A DNA stretch of 64,000 nt from Betaproteobacteria bacterium (GTDB lineage Bacteria; Pseudomonadota; Gammaproteobacteria; Burkholderiales; Casimicrobiaceae), in assembly GCA_027492485.1 (NCBI GenBank), contig JAPUER010000003.1, positions 1 to 64,000 on the forward strand, given 5' to 3'. The notes under the pieces are model-generated. The model was not told the origin of the DNA and searched no databases. It worked only from the letters and a program-made list of their open reading frames with translations. A program made the position numbers and the translations under genes. Each line of letters opens with the position of its first letter. Position 1 is the stretch's first letter. This document shows positions 1 to 64,000 of the stretch, in pieces.

Positions 1-322
1 AGCCTTCGTCGTGCAGCTTCATGATGCGCGGCAGATTGGCCGAAATGCCGTAGCCGGCGCCGTGCAGGTAAAGCGCAGCCGGCGCGTCCTTGCCGCCTGT
101 TTTGGCCGGAATCCACCAGGCGTGCAGCTTGCCCGGCTGGCTGCCGGCGGTGAGCCACACGTCCTCGAACGGAACGCTGAATTCCGCCGGTGTGCGGTTC
201 GCCTCCTTGCTCGGGCGGAAGATCACCTGTCGCTGGAAGTCGTCCAGCGTGGTGCAGGCAGCGAGCAGTGCGCCGGCGCTGGCGGCAACGACGAGGGTGG
301 CGAGGAGGGAACGTCGCGACAT
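1..322 (-). CDS. Lipoprotein alpha/beta hydrolase, N-terminal part (cut by window edge)
   Basis: Reading leftwards from the ATG at 322, the first 107 residues are open to the window edge. The N-terminus (MSRRSLLATLVVAASAGALL) is a hydrophobic signal ending in a lipobox AAC, so the product is probably an outer-membrane or periplasmic lipoprotein. Downstream the sequence has a beta strand followed by LYLHGAG, the HG oxyanion motif of alpha/beta hydrolases, preceded by WWIPA as in Bem46-like hydrolases. The nucleophile elbow lies outside the window, so catalytic competence cannot be judged. The hydrolase fold call rests on this partial sequence only. Confidence 0.7.
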   Translation of the reverse strand, partial: MSRRSLLATLVVAASAGALLAACTTLDDFQRQVIFRPSKEANRTPAEFSVPFEDVWLTAGSQPGKLHAWWIPAKTGGKDAPAALYLHGAGYGISANLPRIMKLHDEG

Positions 323-458
323 GATGGGCCGGATACGCCGAAAGCGGCGCGATGGTTTTCAGCGATCTCGTTGGGCGCGTGCCGCGGCGCAAAGTTCCGC
401 CGCGCCTGCGGCGGCGGAGCGGGACCGCCGCGGCCGCATTGCCGTTGCCACGGGCAAA

Positions 459-484
459 TAAAAAAGAGCAGGACGAGCCTGCTC
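459..484 (-). terminator. Rho-independent terminator of bfr
   Basis: On the minus strand, just after the bfr stop, GAGCAGG and CCTGCTC form a 7-bp stem with a 5-nt loop, followed by a run of six T. Confidence 0.85.
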
Positions 485-508
485 CCTTGCCGGACGCGAA
501 GTCCTGTT

Positions 509-991
509 CTAAGAGCCGGACTTCGGCTCCATCTGGCTCTGCTGGTAGTTCTGCAGACCGACGCGCTCGATCAGTTGCAGTTGCGTCTCCAGCCAGTCGA
601 TGTGCTCTTCCTCGCTGGCGAGGATTTCCCGCAGCAGATCGCGCGAGACGTAGTCCTTCACCTCTTCGCAGTGCGTGATGGCGGCCTTGAGATCGCCGTG
701 GCCGTTCATCTCGATCTTGAGATCGCAAGCCAGGCATTCCTTGACGTCCTCGCCGATCATCAGCTTGCCGAGATCCTGCAGATTGGGCAGGCCGTCGAGG
801 AAAAGGATGCGCTCGATCAGTTTGTCGGCGTGCTTCATTTCGTCGACCGACTCGTGCATCTCGTGGGCGCCGAGCTTGTCGAGCCCCCAGTTCTTGTACA
901 TCCGCGCGTGCAGGAAGTACTGGTTAATCGCGATCAGCTCGTTGTAGAGGATCTTGTTGAGGTGGGTGATGACTTGTTTGTCGCCCTTCAT
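509..991 (-). CDS. bfr: Bacterioferritin
   Basis: The 160-residue protein is a haem-containing ferritin that oxidises and stores iron in a 24-mer shell. It starts [15 protein letters not shown], the usual bacterioferritin N-terminus. Four-helix-bundle ferroxidase ligands are visible in [17 protein letters not shown] and [16 protein letters not shown] eight bases before the ATG supports this start over a TTG eight codons upstream. The gene is followed by a clear terminator and lies near bfd and feoAB, so storage, release and ferrous uptake are encoded side by side. Confidence 0.95.
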
Positions 992-1109
992 GTGCTGGCT
1001 CCAGGGTTGCGACAAGAGGCCTGAGGAGGTGGGGCGGCATGCCGCGCCGCGAAGCGAGCCTTGGCCTCTAGCGGGGCTCAGCGGAGATTGTCCGGCACCG
1101 CAATGAAAA

Positions 1110-1142
1110 AGTCAAATAAATCAATGACTTATTATTTGATGA
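1110..1142. promoter_or_regulatory. AT-rich inverted repeat upstream of bfr
   Basis: TCAAATAA and TTATTTGA form an 8-bp inverted repeat around an AT-rich centre, about 120 bp upstream of the bfr start. This could be a regulator site for bfr. No known consensus is matched with certainty. Confidence 0.3.
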
Positions 1143-1204
1143 CAAGAGTGAGAATGCGAATGGCTCACAGAACGCACCTCTCGCCGCGCAATTCGCGTCG
1201 CCAA

Positions 1205-1321
1205 CAGCTTTTCGTTGCTGCGCGCAGCAGAGTGGGCTTGGCGGCAAATAAAAGCAAAAGTCGAGATTAGGCTAAAACCGCTGCCATGCCCAATGGCACT
1301 GCGCTCTCGGGTGAAAAGCTG
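1205..1321. repeat. 117-bp palindromic element, copy 1
   Basis: The left end is CAGCTTTTCG and the right end GAAAAGCTG. The central AGTCGA is at 1259-1264, 54 bp from the left end. The copy fills the gap between bfr and bfd. It belongs to a family of eight copies in this window. Confidence 0.85.
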
Positions 1322-1358
1322 TATCGAGCGAGTGGCTCGCCCACGAACCTGCCGCGCG

Positions 1359-1544
1359 CTACGCCGCCTGCGCGTAAGTGGCGCCGAGCGCGTCGTTCAG
1401 CACGTTACGCGCGCAGTCGGTGCAGCAGCCGCAACAGGTGCCGACGCCGGTATGGCAGGCGAGATCGCTCATCGACGACGCGCCGTTCTGCACGGCTTCG
1501 TGGATGGCTTTTTCATTGATCCCGTGACAGACACAAACGATCAT
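1359..1544 (-). CDS. bfd: Bacterioferritin-associated ferredoxin
   Basis: This 61-residue protein has a BFD-like [2Fe-2S] fold. It reduces Fe(III) in bacterioferritin so that iron can be released. Cysteines lie in MIVCVCHG near the N-terminus and in TCCGCC, as expected for the C-x-C plus C-x2-C ligand set. The length matches the family (about 60-70 aa). A Fur-box-like palindrome lies about 95 bp upstream at 1641-1653, fitting induction under iron limitation. Confidence 0.93.
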   Translation of the reverse strand: MIVCVCHGINEKAIHEAVQNGASSMSDLACHTGVGTCCGCCTDCARNVLNDALGATYAQAA

Positions 1545-1636
1545 TTCGTACTACCCGACTGTTGATGGGCCGTCGTTCGCGGTTCGGCTCCGGCTGCCCG
1601 CGGGCCGTGTGAGCCGGCGCCGGTGGGTCAGAAGAT

Positions 1637-1657
1637 AAATGCGAACGATTCGCAATA
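1637..1657 (-). promoter_or_regulatory. Fur box upstream of bfd
   Basis: GCGAACGATTCGC at 1641-1653, flanked by AAAT and AATA, is a palindrome of the type seen at Fur-regulated promoters. The same core recurs at 4067, 4583 and 13293, each time next to iron genes. Confidence 0.75.
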
Positions 1658-1712
1658 TTGTATTGAATTCTTGAATTGCAAGCAAGCGGTTCGATAACGC
1701 GCAGCCAGGCGC

Positions 1713-3620
1713 TCAGCCCAAACCGCAGGCAACCGCCACGCGGTAGGTGACGAACGCGGCCAGATAGGCGAGCGCGAACAGGTAAGCCGCCATGATGAGC
1801 GGCATCGTCCAGCCGCCGGTTTCGCGCTTGACGGTGGCCAGCGTCGACAGGCATTGCGGCGCGAACACATACCAGGCCAGCAGCGCATAGGCCGTCGCCA
1901 GCGACCACGACTGCGCGATGATCGGCGCCAGCGCGCGGGCGGCGTCCTCGCCGGTGGCCGACAGCGCGTAGACGGTGCCGAGCGCGCTCACCGCCACTTC
2001 GCGCGCCGCCATGCCGGGGATCAGCGCGATCGAAATCTGCCAGTTGAAGCCGATCGGTTGCAGCACCCAGGACAGCGCATGGCCGAGCTTGCCGGCGAGG
2101 CTGTACTCGATCGCCGGCCCGGTGGCGCCCGCCGGCGGCGCCGGAAAACTGGCCAGCGCCCAGAGCACGATGGTGAGCGTCAGGATCACGCCGCCGACGC
2201 GGCGCAGAAAGATCAGCGCGCGCTGCCACAGGCCAAGCGCCACTGCCGGGACGGTCGGCCAGTGATAGTTCGGCAGCTCCATCATCAACGGACGCACCAG
2301 CCGCCCCTCGCGCGTGAAGCGCTTGAGCAGCCACGCCACCGCCATCGCGCCAGCAATGCCCGCGGCGTACAGCACGAAGAGCACGATGCCCTGCAGCTCG
2401 AACAGGCCCGCCACCTCGCGCTGCGGCACGAAGGCGCCGATCAGCAGCGCGTACACCGGCAGCCGCGCCGAGCAGGTCATCATCGGCGCGATGAGAATGG
2501 TCACCATGCGGTCGCGGCGGTCGCCGATGGTGCGGGTGGCGATGATGCCCGGGATCGCGCAGGCGAAGCTCGACAAGAGCGGAATGAACGAACGCCCGGA
2601 CAGCCCCACGCTGCCCATCAGGCGGTCGAGCAGGAACGCCGCACGCGGCAGATAGCCCGATTCTTCGAGCACCAGAATGAAGAAGAACAGGATCAGGATT
2701 TGCGGCAGGAAGACCACGACGCTGCCCAGCCCGGCGATCACGCCGTCGACCAGCAGGCTGCGCAGCGGGCTTTCCGGCAGCCATTCGCCGACGGCGGTGC
2801 CAAGCCAGGCGGTGGCCGCCTTGATCGCGTCCATTGCCGGCGTCGCCCACGAGAACACCGCCTGAAACATCAGGAACAGCAGCACGGCCAGCAGCAGCAG
2901 GCCGAACACCGGGTGCAGCACCACGCGGTCGATGCGGTCGCTCAGGGTTTCCGGCGCGCTGGCGGCAAGCCCGATGCGGATGAGGATGTCGTCGACGATC
3001 TGGTGATCGGGGCGGCGGTCGTCGATGAAGGGGTTGCCGCCGTGGGCGCCGGGCGCTGCTGTGGCCAGCAGGCGCTGGCGCAGGGCCGGGGCGTCGTCGA
3101 GCAGCGCGCGCAACGCCTCGTCGCCGCTGGCCTTGACCGCCACCGTGCGCACCACCGGCACGCCGAGCGCCTCGCTCAGCCGCGCGCTGTCGACATGAAT
3201 GCCGCGCTGCGCGGCGAGATCGCTCATGTTGAGCGCCACCACGCAGGGCAGGCCCTGGCGCCGCACCGCGAGCACCAGCCGCAGATGGCGGCGCAGATTG
3301 GTGGCGTCGACCACGCAGATCACCAGATCGGGCCGCTTCTCGGCGCTGAAGCGGCCGGCCAGCACGTCGCAGGTGACGCGTTCGTCGAGCGAGCGCGGGT
3401 TCAGGCTGTAGGTGCCGGGCAGATCGAGCACGCGCAGATGGCGGCCGCCGGGCAGCACGTAACGGCCTTCCTTGCGCTCGACGGTGACGCCGGCGTAATT
3501 GGCCACCTTCTGCCGGCTGCCGGTCAGGCGGTTGAACAGCGCGGACTTGCCGCAATTCGGATTGCCAACCAGCGCAACCAGCAGGCCGGATTCGTGAAAG
3601 TGGAGCGGCGCCGTGGTCAT
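1713..3620 (-). CDS. feoB: Ferrous iron transport protein B
   Basis: This 635-residue inner-membrane protein imports Fe(II), driven or gated by its N-terminal G domain. The G1 motif GNPNCGKS is at residues 19-26, followed by the G3 motif DLPGTYSL and the G4-like NMSD. The C-terminal half has many hydrophobic segments with the paired gate domains typical of FeoB. Its length is within the family range (about 600-770 aa). It follows feoA by 34 bp in the same orientation, and the two form one operon downstream of a Fur box. Confidence 0.96.
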   Translation of the reverse strand: MTTAPLHFHESGLLVALVGNPNCGKSALFNRLTGSRQKVANYAGVTVERKEGRYVLPGGRHLRVLDLPGTYSLNPRSLDERVTCDVLAGRFSAEKRPDLVICVVDATNLRRHLRLVLAVRRQGLPCVVALNMSDLAAQRGIHVDSARLSEALGVPVVRTVAVKASGDEALRALLDDAPALRQRLLATAAPGAHGGNPFIDDRRPDHQIVDDILIRIGLAASAPETLSDRIDRVVLHPVFGLLLLAVLLFLMFQAVFSWATPAMDAIKAATAWLGTAVGEWLPESPLRSLLVDGVIAGLGSVVVFLPQILILFFFILVLEESGYLPRAAFLLDRLMGSVGLSGRSFIPLLSSFACAIPGIIATRTIGDRRDRMVTILIAPMMTCSARLPVYALLIGAFVPQREVAGLFELQGIVLFVLYAAGIAGAMAVAWLLKRFTREGRLVRPLMMELPNYHWPTVPAVALGLWQRALIFLRRVGGVILTLTIVLWALASFPAPPAGATGPAIEYSLAGKLGHALSWVLQPIGFNWQISIALIPGMAAREVAVSALGTVYALSATGEDAARALAPIIAQSWSLATAYALLAWYVFAPQCLSTLATVKRETGGWTMPLIMAAYLFALAYLAAFVTYRVAVACGLG

Positions 3621-3654
3621 CGAAGGGCGGCGGCAATCGCCATCCGGCGCAGGG

Positions 3655-3900
3655 TCATGCCGACGTCACCGCGATCAGCCGCGCCTCGCTGCGCCGCAGC
3701 GCAAAGCGCGAGGCGCCGACCCGCACCACCAGCGGATCGCCGCCCGGCACGCCGCGCACCAGCACCGCCACGCTTTCGCCGTCGACGAAGCCGATTTCGT
3801 GCAACCGGTGCAGGGTCTCCGACGGCGCATCGTGCGCATGGTGCTCGGCGCCGGCAACGATGCGGGCACCCTGGCCGAGCGGGAGATCATCGAGCGTCAT
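3655..3900 (-). CDS. feoA: Ferrous iron transport protein A
   Basis: This 81-residue SH3-like protein supports FeoB at the membrane. The reading frame stays open upstream to 4101, but the start MTLDDLPLGQGARIV at 3900 is chosen because it gives the normal FeoA length. The longer reading would also place the Fur box (4067-4079) inside the coding region. It is first in the operon with feoB. Confidence 0.9.
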   Translation of the reverse strand: MTLDDLPLGQGARIVAGAEHHAHDAPSETLHRLHEIGFVDGESVAVLVRGVPGGDPLVVRVGASRFALRRSEARLIAVTSA

Positions 3901-4062
3901 GTTGTCATCGAGGCGGGCAATACCCAAAGTTGTGTCGCCGATTTGCGGTCGCGGGCGCGACGGCAGGCGCCAGCGGACCGCCGTTTTGCGCTGCGCGTCC
4001 GGTGCCGGTTGCGGGCGTCGGGCGAGCTTCGCGGTGGTGTGGGCAGTGTAGCGGAATCGAAG

Positions 4063-4082
4063 AAATGCGAATTGTTCGCGTT
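4063..4082 (-). promoter_or_regulatory. Fur box upstream of feoAB
   Basis: GCGAATTGTTCGC at 4067-4079 is a near-perfect palindrome about 165 bp before the feoA ATG. It matches the other three sites in this iron region. Confidence 0.7.
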
Positions 4083-4134
4083 GGCTCCTTGATTGACGCA
4101 AGACAAGCCATGCGCGGAAAAAAGCCGTCGCGGC

Positions 4135-4485
4135 TCAGGCGAAGCGGGCGCGCTGGATCAAGGCGGTCAGGCTGACCAGGTTTTCCGGCGGTGCCGGCGG
4201 CGCGATGACGCGCTGCGTCGCCAGATGCCGCTCCATGATCGGCTCCCAGGTGTCGATCCAGTGCGCCACGGTGTCGGAGAGCTGGCTGTTTTCGGCAAGG
4301 TCGGACGCCAGCGCCTTGAGGTGGGCGACGATTGCCGCAGCCAGTCGCGCGCTGTCGTGGCCATCGCATTTTTCGAGCGCGAAGCGGCTCATCAGTTCGA
4401 CGATCCAGGTCAGGCGCTCGCGTGCGCTCGGGCATTGGGCGTCGATGACAGGGGTGACGAACGGGGTGGTAGCGGTGGTGGACAT
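4135..4485 (-). CDS. Unknown protein in the iron regulon
   Basis: I do not recognise this 116-residue protein. The ATG at 4485 is preceded by AGGAGA at good spacing, so it is preferred over an upstream in-frame ATG at 4557. The sequence is soluble and predicted mostly helical, with no signal peptide and one cysteine near the N-terminus. It shares a divergent intergenic region and one Fur-box-like site (4583-4595) with hemP, so it is probably expressed when iron is short. Function is not inferred. Confidence 0.75.
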   Translation of the reverse strand: MSTTATTPFVTPVIDAQCPSARERLTWIVELMSRFALEKCDGHDSARLAAAIVAHLKALASDLAENSQLSDTVAHWIDTWEPIMERHLATQRVIAPPAPPENLVSLTALIQRARFA

Positions 4486-4580
4486 GACGGTCTCCTGGTT
4501 GGCGTGTCGATCGGTCGCCCGGCGCCGAACCGGGCAGTTCACAGCACTCCCATTCATCTTTCCGGATTTGCAAAAAGATG

Positions 4581-4600
4581 TTGCGAACGATTCGCATTTA
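4581..4600. promoter_or_regulatory. Fur box between hemP and the divergent unknown gene
   Basis: GCGAACGATTCGC at 4583-4595, followed by ATTT, lies about 105 bp from hemP and about 98 bp from the minus-strand gene. It could therefore control both. Confidence 0.75.
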
Positions 4601-4700
4601 CAGTAAATTTATCACAGGGATCGCAGCGGCGGTCCACAAAATCGATGACACGGGGCGATCGCGCCACGATGACACGACACGACGGGCACGACAAGGCAAG

Positions 4701-5054
4701 ATGCAAGCAACGAGTACAACCGGGATTCGCGATGGCGCAGCCAACGAGCAGGGCGCAGGCGCCGGCGGCGCGACCGATCGCGAGCAGGCGCCGGCGGCGG
4801 GCAGCGCGGCACGCACGGTCGAGCGCAAGACGCTGTCGGTGCGTCGCGTGGTCAGGGTCGGCGAGGCGGACGGCGGCGCCGGCCTGGCAGCGGCACGCGC
4901 GCCGGCCAAAGCGACAGCAAGCGGCGGCGCGACCGGCGCCATCCCGCTCAAGCGCCTGACCGCCGGGCGCAAGGAGATCAGCATCCTGCACGACGGTTCG
5001 ACCTATCTGCTGCGCATCACCAAATCGAACAAACTCATTCTAACCAAGGCGTAA
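4701..5054 (+). CDS. hemP: Hemin uptake protein HemP
   Basis: The 117-residue product ends in the HemP domain: a GRKEISILHDGSTYLLRIT stretch, then a lysine-rich KLILTK end. The N-terminal ~65 residues are Ala/Gly-rich and low-complexity. That makes it longer than the usual 50-80 aa. ATG 4701 follows an AAGG. HemP is a small Fur-regulated factor needed for full expression of haem uptake genes in Burkholderia-type bacteria. Here it stands apart from the hmu operon but carries the same Fur site type. Confidence 0.85.
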   Translation: MQATSTTGIRDGAANEQGAGAGGATDREQAPAAGSAARTVERKTLSVRRVVRVGEADGGAGLAAARAPAKATASGGATGAIPLKRLTAGRKEISILHDGSTYLLRITKSNKLILTKA

Positions 5055-5245
5055 TTCCCGGCCGCACGCCGGACACCGTTTAACCGCCAACCAGCCAAGC
5101 CGGACCTGCACTCCCCGGCACTAGCCCGTTGGCCCCCCTTGCATCACCAGTATCGGACGGCCGCCGGGCGCGGTTGCCCGAACGCTGTTGCGATTGGCGG
5201 GCGATGGCAATCGCCGTTACTGTGAATCGAACCCCGGCGATGCGA

Positions 5246-6241
5246 TCACTTGGCGAGGCGTGCCTTGAGCGCGATGCAGGGATCGGGGCGGTTGGCCGGC
5301 GGGCCGTAGACGATGGCGTCAAAGCGCCCGTCGCTTGCTGGCCCGGCGTGGTCCGGGGTGCCGGTTTCGACGAAACCGATGGCGAGCAGCGTGGTCGACG
5401 CAGCCAATGCGCCGCCCGGTAGCCACAGCGGCACGCCGATGTCGCGCCGGACGTGGCCGTTGCCGGCGAACAGCAGCACGCCTTGGGCGTTGCTTCCCGC
5501 CCCTTGGGCACCGCTTCCTGCGCCTTGGGCGCCGCTCACTCCGCGGCTGCGGGCGAATGCAATCCGCTGCGCCATCGTGGCGTCGCGTGCGATTTGCGCG
5601 TCGGCCATCGGTGCCAGCGCGGCTTCCGGCAGCAGATGGCAATGGCCGCTGCGCACTTCCTCTCGCTGCGCCTCGCGGACGGCGGCCGGGATGGTGGCGG
5701 GCAGGCTACCGTCCGCCGCATCGGCCGGGCCCTGCGCGAGCTTCATGGCGTCGGCGCGCGACAGATTGCCGGCAACGATCGGCAGCTCGCGGTCGAGCGC
5801 GAGCTGCAACAGCGGCCGGTAGTAGTCCCAGTTCCAGTTGTTGCGAGCGGGCGCGGCGCGGGTGATCAGGTGCGCGGCGTCGCGCGGCTGCTCGCGGCGT
5901 GCGGCGTCGATCGCGTCCTGCGCGTCGCGGTCGAATTGCTCGAACACGAACGCTGGCCGCACACCCGCGCGCAGCGCCGCGGCGACGACGCATTGCCGCT
6001 CGCGGTGCAGCGCCGGGTTGTCATGCACTTCGCCGAGCAGCACGATGCGCCCGTCGCGCAGGGCATCGCCGACGCGGGCAGCCACGGCGTTGCACTGCGG
6101 CCCCGTGTCGCCGGCGGCGCGCGGCCACTGGCCGCAAGCAGCCAGCGCGACCGGCAGCAGCAGCGCGGCAACGGTGTGCAGCGCGTGCCGTCCGAGGTAT
6201 TTTGCAAACCCGCCGGCGGTGTCTTGCGGTGGCACAGGCAT
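5246..6241 (-). CDS. ChaN-like haem-binding lipoprotein
   Basis: The ChaN/Tiki-superfamily signature VLLGEVHDNPALH and FVFEQFDRD is clear. Such proteins bind haem and often accompany haem uptake genes. The start at 6241 gives a signal peptide ending in the lipobox ALAAC. An in-frame ATG at 6265 lies inside palindromic element copy 2 and adds eight residues, and neither start has a good ribosome site. Near the C-terminus a short tandem repeat (GAQGAGS-like, encoded by 21-bp repeats at about 5482-5541) enlarges a loop. It lies between hemP and hmuV. Confidence 0.85.
   Translation of the reverse strand: MPVPPQDTAGGFAKYLGRHALHTVAALLLPVALAACGQWPRAAGDTGPQCNAVAARVGDALRDGRIVLLGEVHDNPALHRERQCVVAAALRAGVRPAFVFEQFDRDAQDAIDAARREQPRDAAHLITRAAPARNNWNWDYYRPLLQLALDRELPIVAGNLSRADAMKLAQGPADAADGSLPATIPAAVREAQREEVRSGHCHLLPEAALAPMADAQIARDATMAQRIAFARSRGVSGAQGAGSGAQGAGSNAQGVLLFAGNGHVRRDIGVPLWLPGGALAASTTLLAIGFVETGTPDHAGPASDGRFDAIVYGPPANRPDPCIALKARLAK
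5482..5541. repeat. 21-bp tandem repeat inside the chaN-like gene
   Basis: Roughly three in-frame copies of a 21-bp unit starting CCTTGGGC encode a repeated AQGAGS-type peptide. Being in frame, it changes loop length without breaking the gene. Confidence 0.7.
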
Positions 6242-6242
6242 A

Positions 6243-6360
6243 TGGCTATTGAGCGAAAAGCGCATTGAATAAGGGCACAGGGCAATAAATCATCGAAAGT
6301 CGACTATTTGATAATTTGCGTATTCTGCCCATATCAAATGCGCATCTTGGCAAAAAGTTG
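6243..6360. repeat. 118-bp palindromic element, copy 2
   Basis: The right end CAAAAAGTTG is well kept and the left end TGGCTATTGA is degenerate. AGTCGA lies at 6298-6303, 55 bp from the left end. It lies between hmuV and the chaN-like gene and reaches up to the latter's start. Confidence 0.75.
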
Positions 6361-6390
6361 TTAGCAAAACGCGGCTACCGCGCGACGGAC

Positions 6391-7197
6391 TCAAACGAGC
6401 GCGACGGAAACGCGCGGACGATCGCTGCCGGGCGGCCGATGGACGTCGGCGTTGACCTCGAACACGCGCTGCAGTTGTTCGCGGTGGACGGTGGCGGCCG
6501 GGCTGCCGTCGGCGACGATCTCGCCGTCGCGCATCCAGACTATGCGATCGGCCCATTGCGACACCAGATTGATGTCATGCAGCACGGCGAGCACGCCGAC
6601 GCTGCGCGACTGCGCAAACTCGCTGACGCGCGACAGCAGCAGGCCCTGATGCTTGAGGTCGAGCGCCGCCGTCGGCTCGTCGAGCAGCAGCAGGCCGGGC
6701 TGCTCGTGGCTGGCCTCCCAAGCTTGCGCCAGCACGCGTGCGCAGTGCACGCGGGCGCGCTCGCCGCCGGACAGCGTGGTGATGTCGCGCGCCGCCAGCT
6801 CATGCGCGTCGAGCAGCGCCAGCGCCGCGCCGACGATCTCGCGGTCGCGCGCACGCAGCGCGCCCGCGCAATGCGGAAAGCGGCCCAGCTCGACGATCTC
6901 GCGCGCCGTGAACGCAAACGGCACCTGCGTGCTCTGCGGCAGCACGTAGCGCAGGCGGGCGCGATCGGGGTCGCGCCAGTCGCCGATGCGGCGGTCGCGC
7001 AAGAGCACGCTGCCGCTATCGGGCCTGAGTTCGCCGGCGGCGACGCGCAGCAGCGTCGATTTGCCGGCGCCGTTGGCGCCCACCAGCGCCACGCGCTCGC
7101 CGGGCGCGACGCGCAGCGAGGCGTCGCGCACCAGGTGGCGGCGATGGCGGACCACACCGACGCGGTCGAGGTGGAGCAGGGCGCTGCTCGCCATCAT
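6391..7197 (-). CDS. hmuV: Haem ABC transporter, ATP-binding protein
   Basis: This 268-residue ATPase powers haem import across the inner membrane with HmuU. It has Walker A GANGAGKST, signature LSGGERARV and Walker B LLLLDEPTAALD. GAGG seven bases before the ATG at 7197 supports this start over an in-frame start at 7224 that would overlap hmuU. It is the last gene of the hmu operon and lies 7 bp after hmuU. Confidence 0.95.
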   Translation of the reverse strand: MMASSALLHLDRVGVVRHRRHLVRDASLRVAPGERVALVGANGAGKSTLLRVAAGELRPDSGSVLLRDRRIGDWRDPDRARLRYVLPQSTQVPFAFTAREIVELGRFPHCAGALRARDREIVGAALALLDAHELAARDITTLSGGERARVHCARVLAQAWEASHEQPGLLLLDEPTAALDLKHQGLLLSRVSEFAQSRSVGVLAVLHDINLVSQWADRIVWMRDGEIVADGSPAATVHREQLQRVFEVNADVHRPPGSDRPRVSVALV

Positions 7198-7204
7198 GCC
7201 GCCC

Positions 7205-8269
7205 TCATGTCGCCCAGTGGCCACGCTGGCGGCGCAGCAGGATCAGGAAGAACGGCACGCCGAGCAGCGCCGTCAGCACGCCGATCGGCAGTTCGGCCGG
7301 CGGCACCAGCGTGCGCGCGACGAGGTCGGCCGCCGTGGTCAGCCCGGCGCCGAGCAGCGCCGAGGCGGGGATCAGCGTGCGATGGTCGGGGCCGGCGACG
7401 AGCCGGATCAGATGCGGCGCGACCAGTCCGATGAAACCGATCATGCCGCAGAACGCGACCGCGGCGCCGACCGCGATCAAGGCCAGCACCACGACCCGGT
7501 TCTTCAGCCGCTGGGTGTCGACGCCCAGATGCTGCGCCTCGGCCTCGCCGAGCACCAGCGCGTTGAGCTGCGGCGCCAGCAGTCGGCTGCCGGCCAGCGC
7601 GATGGCGATCGGCGGCGCCACGATGGCCAGCATCGCCCAGCTTGCCGCGCCCAGCGATCCGAGCGTCCAGAAGTTGAAGGCGCGCAACTGTACGTCGTTG
7701 GCGACGTAGACCAGCAGCCCGATGCCGGCGGCGGCCAGCGCCGACATCGCCACCCCGGTCAGCAGCATGGCCGACACCGAGGTGATGCCGTCGCGCGTCG
7801 CGATGCGCTGCACGATCAGCACCACGACGGCGCCGCCGGCAAAGGCCGCAACCGGCAACGCACCGTTGGCCCAGCCGCCGCCGGCACCGGGCGTGGCGGC
7901 GCCGCCGAGCACGATCACTGCGGCGGCGGCCAGCGCCGCGCCGCTGGTCACGCCAATCAGTCCGGGGTCGGCGAGCGGGTTGCGGAACAGGCCCTGCAGC
8001 AGCGCGCCGGACACCGCAAGGCCGGCGCCGACCGTCATCGCCAGCAGCACGCGCGGCAGCCGGATGCTCCACAGCACCGCCGCCTGCTGCTCGCTGCTGC
8101 CCTGATGCAACGACAGCCCCAGCGGCGACAGCAGGATGTCGATCACGTTGAGCGATGGGATCGGATAGGCGCCGCGGCCGATCGCGACGACGAACACAAT
8201 GCCGCACAGCACGCCAAGCGCGAGCCACAACAGGCGCGGCGCCAGCCGGCCACTCGCCGCCTGCATCAT
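7205..8269 (-). CDS. hmuU: Haem ABC transporter permease
   Basis: This FecCD/BtuC-family permease has about ten membrane segments. It contains SVSAMLLTGVAMSALAA and the AAHLIR-like VAPHLIRLV region typical of iron/haem permeases. The start at 8269 gives 354 residues, normal for the family. A TTG at 8401 in the same frame would add 44 Arg-rich residues of unclear value. A 275-bp stretch separates it from hmuT, in which I see no convincing gene. Confidence 0.93.
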   Translation of the reverse strand: MMQAASGRLAPRLLWLALGVLCGIVFVVAIGRGAYPIPSLNVIDILLSPLGLSLHQGSSEQQAAVLWSIRLPRVLLAMTVGAGLAVSGALLQGLFRNPLADPGLIGVTSGAALAAAAVIVLGGAATPGAGGGWANGALPVAAFAGGAVVVLIVQRIATRDGITSVSAMLLTGVAMSALAAAGIGLLVYVANDVQLRAFNFWTLGSLGAASWAMLAIVAPPIAIALAGSRLLAPQLNALVLGEAEAQHLGVDTQRLKNRVVVLALIAVGAAVAFCGMIGFIGLVAPHLIRLVAGPDHRTLIPASALLGAGLTTAADLVARTLVPPAELPIGVLTALLGVPFFLILLRRQRGHWAT

Positions 8270-8544
8270 GCCGGCGCGTTCGCGGTGATGGCGGAAGCGC
8301 CGCCACCACGGCGCGCCTGCGCCGGCGGCGAGATCACTCACCGCCCGACGGCTTCGGCTGCCGGCGTGCAAGGCCACGCCGCGCTGGCGCGGCCGGGGCA
8401 ACCGGTTGCGCGGCGAGGTAACGGCTCATGGCGTTGCGCTGCCAGCGCGCGAAAGGCAGTGCAGGCAGCGCCGCGCAGGCCTGGCAAGCGCAGGGTTGCG
8501 CGCTTGCGGCAGTGTTGCCGGCATGGCGTGGCGTTTTCACCGGC

Positions 8545-9474
8545 TCAGCCCGCTGCGGTTTTCCGGCCGTCGGCGGCGTCGCCACGCAAGCGTTCGGCGG
8601 CCTCGCGCACGGCCGCCGGCAGACGCGGCCCGAAGCCGATCAGATAGAGCGCATCCATCGCCACCACGCGCTTGTGCTTGCCGGCAGCGGTGAGCGCGAG
8701 TCCTGGCTGCTGCCACAGCTTGTCGATGCCGCCGAGCGCGGTGATGCCTTGCGTGGTGGTCAGAATCACGTCCGGCAGGGCGGCGACGATGGCCTCGGTG
8801 GTCATCGGCTTGTAGCCCTGCACACCGGCCAGCACGTTGCTCGAACCGGTCAAGCGGATGAAGGCGTCGGCCGCGGTGCCTTCGCCGGCCACCTGTGGCG
8901 TGCCGCTGTGCGACAGGATGAACAGCACGCGCGGTTTGCTGCGCTGCTGTGCGACATAGCGCTGGGCGTCCTGCATCTCCTGCGCGAGCTTTGCTTCCAG
9001 CGCCTTGCCGGCGGCGTCGCGGCCGAGTGCCGCGGCCACCACGCGCACCTTGTTGCGCAGTTCGTCGAACGAATGGTCGGCGCTGACCGTCTGGATGTTG
9101 ACTTTCGCCTCGCGCAACTGCGCGAGCACGTTGGCGGGGCCGGCTTCGTTGGTGGCGAGCAGCAGCGTCGGTCGCATCGACAGCACGCCTTCGGCGGACA
9201 ACTGCCGCATGTAACCGACCTTGGGCAGACGCAGCGCCGCCTCGGGGTAGAGACTGGTGGTGTCGACCGCCACCAGCGATTGCTCGCCGCCGAGCGCGTA
9301 GACGATCTCGGTCAGTGCGCCGCCGACGCTCACCACGCGTTGCGCGCTGGCCGTGGCCGGGTTCGCGGGCGTCTGCGCCTCGGCGCCAACGCCGCAGAGG
9401 CCGAGGCCGAGCGCGACGAGGGTGGACAGCCAGACCCGGCGCAGGCTGCGCTCGGGTTTCCGTTCGGCGCTCAT
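8545..9474 (-). CDS. hmuT: Periplasmic haem-binding protein
   Basis: This 309-residue class III substrate-binding protein (TroA/BtuF fold) delivers haem to HmuUV. It has a signal peptide (LVALGLGLCGVGAEA), then RVVSVGGALTEIVYALG and the LLLATNEAGP strand. A conserved Tyr in LYPEAALRLPKVGYM is a probable haem ligand, as in other HmuT proteins. Its ATG overlaps the hmuS stop by 4 bp, indicating translational coupling. Confidence 0.94.
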   Translation of the reverse strand: MSAERKPERSLRRVWLSTLVALGLGLCGVGAEAQTPANPATASAQRVVSVGGALTEIVYALGGEQSLVAVDTTSLYPEAALRLPKVGYMRQLSAEGVLSMRPTLLLATNEAGPANVLAQLREAKVNIQTVSADHSFDELRNKVRVVAAALGRDAAGKALEAKLAQEMQDAQRYVAQQRSKPRVLFILSHSGTPQVAGEGTAADAFIRLTGSSNVLAGVQGYKPMTTEAIVAALPDVILTTTQGITALGGIDKLWQQPGLALTAAGKHKRVVAMDALYLIGFGPRLPAAVREAAERLRGDAADGRKTAAG

Positions 9475-10544
9475 GCCGTGGCTTCCGACGGGATCGCGGC
9501 GAGCAGCGCGCGCCAGGCGTCGAGCTCGGCGATACCGGGCTTGCGTTTGCCGAAGAAAAAGGCGATGGCGTCGCCGTGCCGGTCGTAGATTTCCAGCGAG
9601 CTCACGATGCCGTCGGCGGTCGGCTTGCGCACCACCCAGCTTTGCGCGATCAGGTCTTCGCGCAGGTGCAGGTTGAACTCGGGGTCGAGCACGTTGACCC
9701 AGGGCCCCATGATCTGGACGTTGTTGACCAGCCCGGTGTGAATCTGGATGCAGCCGGGGTTTGGCACGAAGATCATGATCTCCAGCAGCGTCGCCGATGC
9801 CTGTTCGAGCACCTGGCGCGCGGCGGCATTGGGCACGCGGCGCGCATGTTCGGTGTCGGCCAGGCGCAAGCCCTGGGTGCGGGCAACGCCGAACTTGCGC
9901 AGCAAGCCGAAGAACTCGTGGGTGTCCTGCATGGCCTGCCAGGCGCTGCGGAAACCTTCGCCGTCGATTTCGGCGTCGGGCTTTTCTTCGCGGCGCGGCG
10001 CGGCCGGCGTGACCGCGATGCCCGGTGTCTGGTCGTCGGCCGCGAACCGGCGCGCCAGACCGGCGAACGCCGCGCCATCGGTGGTGCCGCGCTCGAACAC
10101 TTTGTGCACCGCGTTGCCCTGGGCATCGAAGAACTGCAGGCTGCGCGCGGTCTTGTCGTCGCTCTTTTCCTCGACGAAGAAGCCGTGCGCCCATTGCGCG
10201 TAGAAGATGCGCAGGTCGATGTCGGGGCCGAGCACCAGGCCAACGTGGCCGTCGACGCTGGCGTCGAGATAGGTGCCGTCGCGTTCGTGCACGGCGGCCT
10301 CGTTGCGGGTGAGCGCCATGACGTTGCCGGCGGTTGCCAGGACGGCGATCAGTTCCGGGAACGGGCCGTGGAGCCGCGTGGCGTGCAGCGCGTGCGCGCT
10401 GCCGACATGCGCGGCGATGGCTTCGCCCTCGCTGATGCCGAGTTCGCGGGCGGCATCGCGATGACGCATCCTGCGGTCGCGGCGCAAGCTCTGGAATTGG
10501 TCGCAGAGGGCGGACAGGTGATCGGTGGCGGATTCGACGAGCAT
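9471..10544 (-). CDS. hmuS: Haem-degrading / haem-trafficking factor HmuS
   Basis: This 357-residue HemS/ChuX-type protein with two repeated domains binds haem in the cytoplasm and passes or degrades it. The N-terminal half has LGISEGEAIAAHVG, typical of the family. The repeats DLRIFYAQWAHGFFVEE and EFNLHLREDLIAQSWVVRKP are the paired core strands. ATG 10544 is preceded by AGGAG, which is better than the TTG two codons upstream. Confidence 0.94.
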   Translation of the reverse strand: MLVESATDHLSALCDQFQSLRRDRRMRHRDAARELGISEGEAIAAHVGSAHALHATRLHGPFPELIAVLATAGNVMALTRNEAAVHERDGTYLDASVDGHVGLVLGPDIDLRIFYAQWAHGFFVEEKSDDKTARSLQFFDAQGNAVHKVFERGTTDGAAFAGLARRFAADDQTPGIAVTPAAPRREEKPDAEIDGEGFRSAWQAMQDTHEFFGLLRKFGVARTQGLRLADTEHARRVPNAAARQVLEQASATLLEIMIFVPNPGCIQIHTGLVNNVQIMGPWVNVLDPEFNLHLREDLIAQSWVVRKPTADGIVSSLEIYDRHGDAIAFFFGKRKPGIAELDAWRALLAAIPSEATA

Positions 10545-10574
10545 GTGCAACTCCTGGGCGGTCGGTGCGCGGGG

Positions 10575-10838
10575 TCAGTGAAGGGGGGCGTGCAGGCGCT
10601 GGTAAGCGACGATCTCGCCATAGCGTTCGGCGATGTTGCGGTCCCAGTCGCCCTGCAGCCGCTGGCAGAGGTCGCGCAGCGGCGGCGACAGATGCGGGCA
10701 GCCGGCGAGCAGTTCGAGATTGCGGCTGATCCGCTCGGCCACGCAGGTGCATTGCCGCGTCGGATACTGCGTCATCAGCGCCAGTGTGCCGGCGATCACC
10801 GGCTCGATCTCGGCGGGGTCTGCGAGCGCGGCCGGCAC
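10575..10838 (-). CDS. Small unknown protein of the haem operon
   Basis: This 87-residue protein starts at GTG 10838, immediately after the hmuR stop, and lies 30 bp before hmuS. It has no signal peptide. A central QCTCVAERISRN segment and a later CPHL supply four cysteines in all (with DLCQRL), so metal or cluster binding is possible but unproven. The sequence looks helical. Its position between receptor and HmuS suggests a role in haem handling. I do not recognise a named family. Confidence 0.7.
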   Translation of the reverse strand: MPAALADPAEIEPVIAGTLALMTQYPTRQCTCVAERISRNLELLAGCPHLSPPLRDLCQRLQGDWDRNIAERYGEIVAYQRLHAPLH

Positions 10839-10839
10839 G

Positions 10840-13095
10840 CTAGAACTCCACCTTGAGACCGAGCGAGAACGCGCGGCCCGGCTGGGTGAAGGAATCGAGA
10901 ATGGTCGAGGTCGAAGCCAGGCCCTGCACGTCGCTCCAGTTCCAGTATTTCTTGTTGGTGATGTTGGTGACGGCGGCGGTCAGCTTGGCGTGTTTATGGA
11001 AACGCCAGTAGCCGTTGAGATCGAGCGTGGTCGCCGCCGGCGGCCGGAACTGGGTGGCCGGCGTCACGTCGGCGAGGCGCTTGCCCGCGCTGTACGAGAC
11101 GAGCAGGTCGGCGCCGTAGCTGGCGTCGCTGCTGAGGTAGCCGACACCGCCGATCACCCGCAGCGGGTTGACCGTCAGCAGCGGCGAGCTGACGCCCTGC
11201 GTATCCTGGGTGCCCTTGGTGTAGGCGGCCGCGGCGTTGACCGACCAATTTTTGCCGATGTCGTAGCGAAGCTTCGCCTCGACGCCGCGGATGCGCACCT
11301 TGCTCAGGTTGACGAACTGGTAGAGGGCGGGATTCGCGGCCGTGAAGTTGCCCGCAACCAGCACCTGCTCGATGAAGTCCTTGTAGTTGCCGGCATAAGC
11401 CGCCGCCTCGTAGGTCAGAGCGCCGCTCAGCTTGCGGATGCCCACTTCGGCGGTGACATTGGTCTCGGGTTTGAGGTTCGGATTGGCGATCGACTGATAG
11501 TTCGACACCACGTTGCTGAAGCCCTGATTGACCTGGCTCGGGGTCGGGGCCTTGTAGCCGGACGCCAGATTGGCGAAGGCGGAGACGCCGTCGCCGAATT
11601 TCCAGACCAGACCGAGCTTGGGCGTGACGTGCGAACCGTTCGATGCGGCCGGCACGCCGCTTGGGTATTGCGTGCTGGCTTCGGGCTTGAGTGCGTAGTG
11701 GTCGTAGCGCAGCGCGGGAACCAGCAGGATGCGGTTGTTGGCGAAGCCGATCTCGTCCTGGATGAAGGCGCCGATCAGGTCGTAGCCGGTGTCCGGAAAG
11801 CGCTTGATCGGAAAGGTTTCGCCGGCCGGCGGCAGCGTGCCGGTGGCGTTGCCGACCGACTCGCTCCACGAGGCGTCGACGCCGTAGACGATGCGGTGGC
11901 TGACCGCGCCCGCCAGCTCTTTCTCGGCCTGCGCCGACAGGCCGTTGACGCGCTCGACGTAGTTCTGGTCGCGCAGGCGTTGCACGCCGTTGCTGCGGTT
12001 TTCGGTCGCGAACTGCCGCGTGCGGCCATCCTGCGAGTAGACGGCCCATTGCAGGCGATCGGCGAAGCTCGTGTTGAGGCCGTCGACCGTGTGTTGTACG
12101 GTGGCGCGATTGCGGTCGCTGTCGTCGGCGGCGAGCAGGCTGGACACCACCACCGTGGTGGAGCCGGCGACCGCAATGCGGCCGGTGAGCACGTCGGTAT
12201 CGGTGCTGCGGCGCACTTTCTCCAGCGTTACCGCAATGCGCTGCTGCGGATCGAGGCGATACACCCATTTCAGCAGTGCGCCGTCGCCGGTGGCGTCCGC
12301 CGGGTTGGGCATGGTGCGCGCGCTGCCGGTGCCGCCGACGGTGCCGAAATTCTTCAGCTCGTGCCCTTCTTTGTGATTGACGACGGCCATCATTTCGAGC
12401 CGGTCGAAGCGGGCGGCGGCCGACAGCGTTGCGCTGACCGTCTTGTCGTCGCTGCTGTAAGCGCCGGCGGCCGACGCATAACTGTTGCCGCCGAACTTGC
12501 GCAGCAGGTCGGACGGATCGCGGGTGAAGAAGCTGACCGCACCGGCGAGGCCGTCGCTGCCGTAGAGCGCCGATGCCGGACCGCGCAGTATTTCGACGCG
12601 CGAAACGGCGGAGACGTCGAGATAGTCGCCGCGGCCCATGTTGGTGGCGCCGAAGCTGAAGGCGCCGGGGATGCGGATGCCATCGACCTGGACCAGCACG
12701 CGGTTGCCGTCGATGCCGCGGATGTTGAAGCCCGCATTGCCGTCGCGGCCGGTGCCGGCGCCGGCGGCCGTAAAGCGCGCCGGCTGGCGGCGCACGGTCA
12801 CGGCAGGCTCCTCGCGCACCAGATCCCTGATGTCTTCGATGCGCTTGTTCTCGATGTCCTCGCCGGTGATCACGGTCACCGTCGCCGGCACGTCCTCGTT
12901 GGCGCGGGCGCTGCGCGAGCCGGTCACGACGACCGGCACCACGCGCTGGGCGAGCTGGGTTTCGCCGGCCACCGGTGCCGACTGCGCCGCAGCGAACGGG
13001 GCGGCGAGGCCGAACGTGGACAAAACGGCCAGCGCCACGGCGCTGGGCTTGAACAGGGGAACAGGGGCGCTTGATATCGCAGAGGTGAGTCGCAT
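10840..13095 (-). CDS. hmuR: TonB-dependent haem/haemoglobin receptor
   Basis: This 751-residue outer-membrane beta-barrel has a signal peptide ending AAPFAAAQ, a TonB-box-like VVPVVVTGSR, a plug domain (ITGEDIENKR, IRGIDGNRVLV, RVEILRGPASALYGSDGLAG) and a barrel with the NPNLKPET motif of haem receptors. An FRPP stands where the FRAP motif is expected. The C-terminus ends in Phe (LGLKVEF), as barrel proteins do. It is the first gene of the hmu operon, with a Fur box about 200 bp upstream. Confidence 0.95.
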   Translation of the reverse strand: MRLTSAISSAPVPLFKPSAVALAVLSTFGLAAPFAAAQSAPVAGETQLAQRVVPVVVTGSRSARANEDVPATVTVITGEDIENKRIEDIRDLVREEPAVTVRRQPARFTAAGAGTGRDGNAGFNIRGIDGNRVLVQVDGIRIPGAFSFGATNMGRGDYLDVSAVSRVEILRGPASALYGSDGLAGAVSFFTRDPSDLLRKFGGNSYASAAGAYSSDDKTVSATLSAAARFDRLEMMAVVNHKEGHELKNFGTVGGTGSARTMPNPADATGDGALLKWVYRLDPQQRIAVTLEKVRRSTDTDVLTGRIAVAGSTTVVVSSLLAADDSDRNRATVQHTVDGLNTSFADRLQWAVYSQDGRTRQFATENRSNGVQRLRDQNYVERVNGLSAQAEKELAGAVSHRIVYGVDASWSESVGNATGTLPPAGETFPIKRFPDTGYDLIGAFIQDEIGFANNRILLVPALRYDHYALKPEASTQYPSGVPAASNGSHVTPKLGLVWKFGDGVSAFANLASGYKAPTPSQVNQGFSNVVSNYQSIANPNLKPETNVTAEVGIRKLSGALTYEAAAYAGNYKDFIEQVLVAGNFTAANPALYQFVNLSKVRIRGVEAKLRYDIGKNWSVNAAAAYTKGTQDTQGVSSPLLTVNPLRVIGGVGYLSSDASYGADLLVSYSAGKRLADVTPATQFRPPAATTLDLNGYWRFHKHAKLTAAVTNITNKKYWNWSDVQGLASTSTILDSFTQPGRAFSLGLKVEF

Positions 13096-13290
13096 TGCCA
13101 GAATCCAGAAGGCCTAAAAAAGGCCGCTTCGCTGGCTAGTGCGCCGGAGTGCGGTGGCGCTTGACTTGCGAGAGGCGGTACCACCCGTCGAAGGTTTGTC
13201 ATCTTCCGGGCGACGGGATCAGATCAGCGGATACCTGCGTCGTGACAAAAAATGGAGGAGAGGGTCCGCCGCGCTGATAAAGCAATCATA

Positions 13291-13310
13291 ACGCGAATGA
13301 TTCGCAATTG
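13291..13310 (-). promoter_or_regulatory. Fur box upstream of hmuR
   Basis: GCGAATGATTCGC at 13293-13305 is a perfect palindrome about the central T/G. It lies about 200 bp before hmuR, in the otherwise empty 13096-13423 stretch. Confidence 0.8.
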
Positions 13311-13423
13311 CAAACTTGTAATCGACGATAGGCTCCGGCCGACGCCAAGAGGTCAGCAACGTAGCGTGGCCACGTAGCGGCGTGCCGGCGTCGAGATCAC
13401 GTTCGGCGTGCTCGCCGCGCCGG

Positions 13424-14638
13424 TCACAGCGCCTCGGCGCAGGCCGCCGCGCTGGCCCAGGCCCACTGGAAGTTGTAGCCACCCAGCCAGCCGGTGACGT
13501 CGACCACTTCGCCGATGAAATGCAGCCCCGGCACTTGCCGCGCCTCCATCGTCTGCTGCGACAGCGCGCGGGTATCGACGCCGCCGAGCGTGACTTCGGC
13601 CTTTTTGTAGCCGAGCGTGCCGGAAGGGCGCAGCGACCAGCGCTTCAGTTGCGCGGCGACGGCATCGAGCTCTGCCCGCGTCCATTGCGCCAGCGCTTTG
13701 CCGCCCGCCTCGGGCGCATGCGCGTGCGCCCAGGCGTCGGCGAGCCGCTGCGGCAGGCGCTCGGCCAGCGCTTTCGCGAAGGCCGGTGCGCCGCCCTTGC
13801 GTGCGCGCAGTTGCGTCAGCCACTCTGCGGCATCGGTGTCGGGCAGCAGATCGAAATGCACCTGCGCGCCGGGCGTCCAGTAGTTCGAGATTTGCAGCAC
13901 CGCCGGGCCGGAGAGGCCGCGATGCGTCAGCAGCGCCGCTTCGCGAAACGCAGCGTTGTCATCGTCGCAGGTGGCAACGGTGTCGAAGCTGACGCCGGAG
14001 AGCATGCCGTAGCGTTCAAGATCGGGCGCGTCCAGCGCGAGTGGCACCAGCCCCGGCGCCAGCGGCGTCACCGGCACGGCAAACTGTCTGGCCACCTCGT
14101 AGCCAAACGCGGTGGCGCCGGTGGCCGGGATCGACAGCCCGCCGGTGGCGATGACCAGCTTCGGCGCGGTCAGCGCGCCATTGGCGGTGTTGAGGCGAAA
14201 CGATGCTGCCGCGGCCGGCCCGGCGACGCGTTCGATGCCCTGCACCGGCAGCGGATGCAGCAACTGCACGCCGCCGCGCGCGCATTCGTCGAGCAGCATG
14301 TCGATGACCTGCTGTGAAGCGCCGTCGCAGAACAATTGCCCAAGCGTCTTTTCGTGAAACGCGATGCGGTGTTTGTCGACCAGCGCGATGAAATCCTGCG
14401 GCGTGAAGCGCGCCAGCGCCGAGCGGCAGAAATGCGGGTTGTGCGACAGATAGTTGGCCGGGCCGGCGCCGACATTGGTGAAGTTGCAGCGGCCGCCGCC
14501 AGAGATGCGAATCTTCTCGCCGATGCGTTCGCCGTGGTCGATCAGCACCACGCGGCGCCCGCGCTGGCCCGCCCGCGCCGCGCAGAACAGGCCGGCGGCG
14601 CCGGCGCCGATAATGATGGCGTCGAAGTTTCCGCTCAT
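13424..14638 (-). CDS. BaiN/YhiN-type NAD(P)/FAD-dependent oxidoreductase
   Basis: This 404-residue flavoprotein has an N-terminal Rossmann motif (IIIGAGAAGLFCAARAG), then RISGGGRCNFTNV, the hallmark of the BaiN/HI0933 family. The C-terminus has GYKKAEVTLGGVDT and FIGEVVDVTGWLGGYNFQ. The physiological substrate of most members is unknown. The start at ATG 14638 gives the standard N-terminus. The upstream open frame (to 14731) runs into the divergent gene's leader and is not used. Confidence 0.93.
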   Translation of the reverse strand: MSGNFDAIIIGAGAAGLFCAARAGQRGRRVVLIDHGERIGEKIRISGGGRCNFTNVGAGPANYLSHNPHFCRSALARFTPQDFIALVDKHRIAFHEKTLGQLFCDGASQQVIDMLLDECARGGVQLLHPLPVQGIERVAGPAAAASFRLNTANGALTAPKLVIATGGLSIPATGATAFGYEVARQFAVPVTPLAPGLVPLALDAPDLERYGMLSGVSFDTVATCDDDNAAFREAALLTHRGLSGPAVLQISNYWTPGAQVHFDLLPDTDAAEWLTQLRARKGGAPAFAKALAERLPQRLADAWAHAHAPEAGGKALAQWTRAELDAVAAQLKRWSLRPSGTLGYKKAEVTLGGVDTRALSQQTMEARQVPGLHFIGEVVDVTGWLGGYNFQWAWASAAACAEAL

Positions 14639-14670
14639 GCCGTGAATGTAGCGGGCATACACTGCGGCGC

Positions 14671-15123
14671 ATGAAAACGCTGATTCCGCCACCGCTGGTC
14701 GTGGCCATCTTCGCCGCGGCAATGTGGGCACTGGCGCGCTGGCTCGACGGCGGCCGCTTTGCTTTTGCCGGCCAGTCCGCGCTGGCGGTAGCGCTGCTGC
14801 TTGCCGCCGCCGGTCTGATGCTCGCCGCGCTGCTGGCTTTCCGGCGAGCGCGGACCACCGTCAATCCGATGCGCCCGGCCCGCGCGACGCGGCTGCTGAC
14901 GGATGGCGTCTACGCGTGGTCGCGCAATCCGATCTACGTCGCCGATCTGCTCGCGCTCGTCGCCATCGCGATCTGGTTGGGGCAGGCGGCGGGCTTTGCG
15001 CTGCTGCCGTTGTTCGTGCTCTATCTCAACCGTTTTCAGATCGAACCGGAGGAGGAGGCGCCGACCCGGCTGTTTGGCGACGACTACCGGCAGTATTGCG
15101 CCGGCGTGCGGCGCTGGTTGTGA
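14671..15123 (+). CDS. Isoprenylcysteine methyltransferase-family membrane protein
   Basis: This 150-residue protein has about four membrane segments. It carries the ICMT/phospholipid-methyltransferase signature: GVYAWSRNPIYVADLL, then EPEEEAPTRLFGDDYRQYC. Bacterial members are SAM-dependent methyltransferases of mostly unknown substrate. It is divergent from the BaiN-like gene with a 32-bp gap. Palindromic element copy 3 follows. Confidence 0.9.
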   Translation: MKTLIPPPLVVAIFAAAMWALARWLDGGRFAFAGQSALAVALLLAAAGLMLAALLAFRRARTTVNPMRPARATRLLTDGVYAWSRNPIYVADLLALVAIAIWLGQAAGFALLPLFVLYLNRFQIEPEEEAPTRLFGDDYRQYCAGVRRWL

Positions 15124-15159
15124 GGGCGTCGCCGGCGAACTTGGCGCCCCGGGCGCTAT

Positions 15160-15277
15160 TGGCTTTTCGCTGGAAGCGTTATCTTGATTGGGCTCAGGCC
15201 GCAGAAATTCAATAAGTCGACTTTCGATAAAAACGCGCTATGAGCCCATATTGAATGGCGCTTTCACCAAAAAGCTG
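15160..15277. repeat. 118-bp palindromic element, copy 3
   Basis: The left end is TGGCTTTTCG and the right end CAAAAAGCTG. AGTCGACTTTCGATAA begins at 15215, 55 bp from the left end. The copy is intergenic between two plus-strand genes. Confidence 0.9.
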
Positions 15278-15304
15278 TAATTGCGCAAAGCTACAATTCG
15301 CGTC

Positions 15305-15550
15305 GTGACTACCCCTGCTCCACCTTCTCAGCCCGCCGCGCCCGTCAATCATCTGCGCTGCGTCGGCCACGCCATTCGCACCATCTTTCGCGTGCTGCCT
15401 GCCCTGGGCCGCGCCAGCGATCACGTCAACGCGCCGCCGGGGCTGGGCGTCCGGCATTTCGTGGTGGCCGGCGTGATCTGCGCCGTTCTGCTGGTGGGCA
15501 GCATCGTCGGCGCCGTCAGCGTGATCCTGAACCTGGTGACCCGCCACTGA
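15305..15550 (+). CDS. Small putative membrane protein
   Basis: This is an 81-residue reading from GTG 15305. A TTG at 15281, at the edge of repeat copy 3, would add eight residues. The C-terminal third is one strong hydrophobic segment (FVVAGVICAVLLVGSIVGAV). The N-terminal part is Pro-rich, then basic. The last 35 bp overlap the end of the convergent AhpD-like gene. No family is recognised. Confidence 0.45.
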   Translation: MTTPAPPSQPAAPVNHLRCVGHAIRTIFRVLPALGRASDHVNAPPGLGVRHFVVAGVICAVLLVGSIVGAVSVILNLVTRH

Positions 15551-15950
15551 TGCCGGTGTCGAACACCGCGTCGACTGGCACTTGCAGACCGTTGGCGAGG
15601 TGATTGGTTTTCGCTGCGAGCGCCACGATCGCGAGCAGTTCGGCATGCTGTGCGGCGGTCATGCCCTTTGCCCTGGCTGCCGCGGTGTGCGAATGCACGC
15701 AGTAGCTGCACGAATTGGCGATCGACACCGCGATGTAGATCATCTCCTTGGCCAGCGGATCGAGCGTGGTCGGCGTCGCCATCAGCGCCTTCACCTCGGC
15801 CCAAGTGGTCTCCAGCAGCGCCGGATCGAACGCCAGCGAGCGCCACAGGTTGTTGATGAAGTCCGTCTTGCGCGTCATGCGGATGTCGTCGAAGACAGCC
15901 TTCACGCGCGGGTCGGATTCGGGGTTGGCGAGGGGTTGGGTGGTGGCCAT
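15516..15950 (-). CDS. Carboxymuconolactone decarboxylase/AhpD-family protein
   Basis: This 144-residue helical protein carries the redox motif SCSYCVHSH, with two cysteines and a following His as in AhpD-like peroxidase-associated proteins. The CMD decarboxylase lineage lacks this Cys pair, so a thiol redox role is more likely than decarboxylation. It has no signal peptide. It lies next to the higBA toxin-antitoxin pair without obvious linkage. Confidence 0.88.
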   Translation of the reverse strand: MATTQPLANPESDPRVKAVFDDIRMTRKTDFINNLWRSLAFDPALLETTWAEVKALMATPTTLDPLAKEMIYIAVSIANSCSYCVHSHTAAARAKGMTAAQHAELLAIVALAAKTNHLANGLQVPVDAVFDTGISGGSPGSGSR

Positions 15951-15987
15951 GTCGGGTCAAATTCCGGAATCGGTATCAATCGGTCAA

Positions 15988-16356
15988 TCAGGCAACGGAT
16001 TCTGCGATCAGCACGCTCGCCGGGATACCGAGATTGCGATGCAACCGTCGGATCATCGCCAGCGTCAACGGGCGCTTGCGGTTGAGGATTTCGTAGACAC
16101 GGTTGCGCTTGCCGATCATCGGCTCCAGGTCCTTCACCGACAAACCGCTTTGCTCCATGCGGAATTTGATCGCCTCCACCGGATCGGGCGAGCCGACGGG
16201 AAAGTGCTTCGCCTCATACGCCTGCACTAGCGTGGCGAGAACATCCAGACGATCACCCGCCGGCGTGCCGGATTTGGGATCAGACTCCATCAAGGCTGAA
16301 ATTTCCTTGAGCGTGGTCTTATAGTCTTCGCGGGTGTGAATGGGTCGGATGTTCAT
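15988..16356 (-). CDS. higA: HigA-type antitoxin
   Basis: This 122-residue protein has a C-terminal HTH (SVKDLEPMIGKRNRVYEIL and RPLTLAMIRRLHRNLGIP). It neutralises HigB and represses its own promoter. A GGGAGAG precedes ATG 16356. It lies 17 bp after higB, in the toxin-first order typical of hig loci. Confidence 0.93.
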   Translation of the reverse strand: MNIRPIHTREDYKTTLKEISALMESDPKSGTPAGDRLDVLATLVQAYEAKHFPVGSPDPVEAIKFRMEQSGLSVKDLEPMIGKRNRVYEILNRKRPLTLAMIRRLHRNLGIPASVLIAESVA

Positions 16357-16373
16357 GTGCTCTCCCTGGTTCA

Positions 16374-16676
16374 TCAGGCTTGCTCAACAGTTTCTGCGTC
16401 TACGGCGTCGTATTCCCGGTGGGTACCGACGAACTTGACGTAAACGATCTGTAATTGGTAAGCAACGGCCACGATAAGACGGTAGTCATTGCCCTTGATA
16501 TTGAAGACGACGCGTCGATTCTTCAACACGCTGGCACTGCGGTATTGCTGCTTGATGTCTGCCGGCTGCGCCCAGGACGCATTCGTTGCTTCTTCATGCC
16601 ACGCCTTCAGCGGCTGTTCGGCATCGGGATGACGCTGCCAGAAGGATCGAAGCGTTGAAACCGCTATGACTCGCAT
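16374..16676 (-). CDS. higB: HigB-type mRNA interferase toxin
   Basis: This 100-residue RelE-superfamily toxin cleaves mRNA on the ribosome. The sequence matches the HigB pattern throughout: RSFWQRHPDAEQPLKAW, SASVLKNRRVVFNI, YRLIVAVAY and KFVGTHREYD. The start at ATG 16676 gives the canonical MRVIAVSTLRSFW. The 12 upstream in-frame residues are rejected. Confidence 0.95.
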   Translation of the reverse strand: MRVIAVSTLRSFWQRHPDAEQPLKAWHEEATNASWAQPADIKQQYRSASVLKNRRVVFNIKGNDYRLIVAVAYQLQIVYVKFVGTHREYDAVDAETVEQA

Positions 16677-16750
16677 CAATGGCAGTTTAGTCCCAAAATG
16701 GGACTGGCGCAAGCACTAAAACCCCAGCCGCGAAGTGCGACAGTGAACCA

Positions 16751-16780
16751 CTGCAGGAGCGGGCTTGCCCGCGATCAAGG
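16751..16780. repeat. Single REP-like half
   Basis: CTGCAGGAGCGGGCTTGCCC with its own short stem resembles one arm of the REP doublets at 34465 and 60229. It lies between higB and phd. Confidence 0.5.
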
Positions 16781-16843
16781 CAGAACACACCAACATGGAC
16801 GAGGATAGTCTGCGGGCAACTGTGCGCAGATGGTCTGCCTGAT

Positions 16844-16865
16844 AAACTAGTCAGATAACTGGTTT
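16844..16865. promoter_or_regulatory. Candidate operator of phd-vapC
   Basis: AAACTAGT and ACTGGTTT form an 8-bp inverted repeat with one mismatch and a 6-bp spacer. It ends 16 bp before the antitoxin ATG, where a Phd autorepressor would bind. Confidence 0.4.
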
Positions 16866-16881
16866 GATAAGCGAGGCTGTC

Positions 16882-17139
16882 ATGCATACATGGCCAGTAC
16901 AGGATGCAAAGGCGCGATTCAGCGAATTTCTCGAAACCTGCTTGTCCGAAGGGCCGCAGATGGTGACCAAACGTGGCGCGGAAGCGGCTGTTCTGGTTCC
17001 GGTGTACGAATGGCGGCGCCTGCAACGCGCCGCCCGGCCGTCGCTCAAGCAATTGCTGCTCACCGACGACGCCCGCAGCGAATTGATTGTGCCGGTGCGT
17101 GGACGCGTCCGGCGCCGCCCGGTGCCGACAGTCGGTTGA
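16882..17139 (+). CDS. Phd/YefM-family antitoxin
   Basis: This 85-residue protein starts MHTWPVQDAKARFSEFL, the typical Phd DNA-binding N-terminus, with VTKRGAEAAVLVPVYEW following. The C-terminal tail that would clamp the toxin is basic. GCGAGG precedes the ATG. It lies four bases before the PIN toxin gene, in one operon. Confidence 0.93.
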   Translation: MHTWPVQDAKARFSEFLETCLSEGPQMVTKRGAEAAVLVPVYEWRRLQRAARPSLKQLLLTDDARSELIVPVRGRVRRRPVPTVG

Positions 17140-17143
17140 TGCG

Positions 17144-17545
17144 ATGTACCTGCTGGATACAAACATCGTTTCCGAGTTGCGCAAAACGAAGCCGCACGGC
17201 GCCGTCGTGACTTGGCTACAGTCGGTCGACGACGCGCATCTGTTTGTCTCGGCGGTAACGATTGGCGAGATTCAAGCGGGCATTGAACTCACCCGCGAAC
17301 AGGATCATGCGAAGGCGGGCGAAATCGAGGCCTGGCTTGAGCAGCTCGCCGCCAGCTACAACGTTTTGCCGATGGACGCAGCGGCGTTTCGCGCCTGGGC
17401 AAAGCTCATGCATCGCAAGTCCGACACCCTCATCGAGGACGCGATGATCGCCGCAACAGCGCGCTCGAACGGTTTGACGGTAGCTACTCGCAATGTGGCG
17501 GATTTCCGGGCGCTCGGGGTTGCAGTGTTGAACCCGTTTGCGTGA
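17144..17545 (+). CDS. vapC: VapC-type PIN-domain toxin
   Basis: This 133-residue Mg2+-dependent ribonuclease has acidic PIN residues in MYLLDTNIVSEL (D5), VTIGEIQAGI (E), DTLIEDAMIAATA and TRNVADF. In this family the target is usually initiator tRNA or rRNA, which the sequence cannot show. Translation starts at ATG 17144, four bases after the antitoxin stop. Confidence 0.94.
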   Translation: MYLLDTNIVSELRKTKPHGAVVTWLQSVDDAHLFVSAVTIGEIQAGIELTREQDHAKAGEIEAWLEQLAASYNVLPMDAAAFRAWAKLMHRKSDTLIEDAMIAATARSNGLTVATRNVADFRALGVAVLNPFA

Positions 17546-17549
17546 CAGC

Positions 17550-17897
17550 TCACCGCAAAATCTTCGCCATCGCCTTGCCCTTGGCAAGCTCGTCGATCAG
17601 CCTGTCGAGATAGCGGATCTGCTGCATCAGCGGATCGGCAACGTCCTCCACACGCACACCGCAGACGACGCCCTTGATCAGGGTGCGGTTCGGGTGCATT
17701 GCGGGCGCGTCGGCGAAGAAGGTCGCGATGTCTTTGCCGGTTGCAATCTGCTGCTGCAAGCGGTCTGCGTTGTAGCCGGTCAGCCAGCAGATGATCTGGT
17801 CCACCTCGGCTTGCGTGCGGCCCTTGCGCTCGGCCTTTTGCACGTACATCGGATAGACCTTGGCGAAGCTGGTCTTGAAGATGCGATGCTCGCTCAT
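17550..17897 (-). CDS. DUF2200 family protein
   Basis: This 115-residue cytoplasmic protein matches DUF2200, starting [24 protein letters not shown]-like and containing IICWLTGY and [13 protein letters not shown]. The function is unknown. It converges on vapC with a 4-bp gap and follows the GHKL-like gene by 13 bp on the same strand, so those two are probably co-transcribed. Confidence 0.88.
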
Positions 17898-17910
17898 GGT
17901 TCAAGCTGCG

Positions 17911-18450
17911 TCAGCGGTGCAACGGCTCGCCATTGAACACGATGCGCAGTGTCGGGTGCACAGGCAGCAATTGGCGCAACCAACGCTCAAGCGCAGCGCA
18001 GTCCACGCCGTCGCCGCCGAGAGTAGCGCGAACGGTGCCGGCAATCGTGTTGCCTGTTTCGGCGGCATCTGACGCGACGTCGCGCACCTGATACTCATGC
18101 AGTTGGCCGTCGCGAAACGCCAGACGCAACGTCGCGTCCCGCTTGCGCACCACAACCGTGAGTTCGCTGCACAGCGAATTGATCAGCGACATGCCAATGC
18201 CCTGCAACTGCACCGGCGCGGCTTCGTCCGAGTCGAACGGATAGTCGAAATGGTTGTAGATGAACTTCAGGTAAGGCGCACTCGCCACCGTCCGCGCAAT
18301 CGCGTGGCCGCGACCATCGTCGCTGACGCCGAAGACGTTGCCGTTGGCGTAGATGCGGATGCTTGTGGCGTGACCGAGCTGGTGTTCGGCGAGGGAGTAG
18401 AGGACCAGGGCGCGGATGGCGTTGAAGGTCGAATCAGTTGGATTGGGCAT
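17911..18450 (-). CDS. Degenerate GyrB-type GHKL ATPase-domain protein
   Basis: This 179-residue protein aligns by eye with the GHKL fold of GyrB/ParE. GVSDDGRGHAI is the Bergerat D-x-GxG motif, IGMSLINSLCSELTVVV the GxG/lid region, and ATLRLAFRDGQL the following strands. The N-box that should contain catalytic Glu and Mg-binding Asn reads ALVLYSLAEHQ, so both residues appear lost. Transducer and toprim domains are absent. It may be a nucleotide-binding relic or a regulator. It is paired with a DUF2200 gene in the accessory patch. Confidence 0.7.
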   Translation of the reverse strand: MPNPTDSTFNAIRALVLYSLAEHQLGHATSIRIYANGNVFGVSDDGRGHAIARTVASAPYLKFIYNHFDYPFDSDEAAPVQLQGIGMSLINSLCSELTVVVRKRDATLRLAFRDGQLHEYQVRDVASDAAETGNTIAGTVRATLGGDGVDCAALERWLRQLLPVHPTLRIVFNGEPLHR

Positions 18451-18610
18451 GCAATGCCTGTCGATGGTTGCGCTTTAGCATATGGCGTGCATTGGCATGC
18501 GGTGCCTTGATCACGCAGCAGTGGCACCGAGCTGAAGTGGTAGCAGTAGCTGGGCTTGCATCGATTGGTTGATTTGGCTGGCTGACGTTGGACGTCCGCT
18601 CGATGGACGG

Positions 18611-18617
18611 GTTAGGC
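18611..18617. other. attC-like half site
   Basis: The plus strand carries GGACGGGTTAGGCGCC around 18605-18620, ending in the GTTAGGC core of integron cassette sites. Read on the minus strand it gives GCCTAACCCGTCCATCGAGC, a common attC half. No matching second half is seen nearby. Confidence 0.4.
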
Positions 18618-18655
18618 GCCACGTTGATTGGCGTATCTGACATCTGCATTCGGCT

Positions 18656-19030
18656 TCACGATCGAGTGCGCCTGCCAGGCGAGGACTCTTTGGCTGGCTT
18701 CCTTGTACTTGGCGTTTTCACAAGTTCGTAGCTCTTGACGACGAGCGCCTTGACCTCGCTCCATCTCTTCACATTCGCGGCATCTAAGACGACACCGCGT
18801 CTATCTCGCGGGTAGGGCTTGAAGCGAGGGTCGCTCTCTACAAGCGCAGCTGCTTGGTCCGGCTCAAGCCCAAAGGTGATTTCGCAGCGGCCGTTCTCTT
18901 CTTCGCAAGTGGCGAAGAGCTTTCGCTTCACGTAGAACGCCGCCTTGCCGAAGTGATGACCTTCACGGGTGTCGGGTAGCTGAAGGCAGATCTCGCGCAT
19001 CTTCCGAAGTGCTTCCGCTACTGTTGCCAT
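18656..19030 (-). CDS. MmcQ/YjbR family protein
   Basis: This 124-residue protein has the YjbR pattern: an N-terminal helix, then LPDTREGHHFGKAAFYV, KLFATCEEENG and a C-terminal AANVKRWSEVKALVVKSYELV. The family has a DNA-binding-like fold but no agreed function. The tail is lysine/arginine-rich. It is bounded by an attC-like site upstream and a half site downstream, the layout of a captured integron cassette. Confidence 0.85.
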   Translation of the reverse strand: MATVAEALRKMREICLQLPDTREGHHFGKAAFYVKRKLFATCEEENGRCEITFGLEPDQAAALVESDPRFKPYPRDRRGVVLDAANVKRWSEVKALVVKSYELVKTPSTRKPAKESSPGRRTRS

Positions 19031-19067
19031 GGCTTTGCCTTCCGATGTAGCCCGCGACGCAAGTGGC

Positions 19068-19121
19068 GCCTAACGAATGAAAGGGACTTCTCCGTCCCGA
19101 GCGAGACGTGAGCGTTGAGGC
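19068..19121. other. attC-like recombination site
   Basis: GCCTAAC at 19068-19074 pairs with GTTGAGGC at 19114-19121 around an inner stem GGGAC/GTCCC. This 54-bp hairpin has the architecture of an attC site, though the second core carries one extra base. It lies 38 bp upstream of the YjbR start, where a cassette boundary would be expected. No integrase gene is in the window. Confidence 0.45.
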
Positions 19122-19713
19122 TTGCGTGTCACGGTAACGTAATGTAGACCGTCGGATATTCTGTAATCCCAGTATATCCAGCGTGATAACGTCGAATTCA
19201 TTGCAAGTGACGGATTGATCTGCGCCGCGCAGTCTCAATGGATGCAAGCCTTGCCGTGCTTCCGTCTGTGCTGACTACGTCTTGCCCGCCAGTGATATCC
19301 CGTCGTCTATCTTCAGCAGCTCAAGCGCGCTGACTGGGCCAGCGGGCCGCCGAATTGACGGAGTCGTTGGCTTCCGAAAGAGTATTCGCTCAACAAATAA
19401 TCCCGGCAACGCTGGCTTTTTGCACCGCAACATGCCAAAATACTAGCTGTCGCTTGAAAAAGCGATTTCGTTCGCTGATTAGTGCTTCGCCCCACAGTGT
19501 TCCCGGATGGCCCCGAAAGCGGCTGCTCCGGCGAGACCCCGGCGCCAATCCATGCCAGACGGTTCTCCGCGATTCAAGCGGATTAAGTCTGCGCCAGGCC
19601 GCCAAACGTCTCTTGTTCCGATTGTTGGTCGATGCGTTTTTCGTCGTAGATCAACATTCGTCCTGAAAGATAGGTCGCCGTTCGCGCTTAATTTTTGCGC
19701 GTGGCGAGAACAT
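19122..19713. other. 592-bp stretch with no convincing gene
   Basis: Short frames exist on both strands but none has a good start, codon pattern or recognisable protein. The last part must hold the promoter and leader of the helicase gene at 19714. No clear -10/-35 pair is claimed. Confidence 0.5.
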
Positions 19714-21978
19714 ATGAGTTTGCATAATGAAAATGCAGCCGCCGAGCTGCAATCCCCTGATTTCGTCGCTGACAAGGCCATCGTTGACGCTGGCAGTGAA
19801 TCCACTGTCGAGACCAACGGCTTCGCCGCGCTCAACCTCAATGCGTCGCTGCTGAAGGCAGTCGACGCGCTGGGCTACACCGAGCCCACCGCCGTGCAGG
19901 CGGAAACCATTCCCGCCGCGCTTGCCGGTGGCGACTGGATGGTGTCGAGCCAGACCGGCAGCGGCAAGACTGCCGCCTTCCTGCTGCCCGCGCTGCAAGT
20001 GTTGCTGGATACACCGCCGATGGCGAAGGCCGAGCAGGTCGCGCGCAGCCGTCGCGCCGGCGCCAGCCCGCGCGTGCTGGTGCTCTGCCCCACGCGCGAG
20101 CTCGCGCAGCAGGTGGCGCAGGAAGCGATCCGCCTTGTCCGTTTCGTCAAGGGCGTGCGTATCGCCAATGTCGTCGGCGGCACGCCGTTCGGCAAGCAGT
20201 TGATGGAACTGCGCGGCGCCCAGCTAGTAGTCGCCACGCCGGGCCGTCTGCTCGATCTCAACCGTAACGGCCAGATCGATCTCGACTGCGTGCAGACGCT
20301 GGTCGTCGACGAAGCCGACCGCATGCTGGACCTCGGTTTTGCCGAGGACCTCGAAGCGATCCACTTCGCCACTGCGCGCCGCGACCGCACGCTGATGTTC
20401 AGCGCCACCTTTGCGCCGCGCATCATGGAACTGGCGTCGCATGTGATGCGTGAACCGAAGAAGATTGAGCTCGCCACCGCGCAGGACACCCACGAAAACA
20501 TCGAACAGCGCCTGCACTGGTTCGACGACATGGCGCACAAGAACGCACTGCTCGAACACTATCTGCAGGACGAAACGCTGGAACAGGCCGTCGTCTTCAC
20601 TGCTACGCAGATTGAAACTGACGAGCTGGCCGACGAGCTGCGCGAGGCCGGCTATGCCGCATCCGCGTTGCACGGCGCGATGCCGCAGGCGCTGCGCAAC
20701 CGCCGCATCAAGTCGATGCGCGACGGCACCATCAAGGTGCTGATCGCAACCGACGTCGCCGCGCGCGGTATCGACGTGCCGAGCATCACGCACGTCATCA
20801 ACTACGGCCTGCCGATGAAGCCGGAAGACTATGTGCACCGCATCGGCCGCACCGGTCGTGCCGGCCGCAGCGGTCTGGCGATCACGCTCGCGGGCTTCCG
20901 CGACCGCTTCAAGATCCGCAACATCGAGCACTTCACGCAGCAGCGCATTGGCGAGGCCGTGGTCGAAGGCCATGAGCCGCGCAGCAAGTCGCCGTCAGCT
21001 GGCGGTTTTGGTGGCGGCTTCGGCGGTGGTCGCGGCGGCTACGGTGGCCGTGGCGGAGACCGTAGTCACGGCGGCGGTTTCGGTGGCGGCTTTGGTGGTG
21101 GATACGGCGCGCGTGGTCGCTTCGACCGCGAAGGCTCGACCGGTGCCGGTGGCTATCGTGGCCGCAATGCGGACGATCGCGGCGGTGGCCGCAATGCGGA
21201 GGATCGCGGCGGTGGCCGCTATGCCGGTGGCGCTGGCTTCGGCGGCGAACGCTCGTTTGATCGTGCGCCGGCAGATCGTCCGCGCTTCGCCGAAGATCGC
21301 GGTAATGGCCGCTTTGCAGATGACCGCAGCGGTGGCCGGTTCGGTGACGATCGTGGCGATCGCAGCCAAAGCCGCGAATACGCGCCGCGCGCCGACGACC
21401 GCAGCAGTGGCCGCTTCGAGCGCAGCGCTGCACCGGGCGAAAACCGCCTGCCGCGTGTCGACAACGAACGTGCTGCCCGCTGGGGCGGCGAGCGCCAGGA
21501 GCGCGCGGAAGGTTTCGCGCGCGCGGAGCGACCGGGCCGTTTCGAGCGTGCACCGCATGCCGATCGTGGCGATCGCGGCGAACGCAGCTTCGGCGGTTTC
21601 GATCGGCGCGAACGCGACGGTACTTATGGCGGCGATCGCGGCAACTTCGCGCGCAACGGTCGCGAACCGTTTGCGGCGCGGGATGAACGCCCGGCGCCGG
21701 CACGCGGCGGGTTCAACGCCCCGTTCGATACGCCGTTCAAGCGTCCGCAAACCGGGTTTGCGCAACGCGACGAGCGTACTCCACGCGAAACACGCGGCGC
21801 GTTCGACCGTGAAGCACGTGGCCCGTTCGCTCACGAAGCGCGCTCGCTGCGCCGTGGCGACAAGCCGGCCGGCCCGGCGTACACCGAGCCCGCCGAAGGT
21901 GGTAACCGTGCGGCACGCCGCGCGGCCAAGCAGGCCGAATACGCTGCGCGCATGGCCGGCGAACAGGGCGGCGAGTAA
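19714..21978 (+). CDS. DEAD-box RNA helicase with long RG-rich tail
   Basis: This 754-residue protein contains a full helicase core in about residues 30-420: SQTGSGKTAAFLLP (I), PTRELAQQVA (Ia), VVDEADRML (II), MFSATFAPRI (III), ARGIDVPSI (V) and HRIGRTGRAG (VI). The remaining ~330 residues are low-complexity, rich in Gly, Arg, Asp and Phe, with repeated DDRGGGR/DRGGGRNA units, and probably bind RNA. It is of RhlE/DeaD type, acting in ribosome assembly or mRNA turnover. ATG 19714 is chosen, as the upstream frame lacks family similarity. A second DEAD-box gene lies at 54141. Confidence 0.93.
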   Translation: MSLHNENAAAELQSPDFVADKAIVDAGSESTVETNGFAALNLNASLLKAVDALGYTEPTAVQAETIPAALAGGDWMVSSQTGSGKTAAFLLPALQVLLDTPPMAKAEQVARSRRAGASPRVLVLCPTRELAQQVAQEAIRLVRFVKGVRIANVVGGTPFGKQLMELRGAQLVVATPGRLLDLNRNGQIDLDCVQTLVVDEADRMLDLGFAEDLEAIHFATARRDRTLMFSATFAPRIMELASHVMREPKKIELATAQDTHENIEQRLHWFDDMAHKNALLEHYLQDETLEQAVVFTATQIETDELADELREAGYAASALHGAMPQALRNRRIKSMRDGTIKVLIATDVAARGIDVPSITHVINYGLPMKPEDYVHRIGRTGRAGRSGLAITLAGFRDRFKIRNIEHFTQQRIGEAVVEGHEPRSKSPSAGGFGGGFGGGRGGYGGRGGDRSHGGGFGGGFGGGYGARGRFDREGSTGAGGYRGRNADDRGGGRNAEDRGGGRYAGGAGFGGERSFDRAPADRPRFAEDRGNGRFADDRSGGRFGDDRGDRSQSREYAPRADDRSSGRFERSAAPGENRLPRVDNERAARWGGERQERAEGFARAERPGRFERAPHADRGDRGERSFGGFDRRERDGTYGGDRGNFARNGREPFAARDERPAPARGGFNAPFDTPFKRPQTGFAQRDERTPRETRGAFDREARGPFAHEARSLRRGDKPAGPAYTEPAEGGNRAARRAAKQAEYAARMAGEQGGE

Positions 21979-22079
21979 CCGCCGTCACCGCGACTGCGCG
22001 AGCGCGGCGCTGAAACCGGCACTGCGCAGCAATGACGTTGGCGAGACAATGGCGGTTTCCGACATTGTTTCGCCACTTC

Positions 22080-23090
22080 ATGTTTGCCAGCACCAACTCC
22101 CTCGACCGCTCGCGTAACGTTGCACGCGTGGTCATGACCGTCGTCGCGGCGTCGCTGCTGACGCTCGCCGCCGCCGTGTCGGCGCAATCGTTCCCGTCGA
22201 AACCGCTCAAACTCGTGGTGCCCAACGCGCCGGGTGGCGCGGCGGATATCACGGCGCGTACCGTCGGGCAGAAGCTCGCCGAAGCGCTCGGCCAGCCGGT
22301 CGTCATCGAGAACAAGCCGAGTGCGGGTGGTGTGATCGCCGGCGAACAGGTGGCCAAGGCGGAGCCCGATGGCCATACGATGCTGCTGATCTCCAGCGGC
22401 ACGGCGGTGAGCGCCGCGCTGTTCAAATCGTTGCCGTTCGATACACAGAAGGACTTTGCGCCGGTGTCGAAACTGGCGTCGTTCGATCTCGCGATTGCGG
22501 TCAGCGAAGGCGGCAAATTCAAGACCTTCGCCGAGCTGCTGGCCTATGCCAAAGCCAATCCCGGCAAACTCAACATCGGCACGCCGCAGGTCGGCACCAC
22601 GCAGAATCTGGCGGCGGAATACTTCAAATCGGTGGCCGGCATCGACGTGCAGGTGGTGCCGTTCAACGGCACGCCGCCGGTGATCTCGGCGCTGCGCGGT
22701 GGCAACATCGATGCCATGGTCGACATCCTCGGCCCGCTGATGCCGCAGATTGCATCGAAGGCGCTGCGGCCACTCGCGCTGCTGGGCGACCGGCGCGCGC
22801 CGCAGTTGCCCGAGGTGCCCGCGGCACGCGAGGCTGGCGGTGCGCTGGCGAACTTCAGCGCGGCGTCGTGGAATGGCGTGGCGGTGCCGGCGAGGACGCC
22901 GAAGGACGTGACCGCGCGGCTCAATCGCGAACTGGTGCGCATCCTCGCGTTGCCGGACGTCAGGCAGCGGCTTGCCGATCTGACGCTGATGGCGGAAAGC
23001 AGCACGCCGGAACAGCAGGCGGAATTGCTCGATCGCGACAGCAAACGCTGGGCAGCCGTCATCGAACGCGCGAAAATCCCCAGGCAGTAG
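22080..23090 (+). CDS. Bug/TctC-family periplasmic binding protein
   Basis: This 336-residue substrate-binding protein of the tripartite tricarboxylate transporter type has a signal peptide (VVAASLLTLAAAVSAQ), then the family start FPSKPLKLVVPNAPGGAADI. It also has VIENKPSAGGVIAGEQV and the NIDAMVDILGPLMP loop. Ligands of Bug proteins are usually carboxylates. No TctA/TctB genes are near. An earlier in-frame ATG at 22032 gives 16 more residues, and neither start has a clear ribosome site. Confidence 0.9.
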   Translation: MFASTNSLDRSRNVARVVMTVVAASLLTLAAAVSAQSFPSKPLKLVVPNAPGGAADITARTVGQKLAEALGQPVVIENKPSAGGVIAGEQVAKAEPDGHTMLLISSGTAVSAALFKSLPFDTQKDFAPVSKLASFDLAIAVSEGGKFKTFAELLAYAKANPGKLNIGTPQVGTTQNLAAEYFKSVAGIDVQVVPFNGTPPVISALRGGNIDAMVDILGPLMPQIASKALRPLALLGDRRAPQLPEVPAAREAGGALANFSAASWNGVAVPARTPKDVTARLNRELVRILALPDVRQRLADLTLMAESSTPEQQAELLDRDSKRWAAVIERAKIPRQ

Positions 23091-23189
23091 TAGGCGACGC
23101 GCTTATGGTGGCTGGCGCGTTCGGTGGCATCGCGGCCGGCGCGCGGCAGCAAGATTGGGTGAACCGGGGCTTGTTCAGTGCATTCCTAA

Positions 23190-23307
23190 CAGCTTTTTTG
23201 CGAAAGCGGCGCCTGTAACGGGTTCAGACGCTAAAACGTACTCAAGTCGACTTTCGATAAAAAAGCGCGGCCAGCCCCAACGAACAAGCGTTTTCCACCA
23301 AAAGCTG
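23190..23307. repeat. 118-bp palindromic element, copy 4
   Basis: The left end is CAGCTTTTTTG and the right end CAAAAGCTG. AGTCGACTTTCGATAA begins at 23245, 55 bp in. The copy fills the gap between two convergent genes and could act as a shared terminator. Confidence 0.9.
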
Positions 23308-23335
23308 ATCGTCTGAACGCGCTCGCCAGCGATGT

Positions 23336-24625
23336 TCAGGCGGCCGTCGCGGCACCCGCCGGCGCCGCCGCCACCGAATACTGGATCGCTGCGTTGCGGG
23401 TCTTCTGGAAGGCTTCCAGCGTTTCGCCGCGCATCGCCGCGTAGATGTGCAGGTTCGACACGCCGACCACGGCGCCGAGTTTTTCGAGCACGAAGAAAGT
23501 GGCACCGTAGTGGATCATGCCGCGCCAGTCGAGGCGGCGGATCAAATCGCGCTCGTCGTCGGATAGATCGCCCGCGGCCAGCGCGCCGTCGCGGTCGGCG
23601 AGAAAGCGCTCGCGCACGGCCGGCTCGATCAGGCTATGCAGATATTTGTTGATGCGATAGCCCTTCGCACTGCGCTCCAGCGTGTACGGGTAGGCGCCGA
23701 TGAGCGTCTCCGCACCCGCGAGCTGCCGCGCGACGTGCGCGCGGTGGCGCTCGATCTCGCCGGCCACCGGGCCGCTGGCGTCGTTCTCGTAAATCGCCGT
23801 GGCGATGCCGGTCATCGACGGCAGGTAGTAGGACTGATGCAGCTTGCGCACGCTCGCGGACAGCGCACCGCGCATGATCAGCCACATGATGACCTCGGCG
23901 CCCTCGACGCCGCCGAGTGTCGCCAGCTCGGCCAGCGTCAGTTCGCTCAGCCGCTCCGGGTCTTTCGCGAACAGTTCGAGGAAGCGGGCGTCCCATTCGG
24001 GATTGTTGAAACCCGCGCGTTCGCCGTGCACCTGATGCGACAGGCCGCCGGTGGCGACGATCGCCACGCGCAAATCCTCGGGGTAGCTCTCGATCGCGCG
24101 GCGCAGTGCTGCACCCAGGCGGTAACAGCGCCGCGCCGAAGGCACCGGAAATTGCAGCACGCCGACCTGTAGCGGCACGATGGACACCGGCCAGCCGCCA
24201 GCGTCGCCGGCGCGGCGGTCGTACAGCATCGACAGCGGCGAGAAACAGCCATGATCGAGCGGTTTGTCGCGAAAGAACGAGAGATCGAATTCGTCCGCCG
24301 CCAGCGAGTGCCCGACGTGATGCGCCAGCGCCTGATGGCCGGCAATCGGCGGCACGCCGCGCTGGCCGCCGCCTTCATCGGCCACCTCGTAACGGCTGTC
24401 GACGCCGAGCACGAACGGCGAGTAGTGATCGAAGAAGAACGACGTGATGTGATCGTTGTAGATGAAGAACAGCACGTCGGGCCGCTGTGCGGCGATCCAC
24501 TCGCGCACCGGCACGAAGGCGTCGAACACCGGTTGCCAGACCGGGTCGTTCTGCTTGCCGTGATCGAGCGCGAAGCCGATGGTCGGCGTGTGCGAGAGGG
24601 CGATACCGCCGATGATGGTTGCCAT
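23336..24625 (-). CDS. galA: Gallate dioxygenase (fused LigB-LigA type)
   Basis: This 429-residue class III extradiol dioxygenase opens gallate to 4-oxalomesaconate. The N-terminal ~280 residues are LigB-like, with Fe(II) ligands H12 (SHTP), H59 (YNDH) and E244, and the catalytic His of GGLSHQVHG at 197. The C-terminal ~130 residues are LigA-like (YTLERSAKGYRINKYLHSL, AMRGETLEAF). This fusion and length are those of GalA/DesB rather than protocatechuate 4,5-dioxygenase, which has two chains. It is downstream of the TRAP genes on the same strand. 3-O-methylgallate dioxygenase has a similar layout, so the substrate is inferred. Confidence 0.88.
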   Translation of the reverse strand: MATIIGGIALSHTPTIGFALDHGKQNDPVWQPVFDAFVPVREWIAAQRPDVLFFIYNDHITSFFFDHYSPFVLGVDSRYEVADEGGGQRGVPPIAGHQALAHHVGHSLAADEFDLSFFRDKPLDHGCFSPLSMLYDRRAGDAGGWPVSIVPLQVGVLQFPVPSARRCYRLGAALRRAIESYPEDLRVAIVATGGLSHQVHGERAGFNNPEWDARFLELFAKDPERLSELTLAELATLGGVEGAEVIMWLIMRGALSASVRKLHQSYYLPSMTGIATAIYENDASGPVAGEIERHRAHVARQLAGAETLIGAYPYTLERSAKGYRINKYLHSLIEPAVRERFLADRDGALAAGDLSDDERDLIRRLDWRGMIHYGATFFVLEKLGAVVGVSNLHIYAAMRGETLEAFQKTRNAAIQYSVAAAPAGAATAA

Positions 24626-24722
24626 GGAAATTCGGGCCTTTCAGGGGTGTCTTGCAGAAACGGCGCGCAGCCGCAGACCCGGCGAGAAAACTCGCCGGGC
24701 ATTCGATTACAGGGAAGTTGGT

Positions 24723-26051
24723 CTAGTGCCCGGTACCGACCAGGTACAGGCAGAGGATGGGGAATGCGAGCAGCAGACCGATGCGGATGAAGTCGGACGC
24801 GAGGAACGGCATCACGCCCTTGAAGGTCTCGGTCAGTGGCACGTCTTTGGCGAGGCGGTTGATGATGTAGACGTTCATCCCCACCGGCGGATGCACCAGA
24901 CCGATCTCCACTACCATCAGCGCCAGGATGCCGAACCAGACGCTCTTGTCGGTCGCACCCATGCCGTGGAACTCGAGGCCCATCACGATCGGATAGAAGA
25001 TCGGAATGGTCAGCAGGATCATCGCCAGCGAATCCATCACGCAGCCGAGCACGATGTAGATCAGCAGGATCACGATCATCACCAGCATCGGCGACAGATT
25101 GCTCGCCTTCACCCAGGCGGCGAGCTCCACCGGCATTTGCGATAGCGCGAGCGCGGTGTTGAGCATGTCGGCACCGAGCAGCACCAGAAAGATCATCGCG
25201 GTGGCCATCGCGGTGCCAAGCGCGCTGTCCAGGATGCCCTTCATGCGCATGCCGCCGGTCACCACGGCGAGGATGCCGCAGGCGGCCGCGCCAATGGCGG
25301 CGGCCTCGGTCGGGTTGGCCCAGCCGTCGTAAATACCGACGATGACGACGATGAACACACCGATCACCGGCAACACCTGGATCAGCGCACGCATGCGGTC
25401 CGGCCAGCTCACGCGCGGGCCGGCCGGGCCGCTCTCGGGCTTGAGCGTCACCATGATGCGGATCACGATCATGTAGCCGATGGTGGCGATGATGCCCGGA
25501 ATCACGGCGGCAACGAACAGCTTGCCGATCGACTCCTGGGTCAGGATCGCGTAGATCACCAGCGGCACCGACGGCGGAATCATGATGCCCAGCGTGCCAC
25601 CGGCGGCCAGCGCCCCGGTCGACAGCGCGCCCGAGTAGCCGAACTTGCGCAGTTCCGGCAGCGTGACCTGTCCCATCGTCGCGGCGGTGGCGAGCGACGA
25701 ACCGCAGATGGCGCCGAAGCCGGCACAGGCGCCGATCGCAGCCATCGCCACGCCACCGCGCAGATGCCCCATGAAGGCCGCGACGAAGCGGAACAACGCG
25801 GCACTCAAGCCGCCGTGCGTTGCAAACTGGCCCATCAGCAGAAACAGCGGGATGACCACCAGATCGTAGTTCGACAAACGGGCGTAGCCGACTTGCTTCA
25901 AGATGTTGAGCAATGGCGTGAATTCGTAGCCGGTCAGTGCCAGATAGCCACCGGCGCCGGTGACGAACATGGCGATGCCGATCGGCACCCGGATGACCAG
26001 CAGCACCATCATGACGGCGAAGATCGTGCTGCCAATTGCGATGCCGCTCAT
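24723..26051 (-). CDS. dctM: TRAP transporter large permease (DctM)
   Basis: This 442-residue protein has about twelve membrane segments and is the transport channel of a Na+-dependent TRAP system. It shows GIMIPPSVPLVIYAILT and VEIGLVHPPVGMNVYIIN, hallmark DctM motifs. ATG 26051 overlaps the dctQ stop by 4 bp. Its location upstream of galA suggests uptake of gallate or a related aromatic acid. Confidence 0.95.
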   Translation of the reverse strand: MSGIAIGSTIFAVMMVLLVIRVPIGIAMFVTGAGGYLALTGYEFTPLLNILKQVGYARLSNYDLVVIPLFLLMGQFATHGGLSAALFRFVAAFMGHLRGGVAMAAIGACAGFGAICGSSLATAATMGQVTLPELRKFGYSGALSTGALAAGGTLGIMIPPSVPLVIYAILTQESIGKLFVAAVIPGIIATIGYMIVIRIMVTLKPESGPAGPRVSWPDRMRALIQVLPVIGVFIVVIVGIYDGWANPTEAAAIGAAACGILAVVTGGMRMKGILDSALGTAMATAMIFLVLLGADMLNTALALSQMPVELAAWVKASNLSPMLVMIVILLIYIVLGCVMDSLAMILLTIPIFYPIVMGLEFHGMGATDKSVWFGILALMVVEIGLVHPPVGMNVYIINRLAKDVPLTETFKGVMPFLASDFIRIGLLLAFPILCLYLVGTGH

Positions 26052-26611
26052 TTGGCACCTCCCGCTGCCGGCAGATGGCGAAGCTGCCAGCAGTGCACCG
26101 TCATGTAGAGACCAACGATCCCCAGCAGGGCGAAGCCGGGCACCATCAGCATCTGCGATATCCATTGCGGAAAGCCCAGAATCATGCTCGTCTCGCCCGA
26201 CTCCATGACGGTGACGGCACCGGCCGCGGTACGCCACGCCAGCAGCAGCCCGACAATCGCCACCAGCAGCGAGCCGAAGGCGTCCAGCACATTGACGATG
26301 CGCGGCGAGAGTTTTGCCGTGAAGAAATCCACTTTCACATCGCCACGCTTCATGTGGCAATAGGCGAAGAAGAGGGCAGAGGCGAACGCTGCCGTCATCT
26401 GCAGGATTTCGACGTCACCGGGAACCGGCGCCGACGCAATCTTGCGTCCCACGATCGACACAATGCTCATCACCACCAGGGCGACGAAAATGACGCCGCC
26501 AAGAATGGCGGCCCAACGCGATACGGTCAGCAGCATGCGGCCAACGGGTCCGAATTCGGACGCGCCCCCCGCTGCATCTGCCGCCGCATCGATGGCAATC
26601 GGCTCTTGCAT
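26048..26611 (-). CDS. dctQ: TRAP transporter small permease (DctQ)
   Basis: This 187-residue protein has four membrane segments. It carries the DctQ pattern RWAAILGGVIFVALVVMSI, KRGDVKVDFF and the final LVGLLLAWR-type helices. It is translationally coupled to dctM and partners with it in the membrane. Confidence 0.93.
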   Translation of the reverse strand: MQEPIAIDAAADAAGGASEFGPVGRMLLTVSRWAAILGGVIFVALVVMSIVSIVGRKIASAPVPGDVEILQMTAAFASALFFAYCHMKRGDVKVDFFTAKLSPRIVNVLDAFGSLLVAIVGLLLAWRTAAGAVTVMESGETSMILGFPQWISQMLMVPGFALLGIVGLYMTVHCWQLRHLPAAGGAK

Positions 26612-26682
26612 GTCAGTTTTCCGAGAAGGATTGCGGGCGGGTGTCGCGCGACGTCCGCCCAGATTGGAACGATCGTAACGAC

Positions 26683-27714
26683 TTACTTCGTCGTCGAGTA
26701 TTTGGCGATCAGCGCGCGGGCGCCGTCGAGCAATTGCTTGCCGTTTGCGCCTTTCGCGGTCACCTCGGCGACCCAGGCGTCGATCAGCGGCTGACCGGCC
26801 TTCTTCCAGCTTTCGAGTTCCGCTTTCGGGATCACGTTGTGCGCGTTCTTCGCGGTGAGCTTCTTGCCTTCGGCGTCGGCTTCGTGGAACACGCGACCGA
26901 TCTGACCGGAGAACGCTTGCCCGCTATTGGCGTCGATCACCTTTTTGAGATCGGCCGGCAGCCCGTCGTACTTCTTCTGGTTCATCGCGAAGATGAAGGT
27001 CGAGGTGTAGAACGCCGGCTCCGACGGGTCGGTCTCCGAATGGAACTTCACCAGTTCCTGAATCTTCACCGAAGGCACCACTTCGTAGGGCACCACGGCG
27101 CCGTCGATCACGCCCTTGGCCAGCGCTTCGCCGACTTGCGGCACCGGCATCGCCACCGGCGTGGCCCCCAGTGCGGCGAGGAACTTGTTGGTCTGGCGGG
27201 TCGGGGCGCGCATCTTCAGGCCCTTCAGGTCAGCCATCGTCTTGATCGGCTTGTTGACCATATGGAAAACGCCGTCGCCGTGGACGTGGAAGGCGATCGG
27301 ATACACATCCTTGAACTCGGCCTTGTCGTACTGTTGCACGTAGTCCCAAACAGCCTTGCTGGTGGCTTCGGGGCTCTGCATCATGAACGGCAGCTCGAAC
27401 ACTTCGATCAGCGGGAAGCGGCCAGCGGTGTACCCGGGCAGCGTCCACACCACGTCGACCGTGCCGTCGCGGACCTGGTCGATCAATTGCGGCGGCGTGC
27501 CGCCCAGTTGCATCGATGGATAAACCTGGCACTTGATGCGGTTGTTCGATTCTTTGTTGACCTTGTCGCACCACGGTTGGATGAACTTGGCGTTGGCATA
27601 AGAGCCGGCCGGCAGGAAGTGATGCACCTTGAGCGTGACCTCCTGAGCGCTGGCGACGGTTGCCAGCGCGCACGCAGCAACCCCCAGACTGAGTGAGCGG
27701 AACGAGATAGCCAT
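26683..27714 (-). CDS. dctP: TRAP transporter periplasmic binding protein (DctP)
   Basis: This 343-residue protein has a signal peptide (LGVAACALATVASAQE). The DctP family features are KVHHFLPAGSYANAKFI, the DVVWTLPGYTAGRFP turn and GLKMRAPTRQTNKFLAALGA, in which the conserved Arg binds the ligand carboxylate. AAGGAGG precedes the ATG. It is first in a dctP-dctQ-dctM-galA operon and divergent from a LysR gene. Confidence 0.95.
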   Translation of the reverse strand: MAISFRSLSLGVAACALATVASAQEVTLKVHHFLPAGSYANAKFIQPWCDKVNKESNNRIKCQVYPSMQLGGTPPQLIDQVRDGTVDVVWTLPGYTAGRFPLIEVFELPFMMQSPEATSKAVWDYVQQYDKAEFKDVYPIAFHVHGDGVFHMVNKPIKTMADLKGLKMRAPTRQTNKFLAALGATPVAMPVPQVGEALAKGVIDGAVVPYEVVPSVKIQELVKFHSETDPSEPAFYTSTFIFAMNQKKYDGLPADLKKVIDANSGQAFSGQIGRVFHEADAEGKKLTAKNAHNVIPKAELESWKKAGQPLIDAWVAEVTAKGANGKQLLDGARALIAKYSTTK

Positions 27715-27815
27715 GAATCCTCCTTGAAAAACTTGACCAGGGTTAAGGCCCCGGATGACGCCACGAATTCTCGATCAGCCGACAACTGCGGGCGAGATGC
27801 GAAAGACGCCAGCGC

Positions 27816-27832
27816 GATAACCGGAGGTTATC
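27816..27832 (+). promoter_or_regulatory. Palindrome over the LysR ribosome-binding site
   Basis: GATAACC-GGA-GGTTATC is a perfect 7-bp inverted repeat with a 3-base centre, and the next base is the A of the LysR ATG. The Shine-Dalgarno GGAGG lies inside it. It may be an operator or an RNA hairpin limiting translation. Confidence 0.5.
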
Positions 27833-28783
27833 ATGCGAGCTTTCGACGGCGACTTCAACCCGATGAGACTGAACGCATTGCAGGCGCTGGTCGCCGCGGT
27901 CGAGGAAGGCAGTTTCCGCGGCGCCGCGCGGCGGCTTGGCGTGTCGCAACCGGCACTCACCAAAATGCTCCGCGAGCTTGAGCACGAGCTGTCGACGACG
28001 CTGGTGGAACGTTCGACGCGCGGCGTGACACCGACCTTGCAGGGCAAAGTGCTCTACGAGCGGTCGCTGAATGTCGAGCGGGAGCTGACTGCGGCGACCG
28101 ATGCCATCAACCAGATGGGCGGCAACATGATCGGCACGCTGTCGGTCAGCGCCGTGCCGCTTGCGGTGACCTTGCTGGTGCCGGAGGCGGCGCACACCTT
28201 CGGCCGCGATTTCCCAGGCGTCAAGCTGCGCATCGTGGAGGAGCTGTACATGGCGCACCTGCCGCGGCTCAGGCGGCGCGAGGTCGAGGTGGCGATCGGC
28301 GGCATCCCGGATGACCTGGCGAGCGGCGAATACGGCATCGAGCCATTGCTGGCGACGCGCATGGTGCCGGTGGTACGGCGGGGGCATCCGCTGGCCGGCG
28401 CCACGTCGCTGGCGGAGCTGGGCCGGGCCGGGTGGATCTACACCGGGGTGAGCAGCGATACCGGCTATGCAACCGCGCTGTTTGCGCTGCATCAGTTGCC
28501 GGCACCGCCCGCTGCGGCATCGGTGACCTCGACCCTCGCGCTGCTGGCGATGCTGGGCCGCAGCGACTATGTCGGATTGCTGCCGGAACAACTGACGACC
28601 CATCCGCTGGCGTCGCCCTTCGTGGTGGTGCCGCCGATTGCCGAAGCGGGACTGCCGTTACAGATCGGCGCCATCGCCCGTCACGAATCCCTGGTGCTGC
28701 CGTCGGTGCGCCATTTCATCGCCCATTTGCACCGGGCGGCGTATCGTTTGACGCGGGACGCTGGCAACGCAGGCCATGAATAG
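27833..28783 (+). CDS. LysR-family regulator next to TRAP/galA operon
   Basis: This 316-residue regulator has an N-terminal winged HTH (MRLNALQALVAAVEEGSFRG, LGVSQPALTKMLRELE) and a C-terminal effector domain starting LSVSAVPLAVTLLVPE. ATG 27833 has GGAGG at ideal spacing. Divergent orientation to dctP is the classic LysR arrangement, so it probably controls the TRAP-galA operon in response to an aromatic acid. Confidence 0.94.
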   Translation: MRAFDGDFNPMRLNALQALVAAVEEGSFRGAARRLGVSQPALTKMLRELEHELSTTLVERSTRGVTPTLQGKVLYERSLNVERELTAATDAINQMGGNMIGTLSVSAVPLAVTLLVPEAAHTFGRDFPGVKLRIVEELYMAHLPRLRRREVEVAIGGIPDDLASGEYGIEPLLATRMVPVVRRGHPLAGATSLAELGRAGWIYTGVSSDTGYATALFALHQLPAPPAAASVTSTLALLAMLGRSDYVGLLPEQLTTHPLASPFVVVPPIAEAGLPLQIGAIARHESLVLPSVRHFIAHLHRAAYRLTRDAGNAGHE

Positions 28784-28797
28784 ACCCTGAATCGGCG

Positions 28798-29706
28798 CTA
28801 TCGCCGCAAGCTTTCGCGCAGCAGGTCTTCGAGGATGCGGCTCGCTTCGAGTTGCGTGCGCGTGCTGGCGCGTTGCGAGCTGGTTGCCAGCGATAGCCGC
28901 GTCAGCAGCGGCGGATGGGTGATTTGCCGCACTTGATAGGCAGCCGGCCGGTTGGCGCTGGCGACCGCCGGTGCCGACAGCAGCGCGTGGCCGGCGCCGT
29001 CCGCGACCAGATCGAGAATGGCCGGCACACCGTCAATTTCCAGTGCGATGGTCGGGCGCGCGCCGATGCTCGCCAGCGCCGACTCGACATGCATGCGGAT
29101 CGCGTTCGGACGACTGGGGATCACCAGCGGAAACTCCGGCAGACGGGCGAGCGGCAACGGGTCGGGCGGCGCGCGCCGGTCGCTGTCGAGTGGCCGCAAC
29201 GACACCAGAAACAGCTCTTCGTCGCCAACCGTCCGCAGTTCGATTTCGGGCACCGGCTGCGCGTTGTACAGCGCTACCACGTCGAGTCGGCCGGCCGTCA
29301 GGCCATCCAGCAGCGACGCCGACAAACCCTCGCTGATCGAGAACGTGGCATCGGGCATCTGTGCCCGCAACGCGCGCGTCAGCGGCACGGCAAGCGCCCG
29401 TGCGACCGACGTCGGCAGGCCGATGGCCACGCGCCCGGCCAGTTGACCGCGCATGCCGGCCATGTCCTCACGCGCACGTTGCGCCTGGTGCAGCAGACCG
29501 CGTGCGTGTTCGAGCATGCGGTTGCCGGCTTCGGTCGGGATGGCACCACGACCGTTGCGCGTGAGCAATGTGTGCCGCAGTTCGACTTCGAGCAGGCGCA
29601 CCTGCCGGCTGAGCGCGGGCTGCGCGACGCCGAGCGCGGCGGCCGCACGCGAGAAGCTGCCGAGATCGGCGACACGGACAAAGTATTCGAGTTGCTTGAG
29701 ATCCAA
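28798..29706 (-). CDS. LysR-family regulator
   Basis: This 302-residue regulator starts at a TTG (29706) that gives DLKQLEYFVRVADLGSF, the usual LysR opening. It has GGAGG six bases upstream. ATG codons further upstream in the frame (29745, 29781) lack ribosome sites, and the ATG inside GGAGGCATGAC is out of frame. It has an HTH (LGVAQPALSRQVRLLE) and an effector domain. It is divergent from the ModA-like gene and 4-oxalomesaconate hydratase, so it may control the protocatechuate/gallate lower pathway. Confidence 0.92.
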   Translation of the reverse strand: MDLKQLEYFVRVADLGSFSRAAAALGVAQPALSRQVRLLEVELRHTLLTRNGRGAIPTEAGNRMLEHARGLLHQAQRAREDMAGMRGQLAGRVAIGLPTSVARALAVPLTRALRAQMPDATFSISEGLSASLLDGLTAGRLDVVALYNAQPVPEIELRTVGDEELFLVSLRPLDSDRRAPPDPLPLARLPEFPLVIPSRPNAIRMHVESALASIGARPTIALEIDGVPAILDLVADGAGHALLSAPAVASANRPAAYQVRQITHPPLLTRLSLATSSQRASTRTQLEASRILEDLLRESLRR

Positions 29707-29823
29707 GTCATGCCTCCGCAGCGCCAAATCAGCGTTGTGGCGCATCGTGATATGCAATTTTGCTATATCTGATAGCTTCATTGTGCATTCATTGTCGTGC
29801 GCGTCCCGCGGGACAATTCGGTC

Positions 29824-30522
29824 ATGGACGCAAACAGTGCACCCTTGCGAGGCATTTCGTCGATGGCGACCCGGCAGTTGCTGGCCGATCTCGCCGCCAT
29901 GCTGGCTGCGGCAGGTGGTCCGGCGCTGGCGGTGGAATCGGTCGGCGGTGTCGAGGCCGCGCGGCGCGTGCGCGAAGGAGAGGCGTTCGACCTCGTCTTT
30001 CTTGCGTCCGATGCGATGGCCAAGCTGGCCGCCGATGGCCATGTGCTGGCAGATAGCCGGGTTGACCTGGTGCGGTCGCAGGTGGCCGTCGCGGTGCGGG
30101 CAGGGGCGGCGGTGCCGGCGCTGAACGATGCGGTCGCGGTGCAACAGGCAGTGAGGCAGGCGCAATCGGTGGGCTATTCGACCGGACCAAGCGGCACCGC
30201 GCTGCTGGCGCTGTTTGAGCGCTGGGGCATGCTCGGTGAGCTGCAACCGAAGCTGCGCCAAGCCCCCGCAGGCGTACCGGTCGCGGCAATGGTGGCCGAC
30301 GGCGACGTCGGGCTTGGCTTTCAGCAGCGCAGCGAGATGATCGCGGCAGCGGGCATCCAGGTGGTCGGCGATCTTCCGTCGGACATCGCGATCGAGACGA
30401 TTTTCTCGGGCGCAGTGTGCGCGACCTCGCTACGACGCGCAGAGGCGGGTGCATTGTTGAAGGCGTTTGCCAGCGCCGCGTGTGACGACCGCAAGCGACG
30501 CAACGGAATGACGCCGGTATGA
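29824..30522 (+). CDS. ModA-like substrate-binding protein without signal peptide
   Basis: This 232-residue type II periplasmic-binding fold resembles molybdate-binding ModA (FDLVFLASDAMAKLAADG, YSTGPSGTALLALFERWG, DVGLGFQQRSEMI). The N-terminus MDANSAPLRGISSMATRQLL has no export signal, so the protein should be cytoplasmic. No transporter genes are nearby. It lies 34 bp before 4-oxalomesaconate hydratase in the same direction. Possible roles are a ligand sensor or a pathway enzyme such as an isomerase. The sequence does not decide. Confidence 0.8.
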   Translation: MDANSAPLRGISSMATRQLLADLAAMLAAAGGPALAVESVGGVEAARRVREGEAFDLVFLASDAMAKLAADGHVLADSRVDLVRSQVAVAVRAGAAVPALNDAVAVQQAVRQAQSVGYSTGPSGTALLALFERWGMLGELQPKLRQAPAGVPVAAMVADGDVGLGFQQRSEMIAAAGIQVVGDLPSDIAIETIFSGAVCATSLRRAEAGALLKAFASAACDDRKRRNGMTPV

Positions 30523-30556
30523 GTATTCATTGCGATAAACAGGACAACCAGACACC

Positions 30557-31585
30557 ATGATCATCGACTGCCACGGCCACTACACGACGGCCCCCAAGGC
30601 GCTGGAGGACTGGCGCAACCGCCAGATCGCCGGTATCAAAAACGCGTCGGAAATGCCCAGCGTCGGTGAACTGAAAATCAGCGACGACGAACTGCGCGAG
30701 ACGATTGAGGCGAACCAGTTGAAGCTGATGCGCGAGCGCGGCTCCGACCTCACCATTTTTTCGCCGCGGGCGAGTTTCATGGCGCACCACATCGGCGACT
30801 TCAAGGTGTCGTCGACCTGGTCCGCGATCTGCAACGAGCTTTGCTATCGCGTGAGTCAACTGTTCCCCGATCACTTCGTCCCTGCGGCCATGCTGCCGCA
30901 ATCGCCGGGCGTTGACCCGAAAACCTGCATCCCCGAGCTGGAACGCTGCGTGAAGGAATACGGCAACGTTGGTATCAATCTCAATCCCGACCCCTCAGGC
31001 GGGCACTGGACCTCGCCGCCACTGACCGACCGTCACTGGTATCCGATCTACGAGAAGATGGTCGAGTACGACATTCCGGCGATGATTCACGTCAGCACCA
31101 GTTGCAACGCCTGCTTCCACACCACCGGCGCGCACTATCTGAATGCCGACACGACGGCCTTCATGCAATGTCTGGAGGGCAATCTGTTCAAGGATTTTCC
31201 GACGCTGAAATTCCTGATTCCGCATGGTGGTGGCGCGGCGCCGTATCACTGGGGCCGCTTCCGCGGACTCGCCGACATGATGAAGAAGCCATCGCTCGAC
31301 GAGCATCTGCTCAACAATATCTTCTTCGACACCTGCGTGTATCACCAGCCCGGCATCGATCTGCTGACCAACGTGATCCCGGTGAAGAACATTCTGTTCG
31401 CCTCCGAAATGATCGGTGCCGTGCGCGGCAAGGATCCGTACACCGGACATTATTTCGACGACACCAAACGCTACATCGATGGCGCCAAAACGCTCAGCAC
31501 CGCAGATCGCCACGCGATTTACGAAGGCAACGCACGCCGCGTGTTCTCGCGTCTCGACGCGCAGCTCAAGGCAAAAGGAAAGTGA
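30557..31585 (+). CDS. ligJ: 4-oxalomesaconate hydratase
   Basis: This 342-residue amidohydrolase-superfamily enzyme hydrates 4-oxalomesaconate to 4-carboxy-4-hydroxy-2-oxoadipate. The metal residues known for LigJ are all in place: H6 and H8 (DCHGH), H178 (MIHVS) and E284 (FASEM). [15 protein letters not shown] is also conserved. The homologue is pmdE in Comamonas-type clusters. The aldolase gene follows at once. It is the point where the gallate and protocatechuate routes join. Confidence 0.95.
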
Positions 31586-31586
31586 C

Positions 31587-32282
31587 ATGATTACGCCTCT
31601 CAACAACCTCGGCATCGTCAAGCGCAATATCGTGCGCGCCGAACGCGGCGCCGCCGACCGGCTGGCGCAGTTCGGCTCGGCCACCGTGCACGAAGCGATG
31701 GGCCGCGTGGGTTTGATGAAACCTTACATGCGGCCGATCTACGCCGGTGCGCAGGTGTCCGGCACGGCGGTGACCGTGCTGCTGCATCCGGGTGACAACT
31801 GGATGATGCACGTGGTGGCCGAGCAGATTCAGCCGGGCGACGTCGTGGTGGCGGCGATCACGGCGGAGTGCACCGACGGCTACTTCGGCGACTTGCTGGC
31901 GACCAGTTTTCAGGCACGCGGTGCGCGGGCGCTGATCATCGATGCTGGCGTGCGCGACGTGAAAACGCTGACCGAAATGAAGTTTCCGGTGTGGAGCAAG
32001 GCCATTTCGGCCAAGGGCACCATCAAGGCCACGATTGGCTCGGTGAACATTCCAGTGGTCTGCGCCGGCGCGCTGGTGAACCCGGGAGATGTCGTGGTGG
32101 CCGATGACGACGGCGTGACCGTGGTGCCGGCGGCGATCGCCGGCGCGGTGGCCGATGCCGCCGCGGCGCGCGAAGCCAACGAGGGCGACAAGCGCGCCAA
32201 ACTGGCCGCCGGCGTGCTCGGGCTCGACATGTACAAGATGCGCGAGCCGCTGGCGGCTGCGGGTCTCAAATACATCGATTGA
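31587..32282 (+). CDS. ligK: 4-carboxy-4-hydroxy-2-oxoadipate aldolase
   Basis: This 231-residue class II aldolase of the HMG/CHA (RraA-like) family splits CHA to pyruvate and oxaloacetate. It shows [40 protein letters not shown] and [13 protein letters not shown], the family signature with the Arg/Asp active site. AAGGAAAG lies ahead of ATG 31587, two bases after the hydratase stop. It is the pmdF equivalent. Confidence 0.95.
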
Positions 32283-32293
32283 AGGAGTTGACG

Positions 32294-33355
32294 ATGATCG
32301 CCATGAAGCTCCGCTGCGGGCGCCGCGCGAACACGGCATCGACTGCCTGGGCGGCCGGAGTGCCCTGCGGGCGTGAAGGAGCCGGCCGCATGTTCGGACT
32401 GACGCCTGCGCTGGCGATGCTTGCCGCCTGTCTGATGTCCGCCGTCGTCGCCGCGCAAACCTATCCGGCCAAGCCGGTCAAGGTGCTGGTCGGCTTCACT
32501 GCCGGCGGCGCGGTGGATCTGGTGGCGCGCACGCTGGGGCAGGCGATGGCGCCTGCGCTCGGGCAGCCGATGGTGATCGAGAACAAACCGGGCGCCGGCA
32601 CCAACATCGCCATGCGCGCCTTGATCGACGCGCCGGCCGATGGTTACACGCTGATGGTGACTGCCAATTCGGTGTCGGCCAATCCGGCGCTGTTTCAGCC
32701 GGCGCCGTTCGACCCCGAGAAAGACATTGCGCCGGTGGCATTGATCGGCCGTGTGCCGGTGGTAATTGCGACCAATACGGCGTCAGCGTACGCCAACATC
32801 GCGCAGTTGATCGCGGCGGCGAAGCAGAAGGCCAACGGCGTGAGCTATGGCTCGCCCGGCAACGGCTCGACGCCGCACATGGCGATCGAATTTTTCAGCC
32901 GCGCGGCGGGCATCGATCTGCAGCACGTTCCATACCGTGGCGGCAGCCAGGCGATCACCGATGTCATCGGTGGCCAGCTTCCGCTGGTGGCCGTCAATGC
33001 GCTGGAAGTGCAGCCGCACGTCAAAGCCGGCAAGCTGCGTGTGCTGGCCGTGCTGAGCCCGAACCGCTCGCCGATCTACCCCGAGGTGCCGACCATCGCC
33101 GAGTCCGGTTATCCCGGCTTCGAGGCATCCGTCTGGTACGGCTTCATCGCGCCGGCCAACACGCCGAAAGCCATCGTGACGCGGCTGCACGACGAAGTGC
33201 AGAAGGCGCTGCAAAGCAAGGACGTTCGCGAGCGGCTAGCCAACGCGGGCGGCGAAGTGTTGCCCGGCAGTAGCGAGCAGTTCGCCACCCTGATTCGCAG
33301 CGAACGCCAGCGCTACGCCAGGCTCGTGCGCGAGGCAAACATCAAACCGGACTAA
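32294..33355 (+). CDS. Bug/TctC-family periplasmic binding protein in the pmd operon
   Basis: This 353-residue binding protein is preceded by AAGGAG eight bases before ATG 32294. The signal-like segment FGLTPALAMLAACLMSAVVA is at about residues 34-54, so ATG 32390 would give a more ordinary signal peptide. Family motifs are YPAKPVKVLVGFTAGGAVDLVART, VIENKPGAGTNI and DVIGGQLPLVAVN. It lies between the aldolase and PDC hydrolase genes and probably captures an aromatic or dicarboxylic acid. The membrane partners are not in the window. Confidence 0.9.
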   Translation: MIAMKLRCGRRANTASTAWAAGVPCGREGAGRMFGLTPALAMLAACLMSAVVAAQTYPAKPVKVLVGFTAGGAVDLVARTLGQAMAPALGQPMVIENKPGAGTNIAMRALIDAPADGYTLMVTANSVSANPALFQPAPFDPEKDIAPVALIGRVPVVIATNTASAYANIAQLIAAAKQKANGVSYGSPGNGSTPHMAIEFFSRAAGIDLQHVPYRGGSQAITDVIGGQLPLVAVNALEVQPHVKAGKLRVLAVLSPNRSPIYPEVPTIAESGYPGFEASVWYGFIAPANTPKAIVTRLHDEVQKALQSKDVRERLANAGGEVLPGSSEQFATLIRSERQRYARLVREANIKPD

Positions 33356-33370
33356 GGGCAATGCGGGATA

Positions 33371-33487
33371 CAGCTTTTTGCGTCAAACGGCTGCATACCG
33401 TCGTTACATCCTTATAAGTGCAATAGTCGACTATACAAAGAAATAGCGCGAAACGACCGATCGATCAGCGTTAGCGCCAAAAAGCTG
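33371..33487. repeat. 117-bp palindromic element, copy 5
   Basis: The ends are perfect CAGCTTTTTG and CAAAAAGCTG. AGTCGACT begins at 33425, 54 bp in. It lies inside the pmd gene run, between the Bug gene and ligI, and may break or tune the operon. Confidence 0.92.
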
Positions 33488-33537
33488 ATTGCCCGCGGTC
33501 ATTCAAGAAATTTTGCAGAAATCACAGGACACATCCG

Positions 33538-34455
33538 ATGCAATTTGAAAAAACGCCCGGCTGGCTGGACTGGTATTCCGGCCCGAGCCAACCCAGGTTC
33601 AAGCTGCCTGCGGGCGCGGTCGATGCGCACTGTCACGTGTTCGGCCCCGGCGAGCAATTTCCGTACGCGCCTGAACGCAAGTACACGCCCTGCGACGCCT
33701 CGAAGCACCAGCTCTATGCGTTGCGCGATCACCTCGGTTTTGCGCGCAACGTAGTGGTGCAGGCCACCTGTCACGGCGCCGACAATCGCGCGATGGTCGA
33801 CGCGTTGCTGCACTCCGGCGGCAGGGCGCGGGGCGTTGCTACCGTCAAGCGCAGTGTCACCGACGCCGAGCTGCAAGCCATGCACACAGCGGGCGTACGC
33901 GGCGTACGCTTCAATTTTGTCAAGCGTCTGGTGGACTTTACGCCGAAGGATGAACTGCTCGAAATCGCCGGACGCATCGCGCCGCTGGGCTGGCATGTTG
34001 TCATCTATTTCGAGGCCGTGGATCTGCCCGAACTTTGGGACTTCTTCACCGCCTTGCCGACGACGGTTGTGGTCGATCACATGGGCCGACCGGACGTGAC
34101 GAAACCCGTCGACGGACCCGAATTTGCGTTGTTCGAAAAATTCATGCGCGAGCACAACAACGTGTGGTCGAAAGTAAGCTGCCCCGAGCGTTTGTCGGTC
34201 ACCGGGCCGAGGGCGCTGAGCGGTGAACAAAACGCTTACCGCGACGTGGTCCCGTTCGCCAAACGCATCGTCGAATCCTTCCCCGATCGCGTGCTGTGGG
34301 GCACCGACTGGCCGCACCCGAACCTGAAAGATCACATGCCGGACGATGGCCTGCTGGTCGATTTCATCCCGCACATTGCCGTGACGACCGAGTTGCAGCG
34401 CAAGCTGCTGGTGGACAATCCGATGCGGCTCTACTGGCCGGAGGAGCGCGCTTAA
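33538..34455 (+). CDS. ligI: 2-pyrone-4,6-dicarboxylate hydrolase
   Basis: This 305-residue amidohydrolase-fold enzyme opens PDC to 4-oxalomesaconate. It has DAHCHVFGP near residue 30, VVVDHMGRPD in the middle and the catalytic Asp in LWGTDWPHPN. It is the pmdD equivalent. It is followed by a REP doublet and then the dioxygenase alpha gene. Confidence 0.95.
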   Translation: MQFEKTPGWLDWYSGPSQPRFKLPAGAVDAHCHVFGPGEQFPYAPERKYTPCDASKHQLYALRDHLGFARNVVVQATCHGADNRAMVDALLHSGGRARGVATVKRSVTDAELQAMHTAGVRGVRFNFVKRLVDFTPKDELLEIAGRIAPLGWHVVIYFEAVDLPELWDFFTALPTTVVVDHMGRPDVTKPVDGPEFALFEKFMREHNNVWSKVSCPERLSVTGPRALSGEQNAYRDVVPFAKRIVESFPDRVLWGTDWPHPNLKDHMPDDGLLVDFIPHIAVTTELQRKLLVDNPMRLYWPEERA

Positions 34456-34464
34456 CGCGATCAA

Positions 34465-34530
34465 TGCAGGAGCGGCTTGCCGCGACCAACGCCCATCCAG
34501 TGCGGCGGGTCGCGGCAAGCCGCTCCTGCA
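34465..34530. repeat. REP doublet (23-bp perfect inverted repeat)
   Basis: The arms at 34465-34487 and 34508-34530, beginning TGCAGGAGCGGCTTGCCGCG, are exact reverse complements. They resemble REPIN units of the GTAGGAGCGG type. The doublet lies between ligI and ligA in the same operon. Confidence 0.85.
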
Positions 34531-34558
34531 GTCAGAGTGCACCGCGACGAAAGTTTCT

Positions 34559-36811
<2,253 letters not shown>

Positions 36812-36852
36812 GAAATTGCAGATGCGAGATCGACCGCGCTCTTATGCGCGCC

Positions 36853-37761
36853 CTAGCTCGCCTGCGCAGCACACGCCAGCACCTGGTCACGCAACCAGCG
36901 AAACGCCGGATCGTCGTGGTAGCGGCGGTGCCAGACGAGGTACATCGGCATTCGTGGGCATTTGATCGGTACCTTGGCGTCGGCAAGTCCGGTTAACGGA
37001 TAGGTGCGCAGCAGCCCCGGCACCGTAGCGAGCAACGCCGTACCGCGCAGGAATGGTGCAATGCCGGAGAATCCGGGCACTGTGACGCGAAAGCGGCGTT
37101 TGATGCCTTGCGCCACCATCCAATCATCGAGATCGAGCGGGCGTCTGGGTTCGTACACCACAGTCACGTGCTCGGCATCGAGGTAGGCCTTGCGCGTGGT
37201 GGGGGCGTCGCGCACCGCCGGGTCGTAGAACACGCGGTAGTCGTTTTCGAACAGGCGTCGCTGCACGATGTCGCCGCCGTCCGGCGGGCGCGGAGTGATG
37301 ACGAGCTGGCAGTGTTCGTCGCGCAGCATCTCCAGTGAGGGAATGCCGGAGGGAATCACTCGCAAGTTGACGTTTGGCGCGTGCTGCCGCAGCACGGCGG
37401 CGAGTGCCGGCAACAGCAGATCGCGCTGGAAGTCATTGGCGGCAATCGTTAGTACCGTAGTCCAAGTGGCAGGTTGCCACTCCGGCGGGCGGCTGAACCG
37501 TTCGAGATCGCGCAGCAGGCCGCGCGCCCGCTCAGCCAGGCGTTGCGCATGTGCGGTGGCGACGATGCCGCGCCCGGACTTCACGAACAACGCATCGTGC
37601 GTGATGGCGCGCAGCCGGTCCAGCGTGTGGCTCACCGCGGACTGGGTGACACCCAGCCGCACGGCGGCAGCGGTGACGGATGCTTCTTCGGCGACCGCCA
37701 CCAACACGTTGAGCGCGCGGGCGTCGATCTGCAACCAATCGATCTTGTTCATGGAATACAT
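36853..37761 (-). CDS. LysR-family regulator
   Basis: This 302-residue regulator starts at ATG 37761. A second ATG at 37752 and an upstream one at 37833 are possible, and none has a strong ribosome site. The HTH is VTAAAVRLGVTQSAVSHTLDRLR and the effector domain follows from LTIAANDFQRDLLLPAL. It converges on ligC and diverges from the second LigA/LigB pair, which it probably controls. Confidence 0.92.
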   Translation of the reverse strand: MYSMNKIDWLQIDARALNVLVAVAEEASVTAAAVRLGVTQSAVSHTLDRLRAITHDALFVKSGRGIVATAHAQRLAERARGLLRDLERFSRPPEWQPATWTTVLTIAANDFQRDLLLPALAAVLRQHAPNVNLRVIPSGIPSLEMLRDEHCQLVITPRPPDGGDIVQRRLFENDYRVFYDPAVRDAPTTRKAYLDAEHVTVVYEPRRPLDLDDWMVAQGIKRRFRVTVPGFSGIAPFLRGTALLATVPGLLRTYPLTGLADAKVPIKCPRMPMYLVWHRRYHDDPAFRWLRDQVLACAAQAS

Positions 37762-37950
37762 GATGATGCATCTCTTTATTGAAATCAATCCCTTGTTCAA
37801 AATGTGGGTACTCGATGAGATCTTGATCCGCATTTCCGGCCGTCCGTTTTGGTCCGCCGCAGGAGGGCGCGGTAACGCCCGCGCCTACAGGTGGCGACCG
37901 GATTTCGCAATCGAGGTTTCGGCAATATTCACCCAACACTGGAGCCCCGC

Positions 37951-38292
37951 ATGAGCAACGTCCCCCCAATCCCCGGCACCACGATGTTCGATGGCAATCA
38001 GGCCCGCAAAGGCTATGCCCTCAACAAGATGTGTTACTCGTTCAATTCCGCCGTGTGCCGCGAAGAATTCCTGCGCGACGAAGCGGCCTACATGCAGAAG
38101 TTTGGCCTCAACGAGGAGCAGGCTGCCGGCATTCGCGGTCGCGATGTGCTCGGCCTGATCCGGGCCGGCGGCAACGCGTATTACCTCGCGAAATTCGCCG
38201 GGATTCTCGGCCTCAACATGCAGGACATCGGCGCGCTGCAAACCGGCATGACGGTGGACGAATTCAAGGCAAAGCTCAAGGCCTACGCCTGA
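37951..38292 (+). CDS. Second LigA-type dioxygenase alpha subunit
   Basis: This 113-residue protein contains only the LigA core (IPGTTMFDGNQARKGYALNKM, RAGGNAYYLAKFAGILGLN). It lacks the extra C-terminal ~30 residues of the alpha subunit at 34559. GGAG precedes ATG 37951. It is followed by a second beta-subunit gene after 52 bp. Substrate may be protocatechuate or another catecholic acid. Confidence 0.9.
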   Translation: MSNVPPIPGTTMFDGNQARKGYALNKMCYSFNSAVCREEFLRDEAAYMQKFGLNEEQAAGIRGRDVLGLIRAGGNAYYLAKFAGILGLNMQDIGALQTGMTVDEFKAKLKAYA

Positions 38293-38344
38293 TTTAGCGC
38301 TCTCCATTCCTCGATCATCACCCTACATTCAGCAGAGAACACAC

Positions 38345-39181
38345 ATGGCAAACATTGTCGGCATGCTCACCACTTCGCACGTTCCCGCCATCGGCGGTGC
38401 GATCGCGAAAAACCTGCAACAGGACGCGTACTGGAAACCGTTTTTCGATGGCTTCATTCCCATCCGAAAATGGCTTGACGAGGTCAAGCCCGATGTCGCG
38501 GTGGTGCTCTACAACGACCACGGGCTGAATTTCTTCCTCGACAAGATGCCCACCTTCTCGGTCGGTGCGGCGCCGGAATATCACAACGCGGATGAAGGCT
38601 GGGGTATCCCGACGCTGGCGCCGACGCGCGGCGATGTGGATCTGTCGTGGCACCTGATCAACAAGCTGGTTGACCGCGAGTTCGATATCACGACCTGTCA
38701 GGAGATGCTGGTCGATCACGCCTTCACCATTCCGCTCAAACTCTTCTGGCCGCAAAGCCCCTGCCCGATCTCGGCGGTGCCGGTGTGCATCAACACCGTG
38801 CAGTTCCCGTTGCCGTCTGCGAAGCGTTGCTATGCGTTCGGACAAGCCGTGGGCGATGCCATCCGCAGTTGGGACAGTGACAAGAAGGTGGTGGTGATCG
38901 GCACCGGCGGCCTGTCGCACCAGCTCGACGGCGAACGTGCCGGCTTCATCAACAAGGACTTCGATCTGAAGTTCATGGACAGCATGATCAACGACCCGGC
39001 GTGGGCGACGCAGTTCTCGATTCACGAGCTCGTTGAAAAGACCGGTACTCAAGGCGTGGAACTGCTGATGTGGCTCGCTGCACGCGCCGCGGTGCCGGGC
39101 ACGCTGAAGACCGTGCACACCAACTATCACATCCCGATCTCGAACACGGCGTCGGGCCTGATGGCGCTGGCTACCGTTTAG
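38345..39181 (+). CDS. Second LigB-type extradiol dioxygenase beta subunit
   Basis: This 278-residue protein has the catalytic residues in place: H12 (SHVP), H59 (YNDH), E239 and H192 in LSHQLDGERAG. It is clearly paralogous to the beta subunit at 35004 but differs in the segment after YNDH and around EMLVDHAFTIPLKLFWPQ. That could change substrate choice. With the preceding alpha gene it forms a two-chain dioxygenase apart from the main operon. Confidence 0.92.
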   Translation: MANIVGMLTTSHVPAIGGAIAKNLQQDAYWKPFFDGFIPIRKWLDEVKPDVAVVLYNDHGLNFFLDKMPTFSVGAAPEYHNADEGWGIPTLAPTRGDVDLSWHLINKLVDREFDITTCQEMLVDHAFTIPLKLFWPQSPCPISAVPVCINTVQFPLPSAKRCYAFGQAVGDAIRSWDSDKKVVVIGTGGLSHQLDGERAGFINKDFDLKFMDSMINDPAWATQFSIHELVEKTGTQGVELLMWLAARAAVPGTLKTVHTNYHIPISNTASGLMALATV

Positions 39182-39339
39182 CCCGGTCGTCACCAACAAA
39201 CGCGGCGCGCGCCGCGATCGCCCGGCCGATGGGGGATCGCGGTGCCGTCGCGTTTGCTTATTTCAGCGTCGCCGTCCTGGCGCGCGTCTGCGCTGGTGAC
39301 CCACGAGTTGGTCATCCACAGCATGGGCAGGAAGGAAAT

Positions 39340-39416
39340 TGGTCGGGGTGAGAGGATTCGAACCTCCGGCCTCTACGTCCCGAACGTAGCGCTCTACCAG
39401 GCTAAGCTACACCCCG
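39340..39416 (-). tRNA. tRNA-Pro (CGG)
   Basis: The acceptor stem CGGGGTG/CACCCCG, the D arm, an anticodon stem CTACG/CGTAG with loop TTCGGGA (anticodon CGG) and the T arm GGAGG-TTCGAAT-CCTCT fold cleanly. Discriminator A and CCA are encoded. The total length is 77 nt. Confidence 0.96.
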
Positions 39417-39480
39417 ACTTGGCTTCGACTGACCGGTGCCAGTAGGCTGGCATCGCAATCAAAGGCGGCTTGATCGTTAA

Positions 39481-40548
39481 CTAGACGTTACGTCTCACCG
39501 CGTAAGAACACAATTCTAGCATCCATTGCTTCGCCGTGCTATCGGGCAGGGCGGCGATCTCTGCGGCGGCGGCCTGCGCTTCGCTCTGGGCCCGTGCCAG
39601 CGAGCTGTCCAGCGCGCCGCAGGATTCGAGGACGTCCATCACTTGCCGGAACTGCTCCGGCTCGACGGCATGCGGCTTGGCCAGGGCGCTCCTGACCAGC
39701 GCCTTGCCGGCATCGCTGCCGCGCTGCAGGGCGATGATGATCGGCAGCGTCAGCTTGCCTTCGGCCAGATCGTCGCCCAGGCTCTTGCCCAGCGCGCTGG
39801 CCTCGCCGCGATAGTCGAGCACGTCGTCGGCGATCTGGAAGGCGACGCCGAGGCGACGGCTGTATTCCGACAGCGAGCGCTCGGTGCGGGCGTCGGCGCC
39901 GGCGGCAATGGCGCCGAGCGCGCCGGCTGCCTCGAACAGCTTGGCCGTCTTCGCCTCGATCACCTGCATATAGTCGGTTTCGCTGAGGTCGAGCCGGCCG
40001 AGCGCCATCAACTGCATGACTTCGCCCTCGGCGATGCGGTTGGTCGCTTCCGACAGCAGTTCGAGCACCCGGATCCTGCCGGTGCCGACCATCACCTGAA
40101 AGGCGCGGCTGTAGAGGAAATCGCCGACCAACACGCTGGCCGCGTTGCCGAACTCGGCGTTGGCGGTGGCGCGGCCGCGGCGCAGATCGGATTCGTCCAC
40201 CACGTCGTCGTGCAGCAGGGTCGCGGTGTGGATCAGCTCCACCGTCGCCGCGAGGTCCACCACCAGCGGCGACAGGGTTTTGGCGCCGAGCGCCTGCGCC
40301 GACAGGAAAACCAGAACCGGGCGCAACCGCTTGCCGCCGGCGGAGACGATGTAGTCGGAGATGGCGCGTATCAGCGCCACGTCCGAATCGAGGGTGGCGC
40401 GCAGTCGCGCGTCAAGCGCGCCTAATTCCGCCTGCAGATACCGCTGCAAGCCGGCGGCGGTGCGGCTGGACGATTCGGTCGGGCGGTCCGCGACGGGCGC
40501 GAGTGGCAAGGCTTGCGTGGGGCGCGAGCCAACGGCTTCGGAGTACAT
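39481..40548 (-). CDS. ispB: Octaprenyl (polyprenyl) diphosphate synthase
   Basis: This 355-residue enzyme makes the long isoprenoid chain of ubiquinone. The first Asp-rich motif is LLHDDVVDESDLRRG and the second QIADDVLDYRG. GGKRLRPVLVFL and KTAKLFEAA are also conserved. ATG 40548 is chosen, and the frame stays open upstream without similarity. Divergence from rplU-rpmA is the usual arrangement in beta- and gammaproteobacteria. Confidence 0.95.
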   Translation of the reverse strand: MYSEAVGSRPTQALPLAPVADRPTESSSRTAAGLQRYLQAELGALDARLRATLDSDVALIRAISDYIVSAGGKRLRPVLVFLSAQALGAKTLSPLVVDLAATVELIHTATLLHDDVVDESDLRRGRATANAEFGNAASVLVGDFLYSRAFQVMVGTGRIRVLELLSEATNRIAEGEVMQLMALGRLDLSETDYMQVIEAKTAKLFEAAGALGAIAAGADARTERSLSEYSRRLGVAFQIADDVLDYRGEASALGKSLGDDLAEGKLTLPIIIALQRGSDAGKALVRSALAKPHAVEPEQFRQVMDVLESCGALDSSLARAQSEAQAAAAEIAALPDSTAKQWMLELCSYAVRRNV

Positions 40549-40734
40549 GCTGCAAATTGTAGCCAGCGGGTGCGGCGCCGACTTGCCGTTACTCATTCCA
40601 GTGCGACAGCGGAACGGGCGCAACGATGCGGTCCACGCTGCCGCGCGGCAGCGGGAAGCGTGAAAGCGATGGGGCGCATTGGCAGTGGAATGAGCGGTCG
40701 ACTGGACGCCGGCCCGGGCATTCCGAGCGGCCAA

Positions 40735-40851
40735 CAGCTTTTTGACGAAACACCCATTGAATAATGGAAAAACTCGATATTAATGCAATGTCGACTTTTT
40801 ATAAAATAGGTCTTTTAGCCTTATGTATATTACGTTGCAATCAAAAAGCTG
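40735..40851. repeat. 117-bp palindromic element, copy 6
   Basis: The ends are perfect CAGCTTTTTG and CAAAAAGCTG, with TGTCGAC at the centre (40789). It lies in the divergent ispB/rplU intergenic region, upstream of the rplU promoter. Confidence 0.92.
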
Positions 40852-40858
40852 TAAGGGC

Positions 40859-40890
40859 GGCGCCGGCGCCGGCGCCGGCGCCAGCGCCCT
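40859..40890. repeat. GGCGCC hexamer tandem repeat
   Basis: About five near-perfect copies of the self-complementary hexamer GGCGCC lie directly after repeat copy 6 and before the rplU promoter. The tract could extrude as a hairpin or vary in length. Confidence 0.8.
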
Positions 40891-40926
40891 GCCCGCGGCC
40901 GTCACGCTTCCTCGACGGCGCGTTTC

Positions 40927-40955
40927 TTGCCCAGAATGCCGGATGGCGCTATAAT
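40927..40955 (+). promoter_or_regulatory. Sigma-70 promoter of rplU-rpmA
   Basis: The -35 TTGCCC (40927-40932), a 17-bp spacer and a perfect -10 TATAAT (40950-40955) lie about 60 bp before rplU. Confidence 0.75.
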
Positions 40956-41016
40956 CTTTGGCTCCCTGCAAGAAATTCGTGCCGGGAAAATCAATCAAAT
41001 CAAAGGTTTGTAATCC

Positions 41017-41373
41017 ATGTATGCGGTCATAAAAACCGGCGGGAAGCAGTATCGCGTCTCCGCTGGCGAAAAACTAAAGGTAGAACAGATACCTGCAGAC
41101 ATCGGCGCAACCATCACGTTCAATGAAGTGCTCGCCGTTGGCGCGGGTGCGGATGTGGTGTTTGGCGCGCCTCTCGTCGCAGGGGCGAAAGTCGATGCAA
41201 CGGTCATCGAACACGGCAAGGGCGACAAAGTACGCATCTTCAAGATGCGCCGCCGCAAGCACTATCGCAAGAGCCAGGGCCACCGTCAGGGCTACACCGA
41301 GGTGCAGTTCTCGGCGATCTACGGCGCCGATGGCAAGGAACTCGCCAAGGCCGAAGCGGCCGCAGCCAACTAA
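41017..41373 (+). CDS. rplU: 50S ribosomal protein L21
   Basis: This 118-residue protein starts [20 protein letters not shown] and contains [19 protein letters not shown], diagnostic for L21. The C-terminus carries an Ala-rich extension beyond the usual 103 residues. It is first of the rplU-rpmA operon. Confidence 0.98.
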
Positions 41374-41385
41374 CAGGAGTCAGTC

Positions 41386-41655
41386 ATGGCACATAAAAAA
41401 GGCGGCGGCTCAACCCGCAACGGTCGCGATTCCGAATCGAAACGTCTGGGCGTCAAGTCCTACGGCGGCCAGTTGATCAACGCAGGCACCATCATCATGC
41501 GTCAGCGCGGCACCACGATCCATCCGGGCGTCAACGTCGGCATGGGCAAGGATCACACGCTGTTCGCCACGATCACCGGCACGGTGCAGTTCGTGGTCAA
41601 GGGCGAGAAGAACCGCAAGTACGCGAACATCGTTCCGCTGCAAGCGGCGGAGTAA
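41386..41655 (+). CDS. rpmA: 50S ribosomal protein L27
   Basis: This 89-residue protein with [19 protein letters not shown] is diagnostic for L27, whose N-terminal tail reaches the peptidyl-transferase centre. It lies 12 bp after rplU. A strong terminator follows at 41691. The often adjacent obgE is not here. Confidence 0.98.
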
Positions 41656-41690
41656 CGTCCGCTCATTGCGCGGCACCCGTCGCGCAAACG

Positions 41691-41717
41691 AAAAAAGCAC
41701 CTTCGGGTGCTTTTTTG
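41691..41717. terminator. Bidirectional terminator between rpmA and lptG
   Basis: AAAAAAGCACC-TTC-GGGTGCTTTTTTG is a near-perfect stem with T runs on both strands. It would stop rpmA transcription and also serve the convergent lptFG operon. Confidence 0.92.
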
Positions 41718-41770
41718 TTGCCTGCGTGATCGGCGAATCGCGGCCGGATGCCGATGCCGATGCCGATGCC

Positions 41771-42838
41771 TTAGCGTCGTTCCAGCCGGTAGATCATCGC
41801 CGTCGCCGCCGACAGGAAGATCAGCCCCGGCAGCATGGCGCCGAGGAAGGGCGGCCATTCGTGCAGCAGCGCGAGATAGGAAAACAGCCGGTTGAACACG
41901 ATGAATACCAGCCCGAGCAGAATGCCGACGAAGATGCGCATGCCGACGCCGCCGGCGCGCTGCTGGATCTGCGCGAACGGCAGCGCCAGCAACACCAGCA
42001 CGCAGGTGGCCAGCGGGTAGAAAAACTTGCCCCACAGGGCAACCTCGAAGCGGCGCGAATCCTGCTGGTTGGCGCGCAGGTGGGTGATGTATTCCCACAG
42101 ACCGCTGATCGACAGCCGCCCCGGCTCCACCTGCAGCACCGAGAGCATGTTCGGCGTCAGCACCGAGTTCCATTCGGCTTTGTCGCGGCGCGTGACTGCC
42201 ACCTCACGACCGAAACTGGTCTCCGTTACGCGGTCCAGCGTCCACTGCTGACCGCCCAGATAGGTCGCTGCATCGGCGGTCATGGCGCGTCCGAGGTGGG
42301 TGGCGTCGCGGTACTCGAACACGCGTACCTTGCGCAGCGAGCCATCGGGCAGCACGCTGCCGATGTTGATGAAGGTGTTGCCGTCCTTGAACCAGAAACC
42401 CGACTCGAAGGCGCGTGCAACATTGGGGCGCGCGCCCGAAAACGCGCGCACGCGAAGCACGATTTGCTCGGCGCGCGGCACCACATACTCGCCGATCACG
42501 AACACCGCGCCGGCGACCACCAGACTGACGCCGAACAGCACCATCGCCACCTGCAGCACCGACACGCCGGAGGTGCGCATCACGCCGTACTCGCTGTTGC
42601 TGGCCAGTTGCGCCAGCGCGAACAGCGTACCGATCAGCGCGGCCACCGGCAGTATTTCGTAAAGATGGCCGGGGATGGTGGCCGCCACCAGCACCAGAAA
42701 CTGCGCCGCGTTCAGCGCACGCAGCGAGCCCAGCTCGGCGAGCAGGTCGTAGAACACCCAGAGCATCAGCAGCGCCGCCAGCACCAGCAGGGTTGCCGAC
42801 GCGACTTCCTTCGCCAGATAGCGGCTCAGCGTCTTCAT
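41771..42838 (-). CDS. lptG: LPS export permease LptG
   Basis: This 355-residue inner-membrane protein has six membrane segments and a periplasmic beta-jellyroll. It extracts lipopolysaccharide from the inner membrane with LptF and the ATPase LptB. It starts MKTLSRYLAKEVASAT, has SNSEYGVMRTSGVSVLQ (the coupling helix) and ends in the usual C-terminal helix pair. It overlaps lptF by 4 bp. The ATPase gene is not in the window. Confidence 0.95.
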   Translation of the reverse strand: MKTLSRYLAKEVASATLLVLAALLMLWVFYDLLAELGSLRALNAAQFLVLVAATIPGHLYEILPVAALIGTLFALAQLASNSEYGVMRTSGVSVLQVAMVLFGVSLVVAGAVFVIGEYVVPRAEQIVLRVRAFSGARPNVARAFESGFWFKDGNTFINIGSVLPDGSLRKVRVFEYRDATHLGRAMTADAATYLGGQQWTLDRVTETSFGREVAVTRRDKAEWNSVLTPNMLSVLQVEPGRLSISGLWEYITHLRANQQDSRRFEVALWGKFFYPLATCVLVLLALPFAQIQQRAGGVGMRIFVGILLGLVFIVFNRLFSYLALLHEWPPFLGAMLPGLIFLSAATAMIYRLERR

Positions 42839-43959
42839 GCCCTGGTTCCGCCGCCGGGTGCCGCCGCGTCGGTGCGGTTGCGCCCGAAGAACACCGCGCC
42901 GCGGTAGCGGTAGTAGAAAACGCCCACGACCACCAGTACCAGCGACAGATGGAAGACCAGCAGCGCGGCAATCAGCCCAATCCGCTGCTGGTCGATCTGC
43001 GCCTGAACGATGTTCATCACGTTCAGCGAGATCATCAGCAGCAGGATGGCGATGATCAGATTGATCGACCGGCCGAGCCGTGGATTGACATACGCAAGCG
43101 GGATCGCCAGCAGCGCCAGCGCAATGCCCGCGATCGGCACCGACAGCCGGTAGAACACCTGTCCCAGACCCGACGGCGTGCCCTCGTCGAGCAGCGTCAG
43201 GGTGTCCTTGGCGCGCTCTTCCAGCGGGTCGTCCTGCACTTCGTTGCCGGTCATACGCACGCCGTAGCGCTCGAAACTGGCGAGCTCGTACTCGTTGGGG
43301 CCGGCCTGGGCACTGGTGTGCTTGACGCGATTGCCTTTTTCGAGGATCACGTAGCGGTCGCCGGCCTTGTCCTGATAGAGAAAGCCCTGTAGCGCGCGTA
43401 CCAGCCACTGCCCGTTCGGGTCGTCGGCAAACACGAAGACGTTTTTGATGGTGCCGTCGATCAGATTGACGCCTTCGACGAAGTACACCTGCTTGGTCTT
43501 GCGCAGCTCCTGAAACAGTCCGGGCGCGAGGATCGACAGCTCGTCGCGCGCTTCGAGAATGCGCTTGTACTCGCTGGCGCGCCGCTCTGCCCACGGCGAC
43601 AGCGCCGTCGACAGCACCATGGCAATCACCAGCATCGGTGCGGCGAAGGTCAGCACCGGGCGCACCCACGACAGCAGGCTTTGCCCGCTCGACATCCAGA
43701 TCGCCATTTCGCTGTCGCGCCAAGCCCGCGAAAGGGTGAGCAGGATCGACACGAACATGGCGATCACGATCAGCGGCGGCAACTGCGAAATCAGCCGGAA
43801 GCCGACCAGCGGGATCAGGCCGTCGGTCGGCAACGATCCGGCCGACGCCGCGCCGATCAGCTTGATCAGGAACTGCGTGACCAGAATGGCCACCAGCACC
43901 ACGAAGATGTAGATCGCGTTGGTGGTCAGTTCGCGCAGCAGGGCGCGTCGAAAGATCAT
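42835..43959 (-). CDS. lptF: LPS export permease LptF
   Basis: This 374-residue partner of LptG has the N-terminus MIFRRALLRELTTNA, the helix MAIWMSSGQSLLSWVRPVL and the paired C-terminal segments SVPIAGIALALLAIPLAYVNPR. It is first in the lptFG operon and divergent from pepA, as is usual. Confidence 0.95.
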   Translation of the reverse strand: MIFRRALLRELTTNAIYIFVVLVAILVTQFLIKLIGAASAGSLPTDGLIPLVGFRLISQLPPLIVIAMFVSILLTLSRAWRDSEMAIWMSSGQSLLSWVRPVLTFAAPMLVIAMVLSTALSPWAERRASEYKRILEARDELSILAPGLFQELRKTKQVYFVEGVNLIDGTIKNVFVFADDPNGQWLVRALQGFLYQDKAGDRYVILEKGNRVKHTSAQAGPNEYELASFERYGVRMTGNEVQDDPLEERAKDTLTLLDEGTPSGLGQVFYRLSVPIAGIALALLAIPLAYVNPRLGRSINLIIAILLLMISLNVMNIVQAQIDQQRIGLIAALLVFHLSLVLVVVGVFYYRYRGAVFFGRNRTDAAAPGGGTRA

Positions 43960-43999
43960 GTGGGGCGGCGGGGCGCGCTGGCGCTTTGGCGATAATTAG

Positions 44000-44146
44000 G
44001 GAAACGCTGAACAAGTTCCAGCGCGTGTCGCAACGGGGCTTTGAGTGCATTGCGGCGTCGAAATGCTCGCCATGGCTGCGCTTTTCTCCTTGCACTGCAT
44101 GTCAAACCACGGCGCGCTGCTTCGCCGGAACCTGTTCAGCGTTTCC
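44000..44146. repeat. 147-bp element with 20-bp inverted ends
   Basis: GGAAACGCTGAACAAGTTCC (44000-44019) and GGAACCTGTTCAGCGTTTCC (44127-44146) are reverse complements with one mismatch. The element lies between the divergent lptF and pepA genes, so their promoters must lie in or beside it. It is unrelated to the 117-bp family. Confidence 0.8.
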
Positions 44147-44192
44147 GCAAGTTTACCTACTGAACCTTTTTTGAAATAAGGAAGATCGAACC

Positions 44193-45671
44193 ATGATCGA
44201 CTTTTCGCTGCGCGCCGAGCATCCGTCCAATACTAAGACCGATGTCGTCGCGGTTGCCGTGCACGAGGGCCAGAAGCTCTCCTGGGCGGCGCAGGATATC
44301 GACAAGGCAAGCAAAGGCGCACTGGCGGCTGCTATCAAGGCTGCCTCGTTTGCCGGACGTGCCGGTGCCGTGCTGCCGCTGTTCAATCTGGTCGGCGTTG
44401 GCGCTGCCCGGGTTGTCGTCTATGGCGCCGGCAGCGGCAACGCGCTGAGCGCGAAGGATGCCCGTGCCGCCGGACGCGCGCTGGCCGTCTGCGCCATCGA
44501 GCAGGAGCTGACCGAATTGACCATCTTCCCGCTGGCGGAAGGCGCGGTCGATGCCATGCAGCAGATGGTGCTCGGGGTCTCCGACGCGACCTACCGTTTT
44601 GAAGAAACCAAGGGCACCAGCGCCAAGCCAAAACCGGTGCTGAAGCGCGTGCGCTTCGGCCTGCCGGAGACCGCTGCCAAGGCCGCACCGGCAGCGCTCA
44701 AGACGGCGGTGGCGATGGCGCACGGCATGGAATTCACCAAGTACCTGGGCAATCTGCCGGCCAACCATTGCACGCCGTCGCGCCTGGGCGACGAAGCCAA
44801 AAAGCTCGCCAAATCGCATGGCCTGAAAGTCACGGTGATGGATCGCAAGGCGATCGAGAAACTGGGCATGGGCTCGTTCCTGTCGGTCACCAATGGCAGC
44901 GAGGAGCCGCCGCGTTTCATCGTGTTCGAGTACAACGGCGGCAAGAAGAGCGAGGCGCCGACCGTGTTCGTCGGCAAGGGCGTCACCTTCGACACTGGCG
45001 GCATCTCGCTCAAACCTGCCGGTGACATGGACCACATGAAGTGGGACATGTCCGGTGCCGGCACCGTGTTCGGCGTGATGAAGGCGGTGGCCGAGCTGAA
45101 GCCGAAGCAGAACATCGTCGGCCTCGTCGTTGCCTGCGAAAACATGCCTTCCGGCAAGGCGACCAAGCCGGGCGACGTGTTCAAGAGCATGAGCGGGCAG
45201 ACCATCGAAGTGCTCAACACCGATGCCGAAGGCCGCCTGATCCTCTGCGACGCGCTGACCTATGCCGAGCGCTTCAAGCCGAAGGCGGTGATCGACATCG
45301 CCACGCTCACCGGCGCCTGCGTCGTGGCGCTGGGTAGCCACAATGCCGGCCTGTTCTCGTCGAACGACAAGCTGGCCGACGCCATCCTTGCCTCCGGCAG
45401 GAAGATGAACGACCGCTTCTGGCGCATGCCGCTGGAGGAGGACTATCAGGAAGCGCTCAACTCCAACTTCGCCGACATGGCGAACGTCGCCGGGCGCGAA
45501 GGCGGCGCCATTACCGCAGCCTGCTTCCTGTGGCGCTTCGCCAAGAAGTACGACTGGGCGCATCTCGACATCGCCGGCGTCGCCTACAAGGGCTCCGGCA
45601 AGGAGAAGGGCGCCACCGGCCGCCCGGTCGCCGCGCTGGTCGACTATGTGATGGCGAGCGAGAAGCAGTGA
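44193..45671 (+). CDS. pepA: Leucyl aminopeptidase (cytosol aminopeptidase)
   Basis: This 492-residue M17 enzyme has the family signature NTDAEGRLILCDAL and metal residues in GKGVTFDTGGISLKP and MKWDMSGAG. It removes N-terminal residues from peptides, and in some bacteria it binds DNA at recombination sites. It is followed by holC, the usual order. Confidence 0.97.
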   Translation: MIDFSLRAEHPSNTKTDVVAVAVHEGQKLSWAAQDIDKASKGALAAAIKAASFAGRAGAVLPLFNLVGVGAARVVVYGAGSGNALSAKDARAAGRALAVCAIEQELTELTIFPLAEGAVDAMQQMVLGVSDATYRFEETKGTSAKPKPVLKRVRFGLPETAAKAAPAALKTAVAMAHGMEFTKYLGNLPANHCTPSRLGDEAKKLAKSHGLKVTVMDRKAIEKLGMGSFLSVTNGSEEPPRFIVFEYNGGKKSEAPTVFVGKGVTFDTGGISLKPAGDMDHMKWDMSGAGTVFGVMKAVAELKPKQNIVGLVVACENMPSGKATKPGDVFKSMSGQTIEVLNTDAEGRLILCDALTYAERFKPKAVIDIATLTGACVVALGSHNAGLFSSNDKLADAILASGRKMNDRFWRMPLEEDYQEALNSNFADMANVAGREGGAITAACFLWRFAKKYDWAHLDIAGVAYKGSGKEKGATGRPVAALVDYVMASEKQ

Positions 45672-45724
45672 GCAGTAAACAGTGAGCGGTTTGTTGTTGT
45701 GCTGCCGCGTGCTGGCCCGCGTTC

Positions 45725-46147
45725 ATGACTGAAATCCGCTTTTACTCCGGCGTTGGCAATCCGCTTTCCGCCACCGCGAAACTGGTGGCGAAGGCGTATG
45801 CACAGGGCCGGCGGGTGCGGGTGGTGACGCCCGACGCGACGGCCACGGCGGCGCTGGACAAACTGCTCTGGGAGTCGCCGCCGGAGGGCTTTCTTCCGCA
45901 CGTGACGCTCGCATCGCCGCACGCGGCGATGACACCGGTCATCGTCGATCACGCGCGCGAGCACAGCGGCGCGATCGACGTGCTGATCAATTTGTCCGCC
46001 GAGCCGCCGCCGTTTTTTGCCCGTTTCGAGCGGCTGTTCGAGATCATCGGCCGCGACGACGAAGGCGCTGCCGCCGGTCGCGCGCGCTGGAAGTTCTACA
46101 AGGAACGCGGCTATCCGCTGACGCATACGGTGATGCAGGCCGGCTAG
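45725..46147 (+). CDS. holC: DNA polymerase III chi subunit
   Basis: This 140-residue protein has the chi pattern: IRFYSGVGNPLSATAKLVAK start, RRVRVVTPD and a C-terminal WKFYKERGYPLTHTVM. It links the clamp loader to SSB. It sits between pepA and valS, as in many beta- and gammaproteobacteria. Confidence 0.94.
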   Translation: MTEIRFYSGVGNPLSATAKLVAKAYAQGRRVRVVTPDATATAALDKLLWESPPEGFLPHVTLASPHAAMTPVIVDHAREHSGAIDVLINLSAEPPPFFARFERLFEIIGRDDEGAAAGRARWKFYKERGYPLTHTVMQAG

Positions 46148-46249
46148 CGGGCTTCGCTCGCCGACGGCGCACCGACGCGGCGATGACAACGGCATTGCGA
46201 CGGCGTATTTGCCACACGCGTGCAATGGTTTTGCGCGCATAATGACCGC

Positions 46250-46843
46250 ATGAGCACGCCCGCCGCCAAAGATCTGCTCGCACAAGCCGATCACATGATG
46301 CGTCCGCGCGTTCCGGAGGAACTGCCGGTGCTGACCGATCTGGTTGTCGAGGAGATCGAGATCGGGGACACCGGTTTCGCGCGACCTCCGGCGATGCCTG
46401 TCGCTCGCCCACAGTCGGCGCCGGTCAGGCCACCCGCGCCGGTGCCTGCGCATGCGGTCGCGGCCAGTAGCGTCGGCGCCGCGCCGCGTGCGGTGCAGTC
46501 ACTGGCGCCGCACGATGCCCTTGCGGCAACCTCCGTTTCATCGCCGCCCAACACGGCGACCGGCGCCAGCGCCCGCGAACAGTTCAACGCACTGCTGATC
46601 AGCCGGCTCGACGAAATGCGCCACGGCGTCTACAGCCAGGTCATGCAGCAACTCGAACTGCACGCTGCCGGATCGCTGCAAACGCACTTGCGCGAATCGC
46701 TGACTACCGCGCTGGCGCATATCGCGCGTGAAATCGCCGACCAGGTCGCCGAAGACACCTCCGCGCAGGTGCGCGACGTCGTCTCTCGCGCCGTCGATGC
46801 CGAGATCGCGCGACTGCGGGAGCAATTGTCGAAACGGCGCTAG
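46250..46843 (+). CDS. Unknown protein between holC and valS
   Basis: This 197-residue protein starts at ATG 46250. The middle (about residues 45-115) is Pro/Ala-rich and disordered. The C-terminal ~85 residues are predicted helical and amphipathic (FNALLISRLDEMRHGVYSQV, EIARLREQLSKRR), possibly a coiled coil. It has no signal or membrane segment. A related protein is often found at this site in betaproteobacteria, but I cannot name a function. Confidence 0.8.
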   Translation: MSTPAAKDLLAQADHMMRPRVPEELPVLTDLVVEEIEIGDTGFARPPAMPVARPQSAPVRPPAPVPAHAVAASSVGAAPRAVQSLAPHDALAATSVSSPPNTATGASAREQFNALLISRLDEMRHGVYSQVMQQLELHAAGSLQTHLRESLTTALAHIAREIADQVAEDTSAQVRDVVSRAVDAEIARLREQLSKRR

Positions 46844-46919
46844 GCGCCGGCCCTTGCCAATCTGTCGATGCCGGTGCGCCGGATCGTGGGTCGGTGTTCT
46901 CGCGGGATTCGGCGGAGAT

Positions 46920-47037
46920 CAGCTTTTTGCTGGAACGCCCATTCTGTATGGGCATATGACCGGAAAATCGCGATAGTCGATATTTGATCAAATCGCGGTT
47001 CGAACCCATATCCAGCGGGTATTCTGCGAAAAAGCTG
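46920..47037. repeat. 118-bp palindromic element, copy 7
   Basis: The ends are CAGCTTTTTG and GAAAAAGCTG. AGTCGATATTTGAT begins at 46975, 55 bp in. It lies directly upstream of valS and overlaps its likely promoter region. Confidence 0.92.
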
Positions 47038-47109
47038 TAACCCACGCGGTTACAATTTTCGCTTCCACCAATTCGATGCTGCCGCGCCTGTCGCGGCGTT
47101 TTTGTCACC

Positions 47110-49983
47110 ATGTCCGCCAACGCCACGGCCCGCCCCAGCGCCCTCGATTCCCTCGCCAAATCCTTTGAACCGAAAGCCATCGAAGCGAAGTGGTATCCGG
47201 TCTGGGAGCGCGCCGGTTATTTCGTCCCCAGCGGTGATGCGGCGAAGCCGGCCTACACCATCCAGTTGCCGCCGCCGAACGTCACCGGCACGCTGCACAT
47301 GGGCCACGCCTTCCAGCAGGCGCTGATGGACACGCTGATCCGCTATCACCGCATGAAGGGCGACAACACCAACTGGGTGGTCGGCACCGATCATGCGGGC
47401 ATTGCGACCCAGATCGTCGTCGAGCGCCAGTTGCAGGGGGAAGGCAGCTCGCGGCACGATCTTGGCCGCGACGAATTCACCCGCCGCGTCTGGCAATGGA
47501 AGGAGCAATCGGGCTCGACCATCACGCAGCAGATGCGGCGCCTGGGGGCGTCGGCAAACTGGGGCTACGCCGACGCCAGTGGCGCCAACCAGGGCTACTT
47601 CACGATGGACGACCACATGTCGAAGGGCGTGGTCGAAACCTTCGTGCAACTCTTCGAGCAGGGCCTCATCTATCGCGGCAAGCGCCTCGTGAACTGGGAT
47701 CCGGTGCTGCAATCGGCGGTGTCCGACCTTGAGGTAGAGTCGGTCGAACGCGAGGGCCACATGTGGCACATCCTCTACCCGTTCACCGACGGACCTATCG
47801 ATGGACCGGATGGTCCGATCCGAGGCATGCACATCGCGACGACGCGGCCCGAGACGATGATGGCCGACGGCGCGCTCGCCGTGCATCCCGAAGACGAGCG
47901 CTACAAGCATCTGCTTGGCAAGCGCGTCGACATTCCGCTGATGGGCCGCAGCATTCCGATCATCGCCGACGACTTCGTCGACCGCGAATTCGGCTCCGGC
48001 TGCGTCAAGATTACCGGCGCCCACGACTTCAACGACTACGCCTGCTCGCTGCGCCACAACCTGCCGCTGATCACCATCTTCACGCTCGACGCCCACGTCA
48101 ACGAGAACGGCCCGAAGGCCTATCAGGGCATGGACCGCTTTGTGGCGCGCAAGGCCGTGCTCAAGGACCTCGAGGCGCAGGGCTATCTCGAAAAAACCGT
48201 GCCGCACAAGCACATGGTCCCGGTGTGCGAACGCACCGGTCAGATCGTCGAGCCGATGCTGACCGATCAATGGTTCGTCGCGACCAGCAAGGCAACGCCG
48301 AAGCATCCGGGCGGACTCGCGGGCCGTGCGCTCGACGCCGTGGCGCGCGGCGACATCCGTTTCTTCCCCGAGCACTGGACGCAGACCTATAACCACTGGC
48401 TGCAGAACATCCAGGACTGGTGCATTTCGCGTCAGCTCTGGTGGGGCCATCAGATTCCGGCGTGGTATGACGCCGACGGCAAGGTGTACGTCGCGCGCAG
48501 CGAGGCCGACGCGCTCAAGCAGAGCGGCGGCAAGCCGCTCACGCGCGACCCCGACGTGCTCGACACCTGGTTCTCGTCGGCGCTGGTGTGCCACACGACG
48601 CTCGGCTGGCCCGATGGCGCGCGCTTCGAGAAGGACAGCGTGTATCTGCCTAGCAACGTGCTGGTGACCGGCAACGACATCATCTTCTTCTGGGTCGCTC
48701 GGATGATCATGATGACGCTGCACTTCACCGACCGCGTGCCGTTCCGCGACGTCTACATCAATGCTATGGTGCGCGACGCCGAAGGCAACAAGATGAGCAA
48801 GTCGAAGGGCAATGTGCTCGATCCGATCGACCTCGTCGACGGCATCGCGCTCGAGCCGCTGGTCGAGAAGTCGCTCAAGGGACTGATGCTCGAATCGCAC
48901 AAGGAGAAGGCCGAGAAGTACATCCGCAAACACTTCGCCGAGGGCATCCCGGCATATGGTGCCGACGCGGTGCGCTTCACGTTTGCTTCGCTCAGCAACA
49001 TGTCGATGACGCTCAATTTTGACCTGTCTCGCTGCGAGGGCTATCGCAACTTCTGCAACAAGCTGTGGAACGCGACGCGCTTCGTGCTGATGAACGTCGA
49101 GGGCACGGATTGCGGCATCAACGGCGGCGAACAGCAGCTCTCGTTCGTCGACCGCTGGCTGCTCGGCCGCCTGCAGTTCGCCAAGCGCGACATCGCCGAG
49201 GGCCTCGACAGCTACCGTTTCGACTTCGCGGCGAAGGCGCTGTACGAGTTCGTATGGGACGAGTACTGTGACTGGTACGTCGAGTGCGCCAAGGTGCAGA
49301 TTGCTGAGGCCGAAAAGGCCGGCAACGAGGCCGCGGCGCGCGGTACGCGCAGTGTGCTGGTGCGCGAACTCGAAGCAACGCTCAGGCTCGCGCATCCGGT
49401 CATGCCTTTCATCAGCGAGGAACTCTGGCAGACCGTAGCTCCGCTCGCCGGCAAGTCAGGCGCCTCGATCAGCACCCAGCCGTTCCCGAAGTTCGGTGCC
49501 GACCGCGTCAACGCCGAGGCGAACGCCAAGATGGCCGTGCTCAAGGAGCTTGTGACCTCGTGCCGCACGCTGCGCAGCACGATGAAGATCTCGCCGGCCG
49601 AACGCGTGCCGCTGATCATCGAACACAGCAAACCGGCCGACGCCGCGACGCTACACGAATTCGCACCCTACATCGCGGCGCTCGCGAAGCTCTCCGAGGT
49701 GCGCATTGTCGACACGCTGCCGGCCAACGACGCGCCGGTGCAGGTGGTTGGCGATTTCCGCCTGATGCTCGAGATCAAGGTCGATCCGGCGCAGGAACGT
49801 GCCCGTCTCGACAAGGAGATCGCACGGCTGACGGGCGAGGTCGCGAAGGCGACCGCCAAGCTCGGCAACCCGGCATTTGCCGACAAGGCCCCAGCCGCCG
49901 TCGTCGCCACCGAGCGCGAGCGGCTGACGGCGTTCAGCGCGACGCTGGAAAAGATCGCGGCGCAGCGCAGGAACCTCGGTTGA
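47110..49983 (+). CDS. valS: Valyl-tRNA synthetase
   Basis: This 957-residue class I synthetase has a HIGH motif as HMGH in [17 protein letters not shown] in [13 protein letters not shown], an editing domain with the [17 protein letters not shown] motif and a C-terminal coiled-coil arm ([17 protein letters not shown]). Full length, no defects seen. Confidence 0.98.
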
Positions 49984-50055
49984 TCGCGCCGCGGGTTGGA
50001 GCGGTCACGCTGCCACGCCGACGCGGCCACTGTTCAGGCTGTCTGTGAGAAATCC

Positions 50056-50994
50056 TTGATCCATTGCCCATCGCGCCCCGCCATCCCGTTTGCGTTCGCC
50101 ACCATCGCGCTATCTGGCAGCGTCGACGCCGGGCGTTTGCAGCGTGGACGCGAGCGTCTCGGAGTGCTCGGCAGTCATGTCGACGACGGCGCCGATGCCA
50201 CGGCGCAATGGCGTTATTTCGCCGGTGACGACGGACAGCGACTGGCGTCGCTGCACAGTGCTCTGGTCGGCGCGGCGGACGTCGTGTTGTTCGCCCGCGG
50301 CGGCTATGGCTTGTCCCGCCTGTTGCATCGAATCGACTGGCAAGCGGTCGCGGCATCGCGCAAGGTGTTTTGCGGCTACAGCGACGTGACGGCCTTTTCG
50401 CTGGCGTCGCTGGCGTGTGCCGGCTACGTGACGTTCGCCGGGCCCGTCGCCGCCGGCGAGTTCGCGCAGACCGAAGACGAAGAAGCCCGAAACTACGCCG
50501 AACGACATTTTGTCGCACTGCTGTCGTCGGATCGCTATGTCTACCCGACGGCAACCAGCGACGTCGATCACGGCAGCGGCGTCGTGCAAGGGACGCTGTG
50601 GGGCACCAACCTGGCCATGGTCAGCCATCTGGTCGGCACGCCATACATGCCGCAGATCGACGACGGCATCCTGCTGCTGGAGGATATCGGCGAGGCGCCA
50701 TATCGTGTCGAGCGGATGTTCTGGCAGTTGAAGCACGCCGGCATCCTGGACCGTCAGCGCGCCATCATTCTCGGCGCCTTCACCGATTGTGAACCGGCGG
50801 CCGGCATGCGCTATCCCTACGCCATGGCGGAAGCGATCGAAACGCTGCGTGAAATCGCACCCTGCCCGGTGCTGACCGGCTTTCCGTTCGGCCACATCCC
50901 GGCCAAAGTCACGCTGCCAATCGGTGCTCCGGCAGAGATTGCAGTCAACGGATCGCAGTACACGCTGTCGGTGCGCGATTACTTTTCGCGCTGA
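50056..50994 (+). CDS. ldcA: LD-carboxypeptidase (LdcA/MccF family)
   Basis: This S66-family serine peptidase trims the terminal D-Ala from murein tetrapeptides. The nucleophile Ser is in FCGYSDVTAFSL, the catalytic Glu in LLLEDIGEAPYRVERM and the His in FPFGHIPAKVTLPIG. RGGYGLSRLL is also diagnostic. No ATG gives the usual N-terminus. TTG 50056, after GAGAA, is the best guess, with TTG 49996 as an alternative. MccF-type self-immunity proteins share this fold. Confidence 0.85.
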   Translation: MIHCPSRPAIPFAFATIALSGSVDAGRLQRGRERLGVLGSHVDDGADATAQWRYFAGDDGQRLASLHSALVGAADVVLFARGGYGLSRLLHRIDWQAVAASRKVFCGYSDVTAFSLASLACAGYVTFAGPVAAGEFAQTEDEEARNYAERHFVALLSSDRYVYPTATSDVDHGSGVVQGTLWGTNLAMVSHLVGTPYMPQIDDGILLLEDIGEAPYRVERMFWQLKHAGILDRQRAIILGAFTDCEPAAGMRYPYAMAEAIETLREIAPCPVLTGFPFGHIPAKVTLPIGAPAEIAVNGSQYTLSVRDYFSR

Positions 50995-51015
50995 CCGGCG
51001 GGCGGGCTACCTCAG

Positions 51016-51612
51016 TCAGGCGAGGAAGATTCGGTAGAGGTGCCCGGCATGGCTGCCGAACGCGGCCGGCTTGGTGAACGCTTCGACAAACACGCCGCCG
51101 TTGGCCAGGATGACGCGCTGCGAAGGCAGATTGTCGGTGTCGGTGGTGATATCGATATGCGGTAGGCCCAGATCGCGAACTTCCGGCAGCATCTGCGCCA
51201 GCGCTTGTGTGGCATGGCCACGGCGGCGCTTCCACGGTACCACCGAGTAACCGATGTGACCGAGCACATGCGCTGGCAGCGCCGTCGTGCCGGGCTGCCA
51301 GCGCACGCTGATGCTGCCGCAGAACGGCGCCTCGGGATTGTCATCCCACATCCAGCGATTGAAGCCGGGGATGCGTTTGACCTGACTGCCATCGGGCAGC
51401 GTTACCAGCGGGCCCTTCGCTTCACGGTCCTCCATGCTTTCGATGAAGCGCAGCGGATCGGCGTCGATACGGGCAAGAATCTCCCACGCCGCGATTGCGC
51501 CGCGTACGTTGTCGGGCGAGTAGCCGTTGCGTAGCGCCGCGACGTAGGCGGGCAGGCGATCAAGCGTGGGCGGGACGATGTGCATGGCGGTCGCGGTCGG
51601 TTGCTCGTCCAC
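51016..51612 (-). CDS. GNAT-family N-acetyltransferase
   Basis: This protein of up to 198 residues starts at GTG 51612, while ATG 51585 gives nine fewer. The acetyl-CoA fold is visible in LGHIGYSVVPWKRRRGHATQAL, the R/Q-x-x-G-x-G/A loop. Acceptor substrate is unknown. It lies right after another GNAT gene, probably co-transcribed. Confidence 0.88.
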   Translation of the reverse strand: MDEQPTATAMHIVPPTLDRLPAYVAALRNGYSPDNVRGAIAAWEILARIDADPLRFIESMEDREAKGPLVTLPDGSQVKRIPGFNRWMWDDNPEAPFCGSISVRWQPGTTALPAHVLGHIGYSVVPWKRRRGHATQALAQMLPEVRDLGLPHIDITTDTDNLPSQRVILANGGVFVEAFTKPAAFGSHAGHLYRIFLA

Positions 51613-51615
51613 GAT

Positions 51616-52098
51616 CTATTTCGCGGCGAGCGCGGCGAGGGAATCGCCCGTCGTGCGCACGATGCGCCAGTCCGGCAGGATCTTCGCGCCCATCGCTTCA
51701 TAGAAATCGATCGACGGCTGGTTCCAGTCGAGCACGCTCCACTCGAAGCGCCCGCAGTCGCGCTGGACCGCGATCTGCGCCAGCCGGACCAGCAGCGCCT
51801 TGCCATAGCCTTTGCCGCGGCATTCGGGCTTCACGTAGAGGTCTTCGAGGTAGAGCCCGCGACGGCCGAGGAAGGTAGAAAAGTTGTGGAAGAACAGCGC
51901 AAAACCCACGGCGCGGCCATCTTCCTTCGCCATGATGCATTCGATCACCGCCTTCGGGCCGAACAGTTCACGCTCGAAGTCCGCCGGCGTACTGACCATC
52001 AGGTGCTCCAGCTTTTCGTAGACGGCGAGTTCGCGGACAAGCGCTTCGATATCGCGAACATCGTCGCGGGTGGCGGGGATGATGGCAAATGTAGTCAT
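51616..52098 (-). CDS. GNAT-family N-acetyltransferase
   Basis: This 160-residue protein from ATG 52098 contains LYLEDLYVKPECRGKGYGKAL, the acetyl-CoA binding loop, and WNQPSIDFYEAMGA. The pattern is close to diamine/thialysine acetyltransferases. Upstream codons up to 52191 read into a palindromic repeat and are not used. Confidence 0.92.
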   Translation of the reverse strand: MTTFAIIPATRDDVRDIEALVRELAVYEKLEHLMVSTPADFERELFGPKAVIECIMAKEDGRAVGFALFFHNFSTFLGRRGLYLEDLYVKPECRGKGYGKALLVRLAQIAVQRDCGRFEWSVLDWNQPSIDFYEAMGAKILPDWRIVRTTGDSLAALAAK

Positions 52099-52131
52099 AC
52101 ACAAATGATAACGAAACAAATCAGCAAGTCG

Positions 52132-52168
52132 CCCCTGCAACGCAGGGGAGATGTCGGCACCCCCGACA
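52132..52168. repeat. Paired short hairpins
   Basis: CCCCTGC-AAC-GCAGGGG (52132-52148) is followed by TGTCGG-CACCC-CCGACA (52152-52168). This is a compact two-stem unit between the GNAT and ferritin-like genes, of the dispersed REP-like kind. Confidence 0.6.
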
Positions 52169-52340
52169 GAGGGGTTGGTGGTGTGACGCAAGCGTAACGC
52201 CGACTCGGATTTCCCCGCCGTCGCTGCGCGACACCTTGCCTACGATGCAGGGGAGGCTTTCGGTGCGCGTAAAACCGGATGCGGGCCGTATGCGTAAGGC
52301 TTGGCGTCAACAACTGTTCCCCACGCACAAGGAGTGCAAC

Positions 52341-52922
52341 ATGAAAGCGATCGTCATTGGCGAGGCGCTGTCGCGCCGCAATTTTCTGGCTACCACCGCA
52401 ACGCTTTCCGCGGGCACCGTGGCGCTGCTTGCCGGCAACAGCGCGCTGGCGCAGGGCATGGCGGGCAATACGGCGGCCGACGTCGGCATCCTCAACGTCG
52501 CGCTTGGCCTTGAGCACGAAGCGATCAATGCCTATCAACTCGGCGCCGGCAGCGGCCTGCTGCAGAAACCGGTGCTCGATATCGCGGTGTCGTTCCAGTC
52601 GCACCACAAGGCGCATCGCGACGCGCTGATCGCCACCATCCAGAAGCTTGGCGGCAAGCCGGTCGAGGAGAAGAAGCTCGACGACTACGCTAAGGCGCTG
52701 AACGCCGCCGCGCTGAAGAATCAGGGCGACGTGCTCGACCTCGCGGCCCGCCTCGAACTCGGTGCAACCAATGCTTACGTCGGCGTGATCCCGTCGTTCA
52801 AGGACACCGCGCTGGCCAAGGTCGCAGCCCGCCTCGCCGCCGACGAAACCATGCATTGGACCATCTTGACCAACGCGCTCGGCCGCCCGCTGCCCGCGAT
52901 GGCGCTTTCGTTCGGCGCGTAA
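52341..52922 (+). CDS. Tat-exported ferritin-like protein
   Basis: This 193-residue protein has a twin-arginine signal (LSRRNFLATTATLSAGTVAL, cleavage near ALAQ). The mature part is a ferritin-like four-helix bundle with acid/His residues in LGLEHEAINAYQ, SHHKAHRDAL, ARLELGATNAY and ADETMHWTIL. AAGGAG lies before the ATG. Export folded with a metal site is likely. The substrate and role are not known. A terminator and a cytochrome c gene follow. Confidence 0.88.
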   Translation: MKAIVIGEALSRRNFLATTATLSAGTVALLAGNSALAQGMAGNTAADVGILNVALGLEHEAINAYQLGAGSGLLQKPVLDIAVSFQSHHKAHRDALIATIQKLGGKPVEEKKLDDYAKALNAAALKNQGDVLDLAARLELGATNAYVGVIPSFKDTALAKVAARLAADETMHWTILTNALGRPLPAMALSFGA

Positions 52923-52942
52923 TCCTCCGCGCTCTCCCCGTT

Positions 52943-52984
52943 GGACGGTCGCATGCGCAAGGCGTATCGAGCCGTCCTTTTTTT
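52943..52984 (+). terminator. Terminator after the ferritin-like gene
   Basis: GGACGG and CCGTCC form a 6-bp stem with a partly paired loop, followed by seven T. Confidence 0.75.
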
Positions 52985-53006
52985 GGTCTGAATTGTCGGA
53001 GTCATC

Positions 53007-53378
53007 ATGTCGTTGTGCCGTCGTCGCCCGCAGGTGATCGCCGTCGTAGCGCTCGCGACGCTTGTGCAATCGCCCACCCACGCCGACGCCACGCGCGGCA
53101 AGACGCTTTACGAAGATCGCTGCGTTGGCTGTCACAGCGTCAACAGCAATCGCGTCGGCCCCGCGCATAAGGGCGTGGTCGGTCGCAAGGCAGGCGGCGT
53201 GAAAGACTTCGACTATTCGCCCGCGCTGCAAACCAGCAAGATCGTGTGGGACGTCGCGCTGCTGCAGCAATGGCTCAGCAACCCCGAAGCCCTGATCCCG
53301 GGACAGCGTATGGGCTATTCAGTGGATGAGGCAAAAGACCGGCTGGATTTGGCGGAGTATTTGGCGACGTTGCAATAA
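53007..53378 (+). CDS. Periplasmic c-type cytochrome
   Basis: This 123-residue class I cytochrome has a signal peptide (VIAVVALATLVQSPTHA), the haem site CVGCH at residues 39-43 and an axial Met in PGQRMGYSV. It resembles mitochondrial-type cytochrome c. It could pass electrons to or from the neighbouring ferritin-like protein, but the two are separated by a terminator. Confidence 0.92.
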   Translation: MSLCRRRPQVIAVVALATLVQSPTHADATRGKTLYEDRCVGCHSVNSNRVGPAHKGVVGRKAGGVKDFDYSPALQTSKIVWDVALLQQWLSNPEALIPGQRMGYSVDEAKDRLDLAEYLATLQ

Positions 53379-53401
53379 GCTCAACAAATCTCGCCGCGGG
53401 G

Positions 53402-53501
53402 CGTAGGGTGGGCAACTTGTTTACCCACGCGTCAAGCTGATTACCATCCTGTCGTTTGGGGACCATGGTGCACGCGTGGGCAACGAGTTACCCACCCTAC
53501 G
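53402..53501. repeat. Long inverted repeat (GTAGGGTGGGCAAC type)
   Basis: Arms at 53402-53432 and 53472-53501, both with CGTAGGGTGGG...CCCACGCGT, are imperfect reverse complements. It lies between the convergent cytochrome and YbaK genes. Confidence 0.8.
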
Positions 53502-53528
53502 AAACTGCGCGGGTCTATCGGCCAGTGG

Positions 53529-54008
53529 CTATGCGCGCACCACTCCGATCCGCGCACCGCTCAACCGCTGCAACTCCTCCGTCGCAATCTCAAACATCGC
53601 ATGCGGCGTTCCGCCTGCCGGGAAAACGCTGGCGAAGCGGAACAGGTCTTCGTCCATGACGATGGTGCCGGGTTTGGCGTGGGCAACGGGCGGTACGCCG
53701 CCGATGGCGTAGCCGGTTTGTTCGCGCACGAAATTGGCGTCGGCTTTGGCGAGCGTGATGCCTGTGAGGGCGGTGACTTTTTTCTCGTCGACGCGATTGG
53801 CACCACTGGTGATGACGAGCACCGAGGTGCCGTCAGCGGCGTTTCTGAAGATGATGCTCTTGGCGATCTGCGCGACGTCGCACTTGAGCAGTGCGGCGGC
53901 TTCGGCGGCGGTTCGACCGGGATGTTCGAGCTCGATGACTCGAGCTGCGCTGCCGTGGACGGCGAGCCAGTCCTGGACTTTTTGGGCGGAGGGGGAGAGG
54001 GTGGGCAT
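53529..54008 (-). CDS. YbaK/EbsC-family aminoacyl-tRNA deacylase
   Basis: This 159-residue protein has the editing-domain fold that hydrolyses mischarged tRNA. It shows VAQIAKSIIFRN with the conserved Lys, VLVITSGANRVDEKKV, TGYAIGGVPPVAH and FRFASVFPAGGTPHAMF. Members differ in substrate (Cys-tRNAPro, Ala-tRNAPro and others), which is not decided here. Confidence 0.93.
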   Translation of the reverse strand: MPTLSPSAQKVQDWLAVHGSAARVIELEHPGRTAAEAAALLKCDVAQIAKSIIFRNAADGTSVLVITSGANRVDEKKVTALTGITLAKADANFVREQTGYAIGGVPPVAHAKPGTIVMDEDLFRFASVFPAGGTPHAMFEIATEELQRLSGARIGVVRA

Positions 54009-54069
54009 TGATGAAACTGCGGTGGCGTTTCGGTCAATGCTAGCGTGGTGTTGTATGGGTAGTGCTCAC

Positions 54070-54133
54070 TGTGGGAGCGGTATCACCGCGACCGCTGTAA
54101 TGCCAGCACAGTCGCGGTGATACCGCTCCCACA
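54070..54133. repeat. REP doublet (23-bp perfect inverted repeat)
   Basis: The arms 54070-54092 and 54111-54133, starting TGTGGGAGCGGTATCACCGC, are exact reverse complements. It lies between rhlE and ybaK and may act as a transcript end. Confidence 0.85.
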
Positions 54134-54140
54134 AAGGCCG

Positions 54141-55697
54141 TTAGCTCGCGACGGCTTCTGCGGTTTGCTCCGGCTCTGCCACGGGTTCCGCGACTGGCAC
54201 ATGCCGCACCGGTGCCTTGAGCAGCACGCAGACTTCGCGCATGGCGCGACGGCCGACGGCGGCGTTGCGACCACCACGCGCGCCACGGGCGCTGGGCGCG
54301 ATCGGCTGATCGGGGTTCAGGTCGTAGTGCGATTTGTCGCGCGGACCGCGATCGCTGTTCGGGCGCGGCTCGGTCATCGAGCGGCGCACTTCGCCGCCTT
54401 CGCGCGGCTCGCGACGCGGGCCGTAGCGATCGCCGTAGCGCGACAGGTCCGGCATCGGCTGCTCGCCGAGCTTGCGCTTGATGAGCTTTTCGATTTCGGC
54501 GAGCAGCTTGCCGTCGTCGGGCGACACGAACGAAATCGCCGTGCCGCTAGCGCCGGCGCGACCGGTGCGGCCGATGCGGTGCACGTAATCTTCGGCGACG
54601 AACGGCAGCTCGTAGTTCACCACCGTCGGCAGTTGATCGATGTCGAGGCCGCGCGCGGCGACGTCGGTGGCGACGAGGATGCGCGTGCTGCCGTTCTTGA
54701 AGCCGTCGAGCGCCTTGATGCGTTCTTCCTGCGACTTGTCGCCGTGGATGGCATCAGTGGCGAAACCGTCGCGCGCCAGCTCGCGTGCGAGGCGGGCCGT
54801 TTGCAATTTGGAGCGCGAGAAGACCAGCACCTGCGTGAGGTTCTGCGAGTTCACCAGATGACCGAGCAGGCGGCGCTTGTCGTCGCCGTGCACGCGGAAC
54901 ATCTGCTGCGCGACGTTGGCGGCGGATTCGTTGCGGCGCGCAACTTCGATCAAGGTCGGCGCCTTCAGCATGCGGTCGGCGAGCTTCTTGATCTCGTCGG
55001 AGAAGGTGGCGGAGAACAACAAACTCTGCCGCTTCTCGGGCAGCATGCCGATGATGCGCACGATGTCGGGGATGAAGCCCATGTCGAGCATGCGGTCGGC
55101 TTCGTCGAGCACCAGCACTTCGACCTGATTCAGCGCCAGATTCTTCTGCTCGATGTGGTCGAGCAGGCGGCCCGGCGTGGCGACCAGGATTTCGACGCCG
55201 GCGCGCACCGCGGCTTTCTGTTCCTTGATGTCGACGCCGCCGAACACGACGGTGGAGCGCAGACCGGTGTGTTTGGCGTAGGTCTCGACCGATTCTTCGA
55301 TCTGAATTGCCAGCTCGCGCGTCGGCGCCAGCATCAGCGCGCGCACCGGATGGCGCGCGGGCGATGGCGAGGTGTTGGCATGCTTGAGCATGCGGTTCAG
55401 GATCGGCAGCGTGAACGCGGCCGTCTTGCCGGTGCCGGTCTGGGCGCCGCCCATGACGTCGAGTCCGGCGAGCACGACCGGAATCGCCTGTGCCTGGATC
55501 GGCGTCGGTTTGACGTAACCGGCATCAGTCACCGCGCGCAGGATCGGTTCGGCGAGGTTGAGGCGGGCGAAGGTAATCGCGTCGGCGTCGACGGCTGCTG
55601 GCGTCGCTGCGTCGGAGGTCGGCTGGAGCGGCGCCGCGAGTTCGGTACCGGACGCGACGGTCGTCGTCGCGTCGCTGGAAAGGGAGTCGATGGTCAT
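54141..55697 (-). CDS. rhlE: DEAD-box RNA helicase RhlE
   Basis: This 518-residue helicase has AQTGTGKTAAFTLPIL, PTRELAIQIEE, VLDEADRMLDMGF, LFSATFSDEI, ARGLDIDQLP and HRIGRTGRAG. The C-terminal ~110 residues are Arg/Gly/Pro-rich but much shorter and less repetitive than those of the helicase at 19714. Role is probably in ribosome maturation and RNA turnover. Confidence 0.94.
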   Translation of the reverse strand: MTIDSLSSDATTTVASGTELAAPLQPTSDAATPAAVDADAITFARLNLAEPILRAVTDAGYVKPTPIQAQAIPVVLAGLDVMGGAQTGTGKTAAFTLPILNRMLKHANTSPSPARHPVRALMLAPTRELAIQIEESVETYAKHTGLRSTVVFGGVDIKEQKAAVRAGVEILVATPGRLLDHIEQKNLALNQVEVLVLDEADRMLDMGFIPDIVRIIGMLPEKRQSLLFSATFSDEIKKLADRMLKAPTLIEVARRNESAANVAQQMFRVHGDDKRRLLGHLVNSQNLTQVLVFSRSKLQTARLARELARDGFATDAIHGDKSQEERIKALDGFKNGSTRILVATDVAARGLDIDQLPTVVNYELPFVAEDYVHRIGRTGRAGASGTAISFVSPDDGKLLAEIEKLIKRKLGEQPMPDLSRYGDRYGPRREPREGGEVRRSMTEPRPNSDRGPRDKSHYDLNPDQPIAPSARGARGGRNAAVGRRAMREVCVLLKAPVRHVPVAEPVAEPEQTAEAVAS

Positions 55698-55781
55698 TGC
55701 ACAAATTTTACGCGATTCTTGCGCTGCAACACGCGTGATTTTGGCTCGCGAAGCCGCATCCAGTCGTGGATGGCTGGCGAA

Positions 55782-55898
55782 TGGCTTTTTGCGTTCTGCG
55801 TTGATAATCGGTCGCTACAGCACGAAACTTAAGAAAGTCGAGATAACAAGAAAATACGATGTAACGTATGTCCCACCTGCATTGTCTCTATAAAGCCA
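55782..55898. repeat. 117-bp palindromic element, copy 8
   Basis: The left end is TGGCTTTTTG and the right end TAAAGCCA. AGTCGA begins at 55836, 54 bp in. Its last base directly abuts the stop codon of the LysR gene. The right arm is the most diverged of the eight. Confidence 0.75.
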
Positions 55899-56816
55899 TT
55901 AAAGCGCCGTCGGCGCAGTCCCCAGTTTCATCGCCGTCGGCAACGCGGCGGCCAAAAAATCGAAGACGACGCGAATGCGCGGACTCCCGTGCAGTTCGCG
56001 GTGAGTGGTCAGCCACACCGGCAGCGGCGGGATCGCGAGGCTGGGCAGGAGCCGCACCAGCGCCGCGTCGCGCTGCGCCAGCCAAGTGCTGGTGAAGCCG
56101 ATGCCGAGGCCCGCGCGCACGGCTTCCCAATGCAGGATGTGATCGTCGCTGCGCAGCGCAAAGTGCTCGCGCGTCACCGCCGCGCCGAGCCGACGGAAAC
56201 CAAGCAGCATCGAGTCGTCGCTGTCAAAACCGATCAACCGGTGCGCCAGCAAATCGGTGGCCTGTGTCGGCGCGCCTGCATGCTCGATGTAGCGCTTGTG
56301 CGCGAACGCACCGATGCCTGCCTCCCCCAGTTTGCGCGCGATCAGGCTGGCCTGCGTTGGCTGCACCATGCGGATGGCGATGTCGGCCTCGCGGCGCAGC
56401 AGGTTCTTCACCTCGTTGCTGGTGACCACTTCAATCTGGATGTCCGGCGCCACGTCGCGCAGTTGCAGCAGCAGCGGCGGCAGCGCGAAGGCCGCCACCA
56501 CCTGGCTCGCCGTCAGCCGCACGCTGCCACGTGCCAGCGGTTCGCTGCCGGACAGTGCGCGCGACAGTGCATCGGCGCTGCTTTGCATGCCCCGTGCATG
56601 CTCGGCAATCGCACGTGCCTGCGCAGTCGGCACTAGCCCGCGACCGGTGCGCTCGAACAGGCTCACGCCCAGTTGCTGCTCCAGCGCGTCGATGTGCCGG
56701 CCGAGCGTGGGTTGCGCCTGCTTGAGCACGCGTGCGGCGCCGAGCAGACTGCCGTGTTCGATGACCGCCAGAAAGGATGGCAGCAGTGACCAGTCGAACG
56801 GCGGCGATTTCGTCAT
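55899..56816 (-). CDS. LysR-family regulator
   Basis: This 305-residue regulator has the HTH LLGAARVLKQAQPTLGRHIDALEQQ and an effector domain with SLIARKLGEAGIGAFAHKRYI. It is divergent, with a 336-bp gap, from the epimerase-like gene at 57153, its most likely target. Confidence 0.93.
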   Translation of the reverse strand: MTKSPPFDWSLLPSFLAVIEHGSLLGAARVLKQAQPTLGRHIDALEQQLGVSLFERTGRGLVPTAQARAIAEHARGMQSSADALSRALSGSEPLARGSVRLTASQVVAAFALPPLLLQLRDVAPDIQIEVVTSNEVKNLLRREADIAIRMVQPTQASLIARKLGEAGIGAFAHKRYIEHAGAPTQATDLLAHRLIGFDSDDSMLLGFRRLGAAVTREHFALRSDDHILHWEAVRAGLGIGFTSTWLAQRDAALVRLLPSLAIPPLPVWLTTHRELHGSPRIRVVFDFLAAALPTAMKLGTAPTAL

Positions 56817-57152
56817 GGGCGCTCTGCGGCTTCGTTTGCGTCGCTTTTCATGCGGCAGATTTGGTCACGGACATGCTCACGGTGCGGTTTTCGCGTCGAT
56901 CGGGACCGATGAACATGGTCGACTGCCGCGCGAATCGAGGCACCCGGCGCGGCAATGGCGAGCAATTGCGAGCATTGGCAACGACAAGCTGGAGCGAAAG
57001 ACGCTGCGCCGGGCCCAAAGTGTATGCAATGTCGCATAACAACAATACAGTTATATGTAATTGTTTTATACCTCAAGCCGCCGAACAATTCCGCTTTGCA
57101 GCACTTGGCAGCACCTGGCAGCAAGGGCGCACGAGCGACGAAAGGATTCGGC

Positions 57153-58124
57153 ATGAAGGGCAAGACAGTGATTCTCGGCAGCAACGGTCGACTCGGCCGC
57201 GAGCTGGTGAGCGCGTTTTCGGCGGCCGGCTGGGCGACGGTTGCCGTCGCGCGCACGGCGCCCCGGGTCGCCGCCTCGCGCGCGGCCACTCGCGCCAGCC
57301 AATCGGCCGGGCCCGTGCAGGATGTGCAGGCGGATGCGGTGGATACGGACCGAATCGTCGGCATCGTGGGCCGCGCCGATGTGGTGGTGCTCGCCGCCAA
57401 CGCACCCTACACGCGCTGGCCGCAAGAGGCGATGCCTATTGCGCACGCGGCAATCGAGCTGGCGCGGCGGTTGGGCGCAACGCTCTTGTTTCCCGGCAAC
57501 GTGTACAACTTCGGCGCCGCCATGCCGGCGCAGTTGATGGTGGATACACCGCAGCGGCCCACCACACGCAAAGGTCGCGTGCGCGTCGACATCGAGCAGG
57601 CGCTGGCGCGTGCGGCCGGCAATGACCTGCAGTCGATCGTTATCCGCGCCGGCGACTTCATCGGTGGCGGCAAAGGCAACTGGTTCGACAACACCATCGC
57701 AGCCAAGATCGGCAGCGGCAGTGTCACCTACCCGGGGCGCCGCGACGTGGCGCATGCCTGGGCGTACTTGCCCGATCTGGCGCGCGTGTTCGAGCGCGTT
57801 GCGGCACAGCGGGCGGTGTTGCCGGCGTTCACGCGCCTGCATTTTCCCGGCTACGCGCTCACCGGAGAGGCACTCTGCCTGGCGCTCGAACGGCTTGCCG
57901 GACGCCCGCTCCGGCGGCGCAGCGTGCCGTGGCCGCTGTTGCGTGCGCTGTCGCTGGTGGTGCCGATCCTGCGTGAAATTTGCGAGATCCGGTACTTGTG
58001 GAACGTGCCGCACGCGCTGGACGGCCAGGCGCTGCAGGCTGTCATTGGCGAACTGACGCCGACGCCATTGCAGGATGCACTGGCAAGCGCGTTGCATGAG
58101 CTTGGGGCGCTGCCACGGGGATAA
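57153..58124 (+). CDS. NAD(P)-binding epimerase/dehydratase-like protein
   Basis: This 323-residue protein has the Rossmann motif VILGSNGRLGREL at residues 6-18, DVVVLAANAPYTRW, GATLLFPGNVYNFG and HAWAYLPDLARVFERV, as in atypical SDRs of the NmrA/epimerase type. AAAGGA precedes ATG 57153. The catalytic Tyr-x3-Lys is not clearly present (VYNFG instead), so it may be a sensor or reductase of unusual type. Substrate is unknown. Confidence 0.85.
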   Translation: MKGKTVILGSNGRLGRELVSAFSAAGWATVAVARTAPRVAASRAATRASQSAGPVQDVQADAVDTDRIVGIVGRADVVVLAANAPYTRWPQEAMPIAHAAIELARRLGATLLFPGNVYNFGAAMPAQLMVDTPQRPTTRKGRVRVDIEQALARAAGNDLQSIVIRAGDFIGGGKGNWFDNTIAAKIGSGSVTYPGRRDVAHAWAYLPDLARVFERVAAQRAVLPAFTRLHFPGYALTGEALCLALERLAGRPLRRRSVPWPLLRALSLVVPILREICEIRYLWNVPHALDGQALQAVIGELTPTPLQDALASALHELGALPRG

Positions 58125-58290
58125 GGATCGCAGCTACTGTTCGGATAAATCGATCAAACTGATAGAAAACTCTCGTTGCCAACGATTAATCGGCGGGACA
58201 TACTGCTAGCTTCGCCTGCCGTATTGCGCATCACCACGGTGCGTAGCGCGCCGCCGCGGACCAATCCTTGGACCAATCAGGAGTGCATCC

Positions 58291-58710
58291 ATGAACCTCA
58301 AAGGTACGAAGACCCATCAGAATCTGAAAGACGCGTTCGCCGGCGAAAGCCAGGCCAACCGCCGTTACCTCTACTTCGCAAACAAGGCGGACGTTGAAGG
58401 CCAGAACGACGTTGCTGCGCTGTTCCGTTCCACCGCCGAAGGCGAAACCGGTCATGCGCACGGGCACCTCGACTATCTCGCGATCGTCGGCGACCCAGCG
58501 ACCGACATGCCGATCGGCGCTACTCGCGACAACCTGAAGTCTGCGGTTGCCGGCGAAACGCACGAGTACACCGACATGTACCCCGGCATGGCGAAATCGG
58601 CACGCGAAGAAGGCTTCGACGAAATCGCCGACTGGTTCGAAACGCTGGCCAAGGCCGAGCGCTCGCACGCCAACCGCTACCAGAAGGCACTGGAAGCGCT
58701 GCAGGACTAG
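58291..58710 (+). CDS. Rubrerythrin (without rubredoxin domain)
   Basis: This 139-residue diiron four-helix protein has ligands in [34 protein letters not shown] and [10 protein letters not shown]. It probably reduces peroxide, but the C-terminal rubredoxin domain that normally donates electrons is missing. The adjacent Fe-S protein could supply them. It is first of a three-gene module. Confidence 0.93.
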
Positions 58711-58734
58711 CCCGTCGTCCTCCCGCAGGACCGC

Positions 58735-58790
58735 GCAGGGCGGGCAGTGCCTGCCCTGCGTGTGAATTTCTCTCCCCTTCGCGGGAGAGG
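58735..58790. repeat. Two hairpins downstream of rubrerythrin
   Basis: GCAGGGC/GCCCTGC around GGGCAGTGCCT (58735-58759) and CTCTCCC-CTTCGC-GGGAGAG (about 58770-58789) form strong stems. No T run follows, so they may attenuate or stabilise mRNA rather than end it. Confidence 0.6.
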
Positions 58791-58868
58791 GCCACGGTGA
58801 GGGGGTTCTTTGAGCCTGTTCAACGCCCGAACTTGCTCACCCTGGCTACAAAATCTTGGAGTGCAAAC

Positions 58869-60218
58869 ATGGCCGCGGAAGGCAATCTTCAGGCACCGAC
58901 ACGCCACATCGTCGACTGGAAAAACCCCGATTTCTGGAACGAGGACAAGCTCAATCACGAGCTGGAGCGCGTCTACGACATCTGCCACGGTTGCCGCCGC
59001 TGCGTGAGCCTGTGCAACGCGTTCCCGACGCTGTTCGACCTGATCGATGAGTCCACCACCATGGAAGTCGACGGCGTCGCCAAGGCCGACTACATCAAGG
59101 TGGTCGACCAGTGTTACCTGTGCGACGTCTGCTACATGACCAAGTGCCCGTACACACCGCCGCACGAGTGGAACGTGGACTTTCCGCACCTGATGCTGCG
59201 CGCCAAGGCCATCAAGTACAAGAAGGGCGAAGTCACCCGCGCCGAAAAATTCCTGGCGTCGACCGATGTGCAAGGCAAGTTCGCCGGCATTCCGATCGTG
59301 GTGCAGGTGGCCAACGCAGTGAATCACTCGTCGTTCGGTCGCGATCTGATGGAAAGCCAGCTTGGCGTCGACAAGGACGCCTGGATTCCGTCGCTGGCCA
59401 CGAAGAAGTTCCGTTCGCAAGCCAAGGCCGCACCGAAGACCGACGCGCCGGCAAAGAACGGCGAACGCACACCGGGCAAGGTGGCGATCTTCTCGACCTG
59501 CTACGTGAACTACAACGAGCCCGGTATCGGCATGGATCTGCTGGCCGTGCTCGCGCACAACGATATTCCCTACGAAATCGTCAACAAGGAAAAGTGCTGC
59601 GGCATGCCCAAGCTCGAACTGGGCGATCTCGACGGCGTTGCCGAACTCGCGTCGTTCAATCTGCCGGTGCTCGCGAAGTACGCGCGGGACGGCTACGCGA
59701 TCCTCACCGCGATTCCGTCCTGCACGCTGATGTTCAAGCAGGAAATCCCGCTGTTGCTGCCGGACAACGCCGATGCCAAAGCCGTGCAGGACGCGATGTG
59801 GGATCCGTTCGAATACCTGATCGCGCGCCAGAAAGACGGCCTGCTGAAGACCGACTTCAAGATTGGGCTCGGCGCCGTGAGCTATCACATTCCCTGTCAC
59901 AGCCGCGTGCAGAACGTCGGCAAGAAGACCGAGGAAATGCTGAAGCTGGTGCCCGGCACCACAGTCAACACGGTCGAGCGTTGCTCGGGCCACGCCGGCA
60001 CCTATGGCGTGAAAAAAGAACACCACAAGACCGCGATGAAAATCGGCAAACCGGTGTTCCGCGCGATGATGCAGAACAATCCGCAATACATCTCGTCGGA
60101 CTGCCAGCTCTCGGGCCATCACATCGAACAGGGCATTCGCGAAGGCCAGTTCGGCGAGGCGAAGCCGGAACTGGCGCATCCAATCAGCCTGATCGCCAAG
60201 GCGTACGGCCTCAACTAA
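58869..60218 (+). CDS. GlpC/heterodisulfide-reductase-like Fe-S oxidoreductase
   Basis: This 449-residue protein has two 4Fe-4S motifs (CHGCRRCVSLC and CYLCDVCYMTKC) and CCG-type domains (EKCCGMPKLELG, and the later CHSRVQNVGKK and CSGHAGTYG). ATG 58869 follows GGAG. It has no membrane segments. Homologues sit beside rubrerythrin and DUF3501 genes in many proteobacteria. An electron-transfer role to rubrerythrin is inferred and not shown. Confidence 0.9.
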   Translation: MAAEGNLQAPTRHIVDWKNPDFWNEDKLNHELERVYDICHGCRRCVSLCNAFPTLFDLIDESTTMEVDGVAKADYIKVVDQCYLCDVCYMTKCPYTPPHEWNVDFPHLMLRAKAIKYKKGEVTRAEKFLASTDVQGKFAGIPIVVQVANAVNHSSFGRDLMESQLGVDKDAWIPSLATKKFRSQAKAAPKTDAPAKNGERTPGKVAIFSTCYVNYNEPGIGMDLLAVLAHNDIPYEIVNKEKCCGMPKLELGDLDGVAELASFNLPVLAKYARDGYAILTAIPSCTLMFKQEIPLLLPDNADAKAVQDAMWDPFEYLIARQKDGLLKTDFKIGLGAVSYHIPCHSRVQNVGKKTEEMLKLVPGTTVNTVERCSGHAGTYGVKKEHHKTAMKIGKPVFRAMMQNNPQYISSDCQLSGHHIEQGIREGQFGEAKPELAHPISLIAKAYGLN

Positions 60219-60228
60219 CGAAAACCGT

Positions 60229-60312
60229 TGTAGGAGCGGCTCGCCGCGACCATCGCAGCCGCAATCACCGCTGACCAGGCAACGGGATCGGTCGCGGCAA
60301 GCCGCTCCTACA
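60229..60312. repeat. REP doublet (23-bp inverted repeat)
   Basis: The arms 60229-60251 and 60290-60312, starting TGTAGGAGCGGCTCGCCGCG, differ from perfect complementarity by one base. It lies between the Fe-S gene and DUF3501. Confidence 0.85.
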
Positions 60313-60329
60313 CATCAAGGCAAAGATTC

Positions 60330-60914
60330 ATGGCGCAACTCACCCCCTCCGACCTGATGACCCTCGAGGCGTACAGCAAGTACCTCAAGGCAAATAAAGC
60401 GAAGCTGATCGCGCATCGCCGCGCACGCACCGTGCATCTCGGCGAGCACATCACGCTGCAATTCGAGGATCGCGAGACGATCCAGTACCAGGTGCAGGAG
60501 ATGCTGCGCGTCGAGAAGATATTCGAGGAAGACGGCATCCAGCAGGAGCTCGACGCCTACAACCCGCTGATTCCCGACGGCACGAACTGGAAGGCGACGA
60601 TGATGATCGAGTACGCCGACATCAACGAGCGGCGCCGCGAGCTGGCACGGCTGATTGACGTCGAAGACCGCATGTTCGTCGAGGTCGAAGGCCAGCCGCG
60701 CGTCTATGCGATCGCCGACGAAGACCTCAATCGCGAGACCGACGAGAAGACCTCAGCGGTGCACTTTCTGCGCTTCGAATTCACCGCGCCGATGCGCGCG
60801 GCGCTGCTCGCGGGTGCCGGCGTCAAGCTGGGCTGCGATCACACCAATTACCCGCAGCATTGCGAAATCGCGCCCGAGCAACTGGCCTCGCTGGTGAAAG
60901 ACATCCGGCTGTGA
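60330..60914 (+). CDS. DUF3501 family protein
   Basis: This 194-residue protein of unknown function is the third gene of the rubrerythrin / Fe-S module. It is rich in charged residues (RRARTVHLGEHITLQFEDRE) and has AGVKLGCDHTNYPQHCEI near the end with two Cys and two His, a possible metal site. The last ~96 codons occur again at 63391-63685, so this gene sits at the left edge of a duplication-flanked islet. Confidence 0.92.
   Translation: MAQLTPSDLMTLEAYSKYLKANKAKLIAHRRARTVHLGEHITLQFEDRETIQYQVQEMLRVEKIFEEDGIQQELDAYNPLIPDGTNWKATMMIEYADINERRRELARLIDVEDRMFVEVEGQPRVYAIADEDLNRETDEKTSAVHFLRFEFTAPMRAALLAGAGVKLGCDHTNYPQHCEIAPEQLASLVKDIRL
60620..60909. repeat. Direct repeat, left copy (DUF3501 3' end)
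   Basis: About 290 bp nearly identical to 63391-63680, with only four or so mismatches seen by eye. It begins at CATCAACGAGCGGCGCCGCG inside the DUF3501 gene. The two copies bracket ~2.5 kb of foreign-looking DNA. Confidence 0.95.
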
Positions 60915-60997
60915 AGCCGCTCGCCTGAGATCACATGGTGGCGCGCGATTGTCGATGCGCTGCTGGTTGTCCGAGCGATGCTTGTGGTGCTTTCGCA

Positions 60998-61017
60998 AGA
61001 CAACTAAAGTGTTGTCT
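60998..61017. promoter_or_regulatory. Inverted repeat upstream of the Fic gene
   Basis: AGACAAC-TAAAGT-GTTGTCT is a perfect 7-bp inverted repeat, 58 bp before the ATG. It is a possible operator. Confidence 0.4.
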
Positions 61018-61074
61018 CGTGGGCAAGATACATTTCGATGTGTCAACTTTTTTCGCACAGTACGGGGATCGGCC

Positions 61075-61758
61075 ATGCATACAGTGCCACTGACGCCGGG
61101 CGTCGTCGCGTGCCTTGAGGATATCGACTACTGGAAGGTTCGCGCAGAAGACGTTGAGCGATTGGCCACGATTGCCAACGGTAACTTGGGTATCCCAGTC
61201 ATGCGAACCGGACGCATGGGTGCGCTGGTGGGCGGCAAAAAGAATGGTGGCGCACCACAAAAATTTGGCGAAGAATTTCGGCAACTTGCGCGCCAATGCA
61301 AAGTAATTCGCGGTGGGCACGATCGCGCTGATTTGTATGCGGCAGCTTTCTTTCACCGTCGGTTTGAGGCTATTCATCCCTTGATTGATGGGAATGGCCG
61401 GATTGGGCGCTTGCTACTTGTCGCGCAGCTTCATCGGGCGACGGCGATTCCGATGCTTCGCCTTCAGGAGCGATTGCTTGGCAGCGAATCCGACTATCGT
61501 GACATCACGGTGCGTCAACCGGATGATGAGCAGATTGCACGAATGCTGGTGATCGTTCAACGCATGTGCGAAGTTGCGCCCTTAAGTCTGCGTAGTGTGC
61601 CATTCCCATTGGCGCCATCGTTTCGCGAGAGTGACTTCGCCGTGCGACAAGTCGAACAATGCAGAGTGCAACAGTCGGTTGCCATCGCGCCACCGATCTT
61701 CGAAATGAGCAAAAGCGCGCTCGCCGTTCAGCGCGCCTTGACCGACTCACACGAATAA
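61075..61758 (+). CDS. Fic-domain protein
   Basis: This 227-residue protein carries the Fic active-site motif HPLIDGNGRIGR at residues 101-112, with the catalytic His and the phosphate-binding DGNGR loop intact. Such proteins usually transfer AMP to target proteins. The upstream flap region (KKNGGAPQKF) is present. I see no clear inhibitory S/T-x-x-x-E-G/N helix and no adjacent small antitoxin gene. Base composition is visibly lower in GC than its neighbours. It is first of three genes in the islet. Confidence 0.88.
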   Translation: MHTVPLTPGVVACLEDIDYWKVRAEDVERLATIANGNLGIPVMRTGRMGALVGGKKNGGAPQKFGEEFRQLARQCKVIRGGHDRADLYAAAFFHRRFEAIHPLIDGNGRIGRLLLVAQLHRATAIPMLRLQERLLGSESDYRDITVRQPDDEQIARMLVIVQRMCEVAPLSLRSVPFPLAPSFRESDFAVRQVEQCRVQQSVAIAPPIFEMSKSALAVQRALTDSHE

Positions 61759-61785
61759 GGAATCTTCCGTATCGAAGTTTGTATT

Positions 61786-61810
61786 ATGACAATGAGCTTG
61801 ACATTGTCAT
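61786..61810. promoter_or_regulatory. 9-bp inverted repeat between Fic and next gene
   Basis: ATGACAATG-AGCTTGA-CATTGTCAT is perfect. It may be a terminator without a long T run or an operator of the downstream pair. Confidence 0.5.
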
Positions 61811-61859
61811 TTGAGGGGGGGTAGATTTAGTGCCGCATTTTCAGTACAAGGGAGGAAAA

Positions 61860-62447
61860 ATGCGTTACACGAACATTCGTTTGATGCAGTGGGCTGGAGA
61901 GGTCATCGCAGTTGCAGGGCTTGCGGTGAGCGCGCAAATGGCCGGCGCGCAGTCTTGTCCGACGTGGGCGACCTCATGCGTCGAGTACGACGTTGCTCCC
62001 GTGTGGGATCACGTGACGATAACTGGATCAGGCATCGTCCCCCCCGACTACAACGTAGTGCCGGTTGGACTTGGCTCCCTAGGTGCGGGCGGTGCTGTAC
62101 AGGTTCCGCCGAGTCAACGTGTTCGACCCGGGGTAAGTACGCGTACGACGCCCGAGTGCCTGAGGGAAAGGCAGTTTCAAGATACTGTCGACAATGCGTT
62201 GGGCATGGGGAACATGCAGGGGGATAGGATCATGGAGGGCATAGAAATGGGCGACCCTGCGCTACTGCAGTATGGGCGCGGCTGGGAAAAATATGAGGTT
62301 CGGTACGTACTGCGGGACATGTTGGCACCATGGAATGTCCTCGCGAACATCACTGTTCACTACGAGTACCAACCTTCAAGTGGACGCTACACCTCACCGC
62401 CGCATTTCGTTACGTCGTCGGTTACGGGTTGCAGAAACGGTGGGTAG
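61860..62447 (+). CDS. Exported protein of unknown function (islet)
   Basis: I do not recognise this 195-residue protein. It has a signal peptide (residues about 8-30, ending SAQMAGAQ) and an excellent ribosome site (GGGAGG). The mature part has four cysteines (SCPTWATSC, PECLR, TGCRNGG) that could form disulfides. A Pro/Val-rich stretch and an RYVLRDMLAPWNVLANITVHY-like beta region are visible in the second half. It ends right where the next gene begins. Confidence 0.8.
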   Translation: MRYTNIRLMQWAGEVIAVAGLAVSAQMAGAQSCPTWATSCVEYDVAPVWDHVTITGSGIVPPDYNVVPVGLGSLGAGGAVQVPPSQRVRPGVSTRTTPECLRERQFQDTVDNALGMGNMQGDRIMEGIEMGDPALLQYGRGWEKYEVRYVLRDMLAPWNVLANITVHYEYQPSSGRYTSPPHFVTSSVTGCRNGG

Positions 62448-63330
62448 CTTGGTAGCGAGCGGAGGCAGAAGACTACGGAAAAGTGTTTGGACTTCGTTGC
62501 AGCAGCGATGGTGGCTTGTCCTTGCGGTAATACTGACGATTGCGATGTATGCGTATGCGCCGACGTTGGATGACGCAGCGCAGCGCAGCAAACGCATAGC
62601 CCGTACAGGCGACACGAAGGCGAGCAGTATGTCTAGTCAATTCGATACCAATATGTTCGGAAATGAAGGAGCGCACTCATCTCGCGATACAGTGGCGGCC
62701 GCCTGGAATCAGTTAGTCGCAACGCATGGAGAACTCGACGAGAAGGATACGCGGCTCGTTTTCGAAAAATTGGGTGGAAGCGAGTTGCGCTCGAAAGCTA
62801 ACTCGGGTGACGTGTTAGCCGCCGTTACGCTGCTGCGGTTTGCGCGTTATTGCTTGGCGTTTCCAGATAGTCCGACATTGCCTGCAAGAGACAAGAGCGC
62901 GAGTCGCACGATGGTCGCCGGCCTTGATGACTGCCTGGCATTTTTTGGACCCGAAGTGCGAACTCGGCGGGATTTACAACTGTTGCGCGTAGATTGGTAC
63001 CGAACCGTTGCAGCATCTGGTTTCGACGCAGCAGCTCCGGCGTTTTGGCGAGCACTCAGCGGAATCCGGACTAGTGGAGCGCTTCGAGGCGACAGCCAAG
63101 CCGACGCGCAGGCCCGAGCGGATCAAGTTTCGTTGGCTTTGTCTTTGCTTACGACCGCCGCCGAGCGCGGCAATGTCGACGCGATCTTTCTGCTTGTCGA
63201 GGCTTTCGCAGATGGTGTTTTGGTTAGAGCAGACGAGGCCAAGGCCAGAATTTATGCTCGACGGTTAGTTGCGTTGCCGGAGTATGCCAACATTCCTTGG
63301 TTACGAAAACTCGCGGAAGGTAGTTCCTGA
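62440..63330 (+). CDS. Single-pass membrane protein with Sel1-like end (islet)
   Basis: The frame continues from within the previous gene. The likely start is GTG 62440, overlapping its stop, or TTG 62449. There is one membrane helix (WWLVLAVILTIAMYAYAP, about residue 26), so the rest should be periplasmic. The C-terminal ~70 residues (SLLTTAAERGNVDAIFLLVE) look like a Sel1/TPR repeat, often a protein-binding surface. No named family is recognised. It is coupled to the preceding exported protein. Confidence 0.65.
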   Translation: MGSLVASGGRRLRKSVWTSLQQRWWLVLAVILTIAMYAYAPTLDDAAQRSKRIARTGDTKASSMSSQFDTNMFGNEGAHSSRDTVAAAWNQLVATHGELDEKDTRLVFEKLGGSELRSKANSGDVLAAVTLLRFARYCLAFPDSPTLPARDKSASRTMVAGLDDCLAFFGPEVRTRRDLQLLRVDWYRTVAASGFDAAAPAFWRALSGIRTSGALRGDSQADAQARADQVSLALSLLTTAAERGNVDAIFLLVEAFADGVLVRADEAKARIYARRLVALPEYANIPWLRKLAEGSS

Positions 63331-63390
63331 TTTGGCGCGAAGTGCGGGCAAGTTGCAAATCCTTTCGTTGGGCGGTGGGATTGTCTTGTG

Positions 63391-63685
63391 CATCAACGAG
63401 CGGCGCCGCGAGCTGGCACGGCTGATCGACGTCGAAGACCGCATGTTCGTCGAGGTCGAAGGCCAGCCGCGCGTCTATGCGATCGCCGACGAAGACCTCA
63501 ATCGCGAGACCGACGAGAAGACCTCAGCGGTGCACTTTCTGCGCTTCGAATTCACCGCGCCGATGCGCGCGGCGCTGCTCGCGGGTGCCGGCGTCAAGCT
63601 GGGCTGCGATCACACCAATTACCCGCAGCATTGCGAAATCGCGCCGGAACAACTGGCCTCGCTGGTGAAAGACATCCGGCCGTAG
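63391..63685 (+). pseudogene. DUF3501 3' fragment (right copy of direct repeat)
   Basis: The ~96 C-terminal codons of the DUF3501 gene, in frame to a TAG, lack the first half and the normal start. Identity to 60620-60909 is close to complete. It marks the right edge of the islet. Any translation from the upstream in-frame ATG at 63269 would give a chimeric product. Confidence 0.9.
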
Positions 63686-63724
63686 CCTGCCGGCACGAAC
63701 CGGGCCACGCCGGGCAGCGGCCGA

Positions 63725-64000
63725 TCAGCGACTGAAGCTGATTTCCGCCATCGTGGAGAAGGCCTCGCCGGTCGGCTCATAGCGCCACTGTTGCAGGGCG
63801 GCGGTCACCGAGCGATCGAAGACGCGGCGCGGATTGGCCTCGACGATTTCGACGCCGGTCACGGCGCCGCTGGCGTTGACCTGCAGGCGCGCGCGCACCG
63901 TACCGCGATCGGCATCGACGCCGCGCGGAAAGATTGGCTCAACCCGATTGACCAGTTTGATTTCGCGCGCAGCGGGGGCGGGCGCGGGCCGCGCCGCTGC
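63725..64000 (-). CDS. TonB-family protein, C-terminal domain (cut by window edge)
   Basis: Reading leftwards from 64000, 91 codons end at TGA 63725. After a Pro/Ala-rich linker comes the TonB C-terminal fold: VEPIFPRGVDADRGTV, VTGVEIVEANPRRVF and QWRYEPTGE. It would touch TonB-dependent receptors such as HmuR at the periplasmic side. The N-terminal anchor lies outside the window. Confidence 0.88.
   Translation of the reverse strand, partial: AAARPAPAPAAREIKLVNRVEPIFPRGVDADRGTVRARLQVNASGAVTGVEIVEANPRRVFDRSVTAALQQWRYEPTGEAFSTMAEISFSR

Follow-up and report, generated by a model that had tools for sequence, protein, structure and literature searches.

Element copies in the window

In the window, which is the whole 64,000-nucleotide stretch analysed here, eight copies of a palindromic element of 117–118 bp are present at the places assigned to them by the first-pass annotation. 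Copy 1 is located at 1205–1321 (117 bp; 1202–1323 with the conserved A/T flank), and its core TCGA is at 1261–1264. Copy 2 (6243–6360, core TCGA 6300–6303) and copy 3 (15160–15277, core TCGA 15217–15220) follow, and the latter is among the best model matches of the genome. Copy 4 (23190–23307, core TCGA 23247–23250) has convergent genes on both sides. Copy 5 (33371–33487, core TCGA 33427–33430) carries the type-2 inner repeat CCGTCGTT/CGGTCGTT; an element is found at the equivalent place in genome G015, and none in G005. Copy 6 (40735–40851, core TCGA 40791–40794) occupies the gap between an ispB-like gene and rplU, and is common to G005, G013 and G004; this site has an element in four of 15 genomes. 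Copy 8 (55782–55898, core TCGA 55838–55841) is divergent, and is common to G005. The profile of the window's genome (G000) missed copy 8, and the copy counts given below are too low because one of the eight window copies was missed. For the window, the annotated density of one copy per ~8 kb holds. No transposase is named among the 28 ORFs scanned in the window, two of which are probably antisense frames.

Copy 7 (46920–47037, core TCGA 46977–46980) lies immediately upstream of valS (valyl-tRNA synthetase; 47110–49983, plus strand), the anchor of the cross-species comparison, and this site is common to most of the genus. The left arm of copy 7 (46924–46967) consists of a T tract, the inverted repeat GCCCAT-N5-ATGGGC, whose sub-dyad is 33.5 bp from the core, and an A tract. 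The right arm (46990–47033) is an imperfect mirror of the left arm. A −10-like hexamer, TACAAT (47051–47056, plus strand), is located between copy 7 and valS, as recognized by eye only.

Architecture of the element

As a double-stranded motif, the element spans ~122 bp. Its core is TCGA, flanked on each side by a sub-dyad at 33.5 bp and by A/T tracts, and its ends are CAGCTTTT. Conservation extends 2–3 bp beyond the 117–118 bp on each side, resulting in the length of ~122 bp, and the symmetrized profile reaches 61 bp to either side. The conserved, mirrored ends correspond to WWYAGCTTTT. Three nested dyads are present, one at the core TCGA and one in each half. The A/T tracts, mostly without TpA steps, are located ~13 bp from the centre, and the T tracts ~53 bp from the centre. 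TpA is absent in 106 of the 124 all-A/T tracts at 12–15 bp in G000, and in 36 of 40 in G012. The sub-dyad is at the identical 33.5 bp in G000, G012 and G007, although the letters differ. Besides the ends, the core and some inner positions are conserved, and other positions are near random. The position of the AGTCGA core described in the annotation holds, whereas its sequence does not hold throughout, as the copy at 40735 has TGTCGA.

The two halves had been described as imperfect reverse complements. They are so, and the ungapped self-complementarity of the window copies is 31–56% (36/117 to 66/118). An imperfect palindrome would be consistent with an element that is transcribed and forms a long RNA hairpin, as a terminator, an sRNA or a stabilizer of mRNA. 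However, RNAalifold detected no conserved pair in 74 copies (two of 76 copies crossing stretch borders were left out), and the Rfam 15 covariance models gave only one tRNA above the gathering score over the window and no match at the element copies. Moreover, 17 of the 76 copies are located between divergent genes, which are not expected to share a transcript. The likeness of the two halves within and between elements is 0.481 versus 0.461 in G000, 0.511 versus 0.524 in G012, and 0.421 versus 0.377 in G007. A weak left–right correlation, which favours the hairpin slightly, was reached by 18 of 2000 shuffles in G000 and by one of 2000 in G007. Within the arm repeat, no covariation beyond the column-frequency expectation was observed in G000 (0.344 versus 0.342) or G012 (0.482 versus 0.492), and pairing slightly above expectation was observed in G007 (0.423 versus 0.382), where nine of 28 copies were left out of the arm test. 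In view of the absence of conserved pairs and the arms hardly matched copy by copy, we largely reject a main role as an RNA or cruciform structure, and the hairpin explanation is extremely improbable. The dyads, whose arms covary little or not at all, are those of a site read as double-stranded DNA. The annotation had suggested selection on structure or on binding by a protein; protein binding is supported, whereas nucleic-acid structure is not.

Copy number and distribution

The G000 profile detected 84 copies in 841 kb of G000, and none in the reversed sequence. By extrapolation, ~400 elements are present per genome. The 84 matches comprise 76 full core-bearing copies, six partial copies and two without a centred core; eight of 84 matches in G000 and two of 28 in G012 were left out of the context and pairwise tests. 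Across the 4.12-Mb genome, the pattern GCTTTT-N40..55-GTCGA-N40..60-AAAAGC gave 101 matches forward and 98 in reverse, and the reversed-pattern control gave one and none. Further copies with the same spacing, on which the annotated family depended, were thus found genome-wide by the pattern search, and by the family model in 16 of the 17 genomes of the genus (at most 150 candidates scored per genome). The sole genus genome without a model match is G016.

The strict pattern was found in 11 of the 17 genus genomes, including G000. The limitation of the family to these species is a detection artefact, as G007 has a divergent form (28 copies in 160 kb; control, none) and the model matches the genomes noted above. 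The G002 form is weak (16 matches versus one control match), and its profile is partly contaminated because at least one match falls within the ispB-like gene. In the sister genera, the family model matched none of 43 genomes (at most 59 candidates per genome, stricter filters). In the order-wide pattern search of 399 genomes, seven of which belong to the genus, genomes outside the genus gave 0–5 matches each, which is the control level (0–6). In the search for relatives outside the genus, 71 of the 80 loci listed (of 85 stretches) match the profiles, and these 80 loci may omit records near the window's genome. Nine of the 80 are single pattern matches failing the profiles, in Alteromonas, Bacteroidetes-group, Thiotrichales and Solirubrum records. 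None of 35 viral-contig loci matches the profiles.

Genomic placement and spacing

All 76 full core-bearing copies in G000 are intergenic, as had been claimed. The sampled contigs are 80–90% coding. In G007, four of 27 classified copies are inside predicted genes. Mostly single elements are observed, with a median spacing of 8.7 kb (~9 kb). The coefficient of variation (CV) is 0.522 for 167 spacings in five genomes, versus simulated means of 0.855–0.874 and minima of 0.69–0.70, and under each of three nulls of random intergenic placement, none of the 2000 simulated sets was as even as observed. The full copies of G000 alone (CV 0.55; simulated 0.858, minimum 0.565) and G005 with G015 (CV 0.471; simulated 0.891, minimum 0.546) gave the same result (0/2000 each). 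In contigs C29 and C44, the spacing is no more even than chance. Taken together, the elements are spaced far more evenly than random intergenic choice. Transposition immunity could also yield even spacing.

Such spacing is unexpected for a regulon, and this bears on the explanation that the elements act on the adjacent promoter, either as operators in a regulon of very large size or as control elements close to promoters. The valS site is in favour of it, since the −10-like TACAAT starts 13 bp past the element end in G000, and the equal spacing is seen by eye in G005, G012, G003 and G004. However, 22 of the 76 copies are located between convergent genes, a setting in which a promoter is not expected. 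In G000, the median distance of the copies is 31 bp from stop codons and 112 bp from starts, so that they are nearer to the stops. The base composition beyond the element ends gives no clear signal. We consider regulatory sites of this kind very unlikely.

Retention and turnover of sites

Before valS, an element is present in 13 of 16 loci (nine by the first profiles and four by eye; that of G007 also by its own profile), and after gyrA in seven of nine, in differing inner forms. At both sites the element is kept while the inner sequence is a species-specific 'dialect'. At other sites the element is absent. Among the syntenic gaps, the G000 sites lacking an element number two of six in G005, two of six in G015, two of three in G007 and one of one in G002, and the gap without an element is usually shorter by about one element length. 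No exact empty site was found in the four presence/absence sites inspected, as the flanks are too diverged. G000 and G005 agree at only 62% of their four-fold sites; therefore the conserved ends and core imply selection. The search with the LigAB protein gave mostly paralogues of 30–44% identity, and no syntenic comparison was gained.

The presence and absence between species, together with the shortened empty gaps, would fit an old MITE-like mobile family, in which a transposase acts in trans, target immunity produces the even spacing, and the dialects are subfamilies. The terminal repeats and A/T flanks are also in favour of this explanation. So is the information content of the motif (84–94 bits), which is hard to evolve from scratch; therefore a copying mechanism may exist. 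In addition, two type-2 halves occur together in two of 76 copies, though just eight of 152 halves are type 2, and the most similar pairs (0.69 identical) are slightly above the simulated maxima (0.61–0.66). On the other hand, with 0.69 as the highest identity, no closely related pair is present among the 76 copies. The mean pairwise identity of these copies is 0.485, versus 0.487 for independent draws from their own profile. A recent mobile element is not supported, as the copies are no more alike than such draws. The conservation of the core and some inner positions, not the ends alone, the identical sites kept in different dialects, and the missing exact empty site also argue against the old mobile family, which we regard as unlikely.

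Interpretation

The regular spacing and the species-varying inner sequence suggest that a putative protein organizes the chromosome via the elements. We propose that the elements are docking sites for a putative symmetric DNA-wrapping protein complex, marking ~9-kb chromosome domains, and we give this proposal an even chance. The element would be read as double-stranded DNA by a multi-subunit complex, with one protein dimer on each arm repeat. The DNA would be bent or wrapped, and both arms would be held together over the core. The ~400 complexes, placed at regular intervals between transcription units, may then anchor or insulate chromosome domains. From species to species the arm-binding protein would change its specificity, and the sites of a genome would mostly follow. 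The domain function is an analogy with the supercoil domains of ~10 kb described for enteric bacteria (PMC3420936), whose chromosomes are also described as having 400–500 domains (PMC3820752). Elements are gained and lost between genomes, which is evidence against docking sites. The information content of the motif, the weak left–right correlation in G000 and G007, the slight pairing in the G007 arm repeat, the G007 copies inside predicted genes and the spacing in C29 and C44 also count against them, and even spacing may come from transposition immunity.

The main rival of the docking sites is the explanation that the elements are natural strong DNA gyrase sites, where gyrase wraps 122 bp and cleaves around TCGA with a four-base stagger. 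Following a proposal made for BIME-2, such sites would be relief stations that lie between transcription units. The E. coli gyrase motif is described as symmetric and 130 bp long, its core being flanked by two periodic arms (PMC6379681), and the symmetric ~122-bp element is within 120–130 bp. Bacterial gyrases are described as favouring the palindromic −2A/+6T (PMC12324340). If the cleavage is centred on TCGA, this A is found in 68 of 82 halves (from the 41 of 43 full copies that have a centred core). Some A/T minima of the arms are ~10 bp apart, and the element spacing fits ~10-kb domains. Furthermore, in six of seven partial copies one half is left, with the break next to an intact TCGA, as expected from faulty rejoining at a cleavage site.

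However, −4G/+8C is not found, as G is present in only 14 of 82 halves and A in 51, and the GC fraction is 0.28 in G000 and 0.44 in G012. The dominant GC period in the arms is 7.5–7.75 bp in G000, with 9.75 bp secondary, and 9.5–9.75 bp in G012, versus 10.75 bp in E. coli. A clean 10-bp periodicity of the element is only partial. Known gyrase motifs are degenerate, whereas the element is base-specific. The dialects vary, yet the C-terminal domain of G005 GyrA shares 96.8% identity with that of G012 and 91% with that of G007, and this conservation disfavours gyrase as the cause of the dialects. Gyrase is universal, yet the model finds no element in the sister-genus genomes searched. We consider gyrase sites unlikely.

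Returning to the docking sites, the fuller proposal is an undescribed chromosome-architecture system, in which ~400 composite 122-bp putative docking sites, lying between transcription units at even intervals of 9 kb, would be bound by a DNA-wrapping complex with a species-diverging recognition code. Most sites would switch dialect together, and some positions would be fixed. This proposal is possible, and we lean slightly against it. No DNA sequence code is known to set supercoil-domain boundaries. A regularly spaced conserved DNA site at domain density would make the boundary question directly testable, and the dialects would be a case in which hundreds of sites evolve together with a single DNA-binding specificity.

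Comparison with known systems

No known family tested fits the element, as compared with MITEs and REPs by defining features and paper searches; the searches, limited to open-licence full texts, gave no description of it. MITEs such as ERIC, RUP and NEMIS are described as intergenic and non-coding, with 70–300 bp and terminal inverted repeats (PMC3733652). The element shares the size range, intergenic location, terminal inverted repeats and lack of coding capacity, whereas it has no recent copies, and shows a conserved centre, species dialects at fixed sites and even spacing. BIME-2 and REP sequences are likewise intergenic palindromic repeats in high copy. REPs are described as palindromes of 20–40 bp, many of which are arranged as dimers or in clusters (PMC3733652), and BIME-2 is a target that E. 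coli gyrase binds and cleaves (PMC6379681). Here, in contrast, one 122-bp element, mostly single and evenly spaced, has no 20–40 bp stem-loop with a conserved stem in the 74 aligned copies.

The strong gyrase site of phage Mu and the E. coli gyrase motif resemble the element in length (130 versus 122 bp), two-fold symmetry, core with two arms, and alternation of A/T and G/C. The gyrase motif is, however, degenerate, without base-specific ends and arm repeats, and the element lacks its −4G/+8C. The matS/MatP and parS/ParB systems are similar in that double-stranded DNA sites organize chromosomes, a role that is putative for the element. The parS of plasmid P1 also brings dimer sites together around a bend. 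The parS sites are short and near ori. The matS site is described as 14 bp and confined to Ter (PMC3420936). The element differs from both in that it is 122 bp long and is present in every G000 contig sampled.

Copy number and anatomy of the element

The element is a two-fold symmetric intergenic DNA motif of about 122 bp. The first-pass annotation had claimed eight copies of 117–118 bp in the window with a core at a fixed position, and all eight were found with the coordinates, lengths and core position claimed. In the 4.12-Mb genome of the window (G000), a loose pattern of end, core and end gave 101 forward and 98 reverse matches, and the reversed-pattern control gave one forward and no reverse match. 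Using an iterated nucleotide profile, 84 copies were detected in 841,501 bp of seven G000 contigs (none in the reversed sequence): 76 full copies with a centred core, 6 partial copies and 2 full-length copies without a centred core. Of the eight elements in the window, the profile overlooked the one at 55782, so the true density is slightly higher. Extrapolation from 85 copies in 841.5 kb gives about 416 elements per genome.

In the core-aligned copies, the symmetry axis is TC/GA, and conservation extends to 61 bp on each side. Each half consists, from the outside inwards, of two A/T bases, YAGCTTTT, an arm and the core, which in full is AAGTC/GACTT. Among 136 measurable halves of G000, the length is 59 bp in 98, 58 bp in 34 and 60 bp in 4; 16 further halves with no recognisable end are outside this count. 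TCGA is present in every aligned copy, the alignment sets being preselected for GTCGA or TCGAC near the middle. GTCAAC replaces the usual core in single copies of G000 (C16 249774) and of the congeneric genome G012 (C9 64639) and in the valS copy of another, G015. Many positions show near-random letters, and the information per element is 84 bits in G000 and 94 bits in G012 (halves counted together).

Each arm contains its own inverted repeat, and in G000, G012 and a third genome, G007, the axis of this repeat lies at 33.5 bp from the centre of the element. In G000 and G012, this point is the peak of both GC-profile symmetry and complement symmetry. The repeat is GCCCAT..ATGGGC in G000 (type 1), CGACC..GGTCG in G012 (type 2) and CGCCCAAT..ATTGGGCG in G007 (type 3). 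The tract 12–15 bp from the centre usually reads AAAA, ATTT, TTTT or AAAT. TpA steps are missing from 106 of the 124 all-A/T tracts of G000 and from 36 of the 40 of G012.

Six of the seven partial copies in G000 and G012 are halves with the whole TCGA and one arm, and unrelated GC-rich DNA takes the place of the second arm. They end beside the intact core at C16 5109–5171, 20901–20960 and 209009–209068, C3 65055–65110 and C9 38132–38194 of G000, and C9 45686–45747 of G012. The half may be a functional unit, or the DNA may have been broken and rejoined at the core. The exact boundary is partly expected, because profile searches tend to end where conservation is strong, as it is in the core.

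Hairpin formation and recent copying

An element read as RNA or as a cruciform should have arms that match each other within a copy. The arm-to-arm match was 0.499 for 41 copies against 0.484 after shuffling (reached by 105 of 2000 shuffles). For the 76 G000 copies it was 0.481 against 0.461, and 18 of 2000 shuffles reached this small excess. The G012 arms showed no excess match within copies (0.511 against 0.524), and the G007 arms (19 usable of 28 copies) showed a small one, 0.421 against 0.377, reached by 1 of 2000. RNAalifold predicted no pairs on 74 copies, and an Rfam search of the window gave tRNA as the sole match and none at the elements. The hairpin reading was rejected, as arms of the same copy hardly match and RNAalifold gives no pair. 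Thus, the motif is most likely read as double-stranded DNA.

The 76 G000 copies have a mean pairwise identity of 0.485 (top 0.69). In 20 simulated sets, each drawn independently from their own symmetric profile, the mean was 0.487 and the maxima were 0.61–0.66. For the 26 G012 copies, the mean is 0.544 against 0.553 simulated, and the maximum 0.68 against 0.65–0.70. According to these identities, the copies appear not to be recently copied and are saturated outside the motif. The sole hint of common descent is that the top G000 identities slightly exceed the simulation.

Genomic location and spacing

Our own simple codon-based gene caller places each of the 76 full core-bearing copies of G000 between genes: 37 in tandem, 22 in convergent and 17 in divergent pairs, against a background of 488, 116 and 115 among all adjacent gene pairs. 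All classified copies are also intergenic in G012 (26/26) and in the congeners G005 (19/19) and G015 (23/23); in G007, 23 of 27 are intergenic and 4 lie within predicted genes. Stop codons are closer than starts in G000 (median 31 bp against 112 bp), and the medians in G012 are 31.5 bp to stops and 51 bp to starts.

The median spacing in G000 is 8.7 kb, with a 5–95% range of 3.2–22 kb (78 spacings). The coefficient of variation over 167 pooled spacings of G000, G012, G005, G015 and G007 is 0.522. When the same number of elements was placed at random in intergenic gaps (2000 simulations with each of three gap sets), the means were 0.855–0.874 and the minima 0.69–0.70. Spacings below one quarter of the mean make up 3.0%, against 16.5–17.6% simulated and never below 7%. 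No simulation in 2000 was as even for G000 full copies (0.55 against 0.858, minimum 0.565), all G000 matches plus the overlooked copy (0.528 against 0.868), G000 and G012 full copies (0.579 against 0.861), or G005 and G015 only (0.471 against 0.891). Contigs C29 and C44, taken singly, are no more even than chance.

The window also contains an iron/heme uptake cluster at 509–13095 (ferritin-like protein, FeoB, ChaN-like protein, ABC transporter and TonB-dependent hemoglobin/heme receptor). A DUF3501 gene has its 3' part duplicated in a 293-bp direct repeat, 99% identical, at 60620–60912 and 63391–63683. The two copies flank a segment of about 2.5 kb that carries a Fic-domain gene plus two ORFs lacking a Pfam match. 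This segment looks like a small inserted island.

Distribution and site history

A sequence model from 74 copies matched 16 of the 17 genus genomes at E 0.01 and, with stricter filters, none of 43 genomes that represent six other genera in the family. G009 gave 26 strand matches, which correspond to about 13 elements, and G016 gave none; these two genomes are 2.5–2.6 Mb in size. With the loose pattern in 399 genomes of the order, counts outside the genus were at control level. In a GTDB-based collection, profile matches were found in 71 of the 80 loci listed, all in metagenome-assembled genomes labelled Burkholderiales, Proteobacteria or Pseudomonadota.

Most relatives have fragmented assemblies. 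Half-site consensuses of the species have the ends, A/T tract and core in common, and the arm repeat is where they differ. Typed with a crude motif rule, the 76 G000 copies show type 1 in both halves (40) or one half (22), mixed types (2), type 2 as the only recognised half type (4) or no type (8). The 26 G012 copies show type 2 in both halves (11) or one half (8), mixed types (3) or no type (4).

Site histories were compared at valS and at the ispB-like gene, picked since the window has elements there, and at gyrA, from the gyrase check. Upstream of valS (window copy 46920–47037; 16 genomes), the G000/G012 profile matched in G000, G005, G012, G001, G015, G004, G006, G013 and G003, and a diverged element was found in G007 (own profile), G011 and G014 (by eye) and G002 (by eye, weak). 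G009 and G016 have no element at this site, G010 is ambiguous, and none was seen by reading 14 valS loci of sister genera. The site carries the type 2 form in G012 and G003. ValS is 92% identical between G012 and G000 and the IspB-like protein only 75%, which suggests that G012 may be a mosaic genome or may have a recombined valS region. In G011 and G014 (L254, L255), the valS frame is open throughout, yet the match is split into two pieces, one up to query residue ~671 and the other starting at 673, with about 120 nt between them, an in-frame insertion.

Among nine genomes checked 3' of gyrA, an element with differing inner forms is present in G000 (C15, L328 3081–3196, just past the stop), G005, G012, G007, G002, G015 and G001, whereas G008 and G016 have none. 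On the rplU side of the ispB-like gene (window copy 40735–40851), only G000, G005, G013 and G004 among 15 genomes have an element. Within 300 bp on the 3' side, one is found in G013, G001, G015, G006, G011 and G007. Genomes without the rplU-side element often have one at the opposite end of the gene (all of these except G013, which has both). As the side differs by species, elements may shift between neighbouring gaps, as if such gaps substitute for each other.

Syntenic gaps were compared with the 55782 copy put in by hand, the G005 and G015 stretches being picked around valS and ispB. Against G005 (median 90% protein identity), 46 gaps gave 4 shared, 2 G000-only and no G005-only sites (0.5 shared expected by chance), and against G015 (81%), 37 gaps gave 4, 2 and 1 (0.8 expected). 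The counts were 1, 2 and 0 in 11 gaps for G007, 0, 1 and 1 in 3 for G002, and 1, 0 and 0 in 5 for G001. Gaps that lack the element are usually shorter, by roughly an element length or more; the exception is the G015-only site (148 against 158 bp). Because neutral divergence is high (4-fold site identity of G000 is 62% to G005 and 51% to G015), the kept ends and core imply selection.

Proposed mechanism and comparison with gyrase

On these data, a two-fold symmetric complex would contact the ends, arms and core on double-stranded DNA, which is probably bent at the A/T tracts, and a genome-wide function would reward even spacing and exclusion from genes. The most likely function is a chromosome-domain anchor or insulator, a proposal we hold with confidence and doubt in equal measure.

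Among named proteins, gyrase was judged the best candidate. Its C-terminal repeat family gave six matches in 15 of the 17 genus genomes and none in G013; G004 gave seven, of which one is on a different contig. The GyrA C-terminal domain of G005 is 96.8% identical to that of G012, 97.1% to G000, 91.1% to G007 and 89.4% to the element-free G016. Since GyrA is nearly invariant between the types, gyrase is unlikely to set the dialect of the inner repeat. The more likely reader is a dedicated protein whose specificity changes, possibly acting together with gyrase.

The Escherichia coli gyrase motif is symmetric and 130 bp long, and its 36-bp core is flanked by two 47-bp arms in which the GC period is 10.75 bp (PMC6379681). 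Gyrases show the symmetric preferences -2A/+6T and -4G/+8C (PMC12324340). If cleavage is centred on TCGA, the element agrees with gyrase at -2A/+6T and departs from it at -4G/+8C. Its GC period, with 7.75 bp dominant in G000 and 9.75 bp in G012, appears to fit poorly.
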